This document shows, piece after piece, positions 1 through 64,000 of a stretch of DNA of 64,000 nucleotides. The position numbers and the translations under genes were made by a program. A model generated the notes under the pieces. That model was not told the DNA's origin and did not search any database. It saw nothing but the letters and a program-made list of their open reading frames with translations. Position 1 is the first letter of the stretch. Each line of letters begins with the position of its first letter. This DNA comes from Tunturibacter psychrotolerans (GTDB taxonomy: Bacteria; Acidobacteriota; Terriglobia; Terriglobales; Acidobacteriaceae). The stretch spans positions 1,426,001 to 1,490,000 of the forward strand of contig NZ_CP132942.1 in assembly GCF_040359615.1 (NCBI RefSeq). Reading direction: 5' to 3'.

Positions 1-2206
1 CGGGCTGTATGACATAAGCGTCCGAGACAGCGTGATTTGTCTGCAGCGCCGGATCTACTGCCAAGGCGCTTACGGTTGTATTTGCTCCCACCATTATGGG
101 ACTCGAATAGACCGCAGATGAGGTTGTAGCAGTAGAACCATCCAGCGTGTAGTAGATCGTGGCGGAACTGTCCCTGTCGGACAACACAACCTGCTGCGCT
201 GAGGTATAGGTGCCTCCAGCTGGGGTGAATACCGGCAGCGGCGTCAATGGCGACGGAGTGAACGCTGCGGAGGTTATCGAGCTCTGAAGGTAGTTGATTC
301 CACTCGCCATCGCTTTGACCGTTGTAGCCGCCGTCAGCGTGATGGGCGAAGTATAGAGATTGGAGCCGGTTGTAGGAACCGTTCCATCTAACGTATAAAA
401 AATGCTCGTAGAAGGTGTTGCCGTAGTGAGCCATATCTGCTGGGGCGCCTCGAAGACACCCCCGTTGGGTATAATGGTTGGTACTGCAGCGACTGGTTCG
501 CCATTGAGTAAGCCAAATACATCAAGCTGATGCTGCGCTCCGACGTACACCTTGCCATTCGTGACGATAGGTACAACAAATTTGTTGGACAGACCAGGAT
601 TGTCGCGCGGCTGCTTATCGCTTTCATACAAAATCTTCGACAGGTTGGTGGCATCGAAGGCGTAGAGGGTCTCGGGAGTAGTGCTTCCGGTCTGCCGTAC
701 AGCCCACGCTATACCGTTCTGTGTCCCGCTTGAAGATATGACGAAACTGGCCCCCGGAAAGCTGGAGGTAACAGTGCCAAGGCTGGAAGTGGTAGATGCG
801 AGTACACCATTAGTGAGGCTAAACGCTTTAGGATAGTCCCCACTACCCCATGTATAAACACTTCCATTCCAGTAGGCGGGAGTGCTGAAGATGCCCTTCG
901 TTGCGCCCAGAATATCCTGCAAGGCGTTTGTGTTCGAAGTACCTCCGGGTAGATAGCCACCGAGATTATCTCGATCTAAAACCACGATGCGTCCTTCTTT
1001 TCCCGCCTGTATCAGCAGATGAGGATTGGGACCTGCTTGATCGGGCAACAGAAGAACCCCGCCGGACCCCAGATCGTGATCTGCCGCGGATAACGCGGCC
1101 TGATTGAAAGTTGTGAAGGCATCAGTCACAGCAAGACTGCCGCCTGCCAGACTAACTTCCACGACGCTGTCCCCGAGATTGACACTCGGATTGAACGGAG
1201 GGTACGTAGTGTTCAAGCCGTTGCCCGTTGAAAGGAACATTCGTCCGCTGGTCCCTCCATTGTCAATTGGCATTCCGGCACCTGACGCCCAGATGCCAGC
1301 TCCAGAACCGCTAGGAGATAGACAGATAGCCCCAGTCTGGCCAAGTGTTGTGCCATCATATGCCAGCAACCAGCCATGCCATGGGCCGCTATCACCGTGA
1401 GAACCGAAGCCGGCATACACTATGCCGTTGTAATAGACCAAGGCCGGGCGGTTCAGCTGCCATAACGGACTAAACGCGATTTGACCGCCTGAGCTACCAG
1501 CTCCGGTGCCCAACGCTGTCGCTTGAATAATGGTCGGGCTGTTTGGCTGCTCTGCTCCGGTGAGTATGTTGATCGCATGCAGCCGCTGTACATATCCTCC
1601 ACCTTCCTTCGTCTTGGCAATGACGTACATCGTGTTGCCAGCGACGTTGATCGCAGGGGTACTAGTGATCCCTATTTCAGGAACAATGTCATTTGTGTCA
1701 ACATCCGCGCTGGGAACCGTGGTTGCGCCAGGTGCAGCGCCATAAGCTGAGCTGAGTAGGCTTATCTGCCACAGTGGCTGCGCATTTGTGCCAGCGTTCG
1801 AATCAGCATCGAAAGCGTAAACGGAGTCGTGCTCGGTCGCTACAAAAACAACGTTGTGTACTAGCCCATCACTCATCGTAAGGCCACTGATGTAGAGAGG
1901 CTGAGCATAGACATAGCCATCTACGGATCTTGAAAAAAGCAATCCGAACGATGAGGCAGTCACATTAGCTGGAGTTAGCAGTGTCTCCTGAGTATTTGCT
2001 CCCGCCTCACTATTGTCGTATCGCCAGGTAGGCACATTTACCGGAGTCGCTATTTGGCCCAACGCCGACTTAGTCACAGCAATCAATACGCAGATAAAAA
2101 GCGTTGCTCTTAGCAAGGACTTCGCGGCCGCTTCAAACCTGCTTGAAATGCAGGGTGGAAGACGTGATATGGCCAAACCAGTAGACACAGAGTTAACCAG
2201 CGACAC
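1..2206 (-). CDS. Secreted beta-propeller protein with chitobiase-C-type repeats (3' end beyond window)
   Basis: The reverse strand is open from a GTG at 2206 to the left edge, 735 codons with no stop, so the gene is partial. A strong Shine-Dalgarno (GGAGGTGA, 2210-2217) lies 3 nt before the GTG. The N-terminus has a hydrophobic stretch (LLRATLFICVLIAV) ending near SALGQ, read as a signal peptide. Residues about 50-565 resemble a PQQ/quinoprotein-like propeller, with segments such as VDGYVYAQPLYISG, VVFVATEHDSVYAFDAD and GKEGRIVVLDRDNLGG. Two repeats follow (about 570-645 and 655-735+) with the pattern GG.F/Y...Q.V.L....ATIYYTLDG...T, typical of chitobiase/beta-hexosaminidase C-terminal (CHB_HEX_C-like) domains. 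The propeller is clearly paralogous to the N-terminus of the 2028-residue protein at 57021-63107. Probably an exported protein binding polysaccharide or surfaces; no enzymatic role can be assigned. Confidence 0.85.
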   Translation of the reverse strand, partial: MSLVNSVSTGLAISRLPPCISSRFEAAAKSLLRATLFICVLIAVTKSALGQIATPVNVPTWRYDNSEAGANTQETLLTPANVTASSFGLLFSRSVDGYVYAQPLYISGLTMSDGLVHNVVFVATEHDSVYAFDADSNAGTNAQPLWQISLLSSAYGAAPGATTVPSADVDTNDIVPEIGITSTPAINVAGNTMYVIAKTKEGGGYVQRLHAINILTGAEQPNSPTIIQATALGTGAGSSGGQIAFSPLWQLNRPALVYYNGIVYAGFGSHGDSGPWHGWLLAYDGTTLGQTGAICLSPSGSGAGIWASGAGMPIDNGGTSGRMFLSTGNGLNTTYPPFNPSVNLGDSVVEVSLAGGSLAVTDAFTTFNQAALSAADHDLGSGGVLLLPDQAGPNPHLLIQAGKEGRIVVLDRDNLGGYLPGGTSNTNALQDILGATKGIFSTPAYWNGSVYTWGSGDYPKAFSLTNGVLASTTSSLGTVTSSFPGASFVISSSGTQNGIAWAVRQTGSTTPETLYAFDATNLSKILYESDKQPRDNPGLSNKFVVPIVTNGKVYVGAQHQLDVFGLLNGEPVAAVPTIIPNGGVFEAPQQIWLTTATPSTSIFYTLDGTVPTTGSNLYTSPITLTAATTVKAMASGINYLQSSITSAAFTPSPLTPLPVFTPAGGTYTSAQQVVLSDRDSSATIYYTLDGSTATTSSAVYSSPIMVGANTTVSALAVDPALQTNHAVSDAYVIQP

Positions 2207-2209
2207 GAC

Positions 2210-2217
2210 TCACCTCC
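2210..2217 (-). promoter_or_regulatory. Shine-Dalgarno deciding the GTG start at 2206
   Basis: GGAGGTGA on the reverse strand lies 3 nt upstream of the GTG at 2204-2206. The signal-peptide-like segment follows in the same frame, which supports this start over downstream in-frame GTGs. Confidence 0.7.
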
Positions 2218-3210
2218 AGCGTCCCGTGGTTGATTCGTGGTGAGAGAGGAGAATGAATCCAAATTCCTAACGAGTTTCAACCAAGACTCAACGACAGAAC
2301 TGCAGCAAGACCTTTCGCGCCCTGCGACACGGGGCCCTTAACGTGCCGACTCACAGTGCACGTTGAGGGCAAAATGTAATGCATTTGAGTCCAACTGTGT
2401 GTACACAGTAGTAATTGACGAAGGTTACTTTGCTGGAACGCGCGAGCGTTTATCGCAACTTCTTCTAATTCGGATAGTTGAAGGACCAATCTGCTCGCAG
2501 TCCTAGCACGGACAAATAAGTCCCATTCATCCCATCAACGATCTTGTTCACGGGGTATAAGTTTACTTACTTTGATGACTTGGATTTCAAATGCCCGGCC
2601 GAGACACATGCACTGGGCTGCACATCTTCGCACGTACTTTGACCTAAGGATGGTATGTAAACTGCTTTCACAGCCAATCTCGCGGGCCTAAAACGTCTCA
2701 CAAACGGTCACACATTTGGATTTATGCCCACTTCTCGGGGTCACAGGACGCCTGCAACTTTGCGTCTGTTCTGCAATGGGTGATGCGAATACGGGAGAGA
2801 GTTGCGCCTGAAAACGACCGATTCCACTGGAGCAGGATTCGAAGCGTCCGCGACCGCAATAATTCAGGGGAAACCAATGTAGTGGCTGGCGGGACAACTG
2901 TGCATTGATATGCCGCTAGTGGCGAGATATCGTTGCATTGGGTGGCGGCATACCGTTGCATCTAGTATCAAAACCTGTCAAGCCCTTGAATCGAACAAAA
3001 CCTCTTCAAAACAGTGACTTCCGCGTGGCGCATTAGTTCCACACCAGAAGCTATACTTGTTACTAAGAACCAAACAAACTGGTCCCGGGATTCGGTCCGG
3101 GGCTAATTCATTGATAACAAGTATTTTAGGCGTAACTCGTTTGTTATGAATATTTTGCAGACACAGCCACGCTGTAAGCTATTGAATACAAGTAATTTAC
3201 GTCCAAAATA
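2218..3210. other. Intergenic region without recognisable gene
   Basis: About 1 kb without convincing coding sequence on either strand; the short open frames show no family motif. It holds the upstream region of the left-edge gene. An 8-bp inverted repeat, TATGCCGC (2909-2916) with GCGGCATA (2945-2952), encloses a short segment, and the word CGTTGCAT occurs twice nearby. No RNA family was recognised. Confidence 0.5.
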
Positions 3211-3224
3211 CCCCCTAAGGGGGG
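3205..3224 (-). terminator. Candidate intrinsic terminator of ispG
   Basis: Read on the reverse strand, the sequence after the ispG stop contains CCCCCTTAGGGGG followed by TATTTT: a short all-GC stem with a U-rich tail about 75 nt downstream of the stop. The stem is only 5 bp, so the call is moderate. Confidence 0.4.
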
Positions 3225-3298
3225 AGGGGGTACCCGCGACATAAGGCAAGACGCTGTAGTGCACATCGTTGCAATCGGCTATCAATGAGAAAAAGTGT

Positions 3299-4531
3299 TT
3301 AGACCTCGACCGGCACCCGGCCATATCGCTTCTCGACATACTCATCGAGAATTACCTGAAACTCCTCGACGATCCGATCACCCTTCAACGTGGTGAACAG
3401 CTTGCCATCAACATAAACGGGAGCCTTCGGCTCCTCGAACGTACCAGGCAGGGAGATCCCGATATTGGCATGCTTCGACTCACCGGGCCCGTTCACAATG
3501 CAGCCCATCACAGCCAGCTTCAACTCCTCGACTCCCGGATACTGCTTCTTCCACTCCGGCATCGAAGCCACCAGATAACCCTGAATCCGCTCCGCCAGCT
3601 CCTGAAAGTAGGTCGAGGTAGTCCGCCCACAACCAGGGCAACTGGTCACCTGCGGCATAAAGCTGCGAATCCCGAGCGACTGCAGAATCTGCTGCCCGCA
3701 ACGAACCTCCTCCGACCGGTCCCCACCCGGCGTCGGAGTCAAACTAACCCGGATCGTATCCCCGATCCCCGAAAGCAGCAAAGGAGCCAGACCCGCAGCC
3801 GAAGCCACGATGCCCTTCATCCCCATCCCAGCCTCGGTCAAGCCAAGATGCAGCGCATAGTCACAACGCCTTGCCAACTCGGTATAGACATCGATCAGGT
3901 CCCGCACCCCCGAAACCTTCGCCGACAAGATAATCTGATCCCGCCGCAATCCATAACGCTCCGCAGCCGCAGCATTATCGAGAGCCGACACCACCATCGC
4001 CTCCATCATCACATCGCGAGCGGGCAGGGGATTGGTGCTCTTCGAATTTTCGTCCATCATCTTCGTCAGCAGCGCCTGGTCGAGCGAACCCCAGTTCACG
4101 CCGATCCGAACCGGCTTCTGATGCTCGACCGCAACCTCAACCATCGTCCGGAAGTTGTCATCATCCTTCCGCCCGATCGACACATTGCCCGGATTGATCC
4201 TGTACTTCGCCAGCGCCTTCGCCGTCTCGGGGTACTTCTTCAGCAGCAGGTGACCGTTGTAGTGAAAGTCCCCAATGATCGGAGTTGACCAGCCCTTCTT
4301 CGCAAGCTCCTCGACGATCGCAGGTACAGCCTTCGCCGCCTCATCGTTGTTGACAGTAACGCGCACCATCTCGGAGCCGGCGCGCGCCAGCGCCGCAATC
4401 TGCTGCACCGAACTCTCAACATCAGCCGTATCTGTATTCGTCATCGACTGCACCACAACCGGTGAATCCGAACCCACCCGAATTCCACCAATATTCACCG
4501 TAACCGCACGTCGACGCTGTATCTCAGGCAT
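3299..4531 (-). CDS. ispG: 4-hydroxy-3-methylbut-2-en-1-yl diphosphate synthase (IspG/GcpE)
   Basis: This enzyme carries out the penultimate step of the MEP isoprenoid pathway, reducing ME-cPP to HMBPP with a [4Fe-4S] cluster. The protein has 410 residues, usual for the bacterial short form. The N-terminal TIM barrel begins with [20 protein letters not shown] and [10 protein letters not shown]. The cluster-binding domain carries SCPGCGRT (about residue 294) and [10 protein letters not shown] (about residue 340), supplying the three cysteines, and ends near [20 protein letters not shown]. The frame stays open to 4780, but that extension would run through the tRNA gene on the other strand. The ATG at 4531, preceded by GGTGGAG, gives the normal family N-terminus. 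It stands alone, with no other MEP gene nearby. Confidence 0.95.
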
Positions 4532-4596
4532 AAACTCTCCACCCCCAAGTTTACCACCGCAGCACCAACAACCTACGCGATACACTAGCAAAACGT

Positions 4597-4673
4597 GGCC
4601 CGGTAGCTCAGTTGCATAGAGCAGCGCACTCCTAACGCGAAGGTCGGCAGTTGGACTCTGCCCCGGGCCACCA
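4597..4673 (+). tRNA. tRNA-Arg (anticodon CCT), CCA encoded
   Basis: A full cloverleaf can be drawn by hand. Acceptor GGCCCGG (4597-4603) pairs perfectly with CCGGGCC (4663-4669); discriminator A is followed by genomic CCA (4671-4673). The D stem is GCTC/GAGC, the anticodon loop CTCCTAA (4629-4635) has anticodon CCT, and the T stem GGCAG/CTGCC is perfect. Oddities: the anticodon stem GCGCA/CGCGA has an A31-C39 mismatch and a G27-A43 mismatch. The T loop is TTGGACT rather than TTCGANT, so position 56 is G. The D loop has G18-C19 instead of G18-G19. The usual G19-C56 tertiary pair is thus replaced by a potential C19-G56 pair. It could be a functional variant or a decaying copy. Confidence 0.85.
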
Positions 4674-4960
4674 TCCACTTCAGACCGCGGATGATGCAGC
4701 GGGAAAGCGACCGTCGATTTCACTGGTCGAGCCCGCAGCTGAGGATCAGTAAGATTGATCACCGGGAACGGGTGGGGCACCCACCTGTTCTTAAAACAGC
4801 GAAAAAGTAAATCGGATAACTTAAGGCAACTGTCACCAAAATAAAGAGGCCTTCTTAGGATCCGCTACGACAGATAACAGCGGGAAGACGGCTGAGGCGA
4901 GAGTGGGATAGCGATCGTGACAAAGCGTTGACATCTATCGCCTAATGGTGATGGATCACG
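4674..4960. other. Spacer between tRNA and cobalamin promoter
   Basis: No gene seen. A TTGACA hexamer occurs at 4928-4933, but no good -10 element follows at 16-18 nt (ATGGAT at 17 nt), so the promoter further downstream is preferred for the cobalamin operon. Confidence 0.4.
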
Positions 4961-4989
4961 TTGTTAGGAATATTTATCTGGTCTATACT
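4961..4989 (+). promoter_or_regulatory. Sigma70-type promoter of the cobalamin operon
   Basis: TTGTTA (4961-4966), a 17-nt spacer and TATACT (4984-4989) fit a housekeeping promoter. The predicted start near 4996 coincides with the 5' edge of the cobalamin riboswitch, which supports the call. Confidence 0.6.
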
Positions 4990-4995
4990 CAAAAT

Positions 4996-5162
4996 GTTTC
5001 CGGTGTCTGCTTCCAAGAAGCAGGCTGAAAGGGAATCCGGTGAGATCCCGGAACTGCCCCGCAGCGGTAATCAGGAACGAAAACTCCACATTGGCACTGG
5101 TTCGGTTGTGAACTGGGAAGCTGGAGTGAATAGGCAGCCTGTAAGTCCGAAAACCTGCCGTA
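4996..5162 (+). promoter_or_regulatory. Cobalamin riboswitch
   Basis: The conserved core is present in order. GGGAATCCGGTGAGATCCCG (5031-5050) is followed by GGAACTGCCCCGCAGCGGTA, matching the core GGTGNAA...CNGCCCCGCANC-GTAA consensus. Then come GGCACTGG, a CTGGGAAGCTGG segment, and a B12-box-like AAGTCCGAAAACCTGCC ending at 5159. It lies upstream of an all-cobalamin operon on the same strand, so adenosyl- or other cobalamin probably represses cobG-cobF expression. The expression platform is not obvious: the first cob start is more than 220 nt downstream. Confidence 0.93.
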
Positions 5163-5387
5163 AACGCTGCCCATATGGGCAGAATTGCACACGCCTCCGA
5201 GGGGAAGGCCGGGCGACCACAGCGTACCTCTCAAGGCTGTGTTTCCCCACTCCTCTTGTGGCGATAAGAACGTTATTCCCATCCAGGCTATGGGCGTGAT
5301 GGTGGAGGTTTGAAAAACTAAGACCTCTGCGAGGACAGTAGCAATTATGGCTTACGTTCAGGACGGACTACGACGAGATAGCCAAAC
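5163..5387 (+). promoter_or_regulatory. Long leader between riboswitch and cobG
   Basis: The leader starts with a 16-nt perfect palindrome, CTGCCCATATGGGCAG (5167-5182), able to form a 6-bp stem directly after the B12 box. It also holds tiny open frames. One of 14 codons (ATG 5347, TGA 5389-5391) overlaps the GTG at 5388 of the cobG frame. These may form the expression platform or allow translational coupling; that is inference. Confidence 0.35.
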
Positions 5388-5438
5388 GTGATTTCTAAGC
5401 GATCCGTTTTACCGCTAGTTAAGAAAGAAAGTTCTACG

Positions 5439-6719
5439 ATGAGAGTTGGAGAGAATTTCTGCCCTGGAATTCTTCATGCCGTTCAGGCAAAGGATGGCCT
5501 ACTCACTCGGATCAGAGTTCCGGGTGGGATGATTGTTCCCAGCCAACTCTCTGCTATTGCCAAACTGTCCGCCGCATTTTCAGATGGACATGTGGAGATT
5601 ACTTCACGTTCAAATCTGCAGATGCGGGGCATTGAAAATGAGAATTTGAACTATTTGGCTCGGGGACTTGATTCCGCAGGCTTTTTGCCTTCACCGAATC
5701 ACGACCGCGTTCGCAATGTAGTGACAAACCCCTTCGCCGGCTTAGGCTTCGACGAGATTTTAGATTCGCGGCCGTTTGTTCGAGAGCTAGATAGCCGCAT
5801 TACCAGAGACCCAGGGATGGCTGGTCTACCGCCCAAGTTCAGCTTTGCTATCGATAGCGGGGGAAGCTGGTTTAACCATGAAGATGACGATTTGGCCTTG
5901 CGAGTAATAACGGTCGACGATTCTCATTTATTTCATCTAGTGATCGGTGGTATTTTTTCTGGCTTCGGCGTGACGATTGATAAGGCAGTTGACTGCCTTC
6001 TTGAGGCGGCACAGGTATGCCTCTATATTTCGAAAAAGTTTGACGTGCCTGCAAGGGCAAGAAAAATTGCATCAATGTCGCAGGCTATGAACCATCTACT
6101 TAGTGAACTATCTCACTTTCTGGTGGACTGTCCCTGTTCGAATGACCGCAAGTTTGTGGCCGAGGCGCCTGTAGGAGTTTACTTGACGAAGCAGGCCGGT
6201 TTCGTAAACCTGGTGCCCTTGGTTCCTCTCGGACGGCTGACGTCAGCGCAGACACAGTGCATTGCCTCAATCGCAACGGAATGGGATGGAGATCTTCGGC
6301 TAGCCCCGTGGCGAGGCATCATAATCGGATCCATTCCCGAATGCGCGATTCGTCGAGTTGCTGCAAGGCTCCAATCCGTGGGTTTGTCGCTCGATAACAA
6401 AAGTGGATATGGAGGAGTCTTTGTCTGTGCAGGAACCGGTTGTGATGCGTCTTTGGCTGATGTGAGGAATGACGCGTCTCTCTTGGCGCACTTGCTGTCT
6501 GAGCAAGTTGTGAAGCCCGGATGGAAAGTCAACATCTCAGGATGTGAAAAGCAGTGTGCTATGCGAAACGGTGCGACAGCCGAGTTAATCGCAACTGTTT
6601 CGGGTTACGACTTGCGGACTAATGGGCGTTTTATAGCGTCGAATTGTTCGCGTGACTCTGCCCTAGATGCGGTGCTTGCGTGCCGGTCCGAACTGCGCTC
6701 TGAGGTTTCTTCACGATGA
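5439..6719 (+). CDS. cobG: Precorrin-3B synthase (CobG)
   Basis: CobG is the oxygen-dependent enzyme that converts precorrin-3A to precorrin-3B and marks the aerobic cobalamin route. The 426-residue protein belongs to the nitrite/sulfite reductase family. It begins with a ferredoxin-like half domain (CPGILHAVQAKDGLLTRIRV), the ITSRSNLQMRG motif near residue 60, and siroheme/[4Fe-4S] cysteines in CAGTGC (about 329) and SGCEKQC (about 366-373). The frame is open from a GTG at 5388, which would add 17 residues and overlap the stop of a 14-codon leader frame. The ATG at 5439 is preferred because CobG proteins start just before the CPG motif, but its Shine-Dalgarno is weak. It is first in the operon, under the cobalamin riboswitch. 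Confidence 0.92.
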   Translation: MRVGENFCPGILHAVQAKDGLLTRIRVPGGMIVPSQLSAIAKLSAAFSDGHVEITSRSNLQMRGIENENLNYLARGLDSAGFLPSPNHDRVRNVVTNPFAGLGFDEILDSRPFVRELDSRITRDPGMAGLPPKFSFAIDSGGSWFNHEDDDLALRVITVDDSHLFHLVIGGIFSGFGVTIDKAVDCLLEAAQVCLYISKKFDVPARARKIASMSQAMNHLLSELSHFLVDCPCSNDRKFVAEAPVGVYLTKQAGFVNLVPLVPLGRLTSAQTQCIASIATEWDGDLRLAPWRGIIIGSIPECAIRRVAARLQSVGLSLDNKSGYGGVFVCAGTGCDASLADVRNDASLLAHLLSEQVVKPGWKVNISGCEKQCAMRNGATAELIATVSGYDLRTNGRFIASNCSRDSALDAVLACRSELRSEVSSR

Positions 6720-7342
6720 TGACCTATAAAAAAAGTGCCGAAGAGATCTATCGAGAATCCTTTGAGATCATTAGAACGGAATCAGATCTATCCGCCTTTT
6801 CCCCGCGTCTTGCCCGCGTTGTTGTGCGGATGATTCATGCGTGTGGGATGACGGACCTGCCACAGTATGTCGCCGCGTCACCAACAGCGATTGAAGTCGG
6901 GGAGATGGCACTCCTTGCGGGAAAGCCCATCTATTGTGATGCAAATATGGTGGCAAATGGGATCACGCGGTCCAGGCTTCCCAAAGACAATGAAGTGATC
7001 TGCACACTCAATGATCCCCGTACCGTCGAACTAGCGAGTAGATTCGGAACGACCCGAAGTGCGGCGGCGCTGGAACTCTGGCGCGAGAAACTAGGCGGTT
7101 CCGTTGTTGTGATCGGCAATGCACCGACCGCTTTGTTCCACTTGCTCGAAATGCTCGAAGACGGCGCGCAGCAACCCTCGCTCATCATTGGAGTTCCTGT
7201 TGGTTTTGTGGGCGCTACGGAATCCAAAGTAGCTCTTGAAACCAACAGACAAAATATTCCTTATTTGACTATACGAGGTCGTCGAGGTGGAAGTGCCATT
7301 GCGGCGGCTGCCGTCAACGCTCTGGCAAGTGAGGAAGAATGA
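6716..7342 (+). CDS. cobH: Precorrin-8X methylmutase (CobH)
   Basis: CobH moves the C-11 methyl group of precorrin-8X to C-12, giving hydrogenobyrinate. At 208 residues it has the usual size. The catalytic histidine lies in RMIHACGM (His about 41), and family landmarks ALLAGKPIYCDANMVANGI, GNAPTALFHLLE and GVPVGFVGATESK are all present. Its ATG overlaps the cobG TGA by four bases (ATGA), indicating translational coupling. The next gene overlaps its stop in the same way. Confidence 0.96.
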   Translation: MMTYKKSAEEIYRESFEIIRTESDLSAFSPRLARVVVRMIHACGMTDLPQYVAASPTAIEVGEMALLAGKPIYCDANMVANGITRSRLPKDNEVICTLNDPRTVELASRFGTTRSAAALELWREKLGGSVVVIGNAPTALFHLLEMLEDGAQQPSLIIGVPVGFVGATESKVALETNRQNIPYLTIRGRRGGSAIAAAAVNALASEEE

Positions 7343-8850
7343 TCAAGAGCACGATGCCAGGCCGACTATTTGGTGTGGGACTTGGACCTGGCGATCCAGA
7401 GCTTATCACTATCAAGGCGCTGCGTATCATCAGACAGGCTCAAGTGATTGCTTATCCAATGGCCAAGCGTGGCCAAAGCAATGCCCGCTGCATCGTGAGC
7501 TCAGAGTTGACAATCGAGCAGATTGAGCTGCCGATGATCTACCCGCTCACAACCGAGCCGGCAGATCAGAGTGGGGAGTATGAGGCAATAATCGCAGAGT
7601 TCTATGACGAAATGGCTGAGCAGATTGCCGCTCATCTTTCTATTGGGCGCGATGTGGCGGTTCTTTGTGAGGGCGACCCCTTTCTCTATGGGTCTTTTAT
7701 GTATCTTCACGACAGACTTGCTCACCGCTTTCCCACCGAAGTAATTCCCGGAATACCATCGGTGATGGCCGCCGCGGCAAGGCTCGCGACTCCTCTTGTC
7801 CGAAGGGATTCAGAGCTAACGTTGCTCCCCGCCACTCTTTCTGAAGATGTGTTGGCCGCTAGACTAAATTCATATGACGCTTTCGCGATCATGAAACTTG
7901 GCCGCAACTTCTCGAAGGTAAAAAATGCGCTGTCCAGGGCAGGCGTTCTCGACAAGGCCCTTTACATTGAACGTGCAACTATGAGCCAGGAACGGATAGC
8001 CAAACTGAACGACGTAGATCCGGCAAGCGTTCCTTACTTTTCGCTTATCCTGGTTCCCGATTCGCGGCAGAGCCGGATCAGCAACCCCGTGAAAGACGCG
8101 GGTCGGATTACGGTTGTTGGACTGGGTCCTGGTTCAGCTGAATGGATTACGCCGGAGGCCCAGCAAGCACTGGCTGAAGCAACTGATTTGGTGGGCTACC
8201 AGCGATATCTGGACCGTGTCCCGATTCGATCTGGCCAACGACGTTTCGGCTCGGACAACAAGGTGGAGGCGGAGCGCGCACGGCATGCCCTCTCTCTTGC
8301 GGAGACTGGCAGGCGTGTCTGCGTCGTTTCGTCCGGAGATCCAGGTATTTTCGCAATGGCTGCTGCCGTGCTGGAGACAGTCGATGAAGGGCCGGAGGTA
8401 TGGCGTTCTCTCGATATTAGGATTGTTCCCGGGGTATCAGCGATGCAAGCGGCCGCTGCCAGAATGGGGGCTCCTCTAGGGCACGATTTTTGTGTTCTTT
8501 CGCTATCCGATCGTCTAAAGCCATGGGAAGTAATCGTGAAACGACTGCACGCGGTGGCTTCCGCTGATTTCGCGCTTGCTATCTATAATCCGATCTCGTC
8601 TGAGCGGAAATGGCAACTAGCAGAGGCAAAGGCGATTCTCGCCGGCTATAGGGCTGCGGAGACCCCAGTTGTACTCGCCCGTGCCGTTGGTAGGTCAGAT
8701 GAGAGGATTGTGATCACAGATCTCGGACGATTCGATCCGGCCGCAGCTGATATGCAGACGCTGATTATCGTTGGTTCCTCGACAACTCGCAGTCTTGCGC
8801 TTTCGAATGATCGGGAGATGATCTACACTCCCCGGAGCTATGAGGCTTAA
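7339..8850 (+). CDS. cobIJ: Fused precorrin-2 C20- and precorrin-3B C17-methyltransferase (CobI-CobJ)
   Basis: The 503-residue protein joins two tetrapyrrole methylases end to end. Residues about 1-250 are CobI (GVGLGPGDPELITIKALRII, LCEGDPFLYGSFMYL, EVIPGIPSVMAAAA). Residues about 257-503 are CobJ (VVGLGPGSAEWITPEAQQAL, VSSGDPGIFAMAA, RIVPGVSAMQAAAARMGAPL, YNPISSERKWQL). CobI methylates C-20 of precorrin-2; CobJ methylates C-17 and contracts the ring. Because CobG acts between these two steps, the fusion brackets the reaction of the first operon gene. The start is the ATG at 7339, overlapping the cobH stop; an internal ATG at 7354 (MPGRLFGVGL) is an alternative. Confidence 0.95.
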   Translation: MIKSTMPGRLFGVGLGPGDPELITIKALRIIRQAQVIAYPMAKRGQSNARCIVSSELTIEQIELPMIYPLTTEPADQSGEYEAIIAEFYDEMAEQIAAHLSIGRDVAVLCEGDPFLYGSFMYLHDRLAHRFPTEVIPGIPSVMAAAARLATPLVRRDSELTLLPATLSEDVLAARLNSYDAFAIMKLGRNFSKVKNALSRAGVLDKALYIERATMSQERIAKLNDVDPASVPYFSLILVPDSRQSRISNPVKDAGRITVVGLGPGSAEWITPEAQQALAEATDLVGYQRYLDRVPIRSGQRRFGSDNKVEAERARHALSLAETGRRVCVVSSGDPGIFAMAAAVLETVDEGPEVWRSLDIRIVPGVSAMQAAAARMGAPLGHDFCVLSLSDRLKPWEVIVKRLHAVASADFALAIYNPISSERKWQLAEAKAILAGYRAAETPVVLARAVGRSDERIVITDLGRFDPAAADMQTLIIVGSSTTRSLALSNDREMIYTPRSYEA

Positions 8851-10105
8851 ACCGATGCTGACTACTCCATCTGAAGTTGCGAGGTTTGATTGGAATGAGC
8901 GCTGGCTATCAATTGTAGGCATCGGAGAAGATGGCTGGGAGGGCCTCAGCCCGGCTGCGAGGGAAGCGGTGGAGTCTGCCGAATTTCTTTATGGTGGAGT
9001 TCGACATCTGGCTCATATATCAACGGGCCGGGCGACAAAGGTCGCCTGGCCGTCTCCTATGTCCGCAGCGGTGCACGAGATTCTGACGCACCATCGTCGG
9101 CGAAATAGAGTCTCCGTTTTAGCTAGCGGTGATCCTATGTTATTTGGGGTTGGTGTGACACTGACCCGCGAATTGGAGCCAACGGAATATTTTGTTATCC
9201 CGCAGGTTTCCGCATTCTCCCTTGCTTGCGCGCGCCTCGGCTGGCCAATTTGGGAAACGGTCTTGATATCGCTCGTAAACCGTCCTATCGAGCAATTGCA
9301 CCGACATCTCCACTCGGGTCAACGGTTGGTGATTTACTCCGAAGACGGCACTACACCCGCAGCTGTCGCGCGCATGCTAACTAGTAGCGGGTATGGGTCA
9401 AGCCAACTAACCGTTTTCGAATATCTGGGTGGTACTGCGGAGAAGCGTCGGGACGACTTGGCAAAGCAGTGGTCTACAGAGCGATGTGGTGCCTTGAACT
9501 TGATCGCTGTCGGTTGCAGTCTAGACTCCGGAACTAGGTCGTTGCCGATTGTTCCGGGGCTTTCCGACGAGTTCTATTTCACAGACGGCCAAATGACAAA
9601 GCGCGAAGTTCGTGCTGTTACGCTTGCCAGTCTTGCCCCAGTACCTGGTCAACTACTGTGGGATATCGGCGCCGGCTCGGGAACGATAGGAATTGAATGG
9701 ATGCGCTCTCACTCTTCCTGTTCCTGTATTGCCTTTGAAAGGAACGGCGATAGAATCGCCCGAATTTTGGCGAATGCGAAACGACTTGGTGTGCCAGGGC
9801 TGGAGGTCATTGCAGGAAGCGTTCCGGAAACTCTCGATGGTTTGATTTCACCAGATGCAATCTTCATCGGTGGAGGTATCAGCAAGGATGGCCTATTTCA
9901 AGCCTGCTGGAATAGACTTACCAAGGGCGGAAGGCTTGTTGCCAATGCGGTGACGATTGAGAGCGAGGCGGCTTTAGCAACGTGGCAGAAAACGTATGGG
10001 GGAGAGCTTGTGCGAATTCTCGTTGCCCACGCTGAGCCGGTTGGCGGTGCGTTAGGTTGGCGGCAGCTAATGCCGATTACCCAATGGGCGGTGGTGAAGT
10101 CATGA
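8840..10105 (+). CDS. cobL: Precorrin-6Y C5,15-methyltransferase, decarboxylating (CobL)
   Basis: The 421-residue protein is the full CbiE-CbiT fusion typical of CobL. The N-terminal tetrapyrrole methylase half (about 20-210) has SIVGIGEDGWEGLSPAARE and VLASGDPMLFGVGVTL. The C-terminal Rossmann SAM-methyltransferase half (about 230-400) has LWDIGAGSGTIGIEW near residue 274. It methylates C-5 and C-15 and decarboxylates the C-12 acetate side chain to give precorrin-8X. The start overlaps the end of cobIJ by 11 nt in another frame, in keeping with the compact operon. Confidence 0.95.
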   Translation: MRLKPMLTTPSEVARFDWNERWLSIVGIGEDGWEGLSPAAREAVESAEFLYGGVRHLAHISTGRATKVAWPSPMSAAVHEILTHHRRRNRVSVLASGDPMLFGVGVTLTRELEPTEYFVIPQVSAFSLACARLGWPIWETVLISLVNRPIEQLHRHLHSGQRLVIYSEDGTTPAAVARMLTSSGYGSSQLTVFEYLGGTAEKRRDDLAKQWSTERCGALNLIAVGCSLDSGTRSLPIVPGLSDEFYFTDGQMTKREVRAVTLASLAPVPGQLLWDIGAGSGTIGIEWMRSHSSCSCIAFERNGDRIARILANAKRLGVPGLEVIAGSVPETLDGLISPDAIFIGGGISKDGLFQACWNRLTKGGRLVANAVTIESEAALATWQKTYGGELVRILVAHAEPVGGALGWRQLMPITQWAVVKS

Positions 10106-10464
10106 TGTCTTGTTCAATTGGGATTGGCTGCTCCTCTCGCGCGGTCGCTTCGGATGTGATTGAGCTTATTCAGCGATGTGTGAGTGAAATAGCTCCCGAT
10201 AGCGTGGTTGCAACGCTGGATCGGTGTTCAAGCATCGCAGAGGCCGTTGCAGCAGTTCTCGGGCTGCGACTTGTGCTGTTTCCGGCAAGCGTTCTTTCGC
10301 ATGTTCGTGGAATCCAAAGTCATTCGCTCCTGGCAGCATCAACAGTGGGGACCGCCAATGTTGCAGAAGCAGCGGCGTTGGCTTCACTCGGGCCTGCGGC
10401 GCGTCTTATTTTGCCTCGCCAAACGGGACGTTTCTGCACTTGTGCAGTAGCGGTGCTGCCATGA
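10102..10464 (+). CDS. cobE: CobE / CbiG C-terminal-domain protein
   Basis: A 120-residue protein of the CbiG-C/CobE family: [19 protein letters not shown] at the N-terminus, the [14 protein letters not shown] segment, and the C-terminal VAEAAAL and TCAVAV motifs. CobE is required for efficient aerobic cobalamin synthesis in known systems, but its exact role is not established. The ATG at 10102 overlaps the cobL TGA (ATGA). The frame extends upstream to 10057 within cobL, but the overlap start matches the rest of the operon and the family N-terminus. Confidence 0.85.
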
Positions 10465-11255
10465 CAGTTCATTTTATCGGTGCTGGGCCCGGAGCTGCCG
10501 ACCTTCTTACGCTGCGGGGAAGGGATCTGATTAGCCGTTCCCCTGTATGTTTGTATGCCGGTTCTTTGGTACCGAAAGAGGTGATCGCACATGCCCCACC
10601 TGGCGCTCGCATTGTCGACTCAGCAGAGATGAATCTTGATGAGATCATCGCAGAGATCTCTGCGGCCCACGAGAATGGATTTGACGTCGCCCGAATTCAT
10701 TCAGGGGATCTGTCGATCTGGAGCACAATGGCGGAACAGATTCGCCGCCTTGCGCCGCTTGGTATTCCGTACGACGTAACTCCTGGCGTTCCGTCATTTG
10801 CGGGTGCTGCCGCTGCTCTCTGTCAGGAGTTAACTCTTCCAGATGTTGCGCAAACTTTGATTTTGACTCGAACATCAACGCGGTCTACGGCAATGCCGAT
10901 TGGAGAAGATCTTGCGACGCTGGGGCAATCGGGTGCAACAATGGCGATTCATTTATCCATTGTGAACCTCGACATGGTGACGTCGCAGTTATTGCCACTC
11001 TACGGGCCAGGATGTCCAGTAGTTGTAGTGTTTAGAGCAAGTTGGCCGGACGAGATGATTCTGCGAGGGACTCTATCAACCATTCGAGAGATTGTTGCGA
11101 GATCCGGAGTAGACCGAAATGCACTTATCTTGGTTGGAAGATCTCTCAGCGGTCCCGCTTTTGGCGAGAGTTATCTGTACTCCGCTTCCAGAGAGCGTGA
11201 CTCAAGCGTGCCCGTCGCCATTGAGCTTGACCCGCAATCGGTGACTGAAGAGTAG
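10461..11255 (+). CDS. cobM: Precorrin-4 C11-methyltransferase (CobM)
   Basis: CobM methylates C-11 of precorrin-4 to give precorrin-5. The 264-residue protein shows [45 protein letters not shown] and [15 protein letters not shown], all diagnostic of CobM/CbiF. The ATG at 10461 overlaps the cobE stop by four bases. The open frame extends upstream to 10224 inside cobE, but that is a shadow because the true N-terminus starts at MTVHFIG. Confidence 0.96.
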
Positions 11256-11279
11256 TGTTCAGGGAGGTTGAATACCGAA

Positions 11280-12122
11280 TTGAGCGAGCTAAATCCCATA
11301 TCAGATGGCATCGAAGATCGGCTCGGTCGATCTCCAGATGCAATTCCGCGGATACTGATCCTTGGTGGAACAGGAGAGGCAGCTGAGCTCGCCGCGCAAC
11401 TCGCAAGCAGAAATGATCTTGAGTTCATTTCATCGTTCGCTGGAAGGGTAAGTTGCCCTAAATATCCCATAGGAGTCGTCAGGGTGGGAGGATTCGGCGG
11501 GATTGAAGGACTGATCTCTTATCTGATAATGGAGAGCATTAGTGTGGTTGTTGATGCTACCCATCCCTTCGCCGTGGGGATCAGTCGAAATACAGAAGCG
11601 GCTTGTGCTCGATTAGGATTACCGCTCGTCGCTTTGGTTCGTCCTACCTGGCAGAAGCAAAAAGACGACCTGTGGCATGAAGTGATAACTTACGTGGACG
11701 CGGCCGAATTTGTTAATAAAAAGAGAGGACGGGTTTTTCTTTCGATCGGCAGGCAAGAGGTAGGTTCGTTTGCTGCTTGCAATGACGCATGGTTTCTGAT
11801 CCGTGCCATTGAGGCGCCGACGGGGCAGTTACCTCAGCATCACGAGATTCTCCTACAGCGCGGCCCATTCGATCTCAAAGGAGAGTTGCAATTGTTGCGG
11901 GATTACTCTATTGATCACATCGTTTCCAAAAATAGCGGGGGCTCAGGAACCTACACCAAAATTGAAGCCGCTAGACTTCTTCAAATTCCGGTGGTAATGG
12001 TGGAGCGTCCCACAAAACATACAGTTCCAACGGTTGACACCGTAGGCGAAGTCGTCACTGAGCTTGCGGAGCTCTTGACGCGACCCGTACAGGATGAGAA
12101 ACAGTGGAAGGATGTTAAATGA
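11280..12122 (+). CDS. cobK: Precorrin-6A reductase (CobK)
   Basis: CobK reduces precorrin-6A to dihydro-precorrin-6 with NADPH. Family features in the 280 residues are RILILGGTGEAAELAAQLA near the N-terminus, VVVDATHPFA, RVFLSIGRQEV, LQRGPFDL and SKNSGGSGTYTKIEAAR near the C-terminus. There is no ATG at the beginning. TTG codons occur at 11268 (directly touching AGGGAGG, 11261-11267) and at 11280 (12 nt after it). The second is chosen because the first leaves no spacer; the choice changes only four residues. The gap to cobM (24 nt) is the only spacing in the operon. Confidence 0.9.
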   Translation: MSELNPISDGIEDRLGRSPDAIPRILILGGTGEAAELAAQLASRNDLEFISSFAGRVSCPKYPIGVVRVGGFGGIEGLISYLIMESISVVVDATHPFAVGISRNTEAACARLGLPLVALVRPTWQKQKDDLWHEVITYVDAAEFVNKKRGRVFLSIGRQEVGSFAACNDAWFLIRAIEAPTGQLPQHHEILLQRGPFDLKGELQLLRDYSIDHIVSKNSGGSGTYTKIEAARLLQIPVVMVERPTKHTVPTVDTVGEVVTELAELLTRPVQDEKQWKDVK

Positions 12123-12889
12123 GGAAGCTGTACATCATTGGAATCGGATCAGGAAATCCGGAACACATTACTGTGCAGGCCATCAAGGCGTTGAATGACG
12201 TAGATGTTTTTTTTGTTTTGAACAAAGGAAGCTCGAAAAGTGATCTTATACGTCTCCGTAAAGAGATCTGCGAGCGATATATAGACGATCCATCCTACCG
12301 AACCATCGAGGTCGTCGATCCTCAGCGGGACCCTTCGATAGCTTCCTACAGTCTGAGGGTTCAGGCGTGGCACCAAGAGCGCGCAGTAATCTACGAAGAC
12401 TTGATTGGAAGAGAGCTAAAAGATGATGAGTGTGGAGCGTTTCTCGTGTGGGGTGATCCGTCACTTTATGACAGCACTCTTAGAGTTATAGATCACATTA
12501 TCGCTCGTGGAATAGTCCACTTCGATCATGAAGTTATTCCTGGAATTACCAGCATTCAGGCCTTGGCGGCTCGCCACAAGATAACTCTGAACGGCATAGG
12601 CGAGTCGATTTGTATTACGACGGGTCGTCAGTTGACACCTGGACTAGTCGCGAGTTCCGAGAACGTGGTTGTGATGTTGGATGGAAAGTGTTCTTTCAGG
12701 GAAGTTCTGGATCAGGATGTCGAGATCTATTGGGGAGCATACGTCGGTAGTGATAAAGAGATTCTCTTGTCTGGAAGACTTACCGAAAAACTGGAAACCA
12801 TCGAAGTGGCCCGCAGCGCGGCACGGGAAAAAAATGGATGGGTGATGGATACCTACCTACTTCGGAACCCTTCCGCGCGACGGTCTTGA
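12119..12889 (+). CDS. cobF: Precorrin-6A synthase, deacetylating (CobF)
   Basis: CobF methylates C-1 of precorrin-5 and releases acetate, giving precorrin-6A; it is specific to the aerobic route. The 256-residue protein shows MRKLYIIGIGSGNPEHITVQ, FVLNKGSSKSDLIRLRKEIC, FLVWGDPSLYDSTLRVIDHI and EVIPGITSIQALAARHKI. ATG 12119 overlaps the cobK TGA. It is the last recognised gene of the operon; no cobN/S/T, cobB or cobQ follows, so cobalt insertion and later steps must be encoded elsewhere. Confidence 0.95.
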   Translation: MRKLYIIGIGSGNPEHITVQAIKALNDVDVFFVLNKGSSKSDLIRLRKEICERYIDDPSYRTIEVVDPQRDPSIASYSLRVQAWHQERAVIYEDLIGRELKDDECGAFLVWGDPSLYDSTLRVIDHIIARGIVHFDHEVIPGITSIQALAARHKITLNGIGESICITTGRQLTPGLVASSENVVVMLDGKCSFREVLDQDVEIYWGAYVGSDKEILLSGRLTEKLETIEVARSAAREKNGWVMDTYLLRNPSARRS

Positions 12890-13338
12890 AACGCTAGCTT
12901 TCGTGACGGGGTATCGGACTTTGATTTGGAAACTCTGCCAAGGAACTTCAGAAACAGGCTCTGCGCGCGAACCAATTGTTTAGGCTCACTAGTGTCACTT
13001 TCCGGCCCATTCGCGCCTTACATGAGGCGAATTTTATTCCGGTGTCGAGATTTATATAAGGTCCCGTATTGTCAGCCTGTCGCAAAGATCCATGAGGCCA
13101 CCCCCCCTCGTTGCTCGAAGTCTTGACCATGCAATCTATCGGATATGGTTCCGGCGCTGAGTGGCAATCGGCAAAACAACTCTCGATTGAAGGCCAACCC
13201 GAAAGTTAGTCGGGCGACTGGAACCCTCCTAACCCGCGCGGGGGTGAAACTCTGTGACTGAATGCTCTGACGACGTCTTCTGCGCATTTGAAGATTGCTC
13301 CATCCCCTTCAACGACGCGGGAACTACAAGATTTTGAT
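12890..13338. other. Intergenic region between cob and sdh operons
   Basis: About 450 nt without a supported gene. The part from about 13130 to 13290 is rich in short complementary GC segments (for example CCCGCGCGGGGGTG near 13240) and could be a structured leader, but it matches no RNA family that I recognise. Confidence 0.4.
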
Positions 13339-13366
13339 TTGCAAATGTATTTTTTGTGGCTACTAT
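13339..13366 (+). promoter_or_regulatory. Candidate promoter of the sdh operon
   Basis: TTGCAA (13339-13344), a 16-nt spacer and TACTAT (13361-13366) lie just upstream of the sdh membrane-anchor gene. A GTGGGGGT Shine-Dalgarno-like run (13376-13383) then precedes the ATG at 13389. Confidence 0.4.
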
Positions 13367-13388
13367 ATGACCGACGTGGGGGTAACCC

Positions 13389-14147
13389 ATGGCAAAGTCG
13401 TCCGAAGTGGTCCAGATCGGCGGTTTCGGCAGCACGCTGCGGCGGGATGCGTGGTGGGCTGAAATTGTGCCGGTCGTCGTACTTTTGGGAACATTTGGCA
13501 TCTACGCCACCTTTCGAGCGTTCGAAGGGAAGTTTTATGCCTGGGGACCTTACTTGTCTCCTTTCTATTCTCCGCTGATCGATCCAGAGCACCATTGGTG
13601 GCGTTTTTCTCCAGCGCTCCTGGTACTGGCAGGGCCACTCGGATTTCGGGCAACATGCTACTACTATCGAAAAGCGTATTATCGCGCTTTCTTTTTGGAT
13701 CCGCCCGCATGCGCGGTAGGCGAAGCGGGCAAGCGGCGTTACCGCGGCGAGACATCCTTTCCATTCATTCTTCAAAATCTCCACCGATGGTTTTTTTACG
13801 TGGCAATTGTGTTTCTTGCCTTCCTTTGGCGGGACGCAATTCACAGTTTCTTTTTCAAGGACGGGTTGGGAGTTGGGGTGGGCTCACTTGTTCTGACGGC
13901 AAACATCGTCCTGCTGACTCTTTACACTCTTTCGTGTCATTCCCTGCGTCACCTGGCTGGAGGAAAACTCGATTGCTTCTCCTGCACCTCGTTTGGCCCC
14001 GCGCGTCACACGACGTGGCGATGTTTGAGCCGATTGAATGGACGACACATGCTCTATGCATGGATGAGCCTCATTTCAGTGGGCGCGGCTGATCTTTACG
14101 TACGCATGGTCTCATCAGGTCTCCTGAAGGATATTCGGCTCCTGTGA
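13389..14147 (+). CDS. sdhC: Succinate dehydrogenase membrane-anchor subunit, single large type
   Basis: A 252-residue integral membrane protein with about five hydrophobic segments (for example EIVPVVVLLGTFGIYATF, LLVLAGPLGF, WFFYVAIVFLAFLW and LVLTANIVLLTLYTL). Conserved-looking histidines occur in PEHHWWRF, NLHRWFFY, SCHSLRHL and GRHMLYAW and could ligate haem. It is immediately followed by flavoprotein and iron-sulfur genes with overlapping codons. This matches the single-anchor succinate dehydrogenase type known from actinobacteria (Sdh1-like) rather than the paired small SdhC/SdhD anchors of E. coli. Identity rests on context plus overall topology; quinone-site residues could not be assigned. 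Confidence 0.8.
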   Translation: MAKSSEVVQIGGFGSTLRRDAWWAEIVPVVVLLGTFGIYATFRAFEGKFYAWGPYLSPFYSPLIDPEHHWWRFSPALLVLAGPLGFRATCYYYRKAYYRAFFLDPPACAVGEAGKRRYRGETSFPFILQNLHRWFFYVAIVFLAFLWRDAIHSFFFKDGLGVGVGSLVLTANIVLLTLYTLSCHSLRHLAGGKLDCFSCTSFGPARHTTWRCLSRLNGRHMLYAWMSLISVGAADLYVRMVSSGLLKDIRLL

Positions 14148-15871
14148 CCCTAGCGCATGAAACTCACGAACACGACGTACTCATCATTGGCGCGGGTGGC
14201 GCGGGCCTACGGGCAGCAATCGAGGCCCTGGCCCAGGGTGTGCGCGTTGGCGTTGTGTGCAAGTCGCTGCTCGGCAAAGCGCATACGGTTATGGCCGAAG
14301 GCGGTATCGCCGCTGCCATGGCGAACGTGGATGCATCGGACGACTGGCGAGCGCATTTTCGCGACACAATGCGCGGCGGTAAATTCCTAAACAACTGGCG
14401 CATGGCTCAGCTCCACGCACAGGAGGCTCCGGAACGAGTGCGGGAACTGGAACAGTGGGGCGCACTCTTTGATCGCACCGAGAATGGTGAGATTCTGCAA
14501 CGGGCATTTGGTGGCCACTCCTTCAAACGACTGTGCCATGTGGGTGACCGCACCGGACTGGAGATGATCCGCACCTTACAGGATCGCGGCGTGAACCTAG
14601 GCATCGATGTGTACATGGAGTGTGCGATCACGCGACTAATGAAAGACGGTGACCGGATTGCCGGAGCTTTCGGTTACTGGCGCGAGCAAGGGCGTTTCGT
14701 CGTTTTCAAGGCCAAGTCAGTCGTCATTTGCACGGGGGGAATTGGCAAGGCCTGGAAGATCACATCGAATTCCTGGGAATATACCGGTGACGGTTTAGCG
14801 CTCGCCTATGACGCGGGCGCTGATCTGATGGACATGGAGTTCGTCCAGTTTCACCCGACCGGAATGGTCTGGCCGCCAGGGGTGCAAGGAATTCTGGTGA
14901 CTGAAGCTGTGCGCGGCGAGGGTGGAGTTTTGCGCAATAAGAATGGCGAGCGCTTCATGGAACGGTACGACCCCAAGAGGCTCGACCTTTCCACCCGCGA
15001 CGTTGTCGCACGTTCGATCTATACCGAAGTGCGCGAAGGGCGCGGAACAGAGCACGGCGGCGCGTTCCTGGATATTTCACACAAACCGGCTGAGTACATC
15101 AAACGAAAGCTGCCCAGCATGTATCACCAGTTTCTGGAACTGGCGGATGTTGACATTACGAAGGGACCTATGGAGGTTGGTCCGACGTGTCACTACATGA
15201 TGGGAGGTATTCGGGTAGATGCTGAGACGGCGCAGAGTTCAGTTCCAGGACTTTTTGCTTCGGGAGAAGCGGCCGCGGGGCTACACGGTGCGAACCGGCT
15301 AGGCGGTAACTCCCTCTCTGATTTATTGGTGTTTGGCCGACGAGCGGGACTCGCGGCTGCGGAACACGCCAAACGGAGCCCAACGCCCACGATCGATTCT
15401 TTGCAAATCGCGGACGCAGAGAGGGAGATGCTTCTGCCATTCGAGCGCGGAGGTGGCGAGAGCCCCTACGCCATCCATGAGGAACTACAAGACGTTATGC
15501 AGCGTCTCGTTGGCATCTTTCGCACAGAGGAAGACTTGCGTCAGGCTCTATCGGGCATCGAAAAACTGCAGGAGCGCACAGCCCGCGTACATGTCGAAGG
15601 TTCGCGGCTGTTCAACCCGGGCTGGCACCTCGCGCGGGATCTACAAAGCATGTTGACCGTCGCAGAAGCGGTGACACGCAGCGCACTGGCACGCCGTGAG
15701 AGCAGAGGCGCTCACAGTCGCATCGACTACCCCGATCTGGATGATGCTTGGGGGAAGATGCATAATGTCGTAGTGAAGAAGGCGGACACCATGAAACTGT
15801 TCGAATCCCCCGTTATAGAGATGTCAGATGATTTGAAGCAATTGCTCATAGAAGAGAGCGGAACGAAATAG
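14144..15871 (+). CDS. sdhA: Succinate dehydrogenase/fumarate reductase flavoprotein subunit
   Basis: The 575-residue FAD subunit oxidises succinate to fumarate. It shows the Rossmann motif VLIIGAGGAGLRAAIEAL near residue 12, the covalent-FAD histidine region GKAHTVMAEGG, the substrate-site MEFVQFHPTG, VRGEGGVLRNKNGERFME, and STRDVVARSIYTE. The C-terminus has SRLFNPGWHLARDLQSMLTV. The start is a GTG at 14144 overlapping the upstream TGA (GTGA), so translation is coupled to the membrane anchor. The iron-sulfur subunit follows after 15 nt. Confidence 0.95.
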   Translation: MTLAHETHEHDVLIIGAGGAGLRAAIEALAQGVRVGVVCKSLLGKAHTVMAEGGIAAAMANVDASDDWRAHFRDTMRGGKFLNNWRMAQLHAQEAPERVRELEQWGALFDRTENGEILQRAFGGHSFKRLCHVGDRTGLEMIRTLQDRGVNLGIDVYMECAITRLMKDGDRIAGAFGYWREQGRFVVFKAKSVVICTGGIGKAWKITSNSWEYTGDGLALAYDAGADLMDMEFVQFHPTGMVWPPGVQGILVTEAVRGEGGVLRNKNGERFMERYDPKRLDLSTRDVVARSIYTEVREGRGTEHGGAFLDISHKPAEYIKRKLPSMYHQFLELADVDITKGPMEVGPTCHYMMGGIRVDAETAQSSVPGLFASGEAAAGLHGANRLGGNSLSDLLVFGRRAGLAAAEHAKRSPTPTIDSLQIADAEREMLLPFERGGGESPYAIHEELQDVMQRLVGIFRTEEDLRQALSGIEKLQERTARVHVEGSRLFNPGWHLARDLQSMLTVAEAVTRSALARRESRGAHSRIDYPDLDDAWGKMHNVVVKKADTMKLFESPVIEMSDDLKQLLIEESGTK

Positions 15872-15886
15872 AGTGGGGTAATAGCC

Positions 15887-16642
15887 ATGGCTGCAGTTCC
15901 GATGGCGGAAACGACGTTGCTGGTATTCCGGGGCGACCGAGAAAGTGGCAAGGCTGTCGAGTATCGAGTGCCGTTCGCTCCCGGGATGGTCGTGCTCGAC
16001 GCGCTGCACTTGATTCAGGCTCGTCAGGCGCCGGATCTCGCAGTTCGTTGGAATTGCAAGGCAGGGAAATGCGGCTCGTGTTCAGCCGAGGTTAATGGTC
16101 GTCCACGGCTCACATGCAAGACACGTATGGACTCTCTTCCTCGGGACAAGCCCATCACTATCTTTCCAATGAAAGCATTTCCAATCATCAAGGATCTGGT
16201 GACGGATGTTTCGTGGAATTTCAAAGTTAATCGAAAAATTCCGCCTTTCAGGCCAAGGCCCGATGTCGAATGGAAGATGTACCAACGAGACGTGGACCGA
16301 GTACAGGAGTTTCGCAAGTGCATTGAGTGCTTCCTCTGTCAGAATGTCTGCCACGTTTTACGCGAGCACGGCAAGGAGGAAGAGTTTGGTGGACCACGTT
16401 TCTTCGTGCGCGTGGCTTCGCTAGACATGCATCCGCTGGATGACGTTTCGCGGGCATCGGTGCTGAAAGAGGAACTGGGCCTCGGCCTCTGCAACATCAC
16501 CAAGTGCTGCACTGAGGTGTGCCCCGAAAATATCCACATCACCGACAATGCCATCATTCCACTCAAAGAGCGGGTGGTAGATGAATACTATGATCCGCTG
16601 CTCAGACTCGTCCGCAAAATTCGCGGGGCTGGTAGAGCCTAG
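15887..16642 (+). CDS. sdhB: Succinate dehydrogenase/fumarate reductase iron-sulfur subunit
   Basis: The 251-residue protein carries all three clusters of the complex II iron-sulfur subunit: [2Fe-2S] in CKAGKCGSCSAEVNGRPRLTC-type spacing (about residues 52-72), [4Fe-4S] in CIECFLCQNVC (about 145-155), and [3Fe-4S] in CNITKCCTEVCPE (about 203-215). It passes electrons from the FAD subunit to quinone at the membrane anchor. ATG 15887 follows a GTGGGGT run; ATG 15902 (MAETTLLVF) is a possible later start. Confidence 0.95.
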   Translation: MAAVPMAETTLLVFRGDRESGKAVEYRVPFAPGMVVLDALHLIQARQAPDLAVRWNCKAGKCGSCSAEVNGRPRLTCKTRMDSLPRDKPITIFPMKAFPIIKDLVTDVSWNFKVNRKIPPFRPRPDVEWKMYQRDVDRVQEFRKCIECFLCQNVCHVLREHGKEEEFGGPRFFVRVASLDMHPLDDVSRASVLKEELGLGLCNITKCCTEVCPENIHITDNAIIPLKERVVDEYYDPLLRLVRKIRGAGRA

Positions 16643-16658
16643 TTGTAAAGGAGCTGAC

Positions 16659-17174
16659 ATGACATACGAACTTAAACGCATCTCCATCCAAGGTGTCACC
16701 GAGGCGATTGCAAAGGCGGAACTCTACCGCAGCCTCAGTGAACCGGAAGAGGCAGAGTCGATCTGTCGCGATATCCTGGCGATCGAGCCACAGCATCAAC
16801 TCGCCTTGCGGTTGCTCGGACTCGCGCTGACGGATCAGTTCACGGGCGTTTCGTCTGATCGCGACCGTGAAGCGCAACAAAGTTTTCAAAAGCTCACTGA
16901 TCGCTACGAACGGTTTTACTACTCAGGGATTGCGTCTGAACGGCGTGCGAAAGCGCAACTCCGCACGGGACAGCCGCCTTATACGGTCCTACCGCTTTTC
17001 GAGCAAGCGATGCGCTCATTTGAAGAGGCGGAAAAAATCCGTCCGGCAGGAAACGACGACGCCATTCTTCGATGGAATCGCTGCGTACGTCTACTGCAAA
17101 CCACCGGTTACGCATGGGAGCAGGAACTCGTTCCGCTCGATAAGCACGACGCACCTCCGACCCAGACCAGTTAA
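16659..17174 (+). CDS. TPR-like protein downstream of sdhB
   Basis: A 171-residue soluble protein with a helical, tetratricopeptide-like pattern: AKAELYRSLSEPEEAESICR, DILAIEPQHQLALRLLGLAL, then LFEQAMRSFEEAEKIRP. The ATG at 16659 has a strong Shine-Dalgarno (AAAGGAG, 16647-16653). The frame extends back into sdhB but the Shine-Dalgarno decides the start. It lies 16 nt after sdhB, so it is probably co-transcribed. A role in complex II assembly would be speculation. Confidence 0.7.
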   Translation: MTYELKRISIQGVTEAIAKAELYRSLSEPEEAESICRDILAIEPQHQLALRLLGLALTDQFTGVSSDRDREAQQSFQKLTDRYERFYYSGIASERRAKAQLRTGQPPYTVLPLFEQAMRSFEEAEKIRPAGNDDAILRWNRCVRLLQTTGYAWEQELVPLDKHDAPPTQTS

Positions 17175-17363
17175 GTCTTCTCCCAGATGGCAGGCGGCAA
17201 ACCTGGACTGCTTCATGGACCCATGCCAAGAATAGCCGGAATGTCGGTTCCACCGAGTACAGACTTTGCTAGCTTCGAGCTCGATTGTTCTCGGCCAAAG
17301 TTAGCTGGCCCGGCATAGAGGTCTACAGGTCTCGTAAGGCCAGGACACTATACTCAACATGTC

Positions 17364-18302
17364 ATGCATTCACTCCTTCGCAGCGTTCTCCTTCTCGTAA
17401 CGGCAGCATCCCATGCCCAACTTCCGCAGCCCCACACCGCCTTGGTTCATACACCCGATGTGGACCTTGCCACCTTTACTTACGGCACACCCTCCACCGC
17501 CACGCCGATCATCGCGGTCAACGGCGGCCCCGGCCTCTCGCACGTGTACATGATCCAGAATGATGTCTGGACACGGCGCATCGCGGAGCACAGGCAGGTG
17601 ATCTTCTACGATCAGCGCGGCACGGGAGCCTCCCGCCACCTGCGCCCAGGCGCCGCACAGACGATGGATGCACAGGTTAACGACTTGGAAGCCGTCCGCG
17701 CCTCGCTGCATGTGGAGAAGGTAGACTTCATTGGCGATTCCTATGGGGGCCTGCTCGCCTCCGCTTACGCGGCCGCACACCCGGAGCACGTCCACACTCT
17801 CATCCTGTCGGACTCCGCCGCACCAGGCTTTTCCAGGCTCCATCCGCGCTTAGAAGAGATTTTCCCCGACGTCATCGCGCAAACAAAAGAACAGATCGAT
17901 AAACTACATGGCCAACCCAACTCCGACGCGAAGACCGCTGACCTCGATCTCCGTGCCCATTTCCGCATGATCTTCTACTCCCAGGAGCTTTGCGACCGAT
18001 ACCTCGCCAATGCTCCCGACCTTGGCTTTGCCTCGGCCACTGGCGAAGCTGTCTCGAAGGCCTTTGCCAACGTCGACCTCACTCCGCATATGGCGCACTT
18101 CCACTTCCCAACGCTTGTGATCCAGGGGCGCTTCGATCTGAACGTGACCCCCGACATCTCTTGGACAGTGGCCCACACGGTCCCTGGAGCGCAACTCGTC
18201 TGGTTCGAAAAAAGCGGTCATCTGCCCTACTACGAAGAACCCGATAAGTACGTCACGGTGGTCAATCAATTCCTCCTCGACCACGAGGCCACTCACGATT
18301 AA
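17364..18302 (+). CDS. Secreted proline-iminopeptidase-like alpha/beta hydrolase
   Basis: A 312-residue hydrolase of the S33 peptidase type. A signal peptide (MHSLLRSVLLLVTAASHAQ) is followed by the oxyanion motif VNGGPGLSH, YDQRGTGAS, and the nucleophile elbow GDSYGG (Ser about 126). The acid is probably the Asp in QGRFDLNV and the base the His in KSGHLPYYEEP. Family members release N-terminal proline or hydrolyse related amides and esters; the signal peptide suggests a periplasmic or external role. An ATG at 17359 is out of frame. It stands alone after the sdh operon. Confidence 0.85.
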   Translation: MHSLLRSVLLLVTAASHAQLPQPHTALVHTPDVDLATFTYGTPSTATPIIAVNGGPGLSHVYMIQNDVWTRRIAEHRQVIFYDQRGTGASRHLRPGAAQTMDAQVNDLEAVRASLHVEKVDFIGDSYGGLLASAYAAAHPEHVHTLILSDSAAPGFSRLHPRLEEIFPDVIAQTKEQIDKLHGQPNSDAKTADLDLRAHFRMIFYSQELCDRYLANAPDLGFASATGEAVSKAFANVDLTPHMAHFHFPTLVIQGRFDLNVTPDISWTVAHTVPGAQLVWFEKSGHLPYYEEPDKYVTVVNQFLLDHEATHD

Positions 18303-18565
18303 GCGCATCGGATATCGCGCCGCCACGGAAAGAACGCGGTCGAGCATCTTGCGTCTCATCCGGTATGCGTGTGCCAAGAGCAGCGCGGAGCTGTCTCTTC
18401 GTTGCTTGGATTGTCGGAAGCATCAGGCATTTCTTCAGCAGCATGAAGGGCGCCTTTTCACAAGCTCAAATGGATGCTCGCGGTGTTGCCTGTCCAAGGA
18501 GCTCTGGCGCCTTTCGAAGCTAGGCCGTTTGAATATTCGCGCACAAGAGTATGAATCGACTTAAC

Positions 18566-19513
18566 TCAACTCAAGCCCTGAGCTTCGAGCTGATCCAGGA
18601 TTCTGGCATATCGCGCCCGCAGCTTCGGCTCCGCTTCCGTATCGGCCAACTTCGCTAGCGTTGCCCTGGATGGTTCGAACAGCAGCGGCATCGTCTTCCA
18701 AAAGTACTTCAACTCCTCCGACGGCCATCCGGCATAGATCGCCTCCCACGACTTGTCGTTGCCGCTTCCCGGAAAGACAAAGTTCGCGGGATTTACCGCT
18801 CGCCGAGCGTCTTGAAACCTGCAATCCATCGAGATGCGGAGCTGGGTAGAGGTATTTGGCGTGGCCGCATGCACCGTCAGGCTATGAAAGATGAGTACAT
18901 CTCCGGCATAGATCGGACCGCCCGCCCACTCGCCTCCGCGCGCCGTCTCCTTCGCAATGATGCCTGTTGTCGGATCGACACCTTGAAGACCGTAGACATG
19001 CGAGCCTTCCATAATCTGTAGCGGTCCCACTTCTACCGGACAATCGTGCAGCGGCATCCACGCGGTAAAGCTCTCCGCATCGCCATCGAGCGAGCGATGA
19101 TCTTGATGGGCATGAATGACCAGTCGATCGCAATTGGGAAAGATTAACCGGCCAATCGGTTTGGGATGTACCAACAGATCCTGTCCCACCAACAGATGCA
19201 TCACTTGTCGCAATGCGGAGTGGTGAGCAAACGCATGGAACGCCTGCAGGTTGAAGATCTGCTCATAGACCCGCTTGAACGCCGGGTCAGGATCACCGCA
19301 GGCCGCACGCGCATCGGACACGCGTTCCGCGGGGCTTCGGTCGGACAGCAACCAACCTGAGGCGGACACGATCCGCGTGATTTCTTCCAGCATCCGGGTA
19401 ATATCCTCCACTGGCAGCACGTTCCGGATCAACAGGTAACCCCACGCCTTCATCTCGTCCGGCAGAGAAAGCGATGACAATTGACTCGCACTGATCTCAC
19501 GAAACGGCTTCAT
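18566..19513 (-). CDS. Phytanoyl-CoA dioxygenase family protein
   Basis: The 315-residue protein shows the features of an Fe(II)/2-oxoglutarate oxygenase of the PhyH family. The iron-binding HxD..H lies in HAHQDHRSLDG (about residues 136-146), the second histidine in FHSLTVHAATPN (about 209), and an arginine for 2-oxoglutarate follows in QLRISMDCRFQD. DVLIF and VGPLQIMEGSHVYG are also typical. The substrate cannot be deduced. It has no close operon partner; the next gene upstream on the same strand is about 100 nt away. Confidence 0.85.
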   Translation of the reverse strand: MKPFREISASQLSSLSLPDEMKAWGYLLIRNVLPVEDITRMLEEITRIVSASGWLLSDRSPAERVSDARAACGDPDPAFKRVYEQIFNLQAFHAFAHHSALRQVMHLLVGQDLLVHPKPIGRLIFPNCDRLVIHAHQDHRSLDGDAESFTAWMPLHDCPVEVGPLQIMEGSHVYGLQGVDPTTGIIAKETARGGEWAGGPIYAGDVLIFHSLTVHAATPNTSTQLRISMDCRFQDARRAVNPANFVFPGSGNDKSWEAIYAGWPSEELKYFWKTMPLLFEPSRATLAKLADTEAEPKLRARYARILDQLEAQGLS

Positions 19514-19610
19514 GAACTAAACACTCTCTCTTTGAAATTGAGTTGATCGATTATTTTTTTGCTCGTTCTGTGAAAGATCTTTTTGAAAGAACAACGTCAG
19601 TCAAAGCGGT

Positions 19611-20264
19611 TCACGTGCGGCGGTGGAAGAGTTCGTGCCAGCTCAAGCCGATATCCGAGAGGAGAATCGCCATGAAGGTGACGAAGACGATCTCGAGCGA
19701 AAAGTTGACGCCGGTGTGCGGGACCGCGAAGGGGAACTGTACCAGGACGCGAATGCCGATGAAGGTAAACGTGACAGCGTAGGAGCGCACCATCCATTGG
19801 CGGTGCTGCTGGATTTGACGATTGCGCGCAGTGAGAAACGCGGCGACAGTTGTGACGATCCACGTGGAGGCCTGCAGGCCGCTCGCCAGAAAGAAGTACG
19901 GCATCATGTGGGGGATGCGGCGATTGTAGGCGAGGACGATCGCGAGCGGTGCGGCTATCAGCACGGAGATGACATAGACCCTGCCAAGCACGCGATGAAA
20001 CTCTGGGCTGCGACGGCGGAGGCGGCTGGAGAACTGCGGCGGACCGCTGAGTAACGCCAGAATGCCTGCGGCGATGTGAGGGAAGATGAGAAACGGAATG
20101 GTGCGGAAGTAGTTTCGCTCGGTGTGTTGACGGAGGAGGGGTACTTCAATGTGAAGGATGATGTAGAGAGCTGCCGCTGCCATCACAATCCAGAGCGCGG
20201 GCTTGAACAGTCGGCGCTGGTGGGAGAGAGCGGATGTTTGTTTCGGCATCAAGCTGACTGGCAT
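19611..20264 (-). CDS. DUF2306-type four-helix membrane protein
   Basis: A 217-residue membrane protein with segments ALWIVMAAAALYIILHI, IPFLIFPHIAAGILALL, VYVISVLIAAPLAIVLAY, YFFLASGLQASTWIVTT and a C-terminal pair. Histidines at FPHIAAG, HRVLGRVY and QHRQWMVRSY follow the pattern of the DUF2306 family, whose function is unknown. The frame is open further upstream to 20480, but the ATG at 20264 has an AGGA motif about 6 nt away and gives the family N-terminus without overlapping the neighbouring gene. Confidence 0.75.
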   Translation of the reverse strand: MPVSLMPKQTSALSHQRRLFKPALWIVMAAAALYIILHIEVPLLRQHTERNYFRTIPFLIFPHIAAGILALLSGPPQFSSRLRRRSPEFHRVLGRVYVISVLIAAPLAIVLAYNRRIPHMMPYFFLASGLQASTWIVTTVAAFLTARNRQIQQHRQWMVRSYAVTFTFIGIRVLVQFPFAVPHTGVNFSLEIVFVTFMAILLSDIGLSWHELFHRRT

Positions 20265-20379
20265 TGCGATTCCTGAATGGAACGAATGGATGGCTGCATT
20301 TCGTTCGCGTTTGACCAAGCTTCCGGATTCGTTGCGAACGGGTTGTAGATTGCGGTTTGAAGCCTCAGCTCGGCGGGCT

Positions 20380-21636
20380 TCACACCTGTGTCCTGTTCTG
20401 ACCTGCCAGAGCCACTTCCTGCGAGGGCTCATGAGAGGGTAGTCGCCGGTAGCGTTGCTCAAATATTGTCGAAGCAGCAAGGCCGGCTGCGCCTCCTACG
20501 CCTGCACCAGATATCCTGTGGCTGTGCCAGCCGGAGGAGCGAGTCTCGGCAAGCTGAAAGGATGTGTGCTTTCTAGCGATGAGTTCCGAGATCGATTCGC
20601 TGGTTGGTTTTTTGCCGATGCAGAAGAAGCTGTCGCAGGTTATCCGATCGATGTCCTTGAGGTACGCCTTCAGGGCTTCTGCCGAGAGAGCGGAGAAGCC
20701 ATCAGAGCTGAAGCTCAAGTCGATACTGGCAGCTGGCATCGCGGCAATCTCAAACGCAGGCATAAGCACGACATCAGCACGTGCGATCGCCGGGCCGCTC
20801 AGTTCTTCTTCGCCGTAAAGCAAGAACTTAAGGCTTGGGAAAGCTTTGAGTAGGTAGTACGAACTCAGTGCGATGCTCTCCGGCGCATCGAAGTCGATAT
20901 AGGTAAGGTCAGGTCTGTCGCGAAGCAGATAGTACGCGATGCTGCCATACCCGCCGCCAAATTCGACGACCGTGGCTGGACCCGCGGAGAGCATGCTATC
21001 GATTCTCTGGGCGCAATAGTGCGCGTACTCCGCGCCCACGTGAATGTGTGTGCCGTCAATCTGGACACCGAAGGGATTTCCGACACCAGGGCCGTAGAGA
21101 TCGCGAAGGGGGAAGCGGCCGTCTGTCTGCTCCTTCCAGTAATCGTAGCGATACAAGGCGTGGCTTAGGTAGAAGCGGCGGTGGAGATCTTTGATGTTGC
21201 CACCAAAGTACGCCTTGGCCAGCCCGAACGGCGCGCCCAATAGACCGGAGGAGCAAGCGTCCCGGAAAAAATTTCGATACATCGCTCGTAAGGCCGAAAT
21301 GTCTCGAGTAAGCAGTGCCTGTACGACCGGGCCGAGGTTCTGCTGCCGTATCTGCTCCCATCGGTGGGTCGGCCAGTAGGCCAGCGGTGCCGACTGCTGG
21401 CGTTCGTTCGCCTTACGGTAGGCAGCGCAGATTCGCTCAAGCAATTCCGTGTCATCGTCTGTCGTATCGATGCGAGAGGCAAATCCATCGGTCACGTTCT
21501 GTAGATCGTAGCGATGGTCCCCTTTGAAACGAACCTCGCCGTGGTTCGCAAACTTCCACATGCCGAGCCATATCGTAAAGAGAGCCTTCGTCTTCTTCGC
21601 TGTTTGAATTGGATGAAGCAGATATCTGGGTTTCAC
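20380..21636 (-). CDS. Putative sugar O-methyltransferase
   Basis: A 418-residue protein resembling the 'putative sugar O-methyltransferase' family. A SAM-binding-like motif VVEFGGGYGSIAYYLL occurs near residue 220, followed by YIDFDAPESIALSSYYLLKA and the region around ADVVLMPAFEI. The N-terminal ~150 residues are basic and helical. Such proteins usually sit in glycan or O-antigen loci; no other glycan synthesis gene is next to it here. The final ~45 residues (after GWHSHRISG) are low-complexity and look poorly conserved. Confidence 0.7.
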   Translation of the reverse strand: MKPRYLLHPIQTAKKTKALFTIWLGMWKFANHGEVRFKGDHRYDLQNVTDGFASRIDTTDDDTELLERICAAYRKANERQQSAPLAYWPTHRWEQIRQQNLGPVVQALLTRDISALRAMYRNFFRDACSSGLLGAPFGLAKAYFGGNIKDLHRRFYLSHALYRYDYWKEQTDGRFPLRDLYGPGVGNPFGVQIDGTHIHVGAEYAHYCAQRIDSMLSAGPATVVEFGGGYGSIAYYLLRDRPDLTYIDFDAPESIALSSYYLLKAFPSLKFLLYGEEELSGPAIARADVVLMPAFEIAAMPAASIDLSFSSDGFSALSAEALKAYLKDIDRITCDSFFCIGKKPTSESISELIARKHTSFQLAETRSSGWHSHRISGAGVGGAAGLAASTIFEQRYRRLPSHEPSQEVALAGQNRTQV

Positions 21637-21998
21637 TCTTCACCCCTTTTCTTCAAGGTCCGAGCTACCGATCTACCAAGCCACAAGATGTAAAGCTGTT
21701 CTTAGGTAACGGGCAACATAACCGTGAACGGCAGCGGCAGAACGTCATGCTTGAAATTTGATGATCTACTTTGCCCCCATCGCTTGTCAGCAACGCGAGA
21801 GGATTTTGACGTGATTTGACAAGTGTGTGACAAACAAAAGACAAGTTCCAGAGCCGTCGATAGGTCGCACCCACACCTGCGCCGTAGGTTCCCAAATCCC
21901 GCGAAGCTTCGACATCACCGAGTTAGTCGATGGAAACGTCGGCGTTCACGCAATCTTTCCCAAGCGTCTCTTTGTCTCTTCGACACACTAGATAAAGT
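21637..21998. other. Intergenic region upstream of the methyltransferase gene
   Basis: No gene was recognised in the stretch between the methyltransferase start and the hairpin near 22002; the short open frames there have no family motif. Confidence 0.4.
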
Positions 21999-22000
21999 TA

Positions 22001-22024
22001 AGGCACCCGAGAAGGTGCCCTTTC
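22001..22024 (-). terminator. Candidate intrinsic terminator downstream of the GH30 gene
   Basis: Inverted repeat GGCACC (22002-22007) and GGTGCC (22014-22019) with a 6-nt loop. On the reverse strand the stem is followed by TTAACTTTA, a weak U-rich tail. It lies about 250 nt downstream of the GH30 stop, in the same transcriptional direction. Confidence 0.45.
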
Positions 22025-22270
22025 AATCTGGTTACAGACGCAATTCAGCGTTGTTCAGTACGAATCAGCGTAGTTTGGCCCTTGGGCCCCCACGCAAGCG
22101 GAAGATCGCCGTGAAGCTTTGCGTAGGTTCGACACAGGGCGTGCGCTCTAAATCGCCCGATCCCCGATCTGCCTTGGCGATTGCTCGCCCCACTGACCAA
22201 ACCACCAAGTCGCCCAGCTCTCGTCGGCTTCGCCGCGCCGTTGGGGACCCGTCGTTGGCTTCGATGATGA

Positions 22271-23698
22271 TTATGTCTTCGGTTCGCGTCTGCGCGGCCA
22301 GATGTAAGTGGCGAGAGACTGTGCAGGAAGCGACGTGCGGAACGAATTGCCGCTCCACGTTATATCGAATTCTGTTGTGTCGGGACGATTGTTAAAGACA
22401 AGTAGAACGATGGAGCCATCGGTATTTTGGAAGGCGACACTCTCAAGGCTCTGGCGACCGAGTGAGGAAGAATTGATGCGGACAGCACCCGGGTGAGCAA
22501 ATTTACTCGCTTGAGCGAGAGCGTAGAAGTCGCCGGTGTAGGTGACCGTGGTGGGCTGCTCTTTGAGGTTGACCGTGACGAGGCCGCGGCAGGTCCCGCA
22601 GCCACCGGCGTGAGGGTTGTGATCGTTATCGAGGATGACACCCCATAGTGCGACTGCCTTGGCCCAGTTGCGTGTGCTGTCGATGAGCAAGTGGGTAGTG
22701 ACAGCAAGTGGGTTTTCCTTCTGCCAGGTCCCGCCTGAGCACTCTGTCATCCAGATGCCCTTATCAGGAAACTTTTGATGGATCACAGATTGAGCGCCTG
22801 GATCGCCTCCATAGCAATGCAGCGCGGACCCGGCGACAAACTGACTGGCGGCAGGATCAGAGAGGATCTCGATAGGGTATTCGGGATGATCCCAGTTGTG
22901 ATCGTAGGCCAGTACCTCTGTGTTGAGACCAGCCCGGCGCAGATCTGGTCCAAGATAGCTGCCGATGAGGAGCGTCTGCTGGTCGGCGAGCATTAAGCTG
23001 CCGGGGAAGTCTTCGGTTTCGTGGAGTGGCTCATTCTGGACCGAGAGATACTTCACGGGAATGCCATTCTTCTTGAAGCTTTCGAGCGAGCGGACGAGGT
23101 ATTGGGCGAAGATGGACATGGCGTCTTCACGAAGCGAACCTCCTGTCATCGAGCCGCTCGTCTTCATCCATGCGGGTGCGCTCCAGGGCGTAGCCATCAC
23201 GGTGATGGCGGGGTTGAGCTGGAGCGCCTCGCGCATGATTGGGAAGACTGAGGCATCGTCATGCGCGGTGGAGAAGTGGGCCAGCGAGGGGTCCTGCTGG
23301 CCGGCGGGAATGTCGTCGTAACTATAGTGATCGCGGGAGAGATCGGTGGAGCCGATTGGCAGTCGCACGAAACTCAGACCGATCCCCTGGCGGGGATCGA
23401 AGAGGCGCGTCATAATCTGCTGGCTCATCGCGGGTGGGATGCGATCGTGCAACAGCCACGTGGAGCCTTCGACCATAGAGATGCCGAAGCCTTCCATGGT
23501 CTGGAAGCGCTGTGTGTCGTCGACCTCGATGACGAGCGGCGCGACGGGAGCCCGGCGCGAGAAAGTGACAGAGGGCTGCTGTTTGAGTGCGTCAGAGAGA
23601 TCGGCTGTGGTGCGGAAGGATTGCACCGTCTGCGCAAAGAACGGGGGGCAGATGACAAATAGCAATGCGGCAGTGCGGAGGCGCAGAGGCGAGAGCAC
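22271..23698 (-). CDS. Glycoside hydrolase family 30 (glucosylceramidase / endo-beta-1,6-glucanase type)
   Basis: A 475-residue secreted retaining glycosidase. A signal peptide (LRTAALLFVICPPFFAQ) is followed by QTMEGFGISMVEGSTWLL, LSFVRLPIGSTDLSRDHYSY, and VMATPWSAPAWMKT. The acid/base glutamate lies in SVQNEPLHET (about 221) and the nucleophile glutamate in WMTECSGGTW (about 316). The C-terminal beta-domain ends with VLLVFNNRPDTTEF. GH30 enzymes of this type cleave beta-1,6-glucan or glucosylceramide; the exact substrate is not determined. It lies downstream of a TonB-dependent receptor on the same strand, 137 nt apart with a hairpin between, suggesting a glycan-use unit. Confidence 0.9.
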   Translation of the reverse strand: MLSPLRLRTAALLFVICPPFFAQTVQSFRTTADLSDALKQQPSVTFSRRAPVAPLVIEVDDTQRFQTMEGFGISMVEGSTWLLHDRIPPAMSQQIMTRLFDPRQGIGLSFVRLPIGSTDLSRDHYSYDDIPAGQQDPSLAHFSTAHDDASVFPIMREALQLNPAITVMATPWSAPAWMKTSGSMTGGSLREDAMSIFAQYLVRSLESFKKNGIPVKYLSVQNEPLHETEDFPGSLMLADQQTLLIGSYLGPDLRRAGLNTEVLAYDHNWDHPEYPIEILSDPAASQFVAGSALHCYGGDPGAQSVIHQKFPDKGIWMTECSGGTWQKENPLAVTTHLLIDSTRNWAKAVALWGVILDNDHNPHAGGCGTCRGLVTVNLKEQPTTVTYTGDFYALAQASKFAHPGAVRINSSSLGRQSLESVAFQNTDGSIVLLVFNNRPDTTEFDITWSGNSFRTSLPAQSLATYIWPRRREPKT

Positions 23699-23788
23699 GA
23701 TAGTTCCTCGAGATATTGTATGGAGGTGGAAAGTGAGAACGGTCAGAAAGATCGAATTGCCAGCGCTTTTGAGGGGATACGAATGATT

Positions 23789-23821
23789 GCCGGGCTACCG
23801 CAGTCCTTGCGGTAGCCCGGC
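23789..23821 (-). terminator. Perfect 14-bp stem-loop between TonB receptor and GH30 genes
   Basis: GCCGGGCTACCGCA (23789-23802) and TGCGGTAGCCCGGC (23808-23821) form a perfect 14-bp stem with a 5-nt loop. There is no run of T after it on either strand, so it may act as an mRNA-stability or attenuation element rather than a classic terminator. The receptor gene stop is 15 nt upstream on the reverse strand. Confidence 0.5.
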
Positions 23822-23835
23822 GGACGGAGGGTGTT

Positions 23836-26800
23836 CTAGAAGTAGACCTTGGCCGCGAGCTGGATCACGCGCGGTCCACCGGGTCCTGCGGGGTTATAGG
23901 CAGCTGTGGGCTGCCCCCAGTTCGTGTCCTTCGCGATAGAAAGCGGCGTAAAGGTGCCATCTCCGTTGTAGGTGGGGAGCGTGACGTTTGCGTTGTAGTC
24001 ACGCGTTGAGAAGTTGGGGTGGTTGAGAACGTTGAAGAACTCGCCGCGCAGCTGGATGTAGCGGCCCTTGACGGCCTCTCCGAGAGGAAAGTTTTTGAAG
24101 ATAGACGAGTCCCAGGTAACCATGCTTCCCTGACGCAGACTGCCTGGCGCGCCGAGGTTCGGCTGACCGATGGTAGGCAGAATCAGGTTGCCCAGGTGAT
24201 CGACACCAACGAAGAGAGGTGGAGTCTTGCTGTACTGCGATCCCCCGGTCACCTGGTTGGCCGGCACAAAGAGAGCGTTCCTTACAGGCGTACCACTCAT
24301 TATGTTGGCCAGGCCAGAGAGCTGATAGTTGTCGGTTAGATAGCCCAGCCAGCGTGGACCGTTGAAGTGACGGGTCAGGTTAGGTAGATCGTAAACATAA
24401 TTGATGGCGCCGATGCTCGGTCGATCGTAGTTGGCAACGCCGTAGCTGTACTTGCGTGGATTGAACGGATCGACGAAGCTTTCATCCGCGCTTGAGGTGG
24501 TGAGTGTCTTCGACCAGGTGTAGACGCCGCCAAAGGTCAATCCGCGGGCGAAGCGGCGCTGTACTGAAACCTGCAGAGCGTTGTAGTTCGAGGTCCCATC
24601 GAACTTGTAGTACTCCATCTGGCCATAGCCCTTGAATGGCGACAGGAAGTTCTGTGTGTAGGCGTAGCGGCCGCTGAAGCTATCGCCAGCCGCAGCATAT
24701 TCCGGAGGAAGGTTGGGCTCGACGGCGGGAACAACGCCGCCCGGGAATTGGCTGGGATCCTGTGCCGCGCGTGTGAAGGTCGTGCCATAGGGAATGGTAT
24801 TGAGATCGCGAGCGGTTACGAGGTGACGGCCTTGTGTGCCGACATAAGCGACGTCGAGCGTGACGTCGTGTGCAATCTCGCGTTGGATCCCGAGTGAGTA
24901 GCTGTAGACGGTGGGAACCTGGCCGTTGATATCAGCGCCGTAGATTCCGCTCAACACACCCGAATTGGCCTGGGCTGCAGTCGGGATCTGCGGAACAGAG
25001 CTGTTGAAGATGGTTGGGGTCTGGACGAGAGCTGGGTTGCCGAAGACAGTGTTGAAGATCAAGTTGCCCTGCTCCCGGTCGTGGGAGATGCCGAAGCCCC
25101 CGCGAAGCACGCCCTTGCCATCTCCGAAGATGTCGTAGGACGCGCCCAGACGCGGCTCGAACATGATGCCGCGGCCATTCCATCCGCCTTGAGGCAAAGT
25201 CCCGTTGGCGGCATAGGTCATGCCGTCGAGACGGTCGCCGGAGTTGGGGATGATGTTGCCACTCGTGTCGATCGAGACGGCGGTGGCGGGATTGTAGGCC
25301 GATGGCGTAAAGAGTGCGATCTGATTTTTAGCATCGTATTGCGGAGGAATGTAGACGAAACGCATGCCGTAGTCGAGGGTGAGCCGGTTCGAGACCTGCC
25401 AGGTATCCTGCGCATAGAACTCCACCTGGTTGTAGCGGAAGAACCCAGTGGGGCGTGCGCTTGACTGGTCGAAGTTTTGGAAGGAACCAACCAACGCGCT
25501 GGCAAAGGGCGATCCGCTGTTGGAGGCGCTGGAGCTAAGGCAGCCCAACTCGCTCGTTGAGCAGTTACTGAAGCTGAACTGACCGTTCGAGTTGCCGTAG
25601 CTGATCTGATCTTTGCGGCTGCGCTGATAGAAGGCGCCGAACTTCATTGTGTGAGCGTGCAGGCTCCACGTTAGGTTGTCGTTGGCGGAGATCGTCGTCG
25701 TCGCCTGGTGCCAGGGGGTCGCGCCGAGGTAGGTCGAAGGATAGTTCTGGCCGTTGCCGCTGAAGTTGAAATCCGGAATCGACGTATTGTTCGAGACTGG
25801 GTAAAGCAGCGGCAGGTTGATATCGTTGGCGCCGACGGAGATGTTGCCATTCACTCCTTCGACGTCAGAGCGGTAGACGCTCGGCCCGACGGTGACTTCG
25901 TTGAGCAGCGTCGGCGTGAGTGTGGAGGTAAGGTCCACCGAAAGGTTCCAGCCAGGTTGCTTGTCGGTGCAACCGCCGACGAACTGCAGCGAACCGCTGC
26001 ACTCGAGTCCGAACGAGCCGAGCGGTCCGGTCTGCATGTCCTGATTATTGATATAGCGGGCAAAGATGCGCTCCGATGGAGTGATCTGATAGTCCACGCG
26101 ACCAATGTATTCCGTGCGGGGATGAGTGGAAGAGAGAGGGTCTTGCCGGTTGTAGGTGTTGTTCCCGGATACATTCGGCGTGGGGTAAAGATTGAGAATC
26201 TTTTGAATTTGATTGAACGACGCCTGTTGGGCCCCCGAGAGCTGGGCTGCGGTGATCTTGTTGCCGGCAAACTGCGTGCCGGTTGCCGGATTAAAGATCT
26301 GGATTGGGTTGCCGCTACTGTCGACGCTTTGGGAGAAGTCGCCCTGGCGCTCGAGCGACGTAGGGGTACGGTACTGGTCGAGGCTACCAGGGACGAGCTG
26401 CCGGTAAAACTCGTTCGAGAAGAAGAAAAAGAGCTTGTTTTTGAGGATCGGTCCACCGATCTGGTAGCCAACAGTGTTGTAGCGGTAGAGCGGCTTTGAG
26501 GTGCCGTTGTGGTCGCTCACCCAGTCATTTGCGTTCAGACCCTCGTTGCGGTGGAAGAAGTGGACATTTCCGTGAAAGTCGTTGGTGCCGCCGCGTGAGG
26601 TGACGACAAAGGAACCGCCGCCGGCCTTACCGAACTCGGCCTGGTAGTTCGAGGTCAGGACCTTAACTTCGGCGATCGCGTCAGTATTAATGGTGACCTG
26701 GGTCCCACCGTTGTCGCCCGTATCTACGTTGGAGGCGCCATCCAAGGTGAAATCGTGCTGATTTTGTCTTGTTCCGTTCACGCTGTACGAGGTGAGGCCG

Positions 26801-27429
26801 CCGGTCCCTGAAGCTCCGAAGGTGCCCACACCCGAGACGCCGGGTACTACACGGATGATGTCCAGCACGTTCCGGCCGTTCAACGCGATGTCATTGAGCT
26901 GTTTGCCGGTAATGAGGTCTGACCTCTCTCCCGAATTGGCCTGAATCTGGAGCTGACCTGTGTCCGCTGTAACTGTCACGCTGGTCGCTTCAGCCCCCAC
27001 CTTCAGGACGAAGGCGCCGGCATTGAGATTGTCAGCGGAGCTGAGAATGATGCCATCTTTCTCGAGCGATTCAAAGCCGCCGGCCGTGACGGTGATGTGA
27101 TAGGTCGCAGCAGGCAGGTTGGAAAGCGAGAAGGTGCCGTTGCCGCTTGAGGTTACGCTGCGCGAGATACCCAGATTGGAGGCCGTGGCCGTGACTTTAG
27201 CCCCGGGAACGACGGCGCCGGTCGAATCCTGAACAGAGCCCAGAATGGTGCCGGAGGTGACCTGGGCTGAACTCGGGAGTGCCCAGGCGAGGACCATCAT
27301 AATGGCCGCAAACAGAAATTTGGTTAGGTGGCGGACGATATTACCTTCGACCTGTCCGGCCCGGACGCTCGCTACCGCGCCCTTTCCGAATCTATTATGA
27401 GAGAGGGACGTCTTATTAGACTGATGCAC
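23836..27429 (-). CDS. TonB-dependent receptor with N-terminal carboxypeptidase-regulatory-like domain
   Basis: A 1197-residue outer-membrane receptor of the acidobacterial type. After a membrane-targeting segment (LTKFLFAAIMMVLAWALPSSAQ) comes a carboxypeptidase-regulatory-like beta-sandwich (GTILGSVQDSTGAVVPGAKV...). The plug follows, with KQLNDIALNGRNVLDIIRVV and YSVNGTRQNQHDFTLDGAS, then a long beta-barrel ending in an aromatic residue (IQLAAKVYF). It lacks an obvious SusD partner. The start chosen is GTG 27429, preceded by AAAGGAA at 6 nt; the frame opens at 27453. Divergent from the membrane-anchored regulator at 27574, and upstream of the GH30 gene, so it probably imports glycan fragments. 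Confidence 0.88.
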   Translation of the reverse strand: MHQSNKTSLSHNRFGKGAVASVRAGQVEGNIVRHLTKFLFAAIMMVLAWALPSSAQVTSGTILGSVQDSTGAVVPGAKVTATASNLGISRSVTSSGNGTFSLSNLPAATYHITVTAGGFESLEKDGIILSSADNLNAGAFVLKVGAEATSVTVTADTGQLQIQANSGERSDLITGKQLNDIALNGRNVLDIIRVVPGVSGVGTFGASGTGGLTSYSVNGTRQNQHDFTLDGASNVDTGDNGGTQVTINTDAIAEVKVLTSNYQAEFGKAGGGSFVVTSRGGTNDFHGNVHFFHRNEGLNANDWVSDHNGTSKPLYRYNTVGYQIGGPILKNKLFFFFSNEFYRQLVPGSLDQYRTPTSLERQGDFSQSVDSSGNPIQIFNPATGTQFAGNKITAAQLSGAQQASFNQIQKILNLYPTPNVSGNNTYNRQDPLSSTHPRTEYIGRVDYQITPSERIFARYINNQDMQTGPLGSFGLECSGSLQFVGGCTDKQPGWNLSVDLTSTLTPTLLNEVTVGPSVYRSDVEGVNGNISVGANDINLPLLYPVSNNTSIPDFNFSGNGQNYPSTYLGATPWHQATTTISANDNLTWSLHAHTMKFGAFYQRSRKDQISYGNSNGQFSFSNCSTSELGCLSSSASNSGSPFASALVGSFQNFDQSSARPTGFFRYNQVEFYAQDTWQVSNRLTLDYGMRFVYIPPQYDAKNQIALFTPSAYNPATAVSIDTSGNIIPNSGDRLDGMTYAANGTLPQGGWNGRGIMFEPRLGASYDIFGDGKGVLRGGFGISHDREQGNLIFNTVFGNPALVQTPTIFNSSVPQIPTAAQANSGVLSGIYGADINGQVPTVYSYSLGIQREIAHDVTLDVAYVGTQGRHLVTARDLNTIPYGTTFTRAAQDPSQFPGGVVPAVEPNLPPEYAAAGDSFSGRYAYTQNFLSPFKGYGQMEYYKFDGTSNYNALQVSVQRRFARGLTFGGVYTWSKTLTTSSADESFVDPFNPRKYSYGVANYDRPSIGAINYVYDLPNLTRHFNGPRWLGYLTDNYQLSGLANIMSGTPVRNALFVPANQVTGGSQYSKTPPLFVGVDHLGNLILPTIGQPNLGAPGSLRQGSMVTWDSSIFKNFPLGEAVKGRYIQLRGEFFNVLNHPNFSTRDYNANVTLPTYNGDGTFTPLSIAKDTNWGQPTAAYNPAGPGGPRVIQLAAKVYF

Positions 27430-27573
27430 TTTGGCTTCCTTTAGGGACAACAATGAACGTCCCGAACCCTACGCAGCCAATTGCGCGATGATCCTGAAGA
27501 CAAGCTGAGGCTTCTCTGAGGATTTCCCGATGGTAGCTAAGTTTCTTATTATGAATAAAATGGAGCATTCGAA

Positions 27574-29772
27574 TTGTTTGTAACAGACCGCAGGGGTGCC
27601 TTTTGCGTCGGGGAATGGAAGGTTCAACCGGAGCTGAATTCGATGATGAGGGACGGCGTCGAACGCCACCTCGAGCCAAAGGTAATGAAAGTCCTGCTGG
27701 TGCTAGCCTCCAAGCAAGGTCATGTGGTCTCGAAAGAGGAGCTCATCTCGTCGGTGTGGTCCGATACCTTCGTCGGCGACGACGTGCTGACACGGTGCAT
27801 CTCTATCCTGCGTCGTATCACCGAGGACGACCCCCATACTCCGCGTTTCATCCAAACCATACCCAAAGCTGGGTACAGGCTGGTAGCCGAGGTTAACGAG
27901 CTTCCAGACGAAGAGACTTTGGATCTCCATAGGGTGACCGCAGCATCTGCGGCGACATTTGAGCCAGCAAGTACTCTGGAATCGCCAAATGCTCAGACGC
28001 CTCCCAAACGACCTGCTCGCCCTGAAAGGATGATTGCGGCCGGGCTCACAGTCGCCTTCCTGTTGGCTGTTATCGCCGTCATTTGGTCCTACCAAAATGC
28101 TCGGACGCGAGTGGCAAGGGGCAACGCTTCCTTCAAGACGATTCAGTTCACCTCCTACGCCGGAGAGCAGACGCAGCCTGCGTTTGCTCCCGATGGAAAG
28201 CGCATCGCTTTTGTGTGGATCGCCGAAGACTCCCAGTCGCGCCGCATCTATATCAAGACCATTGGAAGCGAAGACGTAAGGCCGCTTACTCCTGGCACCG
28301 AAGACCAGCAGTTTAGCCCGGCATGGTCTCCAGACGGCAGACAGATTGCCTACCTCGCCATCGCGAAGGACGGTGTCAGCCTGTACATCGCGGACGTGGG
28401 GTCGAGCGTGCCTCCACGCAGACTTTTGATCCCGCAGGAGCCTAGCCACTGGGAGCAGGGTGCGCTCTCCTGGTCACCGTCGGGCAAGTCCCTCATCTAT
28501 CCCGATCACTCCGGCATTCAGCCGAATTCTTCGATCTTTTTGCTCGATCTGGCAACGTTGCACACACGGTCGATCACCGATCCGCCCGCAGGGTGGGAGG
28601 GCGATCTGAATCCGGCTTACTCGCCCGATGGCCGCTGGATCGCCTTCGCCCGCGCCAGCGAGACAGCCGTCCGAGACATCTACTTTATGTCGACCACCGA
28701 TGGCACGGTGCAACAGCTTACACGCGATCGCATGAACATTGACAGTCTCGCCTGGACCTCGGACAGTGCATCGATCATCTTCTCGTCAAATCGCGGTGGA
28801 AAGTACGCTCTATGGAAGATTGGCCTCGAAGATAAAGTGCCGCAGCGGCTCCCCGTTGGAACCGAAGATGCCTACCAACCAGCCGTTGGGCCCAGACCCG
28901 GACAACTTGCCTATAGTCAGGGTTCGGCGATCTGGAGCATCGTGCGGCTGCGAGAGAACACCTCGAGGAATAATTCCTCAAGCGCCGAAGCTGTACTTAC
29001 ATCGACCCAGCAGGACTCCGCGCCTGCCCTCTCTCCCAGCGGCCAGTCTTTCGCCTTTCAATCGCGACGCTCCGGCAACCAGGAGATATGGATAGCGTCC
29101 GCGCAAGGAGACAAACTGCGCCAGCTCACCTTCATGGCAGGACCGCTCACTGGGAGTCCTTCGTGGTCCAATCATCAGGACAGAATCCTCTTCGACTCAC
29201 GGCCAGATGGCCACTCCCACATCTTTTGCGTTTCGGCAGCGGGTGGACGTCCGAAGCAGCTTACTTTTGGAAATGTGAACGATATAACACCGCGTTGGTC
29301 GCGTGACGACCAGACGATTTACTTCCGCTCGAACCGAGGCGATCGGTGGCAGCTTTGGAGAATCTCTGCCGCGGGCGGAGAGCCGCAGCCAGTAACTACG
29401 GGCGACGGAATCGTCCCACAGGAGTCGCTGGACGGCAGATGGCTTTACTACACCCGCGGAGATGAGGATGGACTGTGGCGCGTTCCTCCCAAGGGAGGTG
29501 CCGAGACACAGGTTCTGTCGCAGCCCGCAGCAGGATATTGGGGATACTGGCAGGTCACATCCCGCGGCATCTTCTATCTCGATCGCGAAGCGGCATCCAG
29601 TACTATCCGTATCTTCGATCCCGAGACGCGACGCTCCACCCTCTTCGCAACGCTGAAAGATCCACCCCCGATGTACTCCGGCATCACCGTCACCCAGGAT
29701 GGCCTGGTCGGTTTAATGACGTACCAGGGAGACGCAGGCAGACATATAACGTTCGTTGAAGCTCAGCCCTAA
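27574..29772 (+). CDS. Membrane-anchored winged-helix regulator with TolB/PD40 propeller
   Basis: The 732-residue protein has three parts. Residues about 8-105 form an OmpR/CadC-type winged-helix DNA-binding domain (LEPKVMKVLLVLASKQGHVV, SVWSDTFVGDDVLTRCISIL, FIQTIPKAGYRLVAEV). A single membrane helix lies at about 152-173 (MIAAGLTVAFLLAVIAVIW). The rest, on the outer side of the membrane, is a series of PD40/TolB-like repeats (FSPAWSPDGRQIAYL, YSPDGRWIAFARAS, WSRDDQTIYFRSNRG). The layout suggests a one-component sensor whose propeller reads a periplasmic signal. The start is a TTG with GGAG at 8 nt. It is divergent from the TonB receptor at 23836-27429, the likely target. Confidence 0.85.
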   Translation: MFVTDRRGAFCVGEWKVQPELNSMMRDGVERHLEPKVMKVLLVLASKQGHVVSKEELISSVWSDTFVGDDVLTRCISILRRITEDDPHTPRFIQTIPKAGYRLVAEVNELPDEETLDLHRVTAASAATFEPASTLESPNAQTPPKRPARPERMIAAGLTVAFLLAVIAVIWSYQNARTRVARGNASFKTIQFTSYAGEQTQPAFAPDGKRIAFVWIAEDSQSRRIYIKTIGSEDVRPLTPGTEDQQFSPAWSPDGRQIAYLAIAKDGVSLYIADVGSSVPPRRLLIPQEPSHWEQGALSWSPSGKSLIYPDHSGIQPNSSIFLLDLATLHTRSITDPPAGWEGDLNPAYSPDGRWIAFARASETAVRDIYFMSTTDGTVQQLTRDRMNIDSLAWTSDSASIIFSSNRGGKYALWKIGLEDKVPQRLPVGTEDAYQPAVGPRPGQLAYSQGSAIWSIVRLRENTSRNNSSSAEAVLTSTQQDSAPALSPSGQSFAFQSRRSGNQEIWIASAQGDKLRQLTFMAGPLTGSPSWSNHQDRILFDSRPDGHSHIFCVSAAGGRPKQLTFGNVNDITPRWSRDDQTIYFRSNRGDRWQLWRISAAGGEPQPVTTGDGIVPQESLDGRWLYYTRGDEDGLWRVPPKGGAETQVLSQPAAGYWGYWQVTSRGIFYLDREAASSTIRIFDPETRRSTLFATLKDPPPMYSGITVTQDGLVGLMTYQGDAGRHITFVEAQP

Positions 29773-29896
29773 AGCAGCAGGATCTCGTTGCTCTCCCGCG
29801 ACGATTATGTCCTGATGCCGAAGGCTAGGCGAGTTTGAAGGACAACCGGAAAGGAGCTTACTGGTAATCCGCAGTTTCGAGCTACAGCGCGGCAAC

Positions 29897-31969
29897 TTAC
29901 CAGATTCGCACGCGCTGATCGGGAGGGAGATAGTACGAATCCCCTGGCTTTACTCCGAAGGCCGCATACCAGGCGTCCACATTGCGGGTTGGGCCGATTA
30001 CCCGGAACGCGCGAGGGGAGTGGGGGTCAGAGATGACTTGCTTTCGTAGGTAGTCTTCCCGCGCCTTCCCCCGCCAGGCTTGCGCCCAACCGAGAAACAC
30101 CCGCTGATCGCCGCTGAAGCCATCGATCACCGGAGCAGGTCCGTTCAACGAGCGGTGATAGGCCTCAAGCGCGACGTTGATTCCGCCCAGGTCGGCGATA
30201 TTCTCTCCCATGGTCAGATCCGCATTGATGTGTGCACCAGGGACAGGCTCATAGCTGGAATATTGCGTCCCCAGAATCTTTGCCCTAGCCTCAAAGGCAT
30301 CTGCGTCGGCTTTGCTCCACCAGTCGCGGAGTTGTCCTGCCGCGTCAAGCTTACGTCCCTCATCGTCGAAGCCGTGCGTCAGTTCGTGCCCGATGACGGC
30401 GCCGATTGCACCGTAGTTGACCGCTGAGTCCGCTGCGGGATCGAACAAAGGCGGCTGAAGAATGCCGGCGGGAAAGACGATGTCGCGTAGAGATCCGTTG
30501 TAGGCGTCGTTGGTCTGCGGAGTCATTGACCAGTCCGTGCGGTCGACGGGGCCATGAAGCCGCGACGTGTAGAACCGCCAATCCGCTTCCCCGGACCGCC
30601 GCACGTCTCCCACGAGATCGTCCGCGCGTATGACCAGCGTGGAGTAGGTCCGCGGATGATCGGGATAGCCAACTTTAATCTGATAGGTATCGAGTTTCTT
30701 CAGTGCCTCAACCTTGGTGGCCGGGCTCATCCAATCGAGTCGCTCCAGCCGCGCACGCATGGCCGCTTTGACGTTGGTGACGAGCTCTTCGATCTTGATC
30801 TTGGAAGCGGGAGGAAAGTATTGCGCAGTATAAAGCTGACCCAGGCCGAAGCCCATGTTACCAAAACAGTCTACGCGGTCGCCTGTGCAATCTCCTCCAC
30901 CGACGGCGCGGATGGCCCGCTTCCATCGCACTTGCTCCTCAGGCTGGCCGGAAAGAACCTTGTCGCGGAATTGGAAGCGTGCTTCAGAGAACGGCTTCGC
31001 AAGATAGAAGGCTGCATTGTCGGCAACGGTGAACGCCTCCCACGCTTGCAAAACTTTTAGCGGAGTGGATTGGTAGATGGCTGCGATACGAGGGAACGCG
31101 GACTTCTCCGCCACCACCAGGCGATCGACGCCGTTAAGGTCTGCGCCTGGCAGGAATCGTTGCCACGCGAAGCCTGGGGTCAGGGCCGCAAGCTCGCTCT
31201 GCGTTTGCGGATTGTAAGTGCCCTCGACGTCGCGCTGCTGAGCTCTGGTCCAACTCGCATCTGCCACCTGGGTTTCGAAGGCAACAACGGCGGCGGCATT
31301 GATTTCGGGTTCGGGCCACCCGACCAGGGTTAAGAGCTTGGCGACATATGTTTGGTAGGCCGCCTTCTGTGAAGCAAAGGAGGGCTTGAGGTAATAATCC
31401 CTATCCGGAAGACCCAGCCCTCCTTGACTTGCGTATACGGCGTAGCGGCTGGTGTCTTTGAGATCGACATCGGTTCCCAGATTGAAGATGGTGGCGTAGA
31501 AATCGGTATTGTTTCGGCCCATCAGCTCTGCAATGTCCTGCCGGTCCTTAGCCGCGCGGATCGCGCTGAGCTCTGGTCCGATGGGGGCTGCGCCGAGCGT
31601 GTCAAGCCGCGCCTCGTCCATGAATGCTTTATAGAAGGCTCCGGCTTTTTGCTCCAGCGTTACCGGCTCCGCAGGTACAGCGGCGGCAGCTTTTTCCATA
31701 AGCTCATGCAGTCGGGCTTCGGTGATATCCGACATCAGATAGCGTAGCGAAGCAATGGGCTGGTCGGACGGAATTTGCGTTCGCGCAAGCCACGCGCCTG
31801 AGGCGTACCGATTGAAATCATTGCCTGGTTTGACATTCGAGTCCATCGCGGTGAGGTCAATTCCCCAGCTGCCATATTGGGGCTTGTTCGACTCCTGCGC
31901 CTTCGCAGTGCTCCCCGCGCTCAAGCAGGCAAGTGCGAGGCAAACCGAATAGGTAAAGTTGAAACTCAT
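29897..31969 (-). CDS. M13-family metallopeptidase (neprilysin-like)
   Basis: A 690-residue secreted zinc peptidase. The signal peptide (MSFNFTYSVCLALACLSAGS) precedes an M13 N-terminal lobe with MDSNVKPGNDFNRYASGAWL. The catalytic lobe has the zinc motif IGHELTHGFDDEGRKLD (about residue 525), the third ligand in ENIADLGGINVA (about 585), and the family-typical C-terminus with VDAWYAAFGVKPGDSYYLPP. The start is ATG 31969, with AAGGAG 7 nt upstream; an upstream frame to 32011 is not needed. It cleaves oligopeptides in the periplasm or outside the cell. Confidence 0.93.
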   Translation of the reverse strand: MSFNFTYSVCLALACLSAGSTAKAQESNKPQYGSWGIDLTAMDSNVKPGNDFNRYASGAWLARTQIPSDQPIASLRYLMSDITEARLHELMEKAAAAVPAEPVTLEQKAGAFYKAFMDEARLDTLGAAPIGPELSAIRAAKDRQDIAELMGRNNTDFYATIFNLGTDVDLKDTSRYAVYASQGGLGLPDRDYYLKPSFASQKAAYQTYVAKLLTLVGWPEPEINAAAVVAFETQVADASWTRAQQRDVEGTYNPQTQSELAALTPGFAWQRFLPGADLNGVDRLVVAEKSAFPRIAAIYQSTPLKVLQAWEAFTVADNAAFYLAKPFSEARFQFRDKVLSGQPEEQVRWKRAIRAVGGGDCTGDRVDCFGNMGFGLGQLYTAQYFPPASKIKIEELVTNVKAAMRARLERLDWMSPATKVEALKKLDTYQIKVGYPDHPRTYSTLVIRADDLVGDVRRSGEADWRFYTSRLHGPVDRTDWSMTPQTNDAYNGSLRDIVFPAGILQPPLFDPAADSAVNYGAIGAVIGHELTHGFDDEGRKLDAAGQLRDWWSKADADAFEARAKILGTQYSSYEPVPGAHINADLTMGENIADLGGINVALEAYHRSLNGPAPVIDGFSGDQRVFLGWAQAWRGKAREDYLRKQVISDPHSPRAFRVIGPTRNVDAWYAAFGVKPGDSYYLPPDQRVRIW

Positions 31970-32229
31970 CTCTTGCTCCTTAGGTACCGCTTCAGCGCTG
32001 CCGCTCGCCACAAATGGTCAACCTCGACGAGACTGCTTGCGCAGAAGCCCGATGTTTTGCCGTGTCTAAAAATATACTGCCACGCCGTTGGCGCAAAAAT
32101 AGTCCCGGAGAAGCGGGCCATGTTTGTCCCCGACGGCTCACGCTGATGTTGAGTTATGGCGCACACCCTCGGCTGTTGGGAGCGATCACGATTGGGGAAG
32201 ACCGTTAGTCGAGTTTTCGCGGGCACTGC

Positions 32230-33684
32230 CTATGGATAGAACCGAGTCGCAATGATCTGTGCTCCGGGGGCGGTCGCACCGATGCTGCTAGTCTCCACCA
32301 GTAGCTCGAACGATTTCACGGAACGATCTGGCCGAACTACCTGCTTCAGGATCGGCTTCATCTCCTCAGAGCTGAACAGGGTGTCTGCTGCGGCCTGCGT
32401 CGCAGCCATATTCAGTCCCTGAATGATAAGCACATGACCGGTTCCATCGAGGCTAGGCAAGTAATCGATTACGCCATACGTACGATTCGCTGTTCCTGTG
32501 CCGTTCACATACCTCTTTTGCTCTGCACCGACCGGATGTTCGTTCAGTACAAACGACCGGTCCACCTCAGGCATATATTCGAGCTTGAAGTTAAGGTTTT
32601 TTTCAAAGAGTGATACCCAGGGATTCGTATGCGTGGAACCCAGCAGTATCGCGTTGGAGCTCTTCAGGTCTTCCGTTGTGATGCTCCGCGCATAACGAAC
32701 CTCTGACTGGCTCTCCGCAGATTCAGGAAGCCGCGCCAGCATCGCAGTAATATTCAGATCGACGACGCTGGTATAGCGCTGACGGCGCAGGTCGTTCAGG
32801 TTTTCGAGTCCAAGCCCAGGCGACGATTTCACATCAGAAAGATAGGTCCCGTTCGCATACTCCTCCAGTGTGACCAGTTGCCCCGTAAGATTTTGCAGAA
32901 TACCCAGACCACTATCGGCAGGAACAATCAGGGTAGTTCGGTTTCGCTGGAACAGTTGCTTCCACACCAGATGCGCCGGTTCCTGCATCCCCTTTTCCTG
33001 CAGCATCCGCGTTCCTATCCATCCCGCCGATGCCAATAAGACTCCCGCGAGCAGTCCAGCGAAAACCGACAGCCACGCTGGTTGCCAACGAGTCCCGGAA
33101 GTTATTTGCCGAACCTCTGCAGCAGCCTCTGGCTCACCCCTCGCCTTGCCAAAATGACCCCCCAACTCAGTCTTTCCCACGCCGCTGTGGCGGGAAATCT
33201 TCGAGAACGGCTCCTGCACATCGGCCCTGCGTACAAAGACAGGGACGTACCCACCTCGCGGGATATTGATTCGCAACGGCTCCTCGAGCCCCTCCCCTTC
33301 AAAGTATTTATCGAGACGCTTTCTCAATAAGCGCGCGTAACTCCGTACGATATTGTCTTCGCCTGGATTGTAATCGGTCGTGCGATTGAAGATCTGCGTG
33401 CCGATTCGCTGCTCCGTAATCTCATGCGTATTTCCCAAAAGCTGCTGCTCGCAGACGTACAGCAGAAATTTCTGGAGCAACTCCGATTTGCAGAAGCCTT
33501 TGCTGGCAACGATTCGAAGCGCCAGTTGCCATTCCTGCCGCAGTAAAAGATCTTCGCGTCCAATGCCTGGCGGTTCTTCGACCAGCACATCCCCGCGCGA
33601 CATGTCAGAGCCAGCAACCCGGCGTTGCCCTAAACGAAACTCGTCCGGTCTCTCTCCATTGGACCGTTCACGGTAGTTCGGCAT
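32230..33684 (-). CDS. Membrane-anchored winged-helix regulator next to TonB receptor
   Basis: A protein of about 484 residues with a winged-helix-like N-terminus: LLQKFLLYVCEQQLLGNTHE, EDNIVRSYARLLRKRLDKYF and INIPRGGYVPVF mimic the recognition helix and wing of OmpR-type domains. A single membrane helix (WLSVFAGLLAGVLLASAGW, about 201-222) follows, then a ~270-residue outer domain of unknown fold. Its N-terminus and layout match the protein at 42560-43870. The start is uncertain: ATG 33684 (MPNYRERSNG) was taken, but the frame opens with a TTG at 33744. It is divergent from the receptor at 33956, with about 270 nt between. Confidence 0.7.
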   Translation of the reverse strand: MPNYRERSNGERPDEFRLGQRRVAGSDMSRGDVLVEEPPGIGREDLLLRQEWQLALRIVASKGFCKSELLQKFLLYVCEQQLLGNTHEITEQRIGTQIFNRTTDYNPGEDNIVRSYARLLRKRLDKYFEGEGLEEPLRINIPRGGYVPVFVRRADVQEPFSKISRHSGVGKTELGGHFGKARGEPEAAAEVRQITSGTRWQPAWLSVFAGLLAGVLLASAGWIGTRMLQEKGMQEPAHLVWKQLFQRNRTTLIVPADSGLGILQNLTGQLVTLEEYANGTYLSDVKSSPGLGLENLNDLRRQRYTSVVDLNITAMLARLPESAESQSEVRYARSITTEDLKSSNAILLGSTHTNPWVSLFEKNLNFKLEYMPEVDRSFVLNEHPVGAEQKRYVNGTGTANRTYGVIDYLPSLDGTGHVLIIQGLNMAATQAAADTLFSSEEMKPILKQVVRPDRSVKSFELLVETSSIGATAPGAQIIATRFYP

Positions 33685-33955
33685 GTCCCAAGCATAGCGG
33701 TGATATATGAAATTCCAATGAACGCCCGTCCCGCAATACGTCAAATCCCTTTGAAATACAGAGGGGTGAGGCAGTGTGAACTCACGGGGTACGCCTCAAT
33801 GCCGTGACGAACACCCTTTCGCGAACCTCACAACCTCGCCATGATCAAACCTATTGGCCCTCATCTATGTGGCTTGCATCCGGCAGCGGCAACCTGCGCC
33901 AGCAACCCATAGTCACTCTCAACTCAACGTCGGACGAAAGCACTTGGAGCGAATT

Positions 33956-36900
33956 GTGAAACGTCTTTTTTTAGCACTGATGGTTTTTCTTCTGGTCCTG
34001 AATTGTTGCCCGTTATCCGCGCAGTTTGAAACTGCGTCCGTCCTGGGTTACGTCCATGATGCCTCCGGCGCGGCTCTATCTAACGCAACGGTCTCCCTCA
34101 TAAACCAGGAGACGAAGTCTGTCGTCACGTCAAAAACCAATTCTCAAGGCGCCTACGAGTTCACCGACGTAAAGATCGGTGAATATCAAGTCAATGCCCA
34201 GGCCGACGGGTTCGACACCACCACCACGCAAAACTTCACCGTCACAGTCAACGCAAGGCAACGCGTCGACGTTTCCCTGAAGATTGGCTCTGCCAGCGAA
34301 ACTGTCACCGTCACCGGAGCCGCCGACCTCCTCGAGACTGACTCCAGCGAACGTGGCCAGGTCATTGGCACTCGCGAAGTCGAAAACCTCCCCCTCAACG
34401 GTCGCGCCTACGCCGATCTCGCTGCCCTCGTCCCCGGTGTCCGCCGCAACATCCTCGAGAACACCACCACCAGCAGCCGCGACGCCACCTTCAACATCAA
34501 TGGCCAGCGCAGCGAATTCAACAACTTCCTCCTCGACGGCGTCGACAACAACTCCTACGGAACCTCCAATCAGGGCTTCTCCAACCAGGCAATCCCGCCC
34601 TCGCCCGACGCCATCAACGAGTTCCGTGTCGAAACCGACAACTACTCCGCCGAATACGGCCGCTCCGCCGGCGGCGTCATCAACGTCAGCATCCGCAGCG
34701 GTAGCAACCAGTTTCACGGCAAGGCCTGGGACTATCTCCGCAACACAGTCCTCAATGCCGTCGGGCCCTTCACTCCACCGACCAACCCCCTCACTGGCAA
34801 ACCCACCAAGCCCGTTCTCATCCGCAACCAGTTCGGTGGCACCTTCGGTGGTCCCATCTGGAAAGACCACACCTTCTTCTTCGCTGACTACGAAGGCGTC
34901 CGTCAGATCACTCACTCGCCCCTCACCGCCACCGTTCCGTCCTTGGATCAGAACGGCACCAGCGCACTCGCCAGAGCCAACGGCGGCTACACTTTCCTCA
35001 CCACGAACTCCGCCGGTGTCGAAAGCTCTAAACCCGTCCCCCTCGTCAATCCGCTGAATGGCAAAGTCTACGCCAACGGCGTCATCCCCTTCGGCGACGC
35101 CACGCCTTTCGCCCAGGGTGTCCTCGCAGCCCTTCCAACACCTACCGCAGCCGCTCTCTCCAACAACTACGCGTCGCTCCCCGCCGGCACCGTTCGCGAC
35201 GACAAGGGAGACATACGCGTCGATCAAACTTTCAACGCCCGCACCACTGCCTTCGTCCGCTACAGCGAACATCAGGGCACCATTCAAGACGCCCCCACCA
35301 TTCAGGGACCCGCCGGTGGAAGTAGCAGCAACGGCGTCGTCGTCATCTATAACCAGCAAATCGCCGGAGGAGTCACCCACACCTTCAGCCAGAACTCCAT
35401 CCTCGACGCACGCTTCGCCTTCACCCGTACCGATGGCGGAAAGAGCCCCTACGGCGCCGGCATGCCCAGCCTCATGGCCGGAATCACAGGTCTTCCCACA
35501 GACCCTCAAGTCGTCCGCAGCCTCAACGACCAGAGCGTAAACGGCTACACCCAGTTCGGCAGCCAGAACAGCAATCCCCAGTTTCAGAATCCCTGGCTTC
35601 TCAACCCCAAGATCAACTACACCTTGCTGCACGGTAGAAATAGCTACAAGTTCGGTTACGAATACCAGGCCATCTTCACCGCCATCAGCGACTTCAACCC
35701 TAACTTCGGCCTTAACACCTACAACGGCGGTTTCAGCTACTCCGGCACCAGCACCACGACTCTCAACACTTCCGACACCGGCACCAAAGAAGCTGTCGCC
35801 CTCGCTGACTTCCTCCTCGGTGCAGACGATTCCTACCAGCTCAACAACTTCGCCGTCATTCACCTCAACCAGCGCATGCACTTCCTCTACTTCCAGGACG
35901 ACATCCGTGTAAACTCCCGACTCACCATCAACGCCGGCTTGCGGTACGAGCTCGTCACGCCGCAGTGGGAATCAAACAACCACCTCGCCAACTTCGACCC
36001 CACCACCAACTCGCTCATCCAGGCCTCGTCCGGCTCCATCTATAACCGCGCCCTGGTCAATATGCCCAAACTCGACTTTGCTCCACGCTTTGGTCTTGCC
36101 TTCCAGGCCGATCCTAAAACTGTTATCCGCGCCGGCTACGGTCTCGGCTTTGCACAGTTCAACCGCGAAGGTGGTGAGAACATGCTCGGCTATAACGGCC
36201 CCTTCATCGTCAACACCAACCGTGTGCAGGTCGCGCCCTTCGCTCCCTCCGCCGCAACAGCAAGCAAGCAGCCTGTCTGCACAACCGGCGATCAGCCTTT
36301 CTCGACCTGCTTCCGCACCACGCAGCAGGGCTTCCCCACAAACTTCGCCACTCCGGCCAACTACAACACCCTCCTGGCCGAAGTCCGTTATCTGCCGAAG
36401 GACCTACCCACCGGCTACGTCCAGAGCTACCACCTCACCGTCCAACGTCAGCTCAGCAACAACATGACCTTCGAGGTCTCTTACGTCGGTGAACACGGCG
36501 TCAAGCTTCAAGTTCTGGGCGACTACAATCAGGCAGCACCTAACGCCGTCACCGCCAACTGCAACGCCAGCGGTCTCGCTGGCAGCACCTCCAGCTGTCT
36601 CCCCCTGCAGGCCCGCCGCCCCGTGCACAACTTCACTGGCATCGAGGAAACCCTCCCCGATGGCTTCCTTGCCTACAACGCTCTTCAGACCAAGTTCGAG
36701 CACCGCACCAGCCACGGCCTCTACATCCTCAACTCCTTCACCTGGTCGCGCGCTCAGGACAATGCGTCCGGTCACCTCGATACACCCGCCGGCGATAACT
36801 CCCGCATCAACCTCGCGAACCCACTCGGCGACCGCAGCGTCTCCGCTTACAACCAGCCACTCAACGAAATCCTCACCGTCGTCTACGATCTTCCTTACGG

Positions 36901-37432
36901 TAAAGGCCGCATGTTTGGCGGCTCCGCTCCCTCCCTCATGCAGGAGGGTCTTGGCGGATGGCAGCTCACTGCCATCAACTCAGCCAGCAGCGGAATCCCC
37001 GTCAATCTCACCTACAGCGAGAACTCCTTCCAGGACGTAAGCGACATCCTCACCTATCGTCCCAACCTCACCGGCGTTCCCGTCGTCCTGCCCAAATCGA
37101 AACGTGTGAAGAACGCCTCCAATACAGCCCTGCTGGCTTTCAACCCCGCGTCCGTTAGCATCCCCGGTCCCAACACGCCTTACGGCAACGCCGGCCGCAA
37201 CTCGGTGCGATTCGATCCCCTCTATAACCTCGACCTTGGCGTCCACAAGGTCTTCCCGCTCTATCTCGAAGGCACCGCGCTCGACTTCCGTACCGAGGCC
37301 TTCAACATTCTCAACAAGGTCAACTACGCCTACCCACAGAGCACCGCGGGGCAATCCACCTTCGGCGCGGTCACGGCAGCAACCACCGCTCCGCCTCGTG
37401 TCCTTCAGTTCGCACTCAAACTGATCTTCTAA
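33956..37432 (+). CDS. TonB-dependent receptor with carboxypeptidase-regulatory-like domain
   Basis: A 1158-residue receptor. Signal peptide KRLFLALMVFLLVLNCCPLS, then a carboxypeptidase-regulatory-like domain (ASVLGYVHDASGAALSNATV, GAYEFTDVKIGEYQVNAQA). The plug has TREVENLPLNGRAYADLAAL and FNINGQRSEFNNFLLDGVDN. The barrel ends in VLQFALKLIF with a terminal aromatic residue. Start GTG 33956 has GGAG at 6 nt; the frame opens at 33854. Codons end strikingly often in C compared with the neighbouring receptors, which creates a long spurious frame on the other strand. The metallophosphoesterase gene follows after 23 nt, probably in the same transcript. Confidence 0.88.
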   Translation: MKRLFLALMVFLLVLNCCPLSAQFETASVLGYVHDASGAALSNATVSLINQETKSVVTSKTNSQGAYEFTDVKIGEYQVNAQADGFDTTTTQNFTVTVNARQRVDVSLKIGSASETVTVTGAADLLETDSSERGQVIGTREVENLPLNGRAYADLAALVPGVRRNILENTTTSSRDATFNINGQRSEFNNFLLDGVDNNSYGTSNQGFSNQAIPPSPDAINEFRVETDNYSAEYGRSAGGVINVSIRSGSNQFHGKAWDYLRNTVLNAVGPFTPPTNPLTGKPTKPVLIRNQFGGTFGGPIWKDHTFFFADYEGVRQITHSPLTATVPSLDQNGTSALARANGGYTFLTTNSAGVESSKPVPLVNPLNGKVYANGVIPFGDATPFAQGVLAALPTPTAAALSNNYASLPAGTVRDDKGDIRVDQTFNARTTAFVRYSEHQGTIQDAPTIQGPAGGSSSNGVVVIYNQQIAGGVTHTFSQNSILDARFAFTRTDGGKSPYGAGMPSLMAGITGLPTDPQVVRSLNDQSVNGYTQFGSQNSNPQFQNPWLLNPKINYTLLHGRNSYKFGYEYQAIFTAISDFNPNFGLNTYNGGFSYSGTSTTTLNTSDTGTKEAVALADFLLGADDSYQLNNFAVIHLNQRMHFLYFQDDIRVNSRLTINAGLRYELVTPQWESNNHLANFDPTTNSLIQASSGSIYNRALVNMPKLDFAPRFGLAFQADPKTVIRAGYGLGFAQFNREGGENMLGYNGPFIVNTNRVQVAPFAPSAATASKQPVCTTGDQPFSTCFRTTQQGFPTNFATPANYNTLLAEVRYLPKDLPTGYVQSYHLTVQRQLSNNMTFEVSYVGEHGVKLQVLGDYNQAAPNAVTANCNASGLAGSTSSCLPLQARRPVHNFTGIEETLPDGFLAYNALQTKFEHRTSHGLYILNSFTWSRAQDNASGHLDTPAGDNSRINLANPLGDRSVSAYNQPLNEILTVVYDLPYGKGRMFGGSAPSLMQEGLGGWQLTAINSASSGIPVNLTYSENSFQDVSDILTYRPNLTGVPVVLPKSKRVKNASNTALLAFNPASVSIPGPNTPYGNAGRNSVRFDPLYNLDLGVHKVFPLYLEGTALDFRTEAFNILNKVNYAYPQSTAGQSTFGAVTAATTAPPRVLQFALKLIF

Positions 37433-37455
37433 ACTAAACCTGGAGCGTGCTTGAT

Positions 37456-38397
37456 ATGGACCGCAGACAATTCACGACCCTCGGCGCTGCATCGCTCGGC
37501 AACCTGCTCACCCGGAGACTCTGGGCTGAGCAGGTCCGGGCAGCAGCTTCCCCCGACAAGTTCTACTTTGCACTCGTCGCCGACACCCACATCATCGACA
37601 ACTTCTACGTCAAAGGCAGCGAGAACGGCGTCGAAGACAACGAAAGCATCCTCGTCACCACGCCCCGACTCACCTCCGCACGCGACCTCATCAACTCACT
37701 CGATCCCGCAATCGAGCAAGTCTTCCTCATCGGCGACTACTTCCACAACTATCCCTCCACCGACTACGACTTCTACTTCAAAAACACCACTCGCCTCGAC
37801 AACGCCAAGGCCATCACCGACGGATTCAAGATGCCCGTCCACCTCGGCTTCGGCAACCACGACTACGACGTCAGGCACGTCCCCCGCGAGATGAGCCATC
37901 GCCTCTTCAAAGCCAAGTTCAACGCCGAGCCCTACTCCGTCGTGGACTACAAAGGTTACAAATTCATCCACCTCAACAACTTTCTCGGCACCACCCAGGA
38001 CCGCAACTCAGCCGACTTCAACCCGAGCATCGGTTCGCTCGGCGAAGAGCAGCTTCACTGGTTCGAAGCCCAGCTTCAACAACACAAGCCCACCTTCGTC
38101 TTCATTCACTACCCGCTCGTCCAGGACCGCCCCACAGAGTTCGCCGACTACGGCCTGTATCCCCTCCTGAAGAAGTACCAGAGCAACATCCAGCTCGTAA
38201 TATCCGGCCACGTTCACAAGTGGATCGACTACGGCCACACCTTCGGCCCGCAGCACTACACCATGGCCGCCACCCGCTACGATCCCAACGCATACATGCT
38301 CCTCGAGGTGGACACCCGACACGCCACCTCACGCTTCATGAACATCGACCTCGTCCAATGGGACACCCACTACAGCAAACCCTGGCACGCTGTCTGA
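37456..38397 (+). CDS. Tat-exported calcineurin-like metallophosphoesterase
   Basis: A 313-residue protein beginning MDRRQFTTLGAASLGNLLTR, a twin-arginine signal. Metal-binding motifs are in order: ADTH (about 41-44), a GD in FLIGDYFHNY, GNHD (about 132-135), IHYPL and GHVHKW. The family comprises phosphomonoesterases and phosphodiesterases with two metals. ATG 37456 lies 10 nt after GGAG; a GTG at 37447 sits too close to it. It is directly downstream of the TonB receptor with the same C-rich codon use, so the two probably act together, perhaps to dephosphorylate an imported ligand. Confidence 0.88.
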   Translation: MDRRQFTTLGAASLGNLLTRRLWAEQVRAAASPDKFYFALVADTHIIDNFYVKGSENGVEDNESILVTTPRLTSARDLINSLDPAIEQVFLIGDYFHNYPSTDYDFYFKNTTRLDNAKAITDGFKMPVHLGFGNHDYDVRHVPREMSHRLFKAKFNAEPYSVVDYKGYKFIHLNNFLGTTQDRNSADFNPSIGSLGEEQLHWFEAQLQQHKPTFVFIHYPLVQDRPTEFADYGLYPLLKKYQSNIQLVISGHVHKWIDYGHTFGPQHYTMAATRYDPNAYMLLEVDTRHATSRFMNIDLVQWDTHYSKPWHAV

Positions 38398-38445
38398 AGC
38401 ATGTTCAATGTTGTTCCGGAACAAAGAATGTTCTGGAGTAGAAAG

Positions 38446-38482
38446 TGGTCGTCATTCTGAGCGAAGCAAAGAACCCCTGTAT
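38446..38482. repeat. Dispersed-repeat-like element
   Basis: The stretch GTCATTCTGAGCGAAGCAAA and the following AGAACCCCTGTAT resemble a short interspersed element that I recall from many acidobacterial genomes, where it gives spurious peptides such as HSERSKEPL. Only one copy was seen in this window, so the call rests on recall. Confidence 0.4.
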
Positions 38483-38665
38483 CCTCGAAGCGCCTCGCTC
38501 TACGCCATAGAGGAAAATTCTCTAAAAGCGACCGACCTCGAAAATAAATCTGAAAATCGTGGCGTACTGCAAGGGCCCACAAAAACGTCCAGCAAGGAAC
38601 CACACCTAGCCATGCAAATCACCGCGAACTCACCAGCAAAACACCACGTGTACGAACCGGAATTC

Positions 38666-38854
38666 TCAAAACCCCCAGTAAAAACACTCATCCACCACCA
38701 GCAAAAAAAACGTCATCCCATCCGCAAATTCTGACGGAATCATGTCGTCGTTTTCCAACGAAGCACCGGCGATCTGCTCATTGTCATTAATGCCGAGCGC
38801 GACACTATAGATGTCGGTCCCAACTACGCGCCAGATATTGAAAGCACGTAGGCA
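38666..38854 (-). pseudogene. Fragment resembling HAF/extracellular-repeat protein C-terminus
   Basis: On the reverse strand a short open stretch reads DIYSVALGINDNEQIAGASL and ends at a TGA (38666-38668). GINDxxQIAG is the signature of probable extracellular repeat (HAF) proteins. No start or full domain is present; it is probably a remnant just downstream of the TonB receptor gene. The opposite strand is also open here, so the call is weak. Confidence 0.3.
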
Positions 38855-38866
38855 CCTTGAAGACCT

Positions 38867-41800
38867 TTAGTATTCGAGTTTCAGAGAAAACTGAATCTGA
38901 CGGGAGTTGCCATTCGTTCGATTGATCTGGCCAAAACCTGACCCGAGGATTGTGTTCGACGGAAGCCCCATATTCACGATGTTGAACATGTTGAAAAACT
39001 CAGCCCTGAACTGCAAGTTGGTGAGTTCAGCTCCGGATTGTCTTCTTCCGATCGGCGTGTCTTTAACCAAAGAAAAGTCATAATCGTAATAGGCTGGCCC
39101 TCGAAAGGTATTCCGTCCAAGAGTGCCAAAGCGCCCACTATTCGGGCCGGTTCCTCCCGGAACGTTAATTGGTATGGAAAAAAAAGAAGCATTATCGCTT
39201 CCACGTCCGAAATAGTCCTCTCTCTTGGGCCTTGCAGTGGATAGCAATGGCTTTGCGATCTGATCGGGCCTGTCCGCATTGGCCGACCCTGCACCCGTTT
39301 GCTGAATTCCCGTATAAACGGTAAAAGGCGTGCCGCCAGACAGAGATGAAATACTGATCAACTGCCAGCCGCGGGTAAGTTTACTGCTCACGTGATTCAA
39401 TGGGTGGATCGCATAAACCGGAAGAGACTGCGTGAGACTCAGTGAGAATGAATTCCTTGTGTCGAACACTGACGGACCGCGTTCGGGGTGAGTATCGAAA
39501 GGATTCTGAGGCGCTGCCTGCGCTATTGCTCCCACGGTGCTGGTGGCTGAGGTCCCGCCAACACTGCTGGTATCGTCGATCGACTTCGACCAAGTGTAGT
39601 TCGCTTGGAAGGCAGGTCCCCCATGCGGAGCTTGACCCTGCCCGGAGACCTGTAGAGCGTTGTACGAGGAGTGCGAAGTCGCAGTCATCTCGCCTTCGGT
39701 TCCGAACCCGCCTACAGCCTGCCCGGCGGAATTGAAGTTCGTATATGGTGCAAATTGCGCTGTCGCGCCAGGATAGGCGTTGGGAAATGCTACGCGGGGA
39801 AGCCTATAAGCGGTTGTGCCGACATAAGCGGCAGAGAGCGTCAGTTGTCCTATGGACTGCTCCAGTCCAAGGGACCACGTACCGAGGCCAGCGTTGCCAA
39901 AGTTCCTATTGATAGCCCCTACGTTCAGTGGAGTCGTTTCTCCTTCGGACGCATCTGCAATTCCTTGCTCCAGACGAGCGATATCAACTTCCGTGTTGGC
40001 GGGGACATCGTTGGGCCGTCGGTTGGCAAAGATGTCTGTACCATCAGGGGTATAGACGCGGGGTAACTGCGCTGGAGTGAATTGAAATCCGTACGGGACG
40101 AGAGCTGTGGGACCAGCTGTCACACGAGGGTAGAACACGAACGGCAGATTGCCCGTTATCATGTTGTCTTGCCAGATATTGGGGGGAATCGTGGTCAAAG
40201 CCGCGCCGGCATGGAGTATCAGGGTCGGATTCAAGCGATAGTCGGCTTGCAGACGCGGAGCCCAATTGTTCATTCGCGTACGGTACCTGGGTTCAGGATT
40301 AATCAAGAAAACCTGGCCTCCGCCAGGAGCTGGGTAAAATCCGGAAGTACGGTGAGCCCGATCCGTTATCGGCGTGTAGAGCTCGAAGCGCAGTCCATAG
40401 CCGATCGTGAGGCGGCTTGTAGCTTTCCAGGTATCTTGCGCGTAGGCTGCGATTGCCGTCCGGTTTACCGCAGTGGCGCCTATATTTTGCCCATTCGAGA
40501 AATAGCTAGGTGCAACAGCTCTTGTATACGCAAACGCGCTTCCGGTAAGAAACGCTGACAGGGTATCAGGCAGAGGATCTCCAATATTGATAGTGTGAGA
40601 ACCGCTTGCCGATGTGATTTTCACTCCAGAGTATGCTGTTCCTCCGCCAAAGTCATATTCTCCATTTGGGCTCGATCCGAAATAGCCGGAGTCGCGGTTC
40701 AGTCGAATCTCCGCACCGAGGTTGACCATATGGGCGTTGCGCGAGAAGGTTACATTCTCTCGAGCCTGGAATAAGTTTCCGTAGTCTCTCGAAACGGAAC
40801 CGCCTGGGGCATTGAACGGCTCGAAGAGAGCGTCGTTGAATTTGACGGCTGGGTCGGTTGTATTGGAAGTTGGGAAAGAGGGTGTCGTTCGAGTAGCACT
40901 CAGCGATGATTCAAACATGAGACTCGGCGATGCAGCGTGTGTCCATGTCAACACTCCATTACGCTGGTGATCGACATATTCCACACCGAAGCTCGGATCT
41001 ATAACCGTTTGATCTGGATTCGTTGTTGGGCCGCTGAGATTGTCGAGAGAGAATCGCGCCATCCAGTGGTCCTTGACGCTGCTCTGAAAATCGAGCCTGC
41101 CTGAAAACTGATCTGCGTCCGTATTTACTTTGGATGAAGTTGCGTAAGTGTTCGCGCCAAATGTTCCGGCTGGATAATTAGGCAGCGGATATCGCGCCAG
41201 TATCTGGCTGATCGAGGAGTTGACCGGAACAAGGAGCGTGTCTCCTGGGAATGCTGTCGTATCCATGCCCGATCGCTGTTCTGCGGTTGGAACAGAAAGA
41301 ACCTGGGTCGTTCCCAGGACTTGGCGGAAGCCTTGGTACTCGATGAAGTAGAAGAACTGCTTTCCGTTACCGGACCAACGAGAAATCGGAACAGGACCTC
41401 CATTTGTAAATCCAAACTCATTTCTTCTGAAAGGTGGAATGCGTCCAGGGCTTACCGGAGAAGGATGATCGAAGTAGTTGCGGGCGTCGAGCGCGGAGTT
41501 TCGCAGAAACTCGAAAAACGATCCGTGCAGGTCGCTTGTTCCGGATCTGGTCTGGATGTCTGTATAGCCAGATGCGCCACGACCTATTTCAGCCGGCATG
41601 ACGCCGGACGACGATTTGAGGTCAAGGATTGCGTCTACGTTGAAATTAGTGAATGTGCCGCCACCCATTTCGGGGTCACTGATGTCCGCCCCATCCAGCG
41701 AGAAAGTTGCCTCCACGCCTCGCTGACCGTTGATCGCGAACTGCTGGGTGAAGTTTGAGGCTCCGTTGGTGTCACTAGACGTTCCAGCGGCCAGTAGCAG

Positions 41801-42277
41801 AATTTGGCTAAAGTCCCTTTTGTTGAGCGGGATTTCACTCACTCCCTTGTTCGTGAGTTGATCGGTGTCAACTACTCTTCCAATCTCCGTACTGGCCATC
41901 TCCACCGAGCCATCGCGGCTCAGCTTGAGCGTTACGTCCACAGCCGCTGATGGGATAGAGACTTGGGTCGCGGTGCGGTAGACGTTACCAGCAACACGAA
42001 CAGTCACTGAGTAGAGGCCGGCATTGAGGTTCTGGAACGAAAAAGCCCCTTCTGTATTCACGGCTGCGAAGTAGTGATTTGTGCCCGAATCGAGTAGCAC
42101 CGTTCCCTCGTTTGCGGGCAGGAACCCGTCCGTGCGAAGCACACCGTTCCAGCTTGAGGTCGGCGCCTGCGCCCAAACGACAGACGAGGGAGTGTTATCA
42201 AAAGGAAAAAGCATGCTTAAAACGACATAAAGCAAAAGAAGATTGCAGATTCTGGATGAGTTGCTATTGGCTGACAT
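38867..42277 (-). CDS. TonB-dependent receptor-like protein with carboxypeptidase-regulatory-like domain
   Basis: A receptor of about 1136 residues. The signal segment (CNLLLLYVVLSMLFPF) is followed by a beta-sandwich domain (GVLRTDGFLPANEGTVLL, GAFSFQNLNAGLYSVTVRVA). The plug carries GVSEIPLNKRDFSQILLLAA and FAINGQRGVEATFSLDGADI. The barrel ends FSLKLEY with the usual terminal aromatic residue. The start is uncertain: ATG 42277 (MSANSNSSRI) fits the signal peptide, but the frame opens with a GTG at 42328. It is divergent from the regulator at 42560, 282 nt away, and precedes the GH3 cluster in the window, so a glycan ligand is likely. Confidence 0.85.
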   Translation of the reverse strand: MSANSNSSRICNLLLLYVVLSMLFPFDNTPSSVVWAQAPTSSWNGVLRTDGFLPANEGTVLLDSGTNHYFAAVNTEGAFSFQNLNAGLYSVTVRVAGNVYRTATQVSIPSAAVDVTLKLSRDGSVEMASTEIGRVVDTDQLTNKGVSEIPLNKRDFSQILLLAAGTSSDTNGASNFTQQFAINGQRGVEATFSLDGADISDPEMGGGTFTNFNVDAILDLKSSSGVMPAEIGRGASGYTDIQTRSGTSDLHGSFFEFLRNSALDARNYFDHPSPVSPGRIPPFRRNEFGFTNGGPVPISRWSGNGKQFFYFIEYQGFRQVLGTTQVLSVPTAEQRSGMDTTAFPGDTLLVPVNSSISQILARYPLPNYPAGTFGANTYATSSKVNTDADQFSGRLDFQSSVKDHWMARFSLDNLSGPTTNPDQTVIDPSFGVEYVDHQRNGVLTWTHAASPSLMFESSLSATRTTPSFPTSNTTDPAVKFNDALFEPFNAPGGSVSRDYGNLFQARENVTFSRNAHMVNLGAEIRLNRDSGYFGSSPNGEYDFGGGTAYSGVKITSASGSHTINIGDPLPDTLSAFLTGSAFAYTRAVAPSYFSNGQNIGATAVNRTAIAAYAQDTWKATSRLTIGYGLRFELYTPITDRAHRTSGFYPAPGGGQVFLINPEPRYRTRMNNWAPRLQADYRLNPTLILHAGAALTTIPPNIWQDNMITGNLPFVFYPRVTAGPTALVPYGFQFTPAQLPRVYTPDGTDIFANRRPNDVPANTEVDIARLEQGIADASEGETTPLNVGAINRNFGNAGLGTWSLGLEQSIGQLTLSAAYVGTTAYRLPRVAFPNAYPGATAQFAPYTNFNSAGQAVGGFGTEGEMTATSHSSYNALQVSGQGQAPHGGPAFQANYTWSKSIDDTSSVGGTSATSTVGAIAQAAPQNPFDTHPERGPSVFDTRNSFSLSLTQSLPVYAIHPLNHVSSKLTRGWQLISISSLSGGTPFTVYTGIQQTGAGSANADRPDQIAKPLLSTARPKREDYFGRGSDNASFFSIPINVPGGTGPNSGRFGTLGRNTFRGPAYYDYDFSLVKDTPIGRRQSGAELTNLQFRAEFFNMFNIVNMGLPSNTILGSGFGQINRTNGNSRQIQFSLKLEY

Positions 42278-42559
42278 GGGGACTACCGTGACCACTTTCG
42301 TTCCGTGCGGAATCAGAAAGGATGACACTATCCGTTAGGGGAGACCGTCATAAGAGCCATCGGGTCCGAACCAATCTCTAGTTCGATAAAGACATCCATT
42401 TGAGAGACTTACGGTTGGTAACCGACTGATCAAAAAGGAATGTATGATACCCCGGAATCTAGTTGTCAATATGGAATAATGGGGGGTTGACGTTGGTCCC
42501 CGGCTCTATGCCGTCGTCGAAGGTTCTCCGTCCCTGCTTCTGCGCGGCAACGCGTCGAG

Positions 42560-43870
42560 GTGGACGCAGCGGCGGACGTAAAACCGGGAAAAGTAGGAAG
42601 AGAATCAGCAGAACTCACGATGCCATTGTTGCCACAATCCGAAAAAGAGGCTGGACACAGTCTCGCGTTAGATGCCAGTACTATCCGAGATCAGCTGAAG
42701 CGGCTCCTTGCACATCCGTTATTCGCGAACAGTAAGCGCTATCCCGTGTTTCTGGCCTACACGGTCGAGCAAACGCTGCTTGGCAATGCGGGCGAATTAA
42801 AGGAACGGACGATAGGTGTGGAGGCTTTTGGACGTGAACCAAACTACGATGTGAACCTTGATCCTGTAGTCCGTACGACTGCGGCCGAAGTCCGGAAGAG
42901 GTTGATCCAGTACTACTACAACACGGATCATTTCGGAGAGCTGATAGTCGAACTCTCGGTAGGCTCATATGTTCCCTCGTTCCGGGATCCAACGGTTCCC
43001 GTGAACCTCGAATCAGCGTCGCTGGTCTCTCAGAGGAACGGGGTGACTTCTCAGGATTCCCCCACAGCCGAGTTAAAATCTGCCGAGGCAGCCCCGCCTC
43101 CAACAGTGCTGACCACGCATCGATGGATATCTATCGCAACATTATTGTTGTTGGCCCTTTTCGCAGGATTCGGAATGGGCCGTATCCAAATCCCCCGGAA
43201 ACCGTCGAATTTGGAACGATTTTGGGAACCGGTGACAGCGGCTTCGGGCAAGGTCACGTACTGCCTTGGGCAACCGATAGATGCGGTAGATCGAGAGCGC
43301 ACCACGCCGAACGGGATGCCCCTCTATGGCCGTCTCGATGTCTCGGACGTGATCACGTTGGCGCGATCCATTGTTCCTCTTGTCCCAAAGGGCGGCGATT
43401 TTCGCGTTGTTTCCGATTCAGAAATCGGCTACACGCAGCTACGCGAAGGCCCCGTCGTGCTCATTGGCGCCTTCGACAACGTTTGGACCATGCGGATTAC
43501 ACAGGATCTACCCTTCGGATTCGAGTACGATTCGCAGGTGCGAAGGCTCGTAGACCGCAAGAGTCCCGAGAAGAGGTTTTGGACCCTCCAGTGGCAGGTG
43601 CCTTACACAAAGTTGGCAAAGGACTATGCCATCATCGCCAGGATTCATGACAGCGTAACGGGCCAACCAGTCATTATCATTGCGGGGATTCTAGGGGAAG
43701 GCACCGAAGCTGCCAGCGAGGTCGTCTTTAAGCCTGCGTATCTGGATGAGATGTTAAAGAAGGCGCCTAAGAACTGGGACCAACTCAACCTGGAAGCGGT
43801 GATCGAAACAAATGTCATCGAAGGCCACGCTGGCCCTCCCACCGTCCTCGCTGTCGAGACCTGGCGGTAG
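42560..43870 (+). CDS. Membrane-anchored winged-helix regulator next to TonB receptor
   Basis: Up to 436 residues. The N-terminal ~120 residues (YPVFLAYTVEQTLLGNAGEL, DPVVRTTAAEVRKRLIQYYY, VELSVGSYVPSF) align by eye with the winged-helix region of the regulator at 32230-33684. A membrane helix (WISIATLLLLALFAGFGMG, about 187-207) is followed by a ~225-residue outer domain (FWEPVTAASGKVTYCLGQP, VLIGAFDNVWTMRIT, KDYAIIARIHDSVTG) that I do not recognise. The start is unsure: the frame opens with GTG 42560 and ATG 42620 is an alternative; neither has a clear Shine-Dalgarno. It is divergent from the receptor at 38867-42277. Confidence 0.7.
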   Translation: MDAAADVKPGKVGRESAELTMPLLPQSEKEAGHSLALDASTIRDQLKRLLAHPLFANSKRYPVFLAYTVEQTLLGNAGELKERTIGVEAFGREPNYDVNLDPVVRTTAAEVRKRLIQYYYNTDHFGELIVELSVGSYVPSFRDPTVPVNLESASLVSQRNGVTSQDSPTAELKSAEAAPPPTVLTTHRWISIATLLLLALFAGFGMGRIQIPRKPSNLERFWEPVTAASGKVTYCLGQPIDAVDRERTTPNGMPLYGRLDVSDVITLARSIVPLVPKGGDFRVVSDSEIGYTQLREGPVVLIGAFDNVWTMRITQDLPFGFEYDSQVRRLVDRKSPEKRFWTLQWQVPYTKLAKDYAIIARIHDSVTGQPVIIIAGILGEGTEAASEVVFKPAYLDEMLKKAPKNWDQLNLEAVIETNVIEGHAGPPTVLAVETWR

Positions 43871-44169
43871 GTCTCCTAGCCTCTTCATCAATAACGCTAT
43901 GACTTCATGTTGGCTGCGGTCGATCCCTCGGGGTGGATCCCAGTGATTTAGCCGTATGATACATGCCGAGAATGGCCGCCCGCTCCGATGGCAACCTCAA
44001 GCAAAATAGACAGTTATCGGAAAAGCGCCATGCTTCTACCCGTTGGAGCTTTTGCATCACGTTATTGATATTAGATTCTGTAGTCGTAGTCGCCCTTCTC
44101 GCACTGCCGCGATTTCTTCTGGCTTTGATTCTCGCCAGCGCAGCATCGCCAGGGCGACGTGGAGACACG

Positions 44170-46383
44170 ATGCAGAAATGCAACTCGCAACTTTCCCTTT
44201 TGGTCGTTACGGCAGCCTTCATTGGAGTCGGTATCGCGTCGGCTCAGGAAGCTAGCCGGCCTTGGATGGATTCACACCTATCTCCAGGGGAGCGCTCTGA
44301 GCTGGTCCTGAAACAACTTACTCTCGATGAAAAGTTAGCGCTGGTGCATGGCAATGGTATGTCGGGCGAGTCGCAGTGGAAGATGCCTCTAACCCCTTTC
44401 ACCAATGGCGGCGCTGGTTACACTCAAGGTGTCGAGCGCCTGGGTATTCCTCCCCTGATCATCTCGGATGCCGGCTACGGCGTGAGAGCCAGCGGCGCAA
44501 ATGGAAGATATTCGACGGCGATGCCTTCCAATCTGGGTGCAGCTTCGAGCTGGGATCCAGAGTCCGCTTGCCAATTCGGCGAAGTGATCGGCGGCGAACT
44601 TCGGGCCCAGGGTTTCGACGTGACTTTGGGAGGGGGCGTGAATCTCACTCGCGAGCCCCGAAACGGGCGGACCTTCGAGTACGCGGGTGAAGATCCGCTT
44701 CTGGCCGGCACTGTCGTTGGAAACGTGATGAAGTGCGAGCAAGAACAACATGTCATCGGCGATATTAAGCACTACGCAGTCAACGACCAAGAGACTGGAC
44801 GATTCGTGGTGAATTCTGTCATCTCGAAACGCGCGATGCAGGAGTCTGATCTATTGGCTTTTCACATTGCTATCTCTATCGCCAATCCTGGTGCCGTGAT
44901 GTGCTCTTATAACCGAATCAATGGAGACTTCGCTTGTGAAAATTCCTACACGCTGCAGGATGTTCTCAAGAAGGATTGGGGATTCAAAGGCTTCGTGATC
45001 TCGGATTGGGGCGGCACGCACAGTACGGAGAAGGCGTCCTCTGCTGGACTCGACCAAGAGCAGCCTATGGCCGACTATTTCGGGCTGAAGTTAAAGGAGG
45101 CGGTGGACGCAGGGAGGGTACCTCTGTCCGAGATCGATGACCATGCTCGCAGGGTCTTGTACGCAGAGTTTTTAGCTGGAATCGTCGACGATCCTCCGCA
45201 TAAGGGCGTGGTAAACATAGAAAAGGGGCTTGAGGTTGCGCAGCGTATCGAAGAAAAGAGCATAGTTCTCCTAAAGAACAACCAGGCCGTGCTCCCAATC
45301 ATTCCGTCCAAGGTCCACAGCATTGCAATCATTGGCGGCCATGCGGATGTCGGAATGATCTCCGGTGGTGGTTCTGCACAAGTTGACCCGCCGGGTGGCA
45401 ATGCCATTATGCCCCTTGGTAAAGGCGGAACGCATTGGCAGGATCATGTCTGGTTTCCGACTTCCCCCTTACAGGCGCTGCGAGCGAAGTTGCCGAACAC
45501 AACAATTGAATTTAATCCGGGAACGAACCTGCACTCAGCTGCATCTCTAGCAAAGACCGCGGATGTGGCGATTGTCTTCGCCTATCAGTGGGAGTCCGAA
45601 GGTATGGACCTGCCGAATCTTTCGCTTCCGGACAGCCAAGATGCGCTGATCGAGCAGATAGCGGCAGCCAATCCGCATACTATTGTTGTTCTTGAAACAG
45701 GGACTGCCGTGACTATGCCCTGGCTCGACAAGGTGGCTGGGGTCGTTGAGGTTTGGTATGCGGGCAGCGCCGGGCACAAGGCGTTAGCAAACATCCTTCT
45801 CGGGGACGTCAATCCGTCTGGCAAACTTGCGATGACCTTCCCAAAGGGAGAGGCGGATCTTCCTCGGCCTTTAATCGCGCCCCTTCCTCCGAATGACGAG
45901 GGCCAAGGACATTTTGCTGTGAACTCCGAAACGCGCGTCTCCAGCTATGCCGTCCACTACGACGAAGGTCCCGAGGTCGGCTACAAGTGGTACGAAGCCC
46001 AGCACACGCAACCGTTGTTTCCGTTCGGTTTTGGCCTTTCATATGCGTCATACGCGTATTCCGGCCTAAGCGTCGATTCATCCGCGAAAACAGTCCGCTT
46101 TACACTCAAAAACACGGGCAAAAGGGCAGGGACTGAGATCGCGGAAGTCTACGCCACACTTCCCAAAGAAGCTGATGAATCGTTCAAACGCCTGGTCGGT
46201 TGGAAGCGTGTCACTCTTGCGCCTGGCGAGTCGCAGGATGTCACTGTTGCCATCGATCCACAGGTACTGCAGACCTTCGACGAATCGAAGGACACATGGA
46301 TGCTGACTCATGGCGAATACGGCGTCCTGGTTGGGCCATCTTCAGGGAACACCCCTTTGAGAGCGAGCCTTCGGATCCATTGA
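44170..46383 (+). CDS. Secreted GH3 beta-glucosidase
   Basis: A 737-residue glycoside hydrolase family 3 enzyme. Signal peptide CNSQLSLLVVTAAFIGVGIA, then the TIM-barrel domain with LGIPPLIISDAGYGVR, GGGVNLTREPRNGRTFEYAG, IKHYAVNDQETGR and the nucleophile aspartate in FVISDWGGTHS (about residue 279). The alpha/beta sandwich domain has IEEKSIVLLKNNQAVLPI, and a fibronectin-III-like C-terminal domain has GTEIAEVYA and FKRLVGWKRVTLAPGE. It removes beta-linked glucose or related sugars from oligosaccharide ends. ATG 44170 has TGGAG at 5 nt; the frame is open upstream to 43963 but that extension lacks signal-peptide character at its start. Confidence 0.93.
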   Translation: MQKCNSQLSLLVVTAAFIGVGIASAQEASRPWMDSHLSPGERSELVLKQLTLDEKLALVHGNGMSGESQWKMPLTPFTNGGAGYTQGVERLGIPPLIISDAGYGVRASGANGRYSTAMPSNLGAASSWDPESACQFGEVIGGELRAQGFDVTLGGGVNLTREPRNGRTFEYAGEDPLLAGTVVGNVMKCEQEQHVIGDIKHYAVNDQETGRFVVNSVISKRAMQESDLLAFHIAISIANPGAVMCSYNRINGDFACENSYTLQDVLKKDWGFKGFVISDWGGTHSTEKASSAGLDQEQPMADYFGLKLKEAVDAGRVPLSEIDDHARRVLYAEFLAGIVDDPPHKGVVNIEKGLEVAQRIEEKSIVLLKNNQAVLPIIPSKVHSIAIIGGHADVGMISGGGSAQVDPPGGNAIMPLGKGGTHWQDHVWFPTSPLQALRAKLPNTTIEFNPGTNLHSAASLAKTADVAIVFAYQWESEGMDLPNLSLPDSQDALIEQIAAANPHTIVVLETGTAVTMPWLDKVAGVVEVWYAGSAGHKALANILLGDVNPSGKLAMTFPKGEADLPRPLIAPLPPNDEGQGHFAVNSETRVSSYAVHYDEGPEVGYKWYEAQHTQPLFPFGFGLSYASYAYSGLSVDSSAKTVRFTLKNTGKRAGTEIAEVYATLPKEADESFKRLVGWKRVTLAPGESQDVTVAIDPQVLQTFDESKDTWMLTHGEYGVLVGPSSGNTPLRASLRIH

Positions 46384-46495
46384 GAGAGATCACTCGCCGA
46401 AACCACTCCGCGATGGACCCTGTTAGAACTGCAATGTACCTGCGCTAACGGTTCATAAGTCAAGTTGAAGTCCGAAAGATAAGGAGACCTCTCAA

Positions 46496-47644
46496 GTGAA
46501 CGACGTATCAACTCTGGGTAAGACGGGCAGCGCGGTTCAAGTTGACCGGACAAGCACCGGGAAAGAACACTTTGAAGTGCTGGATGGATTGAGAGGGAGT
46601 GCGGCCATCCTGATTGTTATCTTTCACGTCTTCAACTACTCATTCGGTTGGGACACTCCTCTGAGCCTGATGCACCACGCCTACCTGGCAGTCGATTTCT
46701 TCTTCGGGCTCTCCGGCTTTGTCGTCGCCTATGCCTACGATGACCGATGGACTCGAATGTCTACCCTCCAATTCTTTCGGATCCGGCTCATTCGGCTTCA
46801 TCCGCTGGTGCTGGTGGGTGCGACCTTTGGCCTTCTCGGCTATCTTCTCGATCCCTTCGGCAAGGGGATAAACCACACCTCAACGCCGATGTTACTGCTG
46901 GCCTATGTGACTTCACTTCTCCTGCTGCCTTCTCCTCCCGTAGGGGGTCGACAGGACGAAAGCCAGGCACTCAATGGGCCGGCGTGGTCCCTCATGCAGG
47001 AGTATCTCGGAAATATCGCGTACGCTCTGATTCTTCGCCGGCTGCGTGCGCTCACGCTTGGAATCATCTTCGGATTCTCCGGGCTGCTCCTCATATGGGT
47101 TGCGAATATGAAAGGTTCGATGGATGGAGGCTGGGGATACCCGAATATCTGGATGGCACCCCTGCGGCTGACCGTCTCTTTCGTGATGGGGCTTTGGCTG
47201 TATCGTATTCAGGGCCGCATCCGCCGTCCCAAACTTGGACTCCTTTTTCTTTCGATTCTTCTTGTGGTCATCTTTCAGGCGCCGAAGTTTCCCAACGCAG
47301 GCGGGCTTTCTTTCAATGGTCTGTACGATGCTGCGTGCGTGCTGTTCTTATTCCCGCTCATCATTATCTGTGGTGCGCACTCTAATGCTGGTGCGGGCAT
47401 GATGAGGTTGTGCAAGTTCAGCGGCAGGCTCTCCTATCCCCTTTACATCACACATATCCCGTTCGTGTATATCATTGCGAATTTCGCTCATACGAGACAT
47501 CCAGCCAAGTCCGTTCTGCTGACTTGGATCTTCCTGCTTCTGCCATTCGTGATCGCTTTGGCATGGCTAGTTCTTAAGTATTTCGATGAGCCTGTTCGTG
47601 CGTGGTTGACCCGCCGCTACGGCATAAAGCGGACAGCAGCATAA
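46496..47644 (+). CDS. Acyltransferase-3 family membrane protein
   Basis: A 382-residue multi-pass membrane acyltransferase (OafA/YrhL-like). It has VLDGLRGSAAILIVIFHVFN with the likely catalytic histidine, AYLAVDFFFGLSGFVVAYAY, FFRIRLIRLHPLVLVGATF, and about ten hydrophobic helices ending with LVLKYFDEPVRAWLTRRYG. Such proteins move acyl groups onto extracytoplasmic sugars or lipids. The start is a GTG preceded by AAGGAGA at 9 nt. It lies between two GH3 genes, about 110 nt after the first, so all three are probably expressed together. A broken second copy of its 3' end lies after the next GH3 gene (50005-50281). Confidence 0.88.
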   Translation: MNDVSTLGKTGSAVQVDRTSTGKEHFEVLDGLRGSAAILIVIFHVFNYSFGWDTPLSLMHHAYLAVDFFFGLSGFVVAYAYDDRWTRMSTLQFFRIRLIRLHPLVLVGATFGLLGYLLDPFGKGINHTSTPMLLLAYVTSLLLLPSPPVGGRQDESQALNGPAWSLMQEYLGNIAYALILRRLRALTLGIIFGFSGLLLIWVANMKGSMDGGWGYPNIWMAPLRLTVSFVMGLWLYRIQGRIRRPKLGLLFLSILLVVIFQAPKFPNAGGLSFNGLYDAACVLFLFPLIIICGAHSNAGAGMMRLCKFSGRLSYPLYITHIPFVYIIANFAHTRHPAKSVLLTWIFLLLPFVIALAWLVLKYFDEPVRAWLTRRYGIKRTAA

Positions 47645-47703
47645 TGCCCGACATCATGGCAGCAGGGAAGCCGATATATTTCCAAAAACGGAGGACGAAA
47701 ATC

Positions 47704-50004
47704 ATGATGTTGAAGAGATACTCTGCAATCGCTCTTTTTTGGATCGCATTCTCTAGTGTCATAGCCACCGGCGCACAGACAAGTCCTTTCAGTGCTGAGG
47801 CTAAACAGAAGGCCGAGTCTCTCCTGAAGCAAATGACTCTCGACGAAAAGGTTGGGCAGCTCAATGAATCGTCCGGTCTCGTGATCCCTGGCCTCGCTAA
47901 AGAGAAACCAGATGATCTCATTGCCAAAGGCGGAGTAGGTTCGATTCTTTGGCAGATGGACGTTAAGGAGATCAATCGCCTTCAGCATATCGCGGTCGAA
48001 AAGTCGCGTCTTCATATTCCAATCATCTTTGGTTTTGACGTGATTCATGGATATCGAACCGTCTTTCCAGTACCTCTGGCGATGGCCTCTTCGTGGGATC
48101 CATCGGTCGAAGAGCAGGCACAACATCTGGCGGCACAGGATGCACGCGCTGCCGGGATTGATTGGACTTTTACGCCGATGGTCGATATTGCGCGTGACGC
48201 ACGGTGGGGTCGCATCGTGGAAGGTGCCGGAGAGGATCCCGTTCTTGGTTCCGCGATGGCACAAGCACAGGTCCGTGGATTCCAAGGTCCGAAGCTTGGA
48301 CAGGACAGCGTACTGGTGACCGTAAAGCATTTTGCTGGTTATGGTGCAGCCGACGGCGGCCGTGACTATGACTCTTCCTATGTGCCGGAGGAGTTGCTTC
48401 GCAATGTCTACCTAGTTCCTTTTCATGCAGCGGTTCAGGCTGGGGCGGGTGGAATTATGAGTGCCTATATGGACCTGAACGACGTGCCTGCGAGTGGCAA
48501 CCATTGGCTCTTGACCGACGTTCTCCGGAAGGATTGGGGGTTCCAGGGCATTGTGCTTTCAGATGCACTTGCAGTTGGAAACCTCGTCACCCATGGCTAC
48601 GCGAGCGGTGGCGAAGACGCGGCCTATAAGGCGATCACTGCAGGCCTGAACATGGATATGGCTAGTCTTACCTACTCCCAAAATCTTGCGAAGGTGGTGA
48701 AAGATGGCAGAGTGAGCGAAGCCTACATCGACCAGATGGTGTTGCCTATTCTCGAGGCGAAGTTTGATCTAGGACTCTTCGACCATCCCTATGTCGACGA
48801 AGCTAGTGTCGATGCAGTCCTGAACCGTCCCGAGGGTATCGCGCTCGAGCGCAAACTGGCAGGGCGTTCCATGGTGCTGCTTCGCAATGAGAACCGAACT
48901 CTTCCCCTGTCGAAGGATCTGAAAAAGATTGCCATTATTGGCCCTCTCGCAGATGCTGCTCATGACATCGAGGGCGGATGGACGGTGGAAGGCCTATTCG
49001 GAAAGGGATCCAAGAGTCACCCCGTTACTGTGCTTGCCGGTATCAGGAATAGGCTGGGTACCGATGCGCAAATCACGCTTGTCGCCGGGCCTCAGCCGTC
49101 GAAGGTCTACACGAGTATGTTGGATCAGTTCACAGGTGCGAAATCTACACCTCCGTCTACACCTCAAGAAACCGCCGAGTGGATTGCCAAGGCCAAGGCA
49201 GCGGCCGCCGACGCTGACCTCGTCGTAGCCGTTATGGGCGAAACTGCGAGCATGAGCAGCGAAGCGTCTTCGCGAGCCAGCCTGGATCTGCCAGGAATCC
49301 AGGAGCAGATGTTAGAAGCTATTGTTGGTGTCGGCAAGCCGGTGGTGCTCGTGCTTGAAAATGGCCGCCCACTCGATATTCACTGGGCCTCTGAACACGT
49401 GCCGGCAATACTCGAGGCCTGGTACCCAGGCACACAAGGGGGCGATGCCGTGACCGACGTACTATTCGGAGATGTGAACCCTGGCGGGAAGTTGCCGGTA
49501 AGTTGGCCGAGCGCGTCGGGCGTCGAGCCACTCTACTACAACCACAATTTGACACATGACCCCGAAGATCGGCCTAGCTTCACGTCACGCTATTGGGATG
49601 TCTCTTCCAAACCGCTTTACCCTTTCGGGTACGGTCTCAGCTACACGGCGTTTAAATTTTCCAACCTCCATCTCAGCAAGAACAGGATGAGCGTGAGCGA
49701 TGGCAACGAGGTAAGCGTCGACGTAACGAATACGGGTTCTATCGCGGGCGATGCTGTTGCACAGATTTATATTCATCAACGCTATGGTTCGGCATCTCGA
49801 CCCGTTCGCGAACTGAAGGGATTTGAACGGGTTCTCCTCCAAGCGGGAGAAACCAAAACCCTCAGGTTTCCTCTTGGAACGGAACAACTGCATTTTTGGA
49901 GTCCGCAGTCGAAAACCTGGGTTGTGGAACCCTCCGATTTCGATGTGTGGGCCGGAGGAGATTCAACTGCAAGTCTTCACGCAGAATTTAAGACCACGCA
50001 ATGA
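47704..50004 (+). CDS. bglX: Secreted GH3 beta-glucosidase, BglX-like
   Basis: A 766-residue family 3 enzyme of the periplasmic BglX type. Signal peptide LKRYSAIALFWIAFSSVIA, then LLKQMTLDEKVGQLNE, IPIIFGFDVIHGYRTVFPVP, FTPMVDIARDARWGRIVEGA, VKHFAGYGAADGGRDYD and the nucleophile aspartate in IVLSDALAVGNL (about 287). The sandwich domain has RSMVLLRNENRTLPLSK, and the C-terminal FN3-like domain has SRPVRELKGFERVLLQAGE. The start is ATG 47704, 9 nt after GGAGGA; the frame opens earlier inside the acyltransferase 3' end. Gene order GH3-acyltransferase-GH3 suggests one transcript for beta-glucoside breakdown. Confidence 0.94.
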   Translation: MMLKRYSAIALFWIAFSSVIATGAQTSPFSAEAKQKAESLLKQMTLDEKVGQLNESSGLVIPGLAKEKPDDLIAKGGVGSILWQMDVKEINRLQHIAVEKSRLHIPIIFGFDVIHGYRTVFPVPLAMASSWDPSVEEQAQHLAAQDARAAGIDWTFTPMVDIARDARWGRIVEGAGEDPVLGSAMAQAQVRGFQGPKLGQDSVLVTVKHFAGYGAADGGRDYDSSYVPEELLRNVYLVPFHAAVQAGAGGIMSAYMDLNDVPASGNHWLLTDVLRKDWGFQGIVLSDALAVGNLVTHGYASGGEDAAYKAITAGLNMDMASLTYSQNLAKVVKDGRVSEAYIDQMVLPILEAKFDLGLFDHPYVDEASVDAVLNRPEGIALERKLAGRSMVLLRNENRTLPLSKDLKKIAIIGPLADAAHDIEGGWTVEGLFGKGSKSHPVTVLAGIRNRLGTDAQITLVAGPQPSKVYTSMLDQFTGAKSTPPSTPQETAEWIAKAKAAAADADLVVAVMGETASMSSEASSRASLDLPGIQEQMLEAIVGVGKPVVLVLENGRPLDIHWASEHVPAILEAWYPGTQGGDAVTDVLFGDVNPGGKLPVSWPSASGVEPLYYNHNLTHDPEDRPSFTSRYWDVSSKPLYPFGYGLSYTAFKFSNLHLSKNRMSVSDGNEVSVDVTNTGSIAGDAVAQIYIHQRYGSASRPVRELKGFERVLLQAGETKTLRFPLGTEQLHFWSPQSKTWVVEPSDFDVWAGGDSTASLHAEFKTTQ

Positions 50005-50281
50005 ACGTCATCGTCGGTGTGTATTCGCATGCTGGCATGGGTTGACGGGGCTTTGTAGAATCAGCAATAGGATCTCTTATCCGTTTTATACGACGCACTA
50101 TCCATTCATGTAGATCTATGCGAATTGGGTTGAGACGAGACATCTCGCACGGGAACAGCAAATTCACGTTGCTTTGCTACTTACACCGTTCGTGATCTTC
50201 TTTGCGCGGGTTGCGGCGATGTTTTTCGATGAGGCGATTCGCACTAAGCTCCGTCGCTACAGCCTTCAGAAGAGGAATTAG
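50005..50281 (+). pseudogene. Remnant of a second acyltransferase-3 gene (3' end)
   Basis: Right after the GH3 stop, the sequence encodes a decayed copy of the C-terminus of the acyltransferase at 46496. VGVYSHAGMG is followed by a frameshift, then LCRISNRISYPFYTTHYPFM, a TAG, and IYANWVETRHLAREQ through TPFVIFFARVAAMFFDEAIR, ending at TAG 50279-50281. The matching parts of the intact protein are LCKFSGRLSYPLYITHIPFV and FDEPVRAWLTRR. At least one frameshift and one nonsense change are present. Confidence 0.8.
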
Positions 50282-50322
50282 AAACTCTCCGAAGAGGAAC
50301 GTCCAGTTCCAAAGAGGACACT

Positions 50323-51215
50323 ATGCAAATCCGGTATGCCTTTGTCGACGCATTCACAGAACGCCCGCTAGCACGGAACCCCGTAGCTATTGTCCCTAAT
50401 GCCGAGAGGCTGGATGAACCAACCATGCGGCGAATCGCGGAGAGCTCAATCAGGTCGCGACGAAATTCATTCTTCAGCCCAAGACTTTGATTTCGCGGAT
50501 TGGAGCTTGAGATCTCTCACTACAGCTGGCCACGAGGTCTTCGAGCAGGACACAATTCGCTCGGCGCTTGGTGGTGGCTGGCCGAGTCCGGAAATCTTAT
50601 GCTGGGTGAAGACCGCAATCACTTCACGCAGGAGATTGGAGGGGAGCTTTTGCCTGTGGAAGTTCGCTGCCAGCACAGCCAATCTGTCACGGTTGCCCTT
50701 ACTCATATGTCTCCTGTATACGGAGCCGTTGCGAGGATCTTCCGAAGCTTGCCGATGCACTTGGAGTGCAGGATGAGAACATAATGTTGTCTTTGCCGGG
50801 CACAGGTGGTTTCGACGGGAGTAGCCCATCTGCTCGTCCCCGTAATAGATCGGGAGATCGTTGCAGAGGCCAACCCAGACTCAAAACGACTCAGACGCAT
50901 ACTCCAAGCAGCAGATGGAGAGGGGTGTTACCTGTATTGTCTGGATGCCTCGGAGTTACCGTCTTCAATTGCCCATGCTGGATTTTCAATCCATCACAAG
51001 GGGTCGTCGAGGAGGCCGCTACTTCGACTGCTGCTGTGCCACTGGCCTGCTTATTGCTGAAATACGGAATCGCCGCGAACAGGAAAACCCTTTTCATTGA
51101 ACAAGGGTATGAGATGAAGCGCCCATGCGTATTAGAGGTTGAGGTCGAAAACGATGTTTTGCGACTGGCAGGTAGAGCTATCACGCGGTTCGAGAATGAG
51201 CTGCGAGAAGTAAGG
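50323..51215 (+). pseudogene. Decayed PhzF-family (phenazine-biosynthesis-like) gene
   Basis: An ATG at 50323 with AAAGAGGA upstream opens MQIRYAFVDAFTERPLARNP, a clear PhzF start, but the reading frame breaks. Further family pieces follow in other frames: DFADWSLRSLTTAGHEVFE (about 50480-50550), RAGHNSLGAWWWLAESGNL (about 50540-50600), STGVAHLLVPVIDREIVAEA (about 50810-50870), DGEGCYLYCLDASELPSSIA, and LACLLLKYGIAANRKTLFIE to VLRLAGRAI. At least four frameshifts prevent one product. PhzF proteins are epimerase/isomerase-like enzymes of uncertain substrate; this copy is non-functional. Confidence 0.85.
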
Positions 51216-51299
51216 TCTATATTGACGCGGAGTCTCGCCTGGACGGTCACTTTACCTTCGGCCAGAGCCGAGTTGACGTCTTCGAGCGCCGACACAATC

Positions 51300-51770
51300 G
51301 GGCGATGCAGCTCTCAAGCGTCTGCGCCCTGGCCTCAAGCATCGAGATAGCTTTAGGAAATCCGAATTGGACTGAAGCACCAGCGATGATCAGGTCACAG
51401 CCAAGCCCAACTCAAATCCTGCCCCCCCACGCAGCCACCCTGAACAACCGCGACGGTTGGAATCGTAGGGTTTTGAGCATATCAATCGCTCGCACAAAGA
51501 CCTCCACACGGGGTTGCAACTCTGCCGCATCTATGCCTGGTCAGTCTCGTATGGTACTGCCCAGAAAGAAGCAAGGCCCTTTCCCTTGGATCAAGAGCGC
51601 ACGAATGTTACTCTTGCGACCTGCTCAAACGCCTCGAGTACCCCTTCTCCCATTTGAAAGTCGATTGTTTGCCGGCTGGATGGTCGAGCGTGTCGGTACC
51701 GTCCCTTCTCGAGGAGGGAGTTTCCGCATCCTGTCTCAGTTGAACGGATTGTTGTGTACCCAGCTGCGGC
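51300..51770 (-). pseudogene. Decayed crotonase (enoyl-CoA hydratase/isomerase) remnant
   Basis: On the reverse strand, pieces of a crotonase can be read in changing frames: LDHPAGKQSTFKWEKG, then IQGKGPCFFLGS, PGIDAAELQPRVEVFVRAID, IPTVAVVQGGCVGG and CDLIIAGASVQFGFPKAI. The order matches the family (N-terminal strand, oxyanion-hole region, GG..A..CD element), but stops and frameshifts interrupt it. Just beyond its end, about 51215-51295 on the same strand, ALEDVNSALAEGKVTVQARL resembles the C-terminus of a medium-chain dehydrogenase, a possible fourth remnant. Confidence 0.65.
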
Positions 51771-51948
51771 AACGCAAAGATATGTATCTGAAAAAGTAAC
51801 GAATGTGTTCCAGCGGAACATAGCTCGGTCGATCAAAGGTGGCACTACCTTCGTACCGTTTACAGCACACGTGGGAAGTCCTATGTTCCTTGAAGTTGGA
51901 TCGCCCAAGACTCATTGAAAGCTTGTGTTGTTCTACGGAGGTAATTCC

Positions 51949-54357
51949 TTGAATTTGCTTCTGCCAAACCTTAGTTGTCTGCATTTCTCAATACTCCCAC
52001 CACGAAGTCGACATATATGGATGACGCCACTTCATGTGGCACTGATCCTCCTTTGTGCATTCGGCGGCATGGCCATCGCCCAGACCCGTCAATTTGTCAT
52101 CACAAACAACTGCGCAGAAGCAGTCTGGATTGCTGGCGCAGGTAGTCCCACCCCTATCTTCAATGGCTCGTCAGGAGGCCTAGAACTTCCCGCCGGCGCG
52201 ACCGTTACCACCTCACTGCCCACACCTTGGGTCGGTGGCCGCTTTTGGGGACGCCGTCAGTGCACCTTTGACGCCAACGGAAAGGGCTCATGCCAGACAG
52301 GTGACTGCGGGGGACTCCAATGCCAGCATGCTGGAGCGGGAAACACAAGTCTGGCTGAGTTCACACTCACGGGCTCAGCGACCGGGGCAGATAACTACGA
52401 CATCAGCCTCGTCGATGGCTTCGACTTCCCCCTCTCCGTTCAACTCAACGATCCGGACCCCGCCCATGCGATCAACGCCGCGTGCCAGGTAGATCTTCGC
52501 AGCTCCTGCCCTGTGGGACAGCAGATGCTCGACAGCTCTGGACAAGTCGTAGGATGCAAAAGTCTCTGCAGCCAGTATGGGACGGCGAACTACTGCTGCG
52601 CAGGGCCCTACGGTTCGCCACAGGCCTGCAACAATGTGAATTGGGACACCAACTACCGTGGAGCCGTGCTCAAGCAGTCTTGCCCCTCGGTCTATGGGTA
52701 TGCCTTTGATGACCCATCCAGCGACTTCAATGTAGCTCCTCTACCCTCTTCGGGCTATCAAATTACATTCTGTCCAGCAAATAATGTTCCCAACTCAAAC
52801 CCTGCGATCGTTCCGACCTTTACGATCACTTCGCAGGAACCGAGCGAGACTGTAACACCCGGTGGCTCCGTCGCGTACAACCTTAATGTAACCGCAAGTA
52901 GCACATTTACTGGCACCGTCAAGCTCTCTGCCGCGCATCTGCCAGGCAGTTGCACCTGGACCACAGCGGGTAAGGTATCCTGCAGTAATAAGGGATCCTC
53001 AGCCTCTTTCAGCACGTCCAGCGTCAGTTTGACACCGGGAGTAACCGTTCCCGTCATCCTAACTGTCAATACGACAACGACTCCATTTCCGATGTTAGGC
53101 GCAGGGAATATCGAGGTTATTGGCCAGAGTGGTGCGCTCGAAAACGTATGGGAGGGATCGTTGACTGTGGTCAATCCTACAGCTCCCGACTATGCCTTCA
53201 GGGTTACGCCAACATCTGCGCAGACCGTTCAACCAGGTACTCCGGTCGTCTACACCGTCAAGGTCACGCCGGTGAACGGCTTCACCGGCGTCGTCTCGAT
53301 GAGCACCTCTGGTCTTCCTGCAACCTCCACATCGCTCACATTGCCGCAGTTCACTTTTACCGGCGATCCTACACCGCAATCGGCGACTATCACGATCGCT
53401 ACATCTGCCTCTGCGGCAAAGCGAGCCTACTTTCCTTTGTTCACCAGCTTTAGCGCAAACAGCCTCCACGACGCTCAAGTCGCACTGACGGTTTCATCGA
53501 CAGCTCCCAGTCCGGATTTCACCGTCTCTGTGACTCCTCCAATGACCACGCTTCAAGCGGGAAACAGCGCGTCCTTCACGATTACGGCAACGTCGGAGAG
53601 CGGCTTTAGCTCCACGGTCACTCTTAGTGCTACGAGCCTTCCGGTCGGGGTGACGGCGACGTTTACGCCCGACTCGATTTCCGAAGTGGCTACCTCATCG
53701 CTAACGGTCGCCACGAGCGCCTCGACATTGCCCGGAACCTACATTATTCCGGTCACGGCAACCTCTGGTTCGCTGAGCCATACCACGAACATCTCTCTCG
53801 CGGTCAACGCGGCCGGCGTCCAGTTCACCGATCTTGACATTGGAGATCCGGGAACCGCTGGTACCTTCAGCGCAAACGGAGGCACCTTCACGGTAGGCGG
53901 CAGCGGCAGCGACATCTTTGGAACTGCCGACCAGTTCAACTACGCCTACCAGTCGGCTAGCGGCGACTTCACGGTCATCGCGCACGTCGATACCCAGACT
54001 GATACTGACGAGTGGGCCAAGTCAGGGGTGATGGCCCGCTCTACCACTGCAGAGAATGCAGCCTTCGCCGCGGTCTTTGCCACGCCAAAGCACGGTGTCG
54101 CCATGATCGCTCGCACGGCGGATGGAGGAGGTACGACAGATCTGGGGCAGGCCCAACTAAACGTTCCTGCATGGGTCAAGCTCCAGCGAGTTGGCAACAC
54201 CTTCACTGGCTACGCATCTCCTGATGGCGTCAATTGGACGCTCATCTCTACCAAGGATGTCGGTATGACCGGATCTGTCACCGCCGGTCTCGCCGTAACC
54301 TCAAAACGGGAATCGACGCTCAATATCTCAACGTCCGATGGCGTCACCATTCAGTAG
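51949..54357 (+). CDS. Secreted thaumatin-like protein with Ig-like and concanavalin-like modules
   Basis: About 802 residues. After the membrane segment (LHVALILLCAFGGMAIAQ) a thaumatin-like domain (about 45-285) begins with FVITNNCAEAVWIAG and contains WVGGRFWGRRQCTFDANGKG, TGDCGGLQCQ, a cysteine-rich SLCSQYGTANYCCAG and the signature-like QSCPSVYGYAFDDPSSDF. Three Ig-like beta-sandwich repeats follow (about 290-620; for example FTVSVTPPMTTLQAGNSASF). A C-terminal concanavalin-like DUF1349-type domain closes it (about 625-802; WAKSGVMARSTTAENAAFAA, ASPDGVNWTLIS). Thaumatin-like proteins in plants and fungi bind or cut beta-1,3-glucans. The start is TTG 51949 with GGAGGT at 6 nt; ATG 52021 is an alternative. 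Confidence 0.85.
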   Translation: MNLLLPNLSCLHFSILPPRSRHIWMTPLHVALILLCAFGGMAIAQTRQFVITNNCAEAVWIAGAGSPTPIFNGSSGGLELPAGATVTTSLPTPWVGGRFWGRRQCTFDANGKGSCQTGDCGGLQCQHAGAGNTSLAEFTLTGSATGADNYDISLVDGFDFPLSVQLNDPDPAHAINAACQVDLRSSCPVGQQMLDSSGQVVGCKSLCSQYGTANYCCAGPYGSPQACNNVNWDTNYRGAVLKQSCPSVYGYAFDDPSSDFNVAPLPSSGYQITFCPANNVPNSNPAIVPTFTITSQEPSETVTPGGSVAYNLNVTASSTFTGTVKLSAAHLPGSCTWTTAGKVSCSNKGSSASFSTSSVSLTPGVTVPVILTVNTTTTPFPMLGAGNIEVIGQSGALENVWEGSLTVVNPTAPDYAFRVTPTSAQTVQPGTPVVYTVKVTPVNGFTGVVSMSTSGLPATSTSLTLPQFTFTGDPTPQSATITIATSASAAKRAYFPLFTSFSANSLHDAQVALTVSSTAPSPDFTVSVTPPMTTLQAGNSASFTITATSESGFSSTVTLSATSLPVGVTATFTPDSISEVATSSLTVATSASTLPGTYIIPVTATSGSLSHTTNISLAVNAAGVQFTDLDIGDPGTAGTFSANGGTFTVGGSGSDIFGTADQFNYAYQSASGDFTVIAHVDTQTDTDEWAKSGVMARSTTAENAAFAAVFATPKHGVAMIARTADGGGTTDLGQAQLNVPAWVKLQRVGNTFTGYASPDGVNWTLISTKDVGMTGSVTAGLAVTSKRESTLNISTSDGVTIQ

Positions 54358-54540
54358 GAAGAGAAATTGAAAAATGGTGCAGGCGATCTGCCCCTTGATT
54401 ACGTAATTCACTGTGGTAGATGAACGCGCATCTTGTTGCGAACCACTGAAGAATCTAGATCTCCCCCTGCAATTGACGTAATAAAACCCTGTCAATTGTT
54501 TGTCCATGAACGCTGAATTTAGTCACCGAAAGGCACTGTA

Positions 54541-55881
54541 ATGAAGAAGTCATATCTTGTCCTATTGATGTTGTTGTCTCTGGGAGTCGGGGCGGCGTTG
54601 GCCGGACCCTGTCCTGCGCAGTTCCCAACATCGCGCGGCGACGGCACGGTCGCTGGTGTATCCGTTGCGGGCGGAACGCAGTACTACTTCAAAGACGCTC
54701 TGCTCAATGGCTTCGATTGCTTTGAGCAGTTGAGCTCCTGGTTCCCCTCCTATATCACCTCATCGAACGCGATGAATCCTGCCAAAGAGACAGTCGATAT
54801 GGCCTATACGACCGAAGGCACGGCGACCTTCTCGAACGTGGTAGTGCCGACCGCTGGCACCTACACTTTGACGTTCCGCTATGCATTCGCCACCGGCCTT
54901 TTCCCAGGTGTTTCGAATCGGCCCGAGGGCATCATGGTAAACGGCACTGTGATGACCTCGGATCTGAACTTCCCAGTCACAGGGGACTTTGACACGTTTA
55001 GTACCGTCAGCATCGTGGTCCCCCTAAACGCTGGCCAAAACACAGTTCAAGTCTTCAACGTGGCCACTCAAAGCATCTCCCGCCTTGACTCGATGACGGT
55101 CATCGCAGGCGGAAGCAATAGTTGCAGCGTCCTGCCTCAGGCGCCGAGTGGTCTAAGCGCGGCGGAAGACTCCAACAATGCGATTGCACTGACCTGGAAC
55201 GCCAGCGCGGCACCTTTGGGCTGCACGGTAGGCTACTACAACGTGTTCCGTGGCGCCACATCAGGCTTCATCCCATCAGCCGCCAACCAGGTTGCAGCCG
55301 TGGTGTCCGGCACGACGTATGAAGATACGACGGGAATGTGTCAGACGCCTTACTACTATGTCGTGCAGGGAGTAGACCTGGCGGGGCTCTCGGTTACGTC
55401 AACCCAGGCCAGCGCTTCGATCAGCCAATGTCCGACAGTAAGCAGCGCCCAGATCAACGCAGGCGGTTCGGCAGTTCCTCCTTTTATTGCGGACGTAGAT
55501 TTCGATGGTGGTTCTATTCTCACCCACAAGAACGTCATCGATCTCAGTGGTGTTATCAATGCCGCGCCGATGGCCGTGTATCAGGATGCTCGCCAGGGTA
55601 ATTTTACCTACACGCTTGCTGGCTTTGTCCCTGGATCGAGCCACACGATAAGGCTACATTTTGCTGAAACATTCTTTTCTACTGCTGGTTCCCGCACCTT
55701 CAATATCAGCATCAACGGAACGCAGGTGCTGACAAATTTTGACATCTTCGCTGCGGCGGGGGCCAAGAATAAGGCAGTGATACAGGAGCTAACGGAAAAT
55801 GTGGACTCCACCGGCACCTTCGTAGTTACGTTCACCTCGGTCGTCAACAATTCTTTGTTGAGCGCGATCGAAATTAACTAA
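54541..55881 (+). CDS. Secreted CBM/FN3/malectin-domain protein
   Basis: A 446-residue exported protein. Signal peptide MKKSYLVLLMLLSLGVGAAL. Residues about 30-190 resemble a CBM6/35-type carbohydrate-binding beta-sandwich (YTLTFRYAFATGLFPGVSN, SRLDSMTVIAGGS). About 200-295 is a fibronectin-III-like domain (APSGLSAAEDSNNAIALTWN). About 300-446 is a malectin domain (QINAGGSAVPPFIADVDFDG, VYQDARQGNFTYTLAGFVPG, IRLHFAETFFSTAGSRTFNI, QVLTNFDIFAAAGA). The malectin and FN3 modules closely match those at the C-terminus of the 2028-residue protein downstream. A sugar-binding role is likely; no catalytic site was seen. Confidence 0.82.
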   Translation: MKKSYLVLLMLLSLGVGAALAGPCPAQFPTSRGDGTVAGVSVAGGTQYYFKDALLNGFDCFEQLSSWFPSYITSSNAMNPAKETVDMAYTTEGTATFSNVVVPTAGTYTLTFRYAFATGLFPGVSNRPEGIMVNGTVMTSDLNFPVTGDFDTFSTVSIVVPLNAGQNTVQVFNVATQSISRLDSMTVIAGGSNSCSVLPQAPSGLSAAEDSNNAIALTWNASAAPLGCTVGYYNVFRGATSGFIPSAANQVAAVVSGTTYEDTTGMCQTPYYYVVQGVDLAGLSVTSTQASASISQCPTVSSAQINAGGSAVPPFIADVDFDGGSILTHKNVIDLSGVINAAPMAVYQDARQGNFTYTLAGFVPGSSHTIRLHFAETFFSTAGSRTFNISINGTQVLTNFDIFAAAGAKNKAVIQELTENVDSTGTFVVTFTSVVNNSLLSAIEIN

Positions 55882-57010
55882 CATGCAAGATAGATAGAGT
55901 CCAGCCAGATTGCGACTCAGCCGCGATCTGGCTGACGATTTCCACTCGCTGCGACATCACCTCCTATGCTTGGATCAGCGTAGTGCAAAGTGGCGGCGCC
56001 TATTGCAGGGGTCTCCAGGATCGCTAAGCTCTCGTAAAGCAATACGACTCCCCCTAGAGGCATTCATGCAACAGTCATCATGGACCACGCCGACTTTGAA
56101 GAAATCTCTCCCTCAAATGCGAAATCGACTCCTACGCGCCGGTCGAACTGTAAAAGCAGGACTGACTGCGTACTAGAGTGTTGGGGCTGCCGGAGGTGGT
56201 GGCCTTGCTCAGTGGAATTACACGTGTGAGAGCTGTTCTGCTCTGCGACGCTCCTCATCGCATATCCAGTCGAGTGCGAATCGCAATAGGATATTAGGGC
56301 GCCAATTGGCGACGCTTGAAGCATTTGAAACGCGATCCTTCTGAGCCTCAGATTGCATCGCCCCAGCCCATCAATACCCTGCTTCAGGCCATGCGCGCTG
56401 ATCCGGAAGCAAAATGCTAAGATAGTATCATTTTTAGTTACAAATAAAATGAAGAGTATAAGAAGATTCACCTTGAAAGGTTTACATAGGTGGATTTTGA
56501 CAATAATTTGACATCTCATCGGGCAACGCCGATGTTCCGAGATGGTAAATTACACTTGCGATCAACTGCAACAAATCAACTAAAGTGCGATTCGAATAAG
56601 GACCAAAAAACGAATTAAAAAAAAGAATAAAAATAGCGCAGCAAAGAATCAAAGCAAACAACCAAGGCAGAATTAAAGAAACAAAGGAGGCAATGAAGAG
56701 CATGTACGACAGACTCCCATCATTGCTGATTTAGGAGTAAACGGCGATGCGCTTCGCTCGCCAAGGAACGCCTCCCCAAAGCTTTCCTCATCCTCCCCTG
56801 TAGGCCTTCATTCCGACCCGCTACGCGCGATTTTAGGTGTCTGTGTATGCCTTAGCCCTTTTGCGTCTTTTCCACTATGCACTTGAAGCAGTCCACAGCG
56901 CATACTCCCTGACGGCTTTCCTCGTTCTTCGCACGGAACTGTCTGTGAGAGAACGGCATCTGGTTATAGCTTGAGCGGAACTCAAGCTACGATCGTCACA
57001 CGCTTTACCC
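55882..57010. other. Long intergenic region before the giant secreted-protein gene
   Basis: About 1.1 kb without a supported gene. The stretch 56430-56700 is notably A+T-rich with an A-rich run near 56610. A stem-loop-like element lies at 56512-56544: CATCT pairs with AGATG outside, CATCGG with CCGATG inside. No terminator with a T-run or known RNA was recognised. Confidence 0.4.
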
Positions 57011-57020
57011 GGAGATCATT

Positions 57021-60000
57021 TTGCGAATTTCATCGCTTGCACGCGCTCTCTTTCTCAATCTTATTGGTCTACTCTGTGTTTCCACGGCGCTTGCCCAGAC
57101 TGATATCACTACCTGGCAAGTCGACACCAAGCACACGGGAGTGAACGCAAATGAGTCTGTTCTGAGCCCTGCGTTCGTTCAGACTCCGGGTAACTTCGTT
57201 CCTCTTTTTTCCGAGCAGGTGGATGGGCAGGTCTTCGCGCAACCGCTTTACCTGAGCGGTACGACGAGCAGCCTCATTCCGGGGGGGTGGGCGGATGGCA
57301 AGACGCACAACAATGTCGTCTTCGTTGTCACGGAGAATGCGACTCTTTATGCCTTCGACGCTGATGGAGACAGCAACTATCAGCCGCACACTGGGAGCTC
57401 CAATCCAATCTGGAAGTTGCACCTCGTGCCGACGAATAACACGACGGCAGTGCCCATTCCAAAGGAAGACGTCCATGCCGCTGATGACATTACACCTCTC
57501 TTTGGCAATACCGCAACACCGGTAATCGACCCAAAGCAGGGAATCATCTATGTGGTGTCTGCACTCAAAGACACCGGAACTCTTCCAGCTACCCATCCCT
57601 ACGAACAACTGCTTTGGGCTATCAATTTGAAGTCCGGGCTATCTGTGGGTAATAGCCCTGTCACAATCAACCCCGAATTTAACGGCCAGTTTGGCGGGGA
57701 TACTAACACGCCTTGTCCGGCGAACCAACCTCCTAATACACAGAATCAAGGTTGCGAGATGGATAATGAACCGCTTCCCGCAACGCCTGGAAGGATCCCC
57801 TTTTATCCGCTTCATTCGCACCTCCGATCGGCGCTAACGCTGGACAACTTCAATGGCCATAACACAGTGTATCTGGTCTATGCATCGCACAGCGATCAAA
57901 CCCCATACTCCGGCTTCGTCGTGGGATACGATGCGACTACGTTGCAGCAAACGACTGCCTTTACGACGACCCCGGATAACACCTTCGAAGCGGGAATCTG
58001 GATGGGTGGTGCTAGTCCTGCCATCGACCCTGCATTGAATAAGATGTATGTCATTACCGGCAACGGCGGTAACTGGGACGCGCCTACGAATTCATTTTCA
58101 CTGGGAACCAATTGGCCGATGAGCGTGCTCGCCTTCGATACGACCCCAGCAGGAACAGTAATGATCAATGGTCAACCTGAATTGCAGGTTCCCTTCGCTG
58201 ATACAAGTGTATGGTTTACACCCGCGCAGTGGAATAACTTCAACGATGGAGATAATGACCTCGGTGCTGGCGGCCCGTTGCTCTTCGACACGCAGGCTCC
58301 GGATGGCAGTACAAAGCAGTTATTGCTGGGTGGGGGCAAACTCGGCATCATGTTCCTTCTTGATCGTACGAATCTCGGCGGAATAGATACGAAGGATGGC
58401 GCGCCACCGACCAATAGTAACGCTCCTAATTTTGTTACCTTTGAAAATAGTAATGTTGTTCAACAGCTTAACATTGCAGGACTAAGCACATTCAATACCC
58501 CCGCCTTTTTTAATAACCACGTCTACCTTTCTGGTGGGAGTTTCGGTGCTCTATCATTTCCGGTAGGCTTTAATTCTATAACCAACAGTTACATTTCCAC
58601 CGCCAGCGAGGATGCCTCGCCAGAGGGTTCTTCGGGCAAAAATGCCGGAGTATTTATCTCTGCGAACGGTACAAGCAATGGCTTAGTCTGGCAGAACAGC
58701 AATGGCCTGCGCGCTTGGGATGCAAGCAACCTGAGGCAGGGTGCCATTTATAAGTCAGGCAACGTCGCGACAGACGATGCCGCACAGTCTTCCTGCCAAA
58801 CGCCAACATTTTCGCTTCCGATTGTGTCAAATGGAAAGGCGTATTTCACCTGCTATCAAGCTCCCGCCCAGAGCGGACAGTTCACTACGACTAACAACGG
58901 CACCACCACCACAACATTATTCTCTGTGCCGTCAGACAATAGGCCAGGATATCTGTGGGTTTACGGCGCGCCCCCTGTTGCGGCAGGAGCTCCAACCCAA
59001 GTCCCGCTAAATGTTGCTGCGCAGGCTGATTCTGACTCGGAAGTGACTGTGACCTGGAGTGACCCGGATTTCGGTAGCCCGACAGCGCACACTGGTTTTA
59101 CTATTTTTCGAGCAACATGTGCCGGCTGCACGCCTGCTCAGATTGCCACCACGCAAGGCCAGGAAACAACATTTGCTGATACGGGTATCAATGATAGCCT
59201 TCTGACCAACCCTTCGGCCTTGAGCCCGAATACGACTTATTTCTACTCGGTCAAGGCAACTAACCTATCTGGCCCATCAAACGCGAGCAATATCGCTTCT
59301 GCGACGACCTTTCAGCAATATTCCCAACCGGGGCTGGTTGCGTACTGGCCGATGGACGAAGGAGTTCAGCAGGGGATAAACGCGACTGGCTCTGTGGACC
59401 TTACCGGAAACGGCCACACTGCTGTTAAGACCCCTCCTCCAGCCAATGGGACGAATGAGGTTGAATCCAGCTCAACCGGGTATATCGGAGGATCGTGGAA
59501 CTTCCACGGGACCACAGTTATGGACCGGCTCGTCGTAAGCAACTCTGCTGCTCTACAGTTCACAGCGCAGCAGAGCTTTAGCCTCGTGGCCTGGGTCAAC
59601 CCAACAGTGCTGAATGGCTTTGGCATAGGCACACCTCCCAACGAACAGGGTGTCGACGGTGCTTCGATTATCGTGAAGTCGAGAGATCAAGGTAGTGAAT
59701 ACGGTCTTTGGATTAACACCAGCGGACAGTGGGAAGCACGCAGCGGTACTCCGGGTGCTCAAGGGACTGTTATCACTGGCCCAGCAGCAACCTCCGGCGT
59801 ATGGACACAGTTGGCGCTCGTACAAGACGGCCCCAACAACAAGCGGTACCTCTATGTAAACGGTCAACTCGCAGGGCAGGGAACCGCACAGAATGCAAAC
59901 GGAGGAGGAGATCTATGGTTCGGCCAACAAAATCTCTCTGACCCGAATCAGCAGGACGGATTCCAAGGCAACATTGACGAGGTCCGCATCTACAACACGG

Positions 60001-63000
60001 TCGTCACTCCAGCACAACTCGTGAGCGACTTTTCTGATCCTGTCTACCTGGCTACTTCCATTCAGAGTCACGCGGGGACCCCGGTAGGCATTCAATTCTT
60101 CCCGTTTGGACCATCCGGATTCCCGACCACAGAGACGCGTGTCGCTCCAAACCAGACCTACACGCTCCAACTGAACTTTGCCCAGCCGCTTTCAGCGGCT
60201 CCAGCAGCCGTGCTCAACGCTCAGCCTGGATCGACGCAGCTAGCGCAGGGAAGCGTACAGTCGGTCACGCTTGATTCATCTGGAATGATCGTGACCGTAA
60301 CCCTTGCAAACGTACCAAACGCACAGGCGCTGCAGTTGCATTTGACCGGCCTCACGAGCGGTGCGTCGCTGAATGGAACCTACGATCTTCCTTTCAATGT
60401 TCTCGAAGGCGATGTCTCCCCCGACGGCGTAGTCAACGTAGCCGATCAGGAAGCAATTACGACTCTGATGACGAATTCCAACGGTCAGGTCAATCCGATC
60501 AACCAAATCACTCCGGCCAACGCACAGTTCGATCTAAACCTCGACGGAGTTGTGGATGGCAAAGATGTGAGCCTGGTGCCGAGTCTGTTCGGAGCCGTCC
60601 TGCCTCTGCAGGCGGATACGAACCTCGCGCTGCTCAAACAAACCTCCGCATCAAGTTTCAATGGAGGCAACACAGCTGCAATGGCAGTAGATAATAACCT
60701 GAGTACCCGATGGGAGAGCACCCAGGGTGTGGATCCACAATCACTTGTCATTGACTTGCAAAACACTGCGAATATCCACTCCATTATTCTCGACTGGGAG
60801 AATGCTGCTGGAGCCAACTATGTGCTGCAGACAAGCAACGATCCTACGGTTTTCCCTGAAGCGAGTACCCCAGACTGCAGCGCGGCCAACACCAAATGGA
60901 CGACAGTAGTGAACGTTACGGGTAATACAAACGGTGGCATCAAGACGTACAGTGGTCTGAATGGAAATGGCCGCTTTGTTCGCATGTGCGGCACGACTCG
61001 GACGACACAGTTCGGCTACTCGCTGTTCGACTTCGAGGTCATCGGGTCCTTTGGTGCTGCAACCCCAACACCGCCAGTCATCACGAGTGCTCCGACTGCA
61101 ACGGCGATCGAAGGACAGGCTTTCAGCTATGCCATCACCTCGAACGAGGCGGGTACGACCTTCACTACCAGTACTCTGCCCACCCCCCTTGCTCTCAACG
61201 GCGCAGTCATCTCCGGCACGCCAGCGGTCACCGGAAGGTTCCCCATCACGTTGACTGCAATCAACTCCACCGGCCAGACAGGCACGGCAACACTGACGCT
61301 GACCGTCAACGCTCCTACGCCAGTCATCACAAGTGCTCCCACTGCAACGGCAACAGTTGGCCAGTTGTTCAGTTACACGATCATGTCCAATCCAACCGCC
61401 TCGACCTTCAGTACCAGCACTTTGCCTACCCCCCTTGCTCTCAACGGCGCAGTCATCTCCGGCACGCCAACGGCCAGCGGAAGCTTCCCCATCACGTTGA
61501 ACGCCACCAACTCCACCGGTCAGACAGGCACGGCAAGCCTGACGCTGACTATCAACCCTGCTGTTGTAACTCCTCCCGCAGCACCTACCAATCTGACACC
61601 GACTGCGGTCTCCTCAAGCCAGATCAACCTGAGCTGGACGGCGAGCACCACGTCGGGAGTTACGTACTCCGTATTCCGGAGTACCACCTCTGGCTTTACT
61701 CCCTCGGCGGCCAATCAGATCGCACAAGGCCTGACAACCACCACCGACTCAGACACGGGACTCACCGCCTCTACGACGTACTTCTATGTGGTAGAAGCAG
61801 TCAGCGGTGCCGAGTCAACACCATCGCTGCAGGCCTCAACAGAGACGCTGGCCGCTTCAGGGGTAACCGAAGTCATCGCAATCAATGCGGGCAGTGCGAC
61901 AGCAGTGCCCGACTCCGCTAACAACGCAACCTTCATTGCTGATTCGGACTTCACTGGCGGTAACGATGATGTTACAAACCATGCCATCACCATACCCACT
62001 GCGATCGCAAGTATCGCTGCGCCCGCTGCGGTGTATGCAGATGCTCATCAAGGTGGTGTCACTTACACTATCCCCAACCTGTCAGCAGGCAACACATACA
62101 CCGTGGTCTTGCACTTTGCTGAACTGTTCTTTACCGCACCAAACTCTCGCCTGTTCAACGTGTCGATCAACGGAGCACAGGTACTGACAAACTTTGATAT
62201 CTTTGCGGCTGCCGGAAACGCCAGCTTCACGGCGGCTGTCGAGACCATTCCCAACATCACTCCTGTAAACGGTCAGATTGTCATCGCATTCACCAATGGC
62301 ACGAACGACCAGCCTATGGTGAACGGCATTGAACTTCAGACAGGAGGGCCAGCCATACCGTCCGCGCCAACAGCCTTGACGGCATCAACAGGCGGGTCAA
62401 GCACAGTCAATCTGAGTTGGACACCGAGCGTCAGTTCGGGAGTCACATACACGGTCTTCAGGAGCACCACGGCGGGCTTCGTGCCGTCCGCGGCTACCCA
62501 GATCGCAAATAACCTTACAACGACTAGCTTCTCCGATACGAGTCTCACCCCTTCGACCATGTTCTACTACGTAGTCGAAGCGGTGAACGGCGCCGGAGTG
62601 CTCTCACCGCCTTCGCAGCAGGTTTCCACATCAACGGCAGCTGTGTCTACGGATGTGATTGCGATCAATGCTGGCAGCTCGACGGTAGTAGGCAGCTTCA
62701 TCGGCGATACCGACTTTGTCGGTGGCAACGATGATGCTCCCAATAAAGGCATCACCATACCCGCGGCGATCGCAAGTATAGCTGCGCCAGCTGCGGTGTA
62801 TGCGGATGCTCACCAGGGCGGCGTTATTTATACTATCCCCAACCTGTCGGCCACCAGAACCTACACGGTGGTCCTTCACTTCGCCGAACTTTTCTTCACA
62901 ACGGCGAACTCTCGACAGTTCAATGTATCGATCAATGGAACTCAGGTGATGACGAACTTTGATATCTTTGCGGCTGCCGGAAATGCTAACTTCACGGCGA

Positions 63001-63107
63001 CCGTTCAGAGCTTCGCCAACATCACACCTGTCAACGGTCAGATTGTCATTGCTTTCTCCAACGGTGCGCATGACCAGCCTATGGTGAACGGCATTGAGAT
63101 CAAATAA
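57021..63107 (+). CDS. Giant secreted mosaic protein (propeller, LamG, dockerin-like, discoidin, He_PIG, FN3, malectin)
   Basis: A 2028-residue exported protein, start TTG 57021 with GGAG at 6 nt and signal peptide FLNLIGLLCVSTALAQ. Modules in order: propeller (about 25-640, paralogous to the protein at 1-2206); FN3-like (about 660-760); LamG-like (about 766-1008, YWPMDEG, MDRLVVSNSAALQF); dockerin-like with two calcium loops, DVSPDGVVNVAD and DLNLDGVVDGKD (about 1130-1190); discoidin/F5-8C (about 1199-1341, SSFNGGNTAAMAVDNNLSTR); two Ig-like He_PIG repeats (about 1350-1516); then FN3-malectin twice (about 1523-1773 and 1775-2028). No catalytic motif was found. It probably binds glycans or cell walls at the surface. 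The He_PIG and malectin repeats are nearly identical in places even at DNA level. Confidence 0.85.
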   Translation: MRISSLARALFLNLIGLLCVSTALAQTDITTWQVDTKHTGVNANESVLSPAFVQTPGNFVPLFSEQVDGQVFAQPLYLSGTTSSLIPGGWADGKTHNNVVFVVTENATLYAFDADGDSNYQPHTGSSNPIWKLHLVPTNNTTAVPIPKEDVHAADDITPLFGNTATPVIDPKQGIIYVVSALKDTGTLPATHPYEQLLWAINLKSGLSVGNSPVTINPEFNGQFGGDTNTPCPANQPPNTQNQGCEMDNEPLPATPGRIPFYPLHSHLRSALTLDNFNGHNTVYLVYASHSDQTPYSGFVVGYDATTLQQTTAFTTTPDNTFEAGIWMGGASPAIDPALNKMYVITGNGGNWDAPTNSFSLGTNWPMSVLAFDTTPAGTVMINGQPELQVPFADTSVWFTPAQWNNFNDGDNDLGAGGPLLFDTQAPDGSTKQLLLGGGKLGIMFLLDRTNLGGIDTKDGAPPTNSNAPNFVTFENSNVVQQLNIAGLSTFNTPAFFNNHVYLSGGSFGALSFPVGFNSITNSYISTASEDASPEGSSGKNAGVFISANGTSNGLVWQNSNGLRAWDASNLRQGAIYKSGNVATDDAAQSSCQTPTFSLPIVSNGKAYFTCYQAPAQSGQFTTTNNGTTTTTLFSVPSDNRPGYLWVYGAPPVAAGAPTQVPLNVAAQADSDSEVTVTWSDPDFGSPTAHTGFTIFRATCAGCTPAQIATTQGQETTFADTGINDSLLTNPSALSPNTTYFYSVKATNLSGPSNASNIASATTFQQYSQPGLVAYWPMDEGVQQGINATGSVDLTGNGHTAVKTPPPANGTNEVESSSTGYIGGSWNFHGTTVMDRLVVSNSAALQFTAQQSFSLVAWVNPTVLNGFGIGTPPNEQGVDGASIIVKSRDQGSEYGLWINTSGQWEARSGTPGAQGTVITGPAATSGVWTQLALVQDGPNNKRYLYVNGQLAGQGTAQNANGGGDLWFGQQNLSDPNQQDGFQGNIDEVRIYNTVVTPAQLVSDFSDPVYLATSIQSHAGTPVGIQFFPFGPSGFPTTETRVAPNQTYTLQLNFAQPLSAAPAAVLNAQPGSTQLAQGSVQSVTLDSSGMIVTVTLANVPNAQALQLHLTGLTSGASLNGTYDLPFNVLEGDVSPDGVVNVADQEAITTLMTNSNGQVNPINQITPANAQFDLNLDGVVDGKDVSLVPSLFGAVLPLQADTNLALLKQTSASSFNGGNTAAMAVDNNLSTRWESTQGVDPQSLVIDLQNTANIHSIILDWENAAGANYVLQTSNDPTVFPEASTPDCSAANTKWTTVVNVTGNTNGGIKTYSGLNGNGRFVRMCGTTRTTQFGYSLFDFEVIGSFGAATPTPPVITSAPTATAIEGQAFSYAITSNEAGTTFTTSTLPTPLALNGAVISGTPAVTGRFPITLTAINSTGQTGTATLTLTVNAPTPVITSAPTATATVGQLFSYTIMSNPTASTFSTSTLPTPLALNGAVISGTPTASGSFPITLNATNSTGQTGTASLTLTINPAVVTPPAAPTNLTPTAVSSSQINLSWTASTTSGVTYSVFRSTTSGFTPSAANQIAQGLTTTTDSDTGLTASTTYFYVVEAVSGAESTPSLQASTETLAASGVTEVIAINAGSATAVPDSANNATFIADSDFTGGNDDVTNHAITIPTAIASIAAPAAVYADAHQGGVTYTIPNLSAGNTYTVVLHFAELFFTAPNSRLFNVSINGAQVLTNFDIFAAAGNASFTAAVETIPNITPVNGQIVIAFTNGTNDQPMVNGIELQTGGPAIPSAPTALTASTGGSSTVNLSWTPSVSSGVTYTVFRSTTAGFVPSAATQIANNLTTTSFSDTSLTPSTMFYYVVEAVNGAGVLSPPSQQVSTSTAAVSTDVIAINAGSSTVVGSFIGDTDFVGGNDDAPNKGITIPAAIASIAAPAAVYADAHQGGVIYTIPNLSATRTYTVVLHFAELFFTTANSRQFNVSINGTQVMTNFDIFAAAGNANFTATVQSFANITPVNGQIVIAFSNGAHDQPMVNGIEIK

Positions 63108-63116
63108 CCACTAACC

Positions 63117-63143
63117 ACGACAGGTGAGACTTCAGCCTGTCGT
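63117..63143 (+). terminator. Stem-loop after the giant secreted-protein gene
   Basis: ACGACAGG (63117-63124) and CCTGTCGT (63136-63143) form an 8-bp stem with an 11-nt loop, just after the stop at 63107. No T-run follows, so it is only a candidate terminator. Confidence 0.4.
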
Positions 63144-63222
63144 CCTTCGAGGGTCTGCTGGAGCACTCCGTGCAGGCCCCGAATTAACATTGTAGAAAAG
63201 CTCAACCTTCGAAAAGGAATCG

Positions 63223-64000
63223 ATGTTCTCTCTCTATCATCGGTCGCGATATCAGAGGCTTCTACCAGCCTCTGTCTTGATGCTCTCCCTGTCTCTGGCA
63301 AGCGGTAGTCTGGTGGCCCAGACGATCTCCAGCAGTAAAGAAGAGGCCGGGACACCTGTCGGCGTCACTGAAACTTCAATGGCGGTGGCCGATTCGTATG
63401 TAGATTATTTGAAAGCGTTCGAACTTGCAGAGACTGGTAGTAAACCGGCGGCGTTTCAGTTATTGGCAGAGAGCCTACGTCTGCAACCTCATAACTTAGC
63501 GGCTTCCCGTTTGGCTTTTCGTCTACTCACAGAACAGCGCGCCAATACCGCGCTAAGGCTTCAAGGCCATACAGGAGTGATGACGTCAGCGAGTTACAGT
63601 CCCGACGGAACCAGGATACTGACCACTTCGACGGACCACACCGCCCGAGTTTGGGACTCTCGCACCGGACTCCAACTTGCTCCATCGCTGGATCACGACG
63701 ATGAAGTGGTCTCTGGAACCTTCAGTCGTGACGGACAACGAATCGCGACAGGTACGGACGGTGGCAAGATCGCGATTTGGGATGCCAGCACTGGCAAAAG
63801 ACTAGTCTCCTCCATGGAGTTGTTGGGTTCTGCATGGTCGGTGAGCTTCAGCCCAGATGGGAAGATTATCGCAGCCGCATCAGAGGCGGGGAAGGTGCGT
63901 ACATGGGATGCAGCAACCGGCAAGCCTTTGTTTCCTCTCATCGAATACCACGAGTCTGCTTATAGTGTCAGCTTTAGCACTGATGGAAGGTTGCTCTTAA
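63223..64000 (+). CDS. WD40-repeat protein (3' end beyond window)
   Basis: An open frame from ATG 63223 to the right edge (259 codons, no stop), with an AAGGA motif (63214-63218) upstream. A hydrophobic segment (LLPASVLMLSLSLASGSLVA) suggests export or a membrane anchor. A helical, TPR-like stretch follows (DYLKAFELAETGSKPAAFQL, LAESLRLQPHNLAASRLAF). Then WD40 repeats begin: LQGHTGVMTSASYSPDGTRI with TARVWDS, DGQRIATGTDGGKIAIWDAS, and SFSPDGKIIAAASEAGKVRT with WDAATG. Partners and function are unknown; it is probably a protein-interaction scaffold. Confidence 0.85.
   Translation, partial: MFSLYHRSRYQRLLPASVLMLSLSLASGSLVAQTISSSKEEAGTPVGVTETSMAVADSYVDYLKAFELAETGSKPAAFQLLAESLRLQPHNLAASRLAFRLLTEQRANTALRLQGHTGVMTSASYSPDGTRILTTSTDHTARVWDSRTGLQLAPSLDHDDEVVSGTFSRDGQRIATGTDGGKIAIWDASTGKRLVSSMELLGSAWSVSFSPDGKIIAAASEAGKVRTWDAATGKPLFPLIEYHESAYSVSFSTDGRLLL

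Follow-up and report, generated by a model that had tools for sequence, protein, structure and literature searches.

Single membrane-spanning proteins as probable switches of sugar-uptake genes in soil Acidobacteria, predicted to bind DNA beside the receptor gene

Three receptor and regulator pairs

The window, i.e., the whole stretch of DNA analysed here, comprises 64,000 nt of Tunturibacter psychrotolerans (GCF_040359615.1, NZ_CP132942.1, positions 1,426,001-1,490,000, forward strand). As the initial annotation had stated, a TonB receptor (TBDR) gene and a gene for a one-protein regulator diverge from each other three times within it, at 23836-29772, 32230-37432 and 38867-43870. The genes and elements are as follows.

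23836..27453, minus strand: TBDR 1, with CarboxypepD_reg, Plug and OMP_b-brl_4 barrel domains (coordinates of the longest open frame, the true start probably lying further in)
27494..27533: four tandem 11-bp repeats (CTGAAG / CTGAGG / CTGAGG / CCGATGG), the operator-like element of pair 1
27574..29772, plus strand: regulator 1, CadC type, with a Trans_reg_C winged helix, one membrane helix and a PD40 propeller
32230..33744, minus strand: regulator 2 (more likely to start with the ATG at 33684), with an N-domain lacking a library match (33232-33540), a membrane helix at about 33016-33072 and a class-0 outer domain
33753..33780: tandem TCACACT / TCACCCCTCT in minus-strand reading, the operator-like element of pair 2
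33854..37432, plus strand: TBDR 2 (likely start GTG at 33956)
37447..38397, plus strand: metallophosphoesterase directly 3' of TBDR 2, its probable operon partner
38867..42328, minus strand: TBDR 3 (likely start 42277)
42442..42450: GTATGATAC, the operator-like element of pair 3
42560..43870, plus strand: regulator 3, with an N-domain lacking a library match (42671-42988), a membrane helix at about 43124-43180 and a class-0 outer domain
43954..43962: second copy of GTATGATAC, in the space that separates regulator 3 from the GH3 gene
43963..46383, plus strand: GH3 glucosidase, its true start probably lying further in; predicted to be another target of regulator 3

All three receptors contain the OMP_b-brl_4 barrel (PF25183; 485-697 bits, cut-off 30). 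CarboxypepD_reg scores above its cut-off in TBDR 1 and TBDR 2; in TBDR 3 it falls below, and an EMC7-like domain lies just above its own.

Regulator 1 is by its domains of the CadC type: Trans_reg_C matches residues 31-103 (60.2 bits, cut-off 26.2), followed by a hydrophobic stretch read by eye from the letters and then by PD40 repeats, the propeller that the initial annotation had named as its outer domain. Hydropathy predicts one hydrophobic helix each in regulators 2 and 3, placed after the N-domain and before the outer domain. The single membrane helix annotated in each regulator is retained, from hydropathy for two of them and from the letters for the first. Two of the three regulators are built from domains with no match in the two protein-family libraries searched, since neither the N-domain nor the outer domain of regulators 2 and 3 matched Pfam or NCBIfam; a search among PDB chains with a profile made from regulator 3 plus nine relatives gave no match either. 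The winged helix initially assigned to all three proteins is therefore recognised in regulator 1, with no such match in the other two. An hhalign comparison of the N-domain profile of the regulator 2/3 family with Trans_reg_C domains of the same genome (71 columns, probability 74.6, E 2.7e-5 for this one comparison) suggests that this domain may be a distant winged helix of the OmpR type.

For the outer domains, the initial annotation had assumed two different folds in regulators 2 and 3. Unrelated folds were rejected, as single-linkage BLAST clustering puts both proteins into one family of 61 through intermediate sequences. This common class-0 outer domain occurs in 61 of the 89 members read. 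Both tested members of a class of eight have malectin, a carbohydrate-binding fold, in its place. The N-domain of the regulator 2/3 type was found in 41 of 60 genomes sampled from the Acidobacteriaceae. Across the phylum, an alignment of regulator 3 and 72 relatives gave matches in at least 16 of 197 genomes at E 1e-45, a lower bound because no more than nine candidates were scored in each genome.

Co-location of regulators and TBDR genes across genomes

To survey the pairing, 135 of 136 matches outside the own genome were taken in (the one left out is a fragment of a listed match) and five near contig starts were dropped; 125 regions were drawn up and 80 analysed, corresponding to four of seven shuffled batches. 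Set A5 comprised 21 of 22 listed entries. Class-0 regulators are divergent to a TBDR gene within 600 bp in 38 of 61 cases (three of the 38 from the own genome); for the remaining genes of the stretches analysed the figure is 7 of 672. The enrichment across genomes that the initial annotation had called for is therefore present. Besides these 38, seven regulators are separated from the TBDR by one gene lying on the TBDR strand, and four have a TBDR next downstream; none of the 12 regulators of the TPR class is divergent to a TBDR within 600 bp. With about 50 TBDR genes, a genome also rich in winged helices might be thought to produce three divergent pairs by accident, but the counts contradict this and the pairs are kept in other species, which makes coincidence extremely improbable.

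Regulator and receptor distances are correlated over 59 pairs (Mantel r 0.50, equalled in 0 of 2000 permutations), the correlation being weak once pairs above 60% identity are removed (Pearson 0.31, Spearman 0.07). In the own genome, 5 of 51 TBDRs (48 read, plus the three of the window) have a regulator partner of this kind, so the one-protein regulator is not a general TBDR switch. When 18 of the 22 other divergent TBDR partners of this genome were tallied, no Pfam family occurred in more than two of the 18 proteins, among the best 25 of 58 families.

Conserved elements in the gaps

The three gaps had been put forward as places to look for shared operator repeats. Each gap proved to hold its own conserved element, and none is common to them: of four patterns tried, no pattern matched all three gaps and only gap 3 matched any. 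The sequences behind each footprint are related to one another, so the motif and footprint counts given below are not independent.

By sequence criteria the element of pair 3, GTATGATAC, is the strongest of the three operator-like elements, those of pairs 1 and 2 being weaker. GTAT-N-ATAC is the top dyad upstream of regulator 3 orthologues (21 of 31, shuffle maximum 5-7). Over 35 orthologue loci totalling 445,812 bp, 49 sites of this type were found and 47 flank the regulator: 28 lie within 350 bp upstream, 19 just behind it and two elsewhere. The element stands near the regulator in 34 of the 35 loci and in none of 132 control gaps. Where a GH3 gene is next downstream of the regulator, the element precedes it in 12 of 12 loci. 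The TBDR is less constant. Orthologue L184, 93% identical to regulator 3, has no TBDR in view, and none was seen within 600 bp of orthologues L188-L218, several of whose contigs are short. In many orthologues no TBDR is adjacent and the element lies next to a gene for a GH3 glucosidase or a trehalase. The steadier neighbour of regulator 3 is the glycosidase, while the TBDR comes and goes.

These observations raise the possibility, which we consider less likely than not, that the regulators primarily serve hydrolases, and that a TBDR often belongs to the catabolic locus concerned but only sometimes shares the promoter. The 12 of 12 GH3 loci, eight of which have a TBDR in view at varied positions, would fit such an arrangement. 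So would the findings at six further loci out of L204-L218 (seven genes looked at), of which three have GH3 and two a trehalase in divergent position. On the other hand, the TBDR is the direct divergent neighbour in well over half of the class-0 family, no single enzyme family dominates among the 36 listed genes behind TBDRs, and regulator 1 of the window and all three of its orthologues (59-72% identity) are divergent to a TBDR across a gap of 121-148 bp.

The 11-bp tandem repeats of pair 1 are clear in two other species (L294, L295); in a further orthologue, L296, the lag-11 score of 9 is no better than the control mean of 9.3. Summed over the four species this score reaches 50, against at most 39 for any other lag from 7 to 20, and a fraction of 0.0001 of random control quadruples attains it. 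The score of 13 in the window itself is reached by 6 of 115 control gaps, and the exact three-repeat core occurs once in the genome. As a general feature of all gaps, an 11-bp direct repeat was rejected: lag 11 was the top lag (21 of 77), but the signal was not used because controls contain it too (33 of 132).

The element of pair 2, a tandem CACCCC, was found by eye, its pattern being drawn from the very alignment in which it was seen. An unbiased dyad count over 18 regulator 2 relatives gave a best value of 7 (shuffle maximum 5-6) and did not list it. A separate candidate, TT[TC]AC-N6-TT[TC]AC as the general operator of regulator 2-like proteins, was discarded, with 9 of 18 in the genus set and 1 of 15 in new genera (19 of 26 new loci were used for that test, those from genomes seen before being left out).

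Motifs were also sought over a set of 60 gaps, made up of 40 from the stretches and the window (two from the malectin class) and 20 of the 22 gaps that bear names (L186 and L187, near copies of L185, being omitted). Among these other class members, 14 of 60 gaps have CAAG-N7-CGGT on the strand of the regulator and none has it on the opposite strand (controls 0 and 1 of 132). At threshold 7, a CAAG motif trained on the 20 named gaps recovered 8 of 37 held-out gaps and 7 of 132 controls. When the other gap set was used for training, an unrelated A-rich motif resulted; in that set the CAAG core is present in 6 of 40 gaps, no more than the shuffle maximum of 6-7. A general class motif obtained by EM (31 of 60 in-sample) is used only as support, given its mixed hold-out.

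Some class motifs start with TTGACA-like letters, as might be expected if the elements were core promoters or sites of another, global factor, with the membrane proteins only regulating themselves or acting otherwise. We regard this as unlikely, since the elements differ by regulator and follow its clade. The relaxed CAAG-N7-C[GC]GT occurs in 19 of the 60 gaps, in none of 18 regulator 2-like gaps of the genus and in 1 of 15 of other genera; the pair 2 element occurs in the window and in 6 of 6 orthologues of 55-90% identity, in none of 12 more distant relatives and in 1 of 132 control gaps; and of three distinct YGTATSATAC sites in the own genome, two flank regulator 3.

A proposed one-component switch and its relation to known systems

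We consider it probable that regulators 1-3 are membrane-held one-component switches of ToxR/CadC layout. A cytoplasmic DNA-binding N-domain would be joined by a single helix across the inner membrane, the topology that hydropathy suggests, to an outer, periplasmic sensor. Each regulator would remain in the membrane and bind directly its own operator in the gap between its gene and the TBDR gene. When a small saccharide or phosphoester that has passed the outer membrane meets the outer domain, the regulator would change transcription of the TBDR, of its own gene and of hydrolase genes close by. An activating effect is more likely than a repressing one, by analogy with CadC and ToxR. Local control is well supported, as in the initial proposal of a one-step outer sensor controlling its own receptor; 'own receptor' is too narrow, because of the many regulator 3 orthologues whose element lies beside a glycosidase gene.

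Like transmembrane regulators (TTRs) of the ToxR/CadC type, these proteins would combine an N-terminal winged helix, a single membrane helix and an outer sensor in one polypeptide, and regulator 1 fits by domain content. They differ from them in their predicted targets, TBDR and hydrolase genes, and in that neither the N-domain nor the outer domain has a match in regulators 2 and 3. The published TTR census found DNA-binding domains by Pfam models (PMC10269533), and the regulator 2/3 family would therefore probably have escaped it. The system had been presented as an alternative to known glycan-uptake switches; this holds in relation to Sus loci with hybrid two-component regulators and to FecIR, while as a one-component protein of ToxR/CadC type it is of a known kind.

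In Sus loci, as here, a TBDR, hydrolases and a local sensor-regulator stand together. Regulators 1-3, however, have no kinase domain, and the absence of SusD noted at the locus extends to the whole genome, in which PF07980 has no match (a control Bacteroides genome matches). FecA/FecR/FecI also places an outer-membrane TBDR gene beside that of a membrane-spanning regulator, but TBDRs 1-3 contain no STN signalling domain (its single match in the genome lies at 1284817, within a frame of 434 aa) and the DNA-binding domain here is on the regulator itself. The 11-bp tandem repeats of pair 1 recall the 11-bp spacing of PhoB and OmpR boxes, whereas the pair 3 element is palindromic and the tandem repeat of pair 2 mostly 10 bp.

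More tentatively, and with somewhat less than even confidence, Acidobacteriota may possess one-protein uptake switches free of kinase, sigma factor and SusD, in which a winged-helix family and a periplasmic saccharide-binding fold, both undescribed, are combined. The outer domain would be exchangeable (class-0 fold, malectin, PD40), each copy would have diverged towards an operator of its own, and TBDR and hydrolase genes would be recruited by acquiring that operator.

Acidobacteria are among the commonest soil bacteria, and no literature on how they choose the polymer to import was found among open papers, by title or start of abstract. Their sugar-uptake genes seem to be switched by single inner-membrane-spanning proteins that would bind DNA next to the receptor gene, in a ToxR/CadC-like system that includes new domains. 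The findings also suggest that a count of transmembrane regulators based on Pfam misses a family whose N-domain is present in most of the Acidobacteriaceae genomes sampled (41 of 60). If the proposed switch is right, regulator, operator, receptor and hydrolase could be read together from sequence, and the substrates predicted in this way for TBDRs whose cargo is unknown could be tested directly.

Divergent pairs and regulator architecture

The window, positions 1426001-1490000 on contig 1 of the 5.6-Mb genome of Tunturibacter psychrotolerans, holds three times a TonB receptor (TBDR) gene head-to-head with a gene for a membrane-anchored regulator, as the initial annotation had described, and all three receptors carry the PF25183 barrel. 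Judged by title or abstract opening, none of the papers listed in searches of the open literature appeared to deal with this system; PMC10269533 is a TTR census.

23836..27453, minus strand, TBDR 1
27494-27533, pair 1 element, tandem 11-bp repeats
27574..29772, plus strand, regulator 1
32230..33744, minus strand, regulator 2
33753-33780, regulator strand, pair 2 element, tandem CACCCC, noticed by eye
33854..37432, plus strand, TBDR 2
38867..42328, minus strand, TBDR 3
42442, GTATGATAC, in the TBDR 3/regulator 3 gap
42560..43870, plus strand, regulator 3
43954, GTATGATAC, in the regulator 3/GH3 gap
43963..46383, plus strand, GH3 gene

In regulator 1 a Trans_reg_C domain is followed by a membrane helix and, as outer part, the PD40 propeller originally assigned to it. 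A winged-helix N-terminus had been proposed for all three regulators; it is present in regulator 1, while the N-domain and outer domain of regulators 2 and 3 had no match in a Pfam and NCBIfam scan. Regulator 3 and nine relatives scanned singly against Pfam gave a best value of only E 0.041, and their joint profile matched none of the PDB chains, even at E 10. The one indication for regulators 2 and 3 is an N-domain profile of 170 sequences, which aligned over 71 columns with the Trans_reg_C domains of this genome (probability 74.6, E 2.7e-5); this is good but not conclusive evidence that the N-domain would be a divergent OmpR-type winged helix. The domain is carried by 41 of 60 genomes sampled from the bacterial family, the nearest named relatives of regulator 3 being from Granulicella and Edaphobacter.

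When the outer parts of 89 regulators (from 80 stretches around family members, the window and own-genome loci) were grouped by single linkage, 61 fell into one class, 12 into a TPR class, 8 into a third and 2 into each of two small ones, leaving 4 singletons. Regulators 2 and 3, initially thought to bear two different outer folds, instead both belong to the single-linkage class of 61. Malectin was found in both scanned members of the class of 8 and PD40 propellers in both members of one two-member class; like N-domains are therefore joined to differing outer domains, and PD40, also present in regulator 1, is combined with both N-domain kinds. In the TPR class (e.g., L026:8614-10524), a branch of this family, the N-domain is joined to TPR repeats and a clear membrane helix is lacking in several members; the class may be an older cytoplasmic form of the family. 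Another family member of this genome (3397838-3399388) has two Malectin stretches as outer domain and a TBDR convergent with it, with one called gene in between.

Association with receptor genes across genomes

A survey confirmed the expected enrichment of divergent pairs: within the class of 61, a TBDR gene lies divergently no more than 600 bp away in 38 cases (three in this genome), versus 7 of 672 among the remaining genes of 150 aa or more in the 80 stretches. Because genes were called as open frames by script and TBDRs recognised with a model made from three sequences, gap lengths are approximate. The other members have one intervening gene on the TBDR strand (7), a TBDR next downstream (4), a contig edge (2) or do not fit (10). 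Divergent TBDRs within 600 bp accompany 0/12 members of the TPR class and 2/8 of the class of 8. Around the 80 named loci nearest regulator 3, the TBDR is divergent within 600 bp in 22, within 4.5 kb in 6 and next downstream in 3; 11 are cut at contig ends and 38 are otherwise arranged. Relatives of regulator 2 are divergent to a TBDR within 700 bp in 19 of 29 cases of a genus sample (the window's own two counted; one of the 29 without a regulator frame) and in 15 of 19 cases from new genomes. A divergent TBDR accompanies regulator 1 as well as each of its three orthologues (59-72% identity); none was seen for the four more distant PD40 proteins from the same search.

Such a partner was found at 5 of 51 TBDRs of this genome (48 read elsewhere plus the window's three): those of the window, one at 1697 kb and one with a Trans_reg_C/PD40 partner at 1303 kb. 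Two DUF4118 matches among TBDR partners, among the matches listed, suggest that some TBDRs are paired with two-component systems instead. Before another TBDR lie, at 4402612-4404841, a Trans_reg_C protein of 248 aa and a gene of 484 aa.

The TBDRs of this genome's two regulator-2-type pairs are mutually closest in the set (51% identical). Immediately behind TBDR 2 lies a metallophosphoesterase (37447-38397), and behind the 1697-kb copy a PI-phospholipase-like protein identified by eye (L027:15203-16342); a small hydrolase behind both hints at a phosphoester cargo. Regulator 2 is followed immediately, on its own strand, by an M13 peptidase gene (29897-32011). Among the best 25 of 78 families in 36 genes directly behind paired TBDRs, TPR families account for up to 7 of the 36 and others are glycosidases from mixed families; the TPR proteins might take the place of SusD.

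Operator-like elements

Among dyads upstream of the regulator-3 orthologues, GTAT-N-ATAC ranks first (21 of 31 cases, shuffle maximum 5-7), footprint counts of all these elements being raised by kinship among sequences. GTATGATAC occurs twice in the window. The exhaustive site count is our strongest single result: across 35 orthologue loci (445,812 bp), GTATnATAC has 49 sites, 28 in the 350 bp that precede the regulator, 19 immediately after it and 2 elsewhere, both just within the called start of L216. The site precedes GH3 in 12/12 loci with GH3 next, and is also found in 5 of 18 loci without GH3 (at least 1500 bases in view). It was absent from 132 control gaps and, outside the regulator-3 clade, present in 5/60 class gaps (including the window) and 6/45 other named loci. 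YGTATSATAC has three distinct sites genome-wide, two adjoining regulator 3 (the sole third at 13469-13478), and its reversed-pattern control was richer (10 rows versus 4).

The pair 1 repeats are clear in two other-species loci (L294, L295), the third (L296) scoring 9 versus a control mean of 9.3. The window's own lag-11 score of 13 was equalled or passed by 6/115 controls; summed over the four species the score is 50, no other lag from 7 to 20 exceeding 39, and 0.0001 of random control quadruples reach 50. The three-repeat core has one exact genome copy and, with up to two mismatches, 31 rows versus 25 for the reversed control. A degenerate form of the pair 2 element occurs in the window, 6/6 orthologues of 55-90% identity, 0/12 more distant relatives and 1/132 control gaps; an unbiased dyad count on regulator-2 relatives did not single it out. 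For the class at large a motif, tggCAAGg-n-taCgGTa as read on the regulator strand, was strong in-sample: at score 9 it occurs in 31/60 gaps (30 of the 31 on that strand; core on it in 14/14 cases) versus 1/104 and 0/28 control gaps. Its hold-out outcome was mixed.

A glycosidase as the steadier partner of regulator 3

Close orthologues of regulator 3 frequently have no adjacent TBDR: it is kept in L185-L187 (92-96% identity) and absent in L184 (93%). In L184 (Granulicella sp. S190), where no TBDR is in view, homology to the window's gap begins about 40 bp before the element (by eye); the element is one letter off (GTGTGATAC) and the copy ahead of GH3 is intact. L189, L191, L192 and L201 have their TBDR some 3 kb downstream, on the far side of GH3. 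Divergent neighbours are GH3 in L207, L208 and L211 and a trehalase in L215 and L217, followed in L215 by an MFS sugar transporter; no match was found for that of L206. The downstream GH3 assignment comes from Pfam for 5/12 cases and the window, and from similarity to the window's GH3 for 12/12.

Each regulator had been proposed to control its own receptor. This agrees with the frequent adjacency of a TBDR; for regulator 3, however, the TBDR is often not adjacent, and GH3 or a trehalase lies nearby in many of these loci, so that a glycosidase for glucose-containing saccharides is the more constant partner. The TBDR often belongs to the regulator-3 unit, but its place in it shifts. Judging by the glycosidase neighbours, regulator 3 would have a glucoside as ligand.
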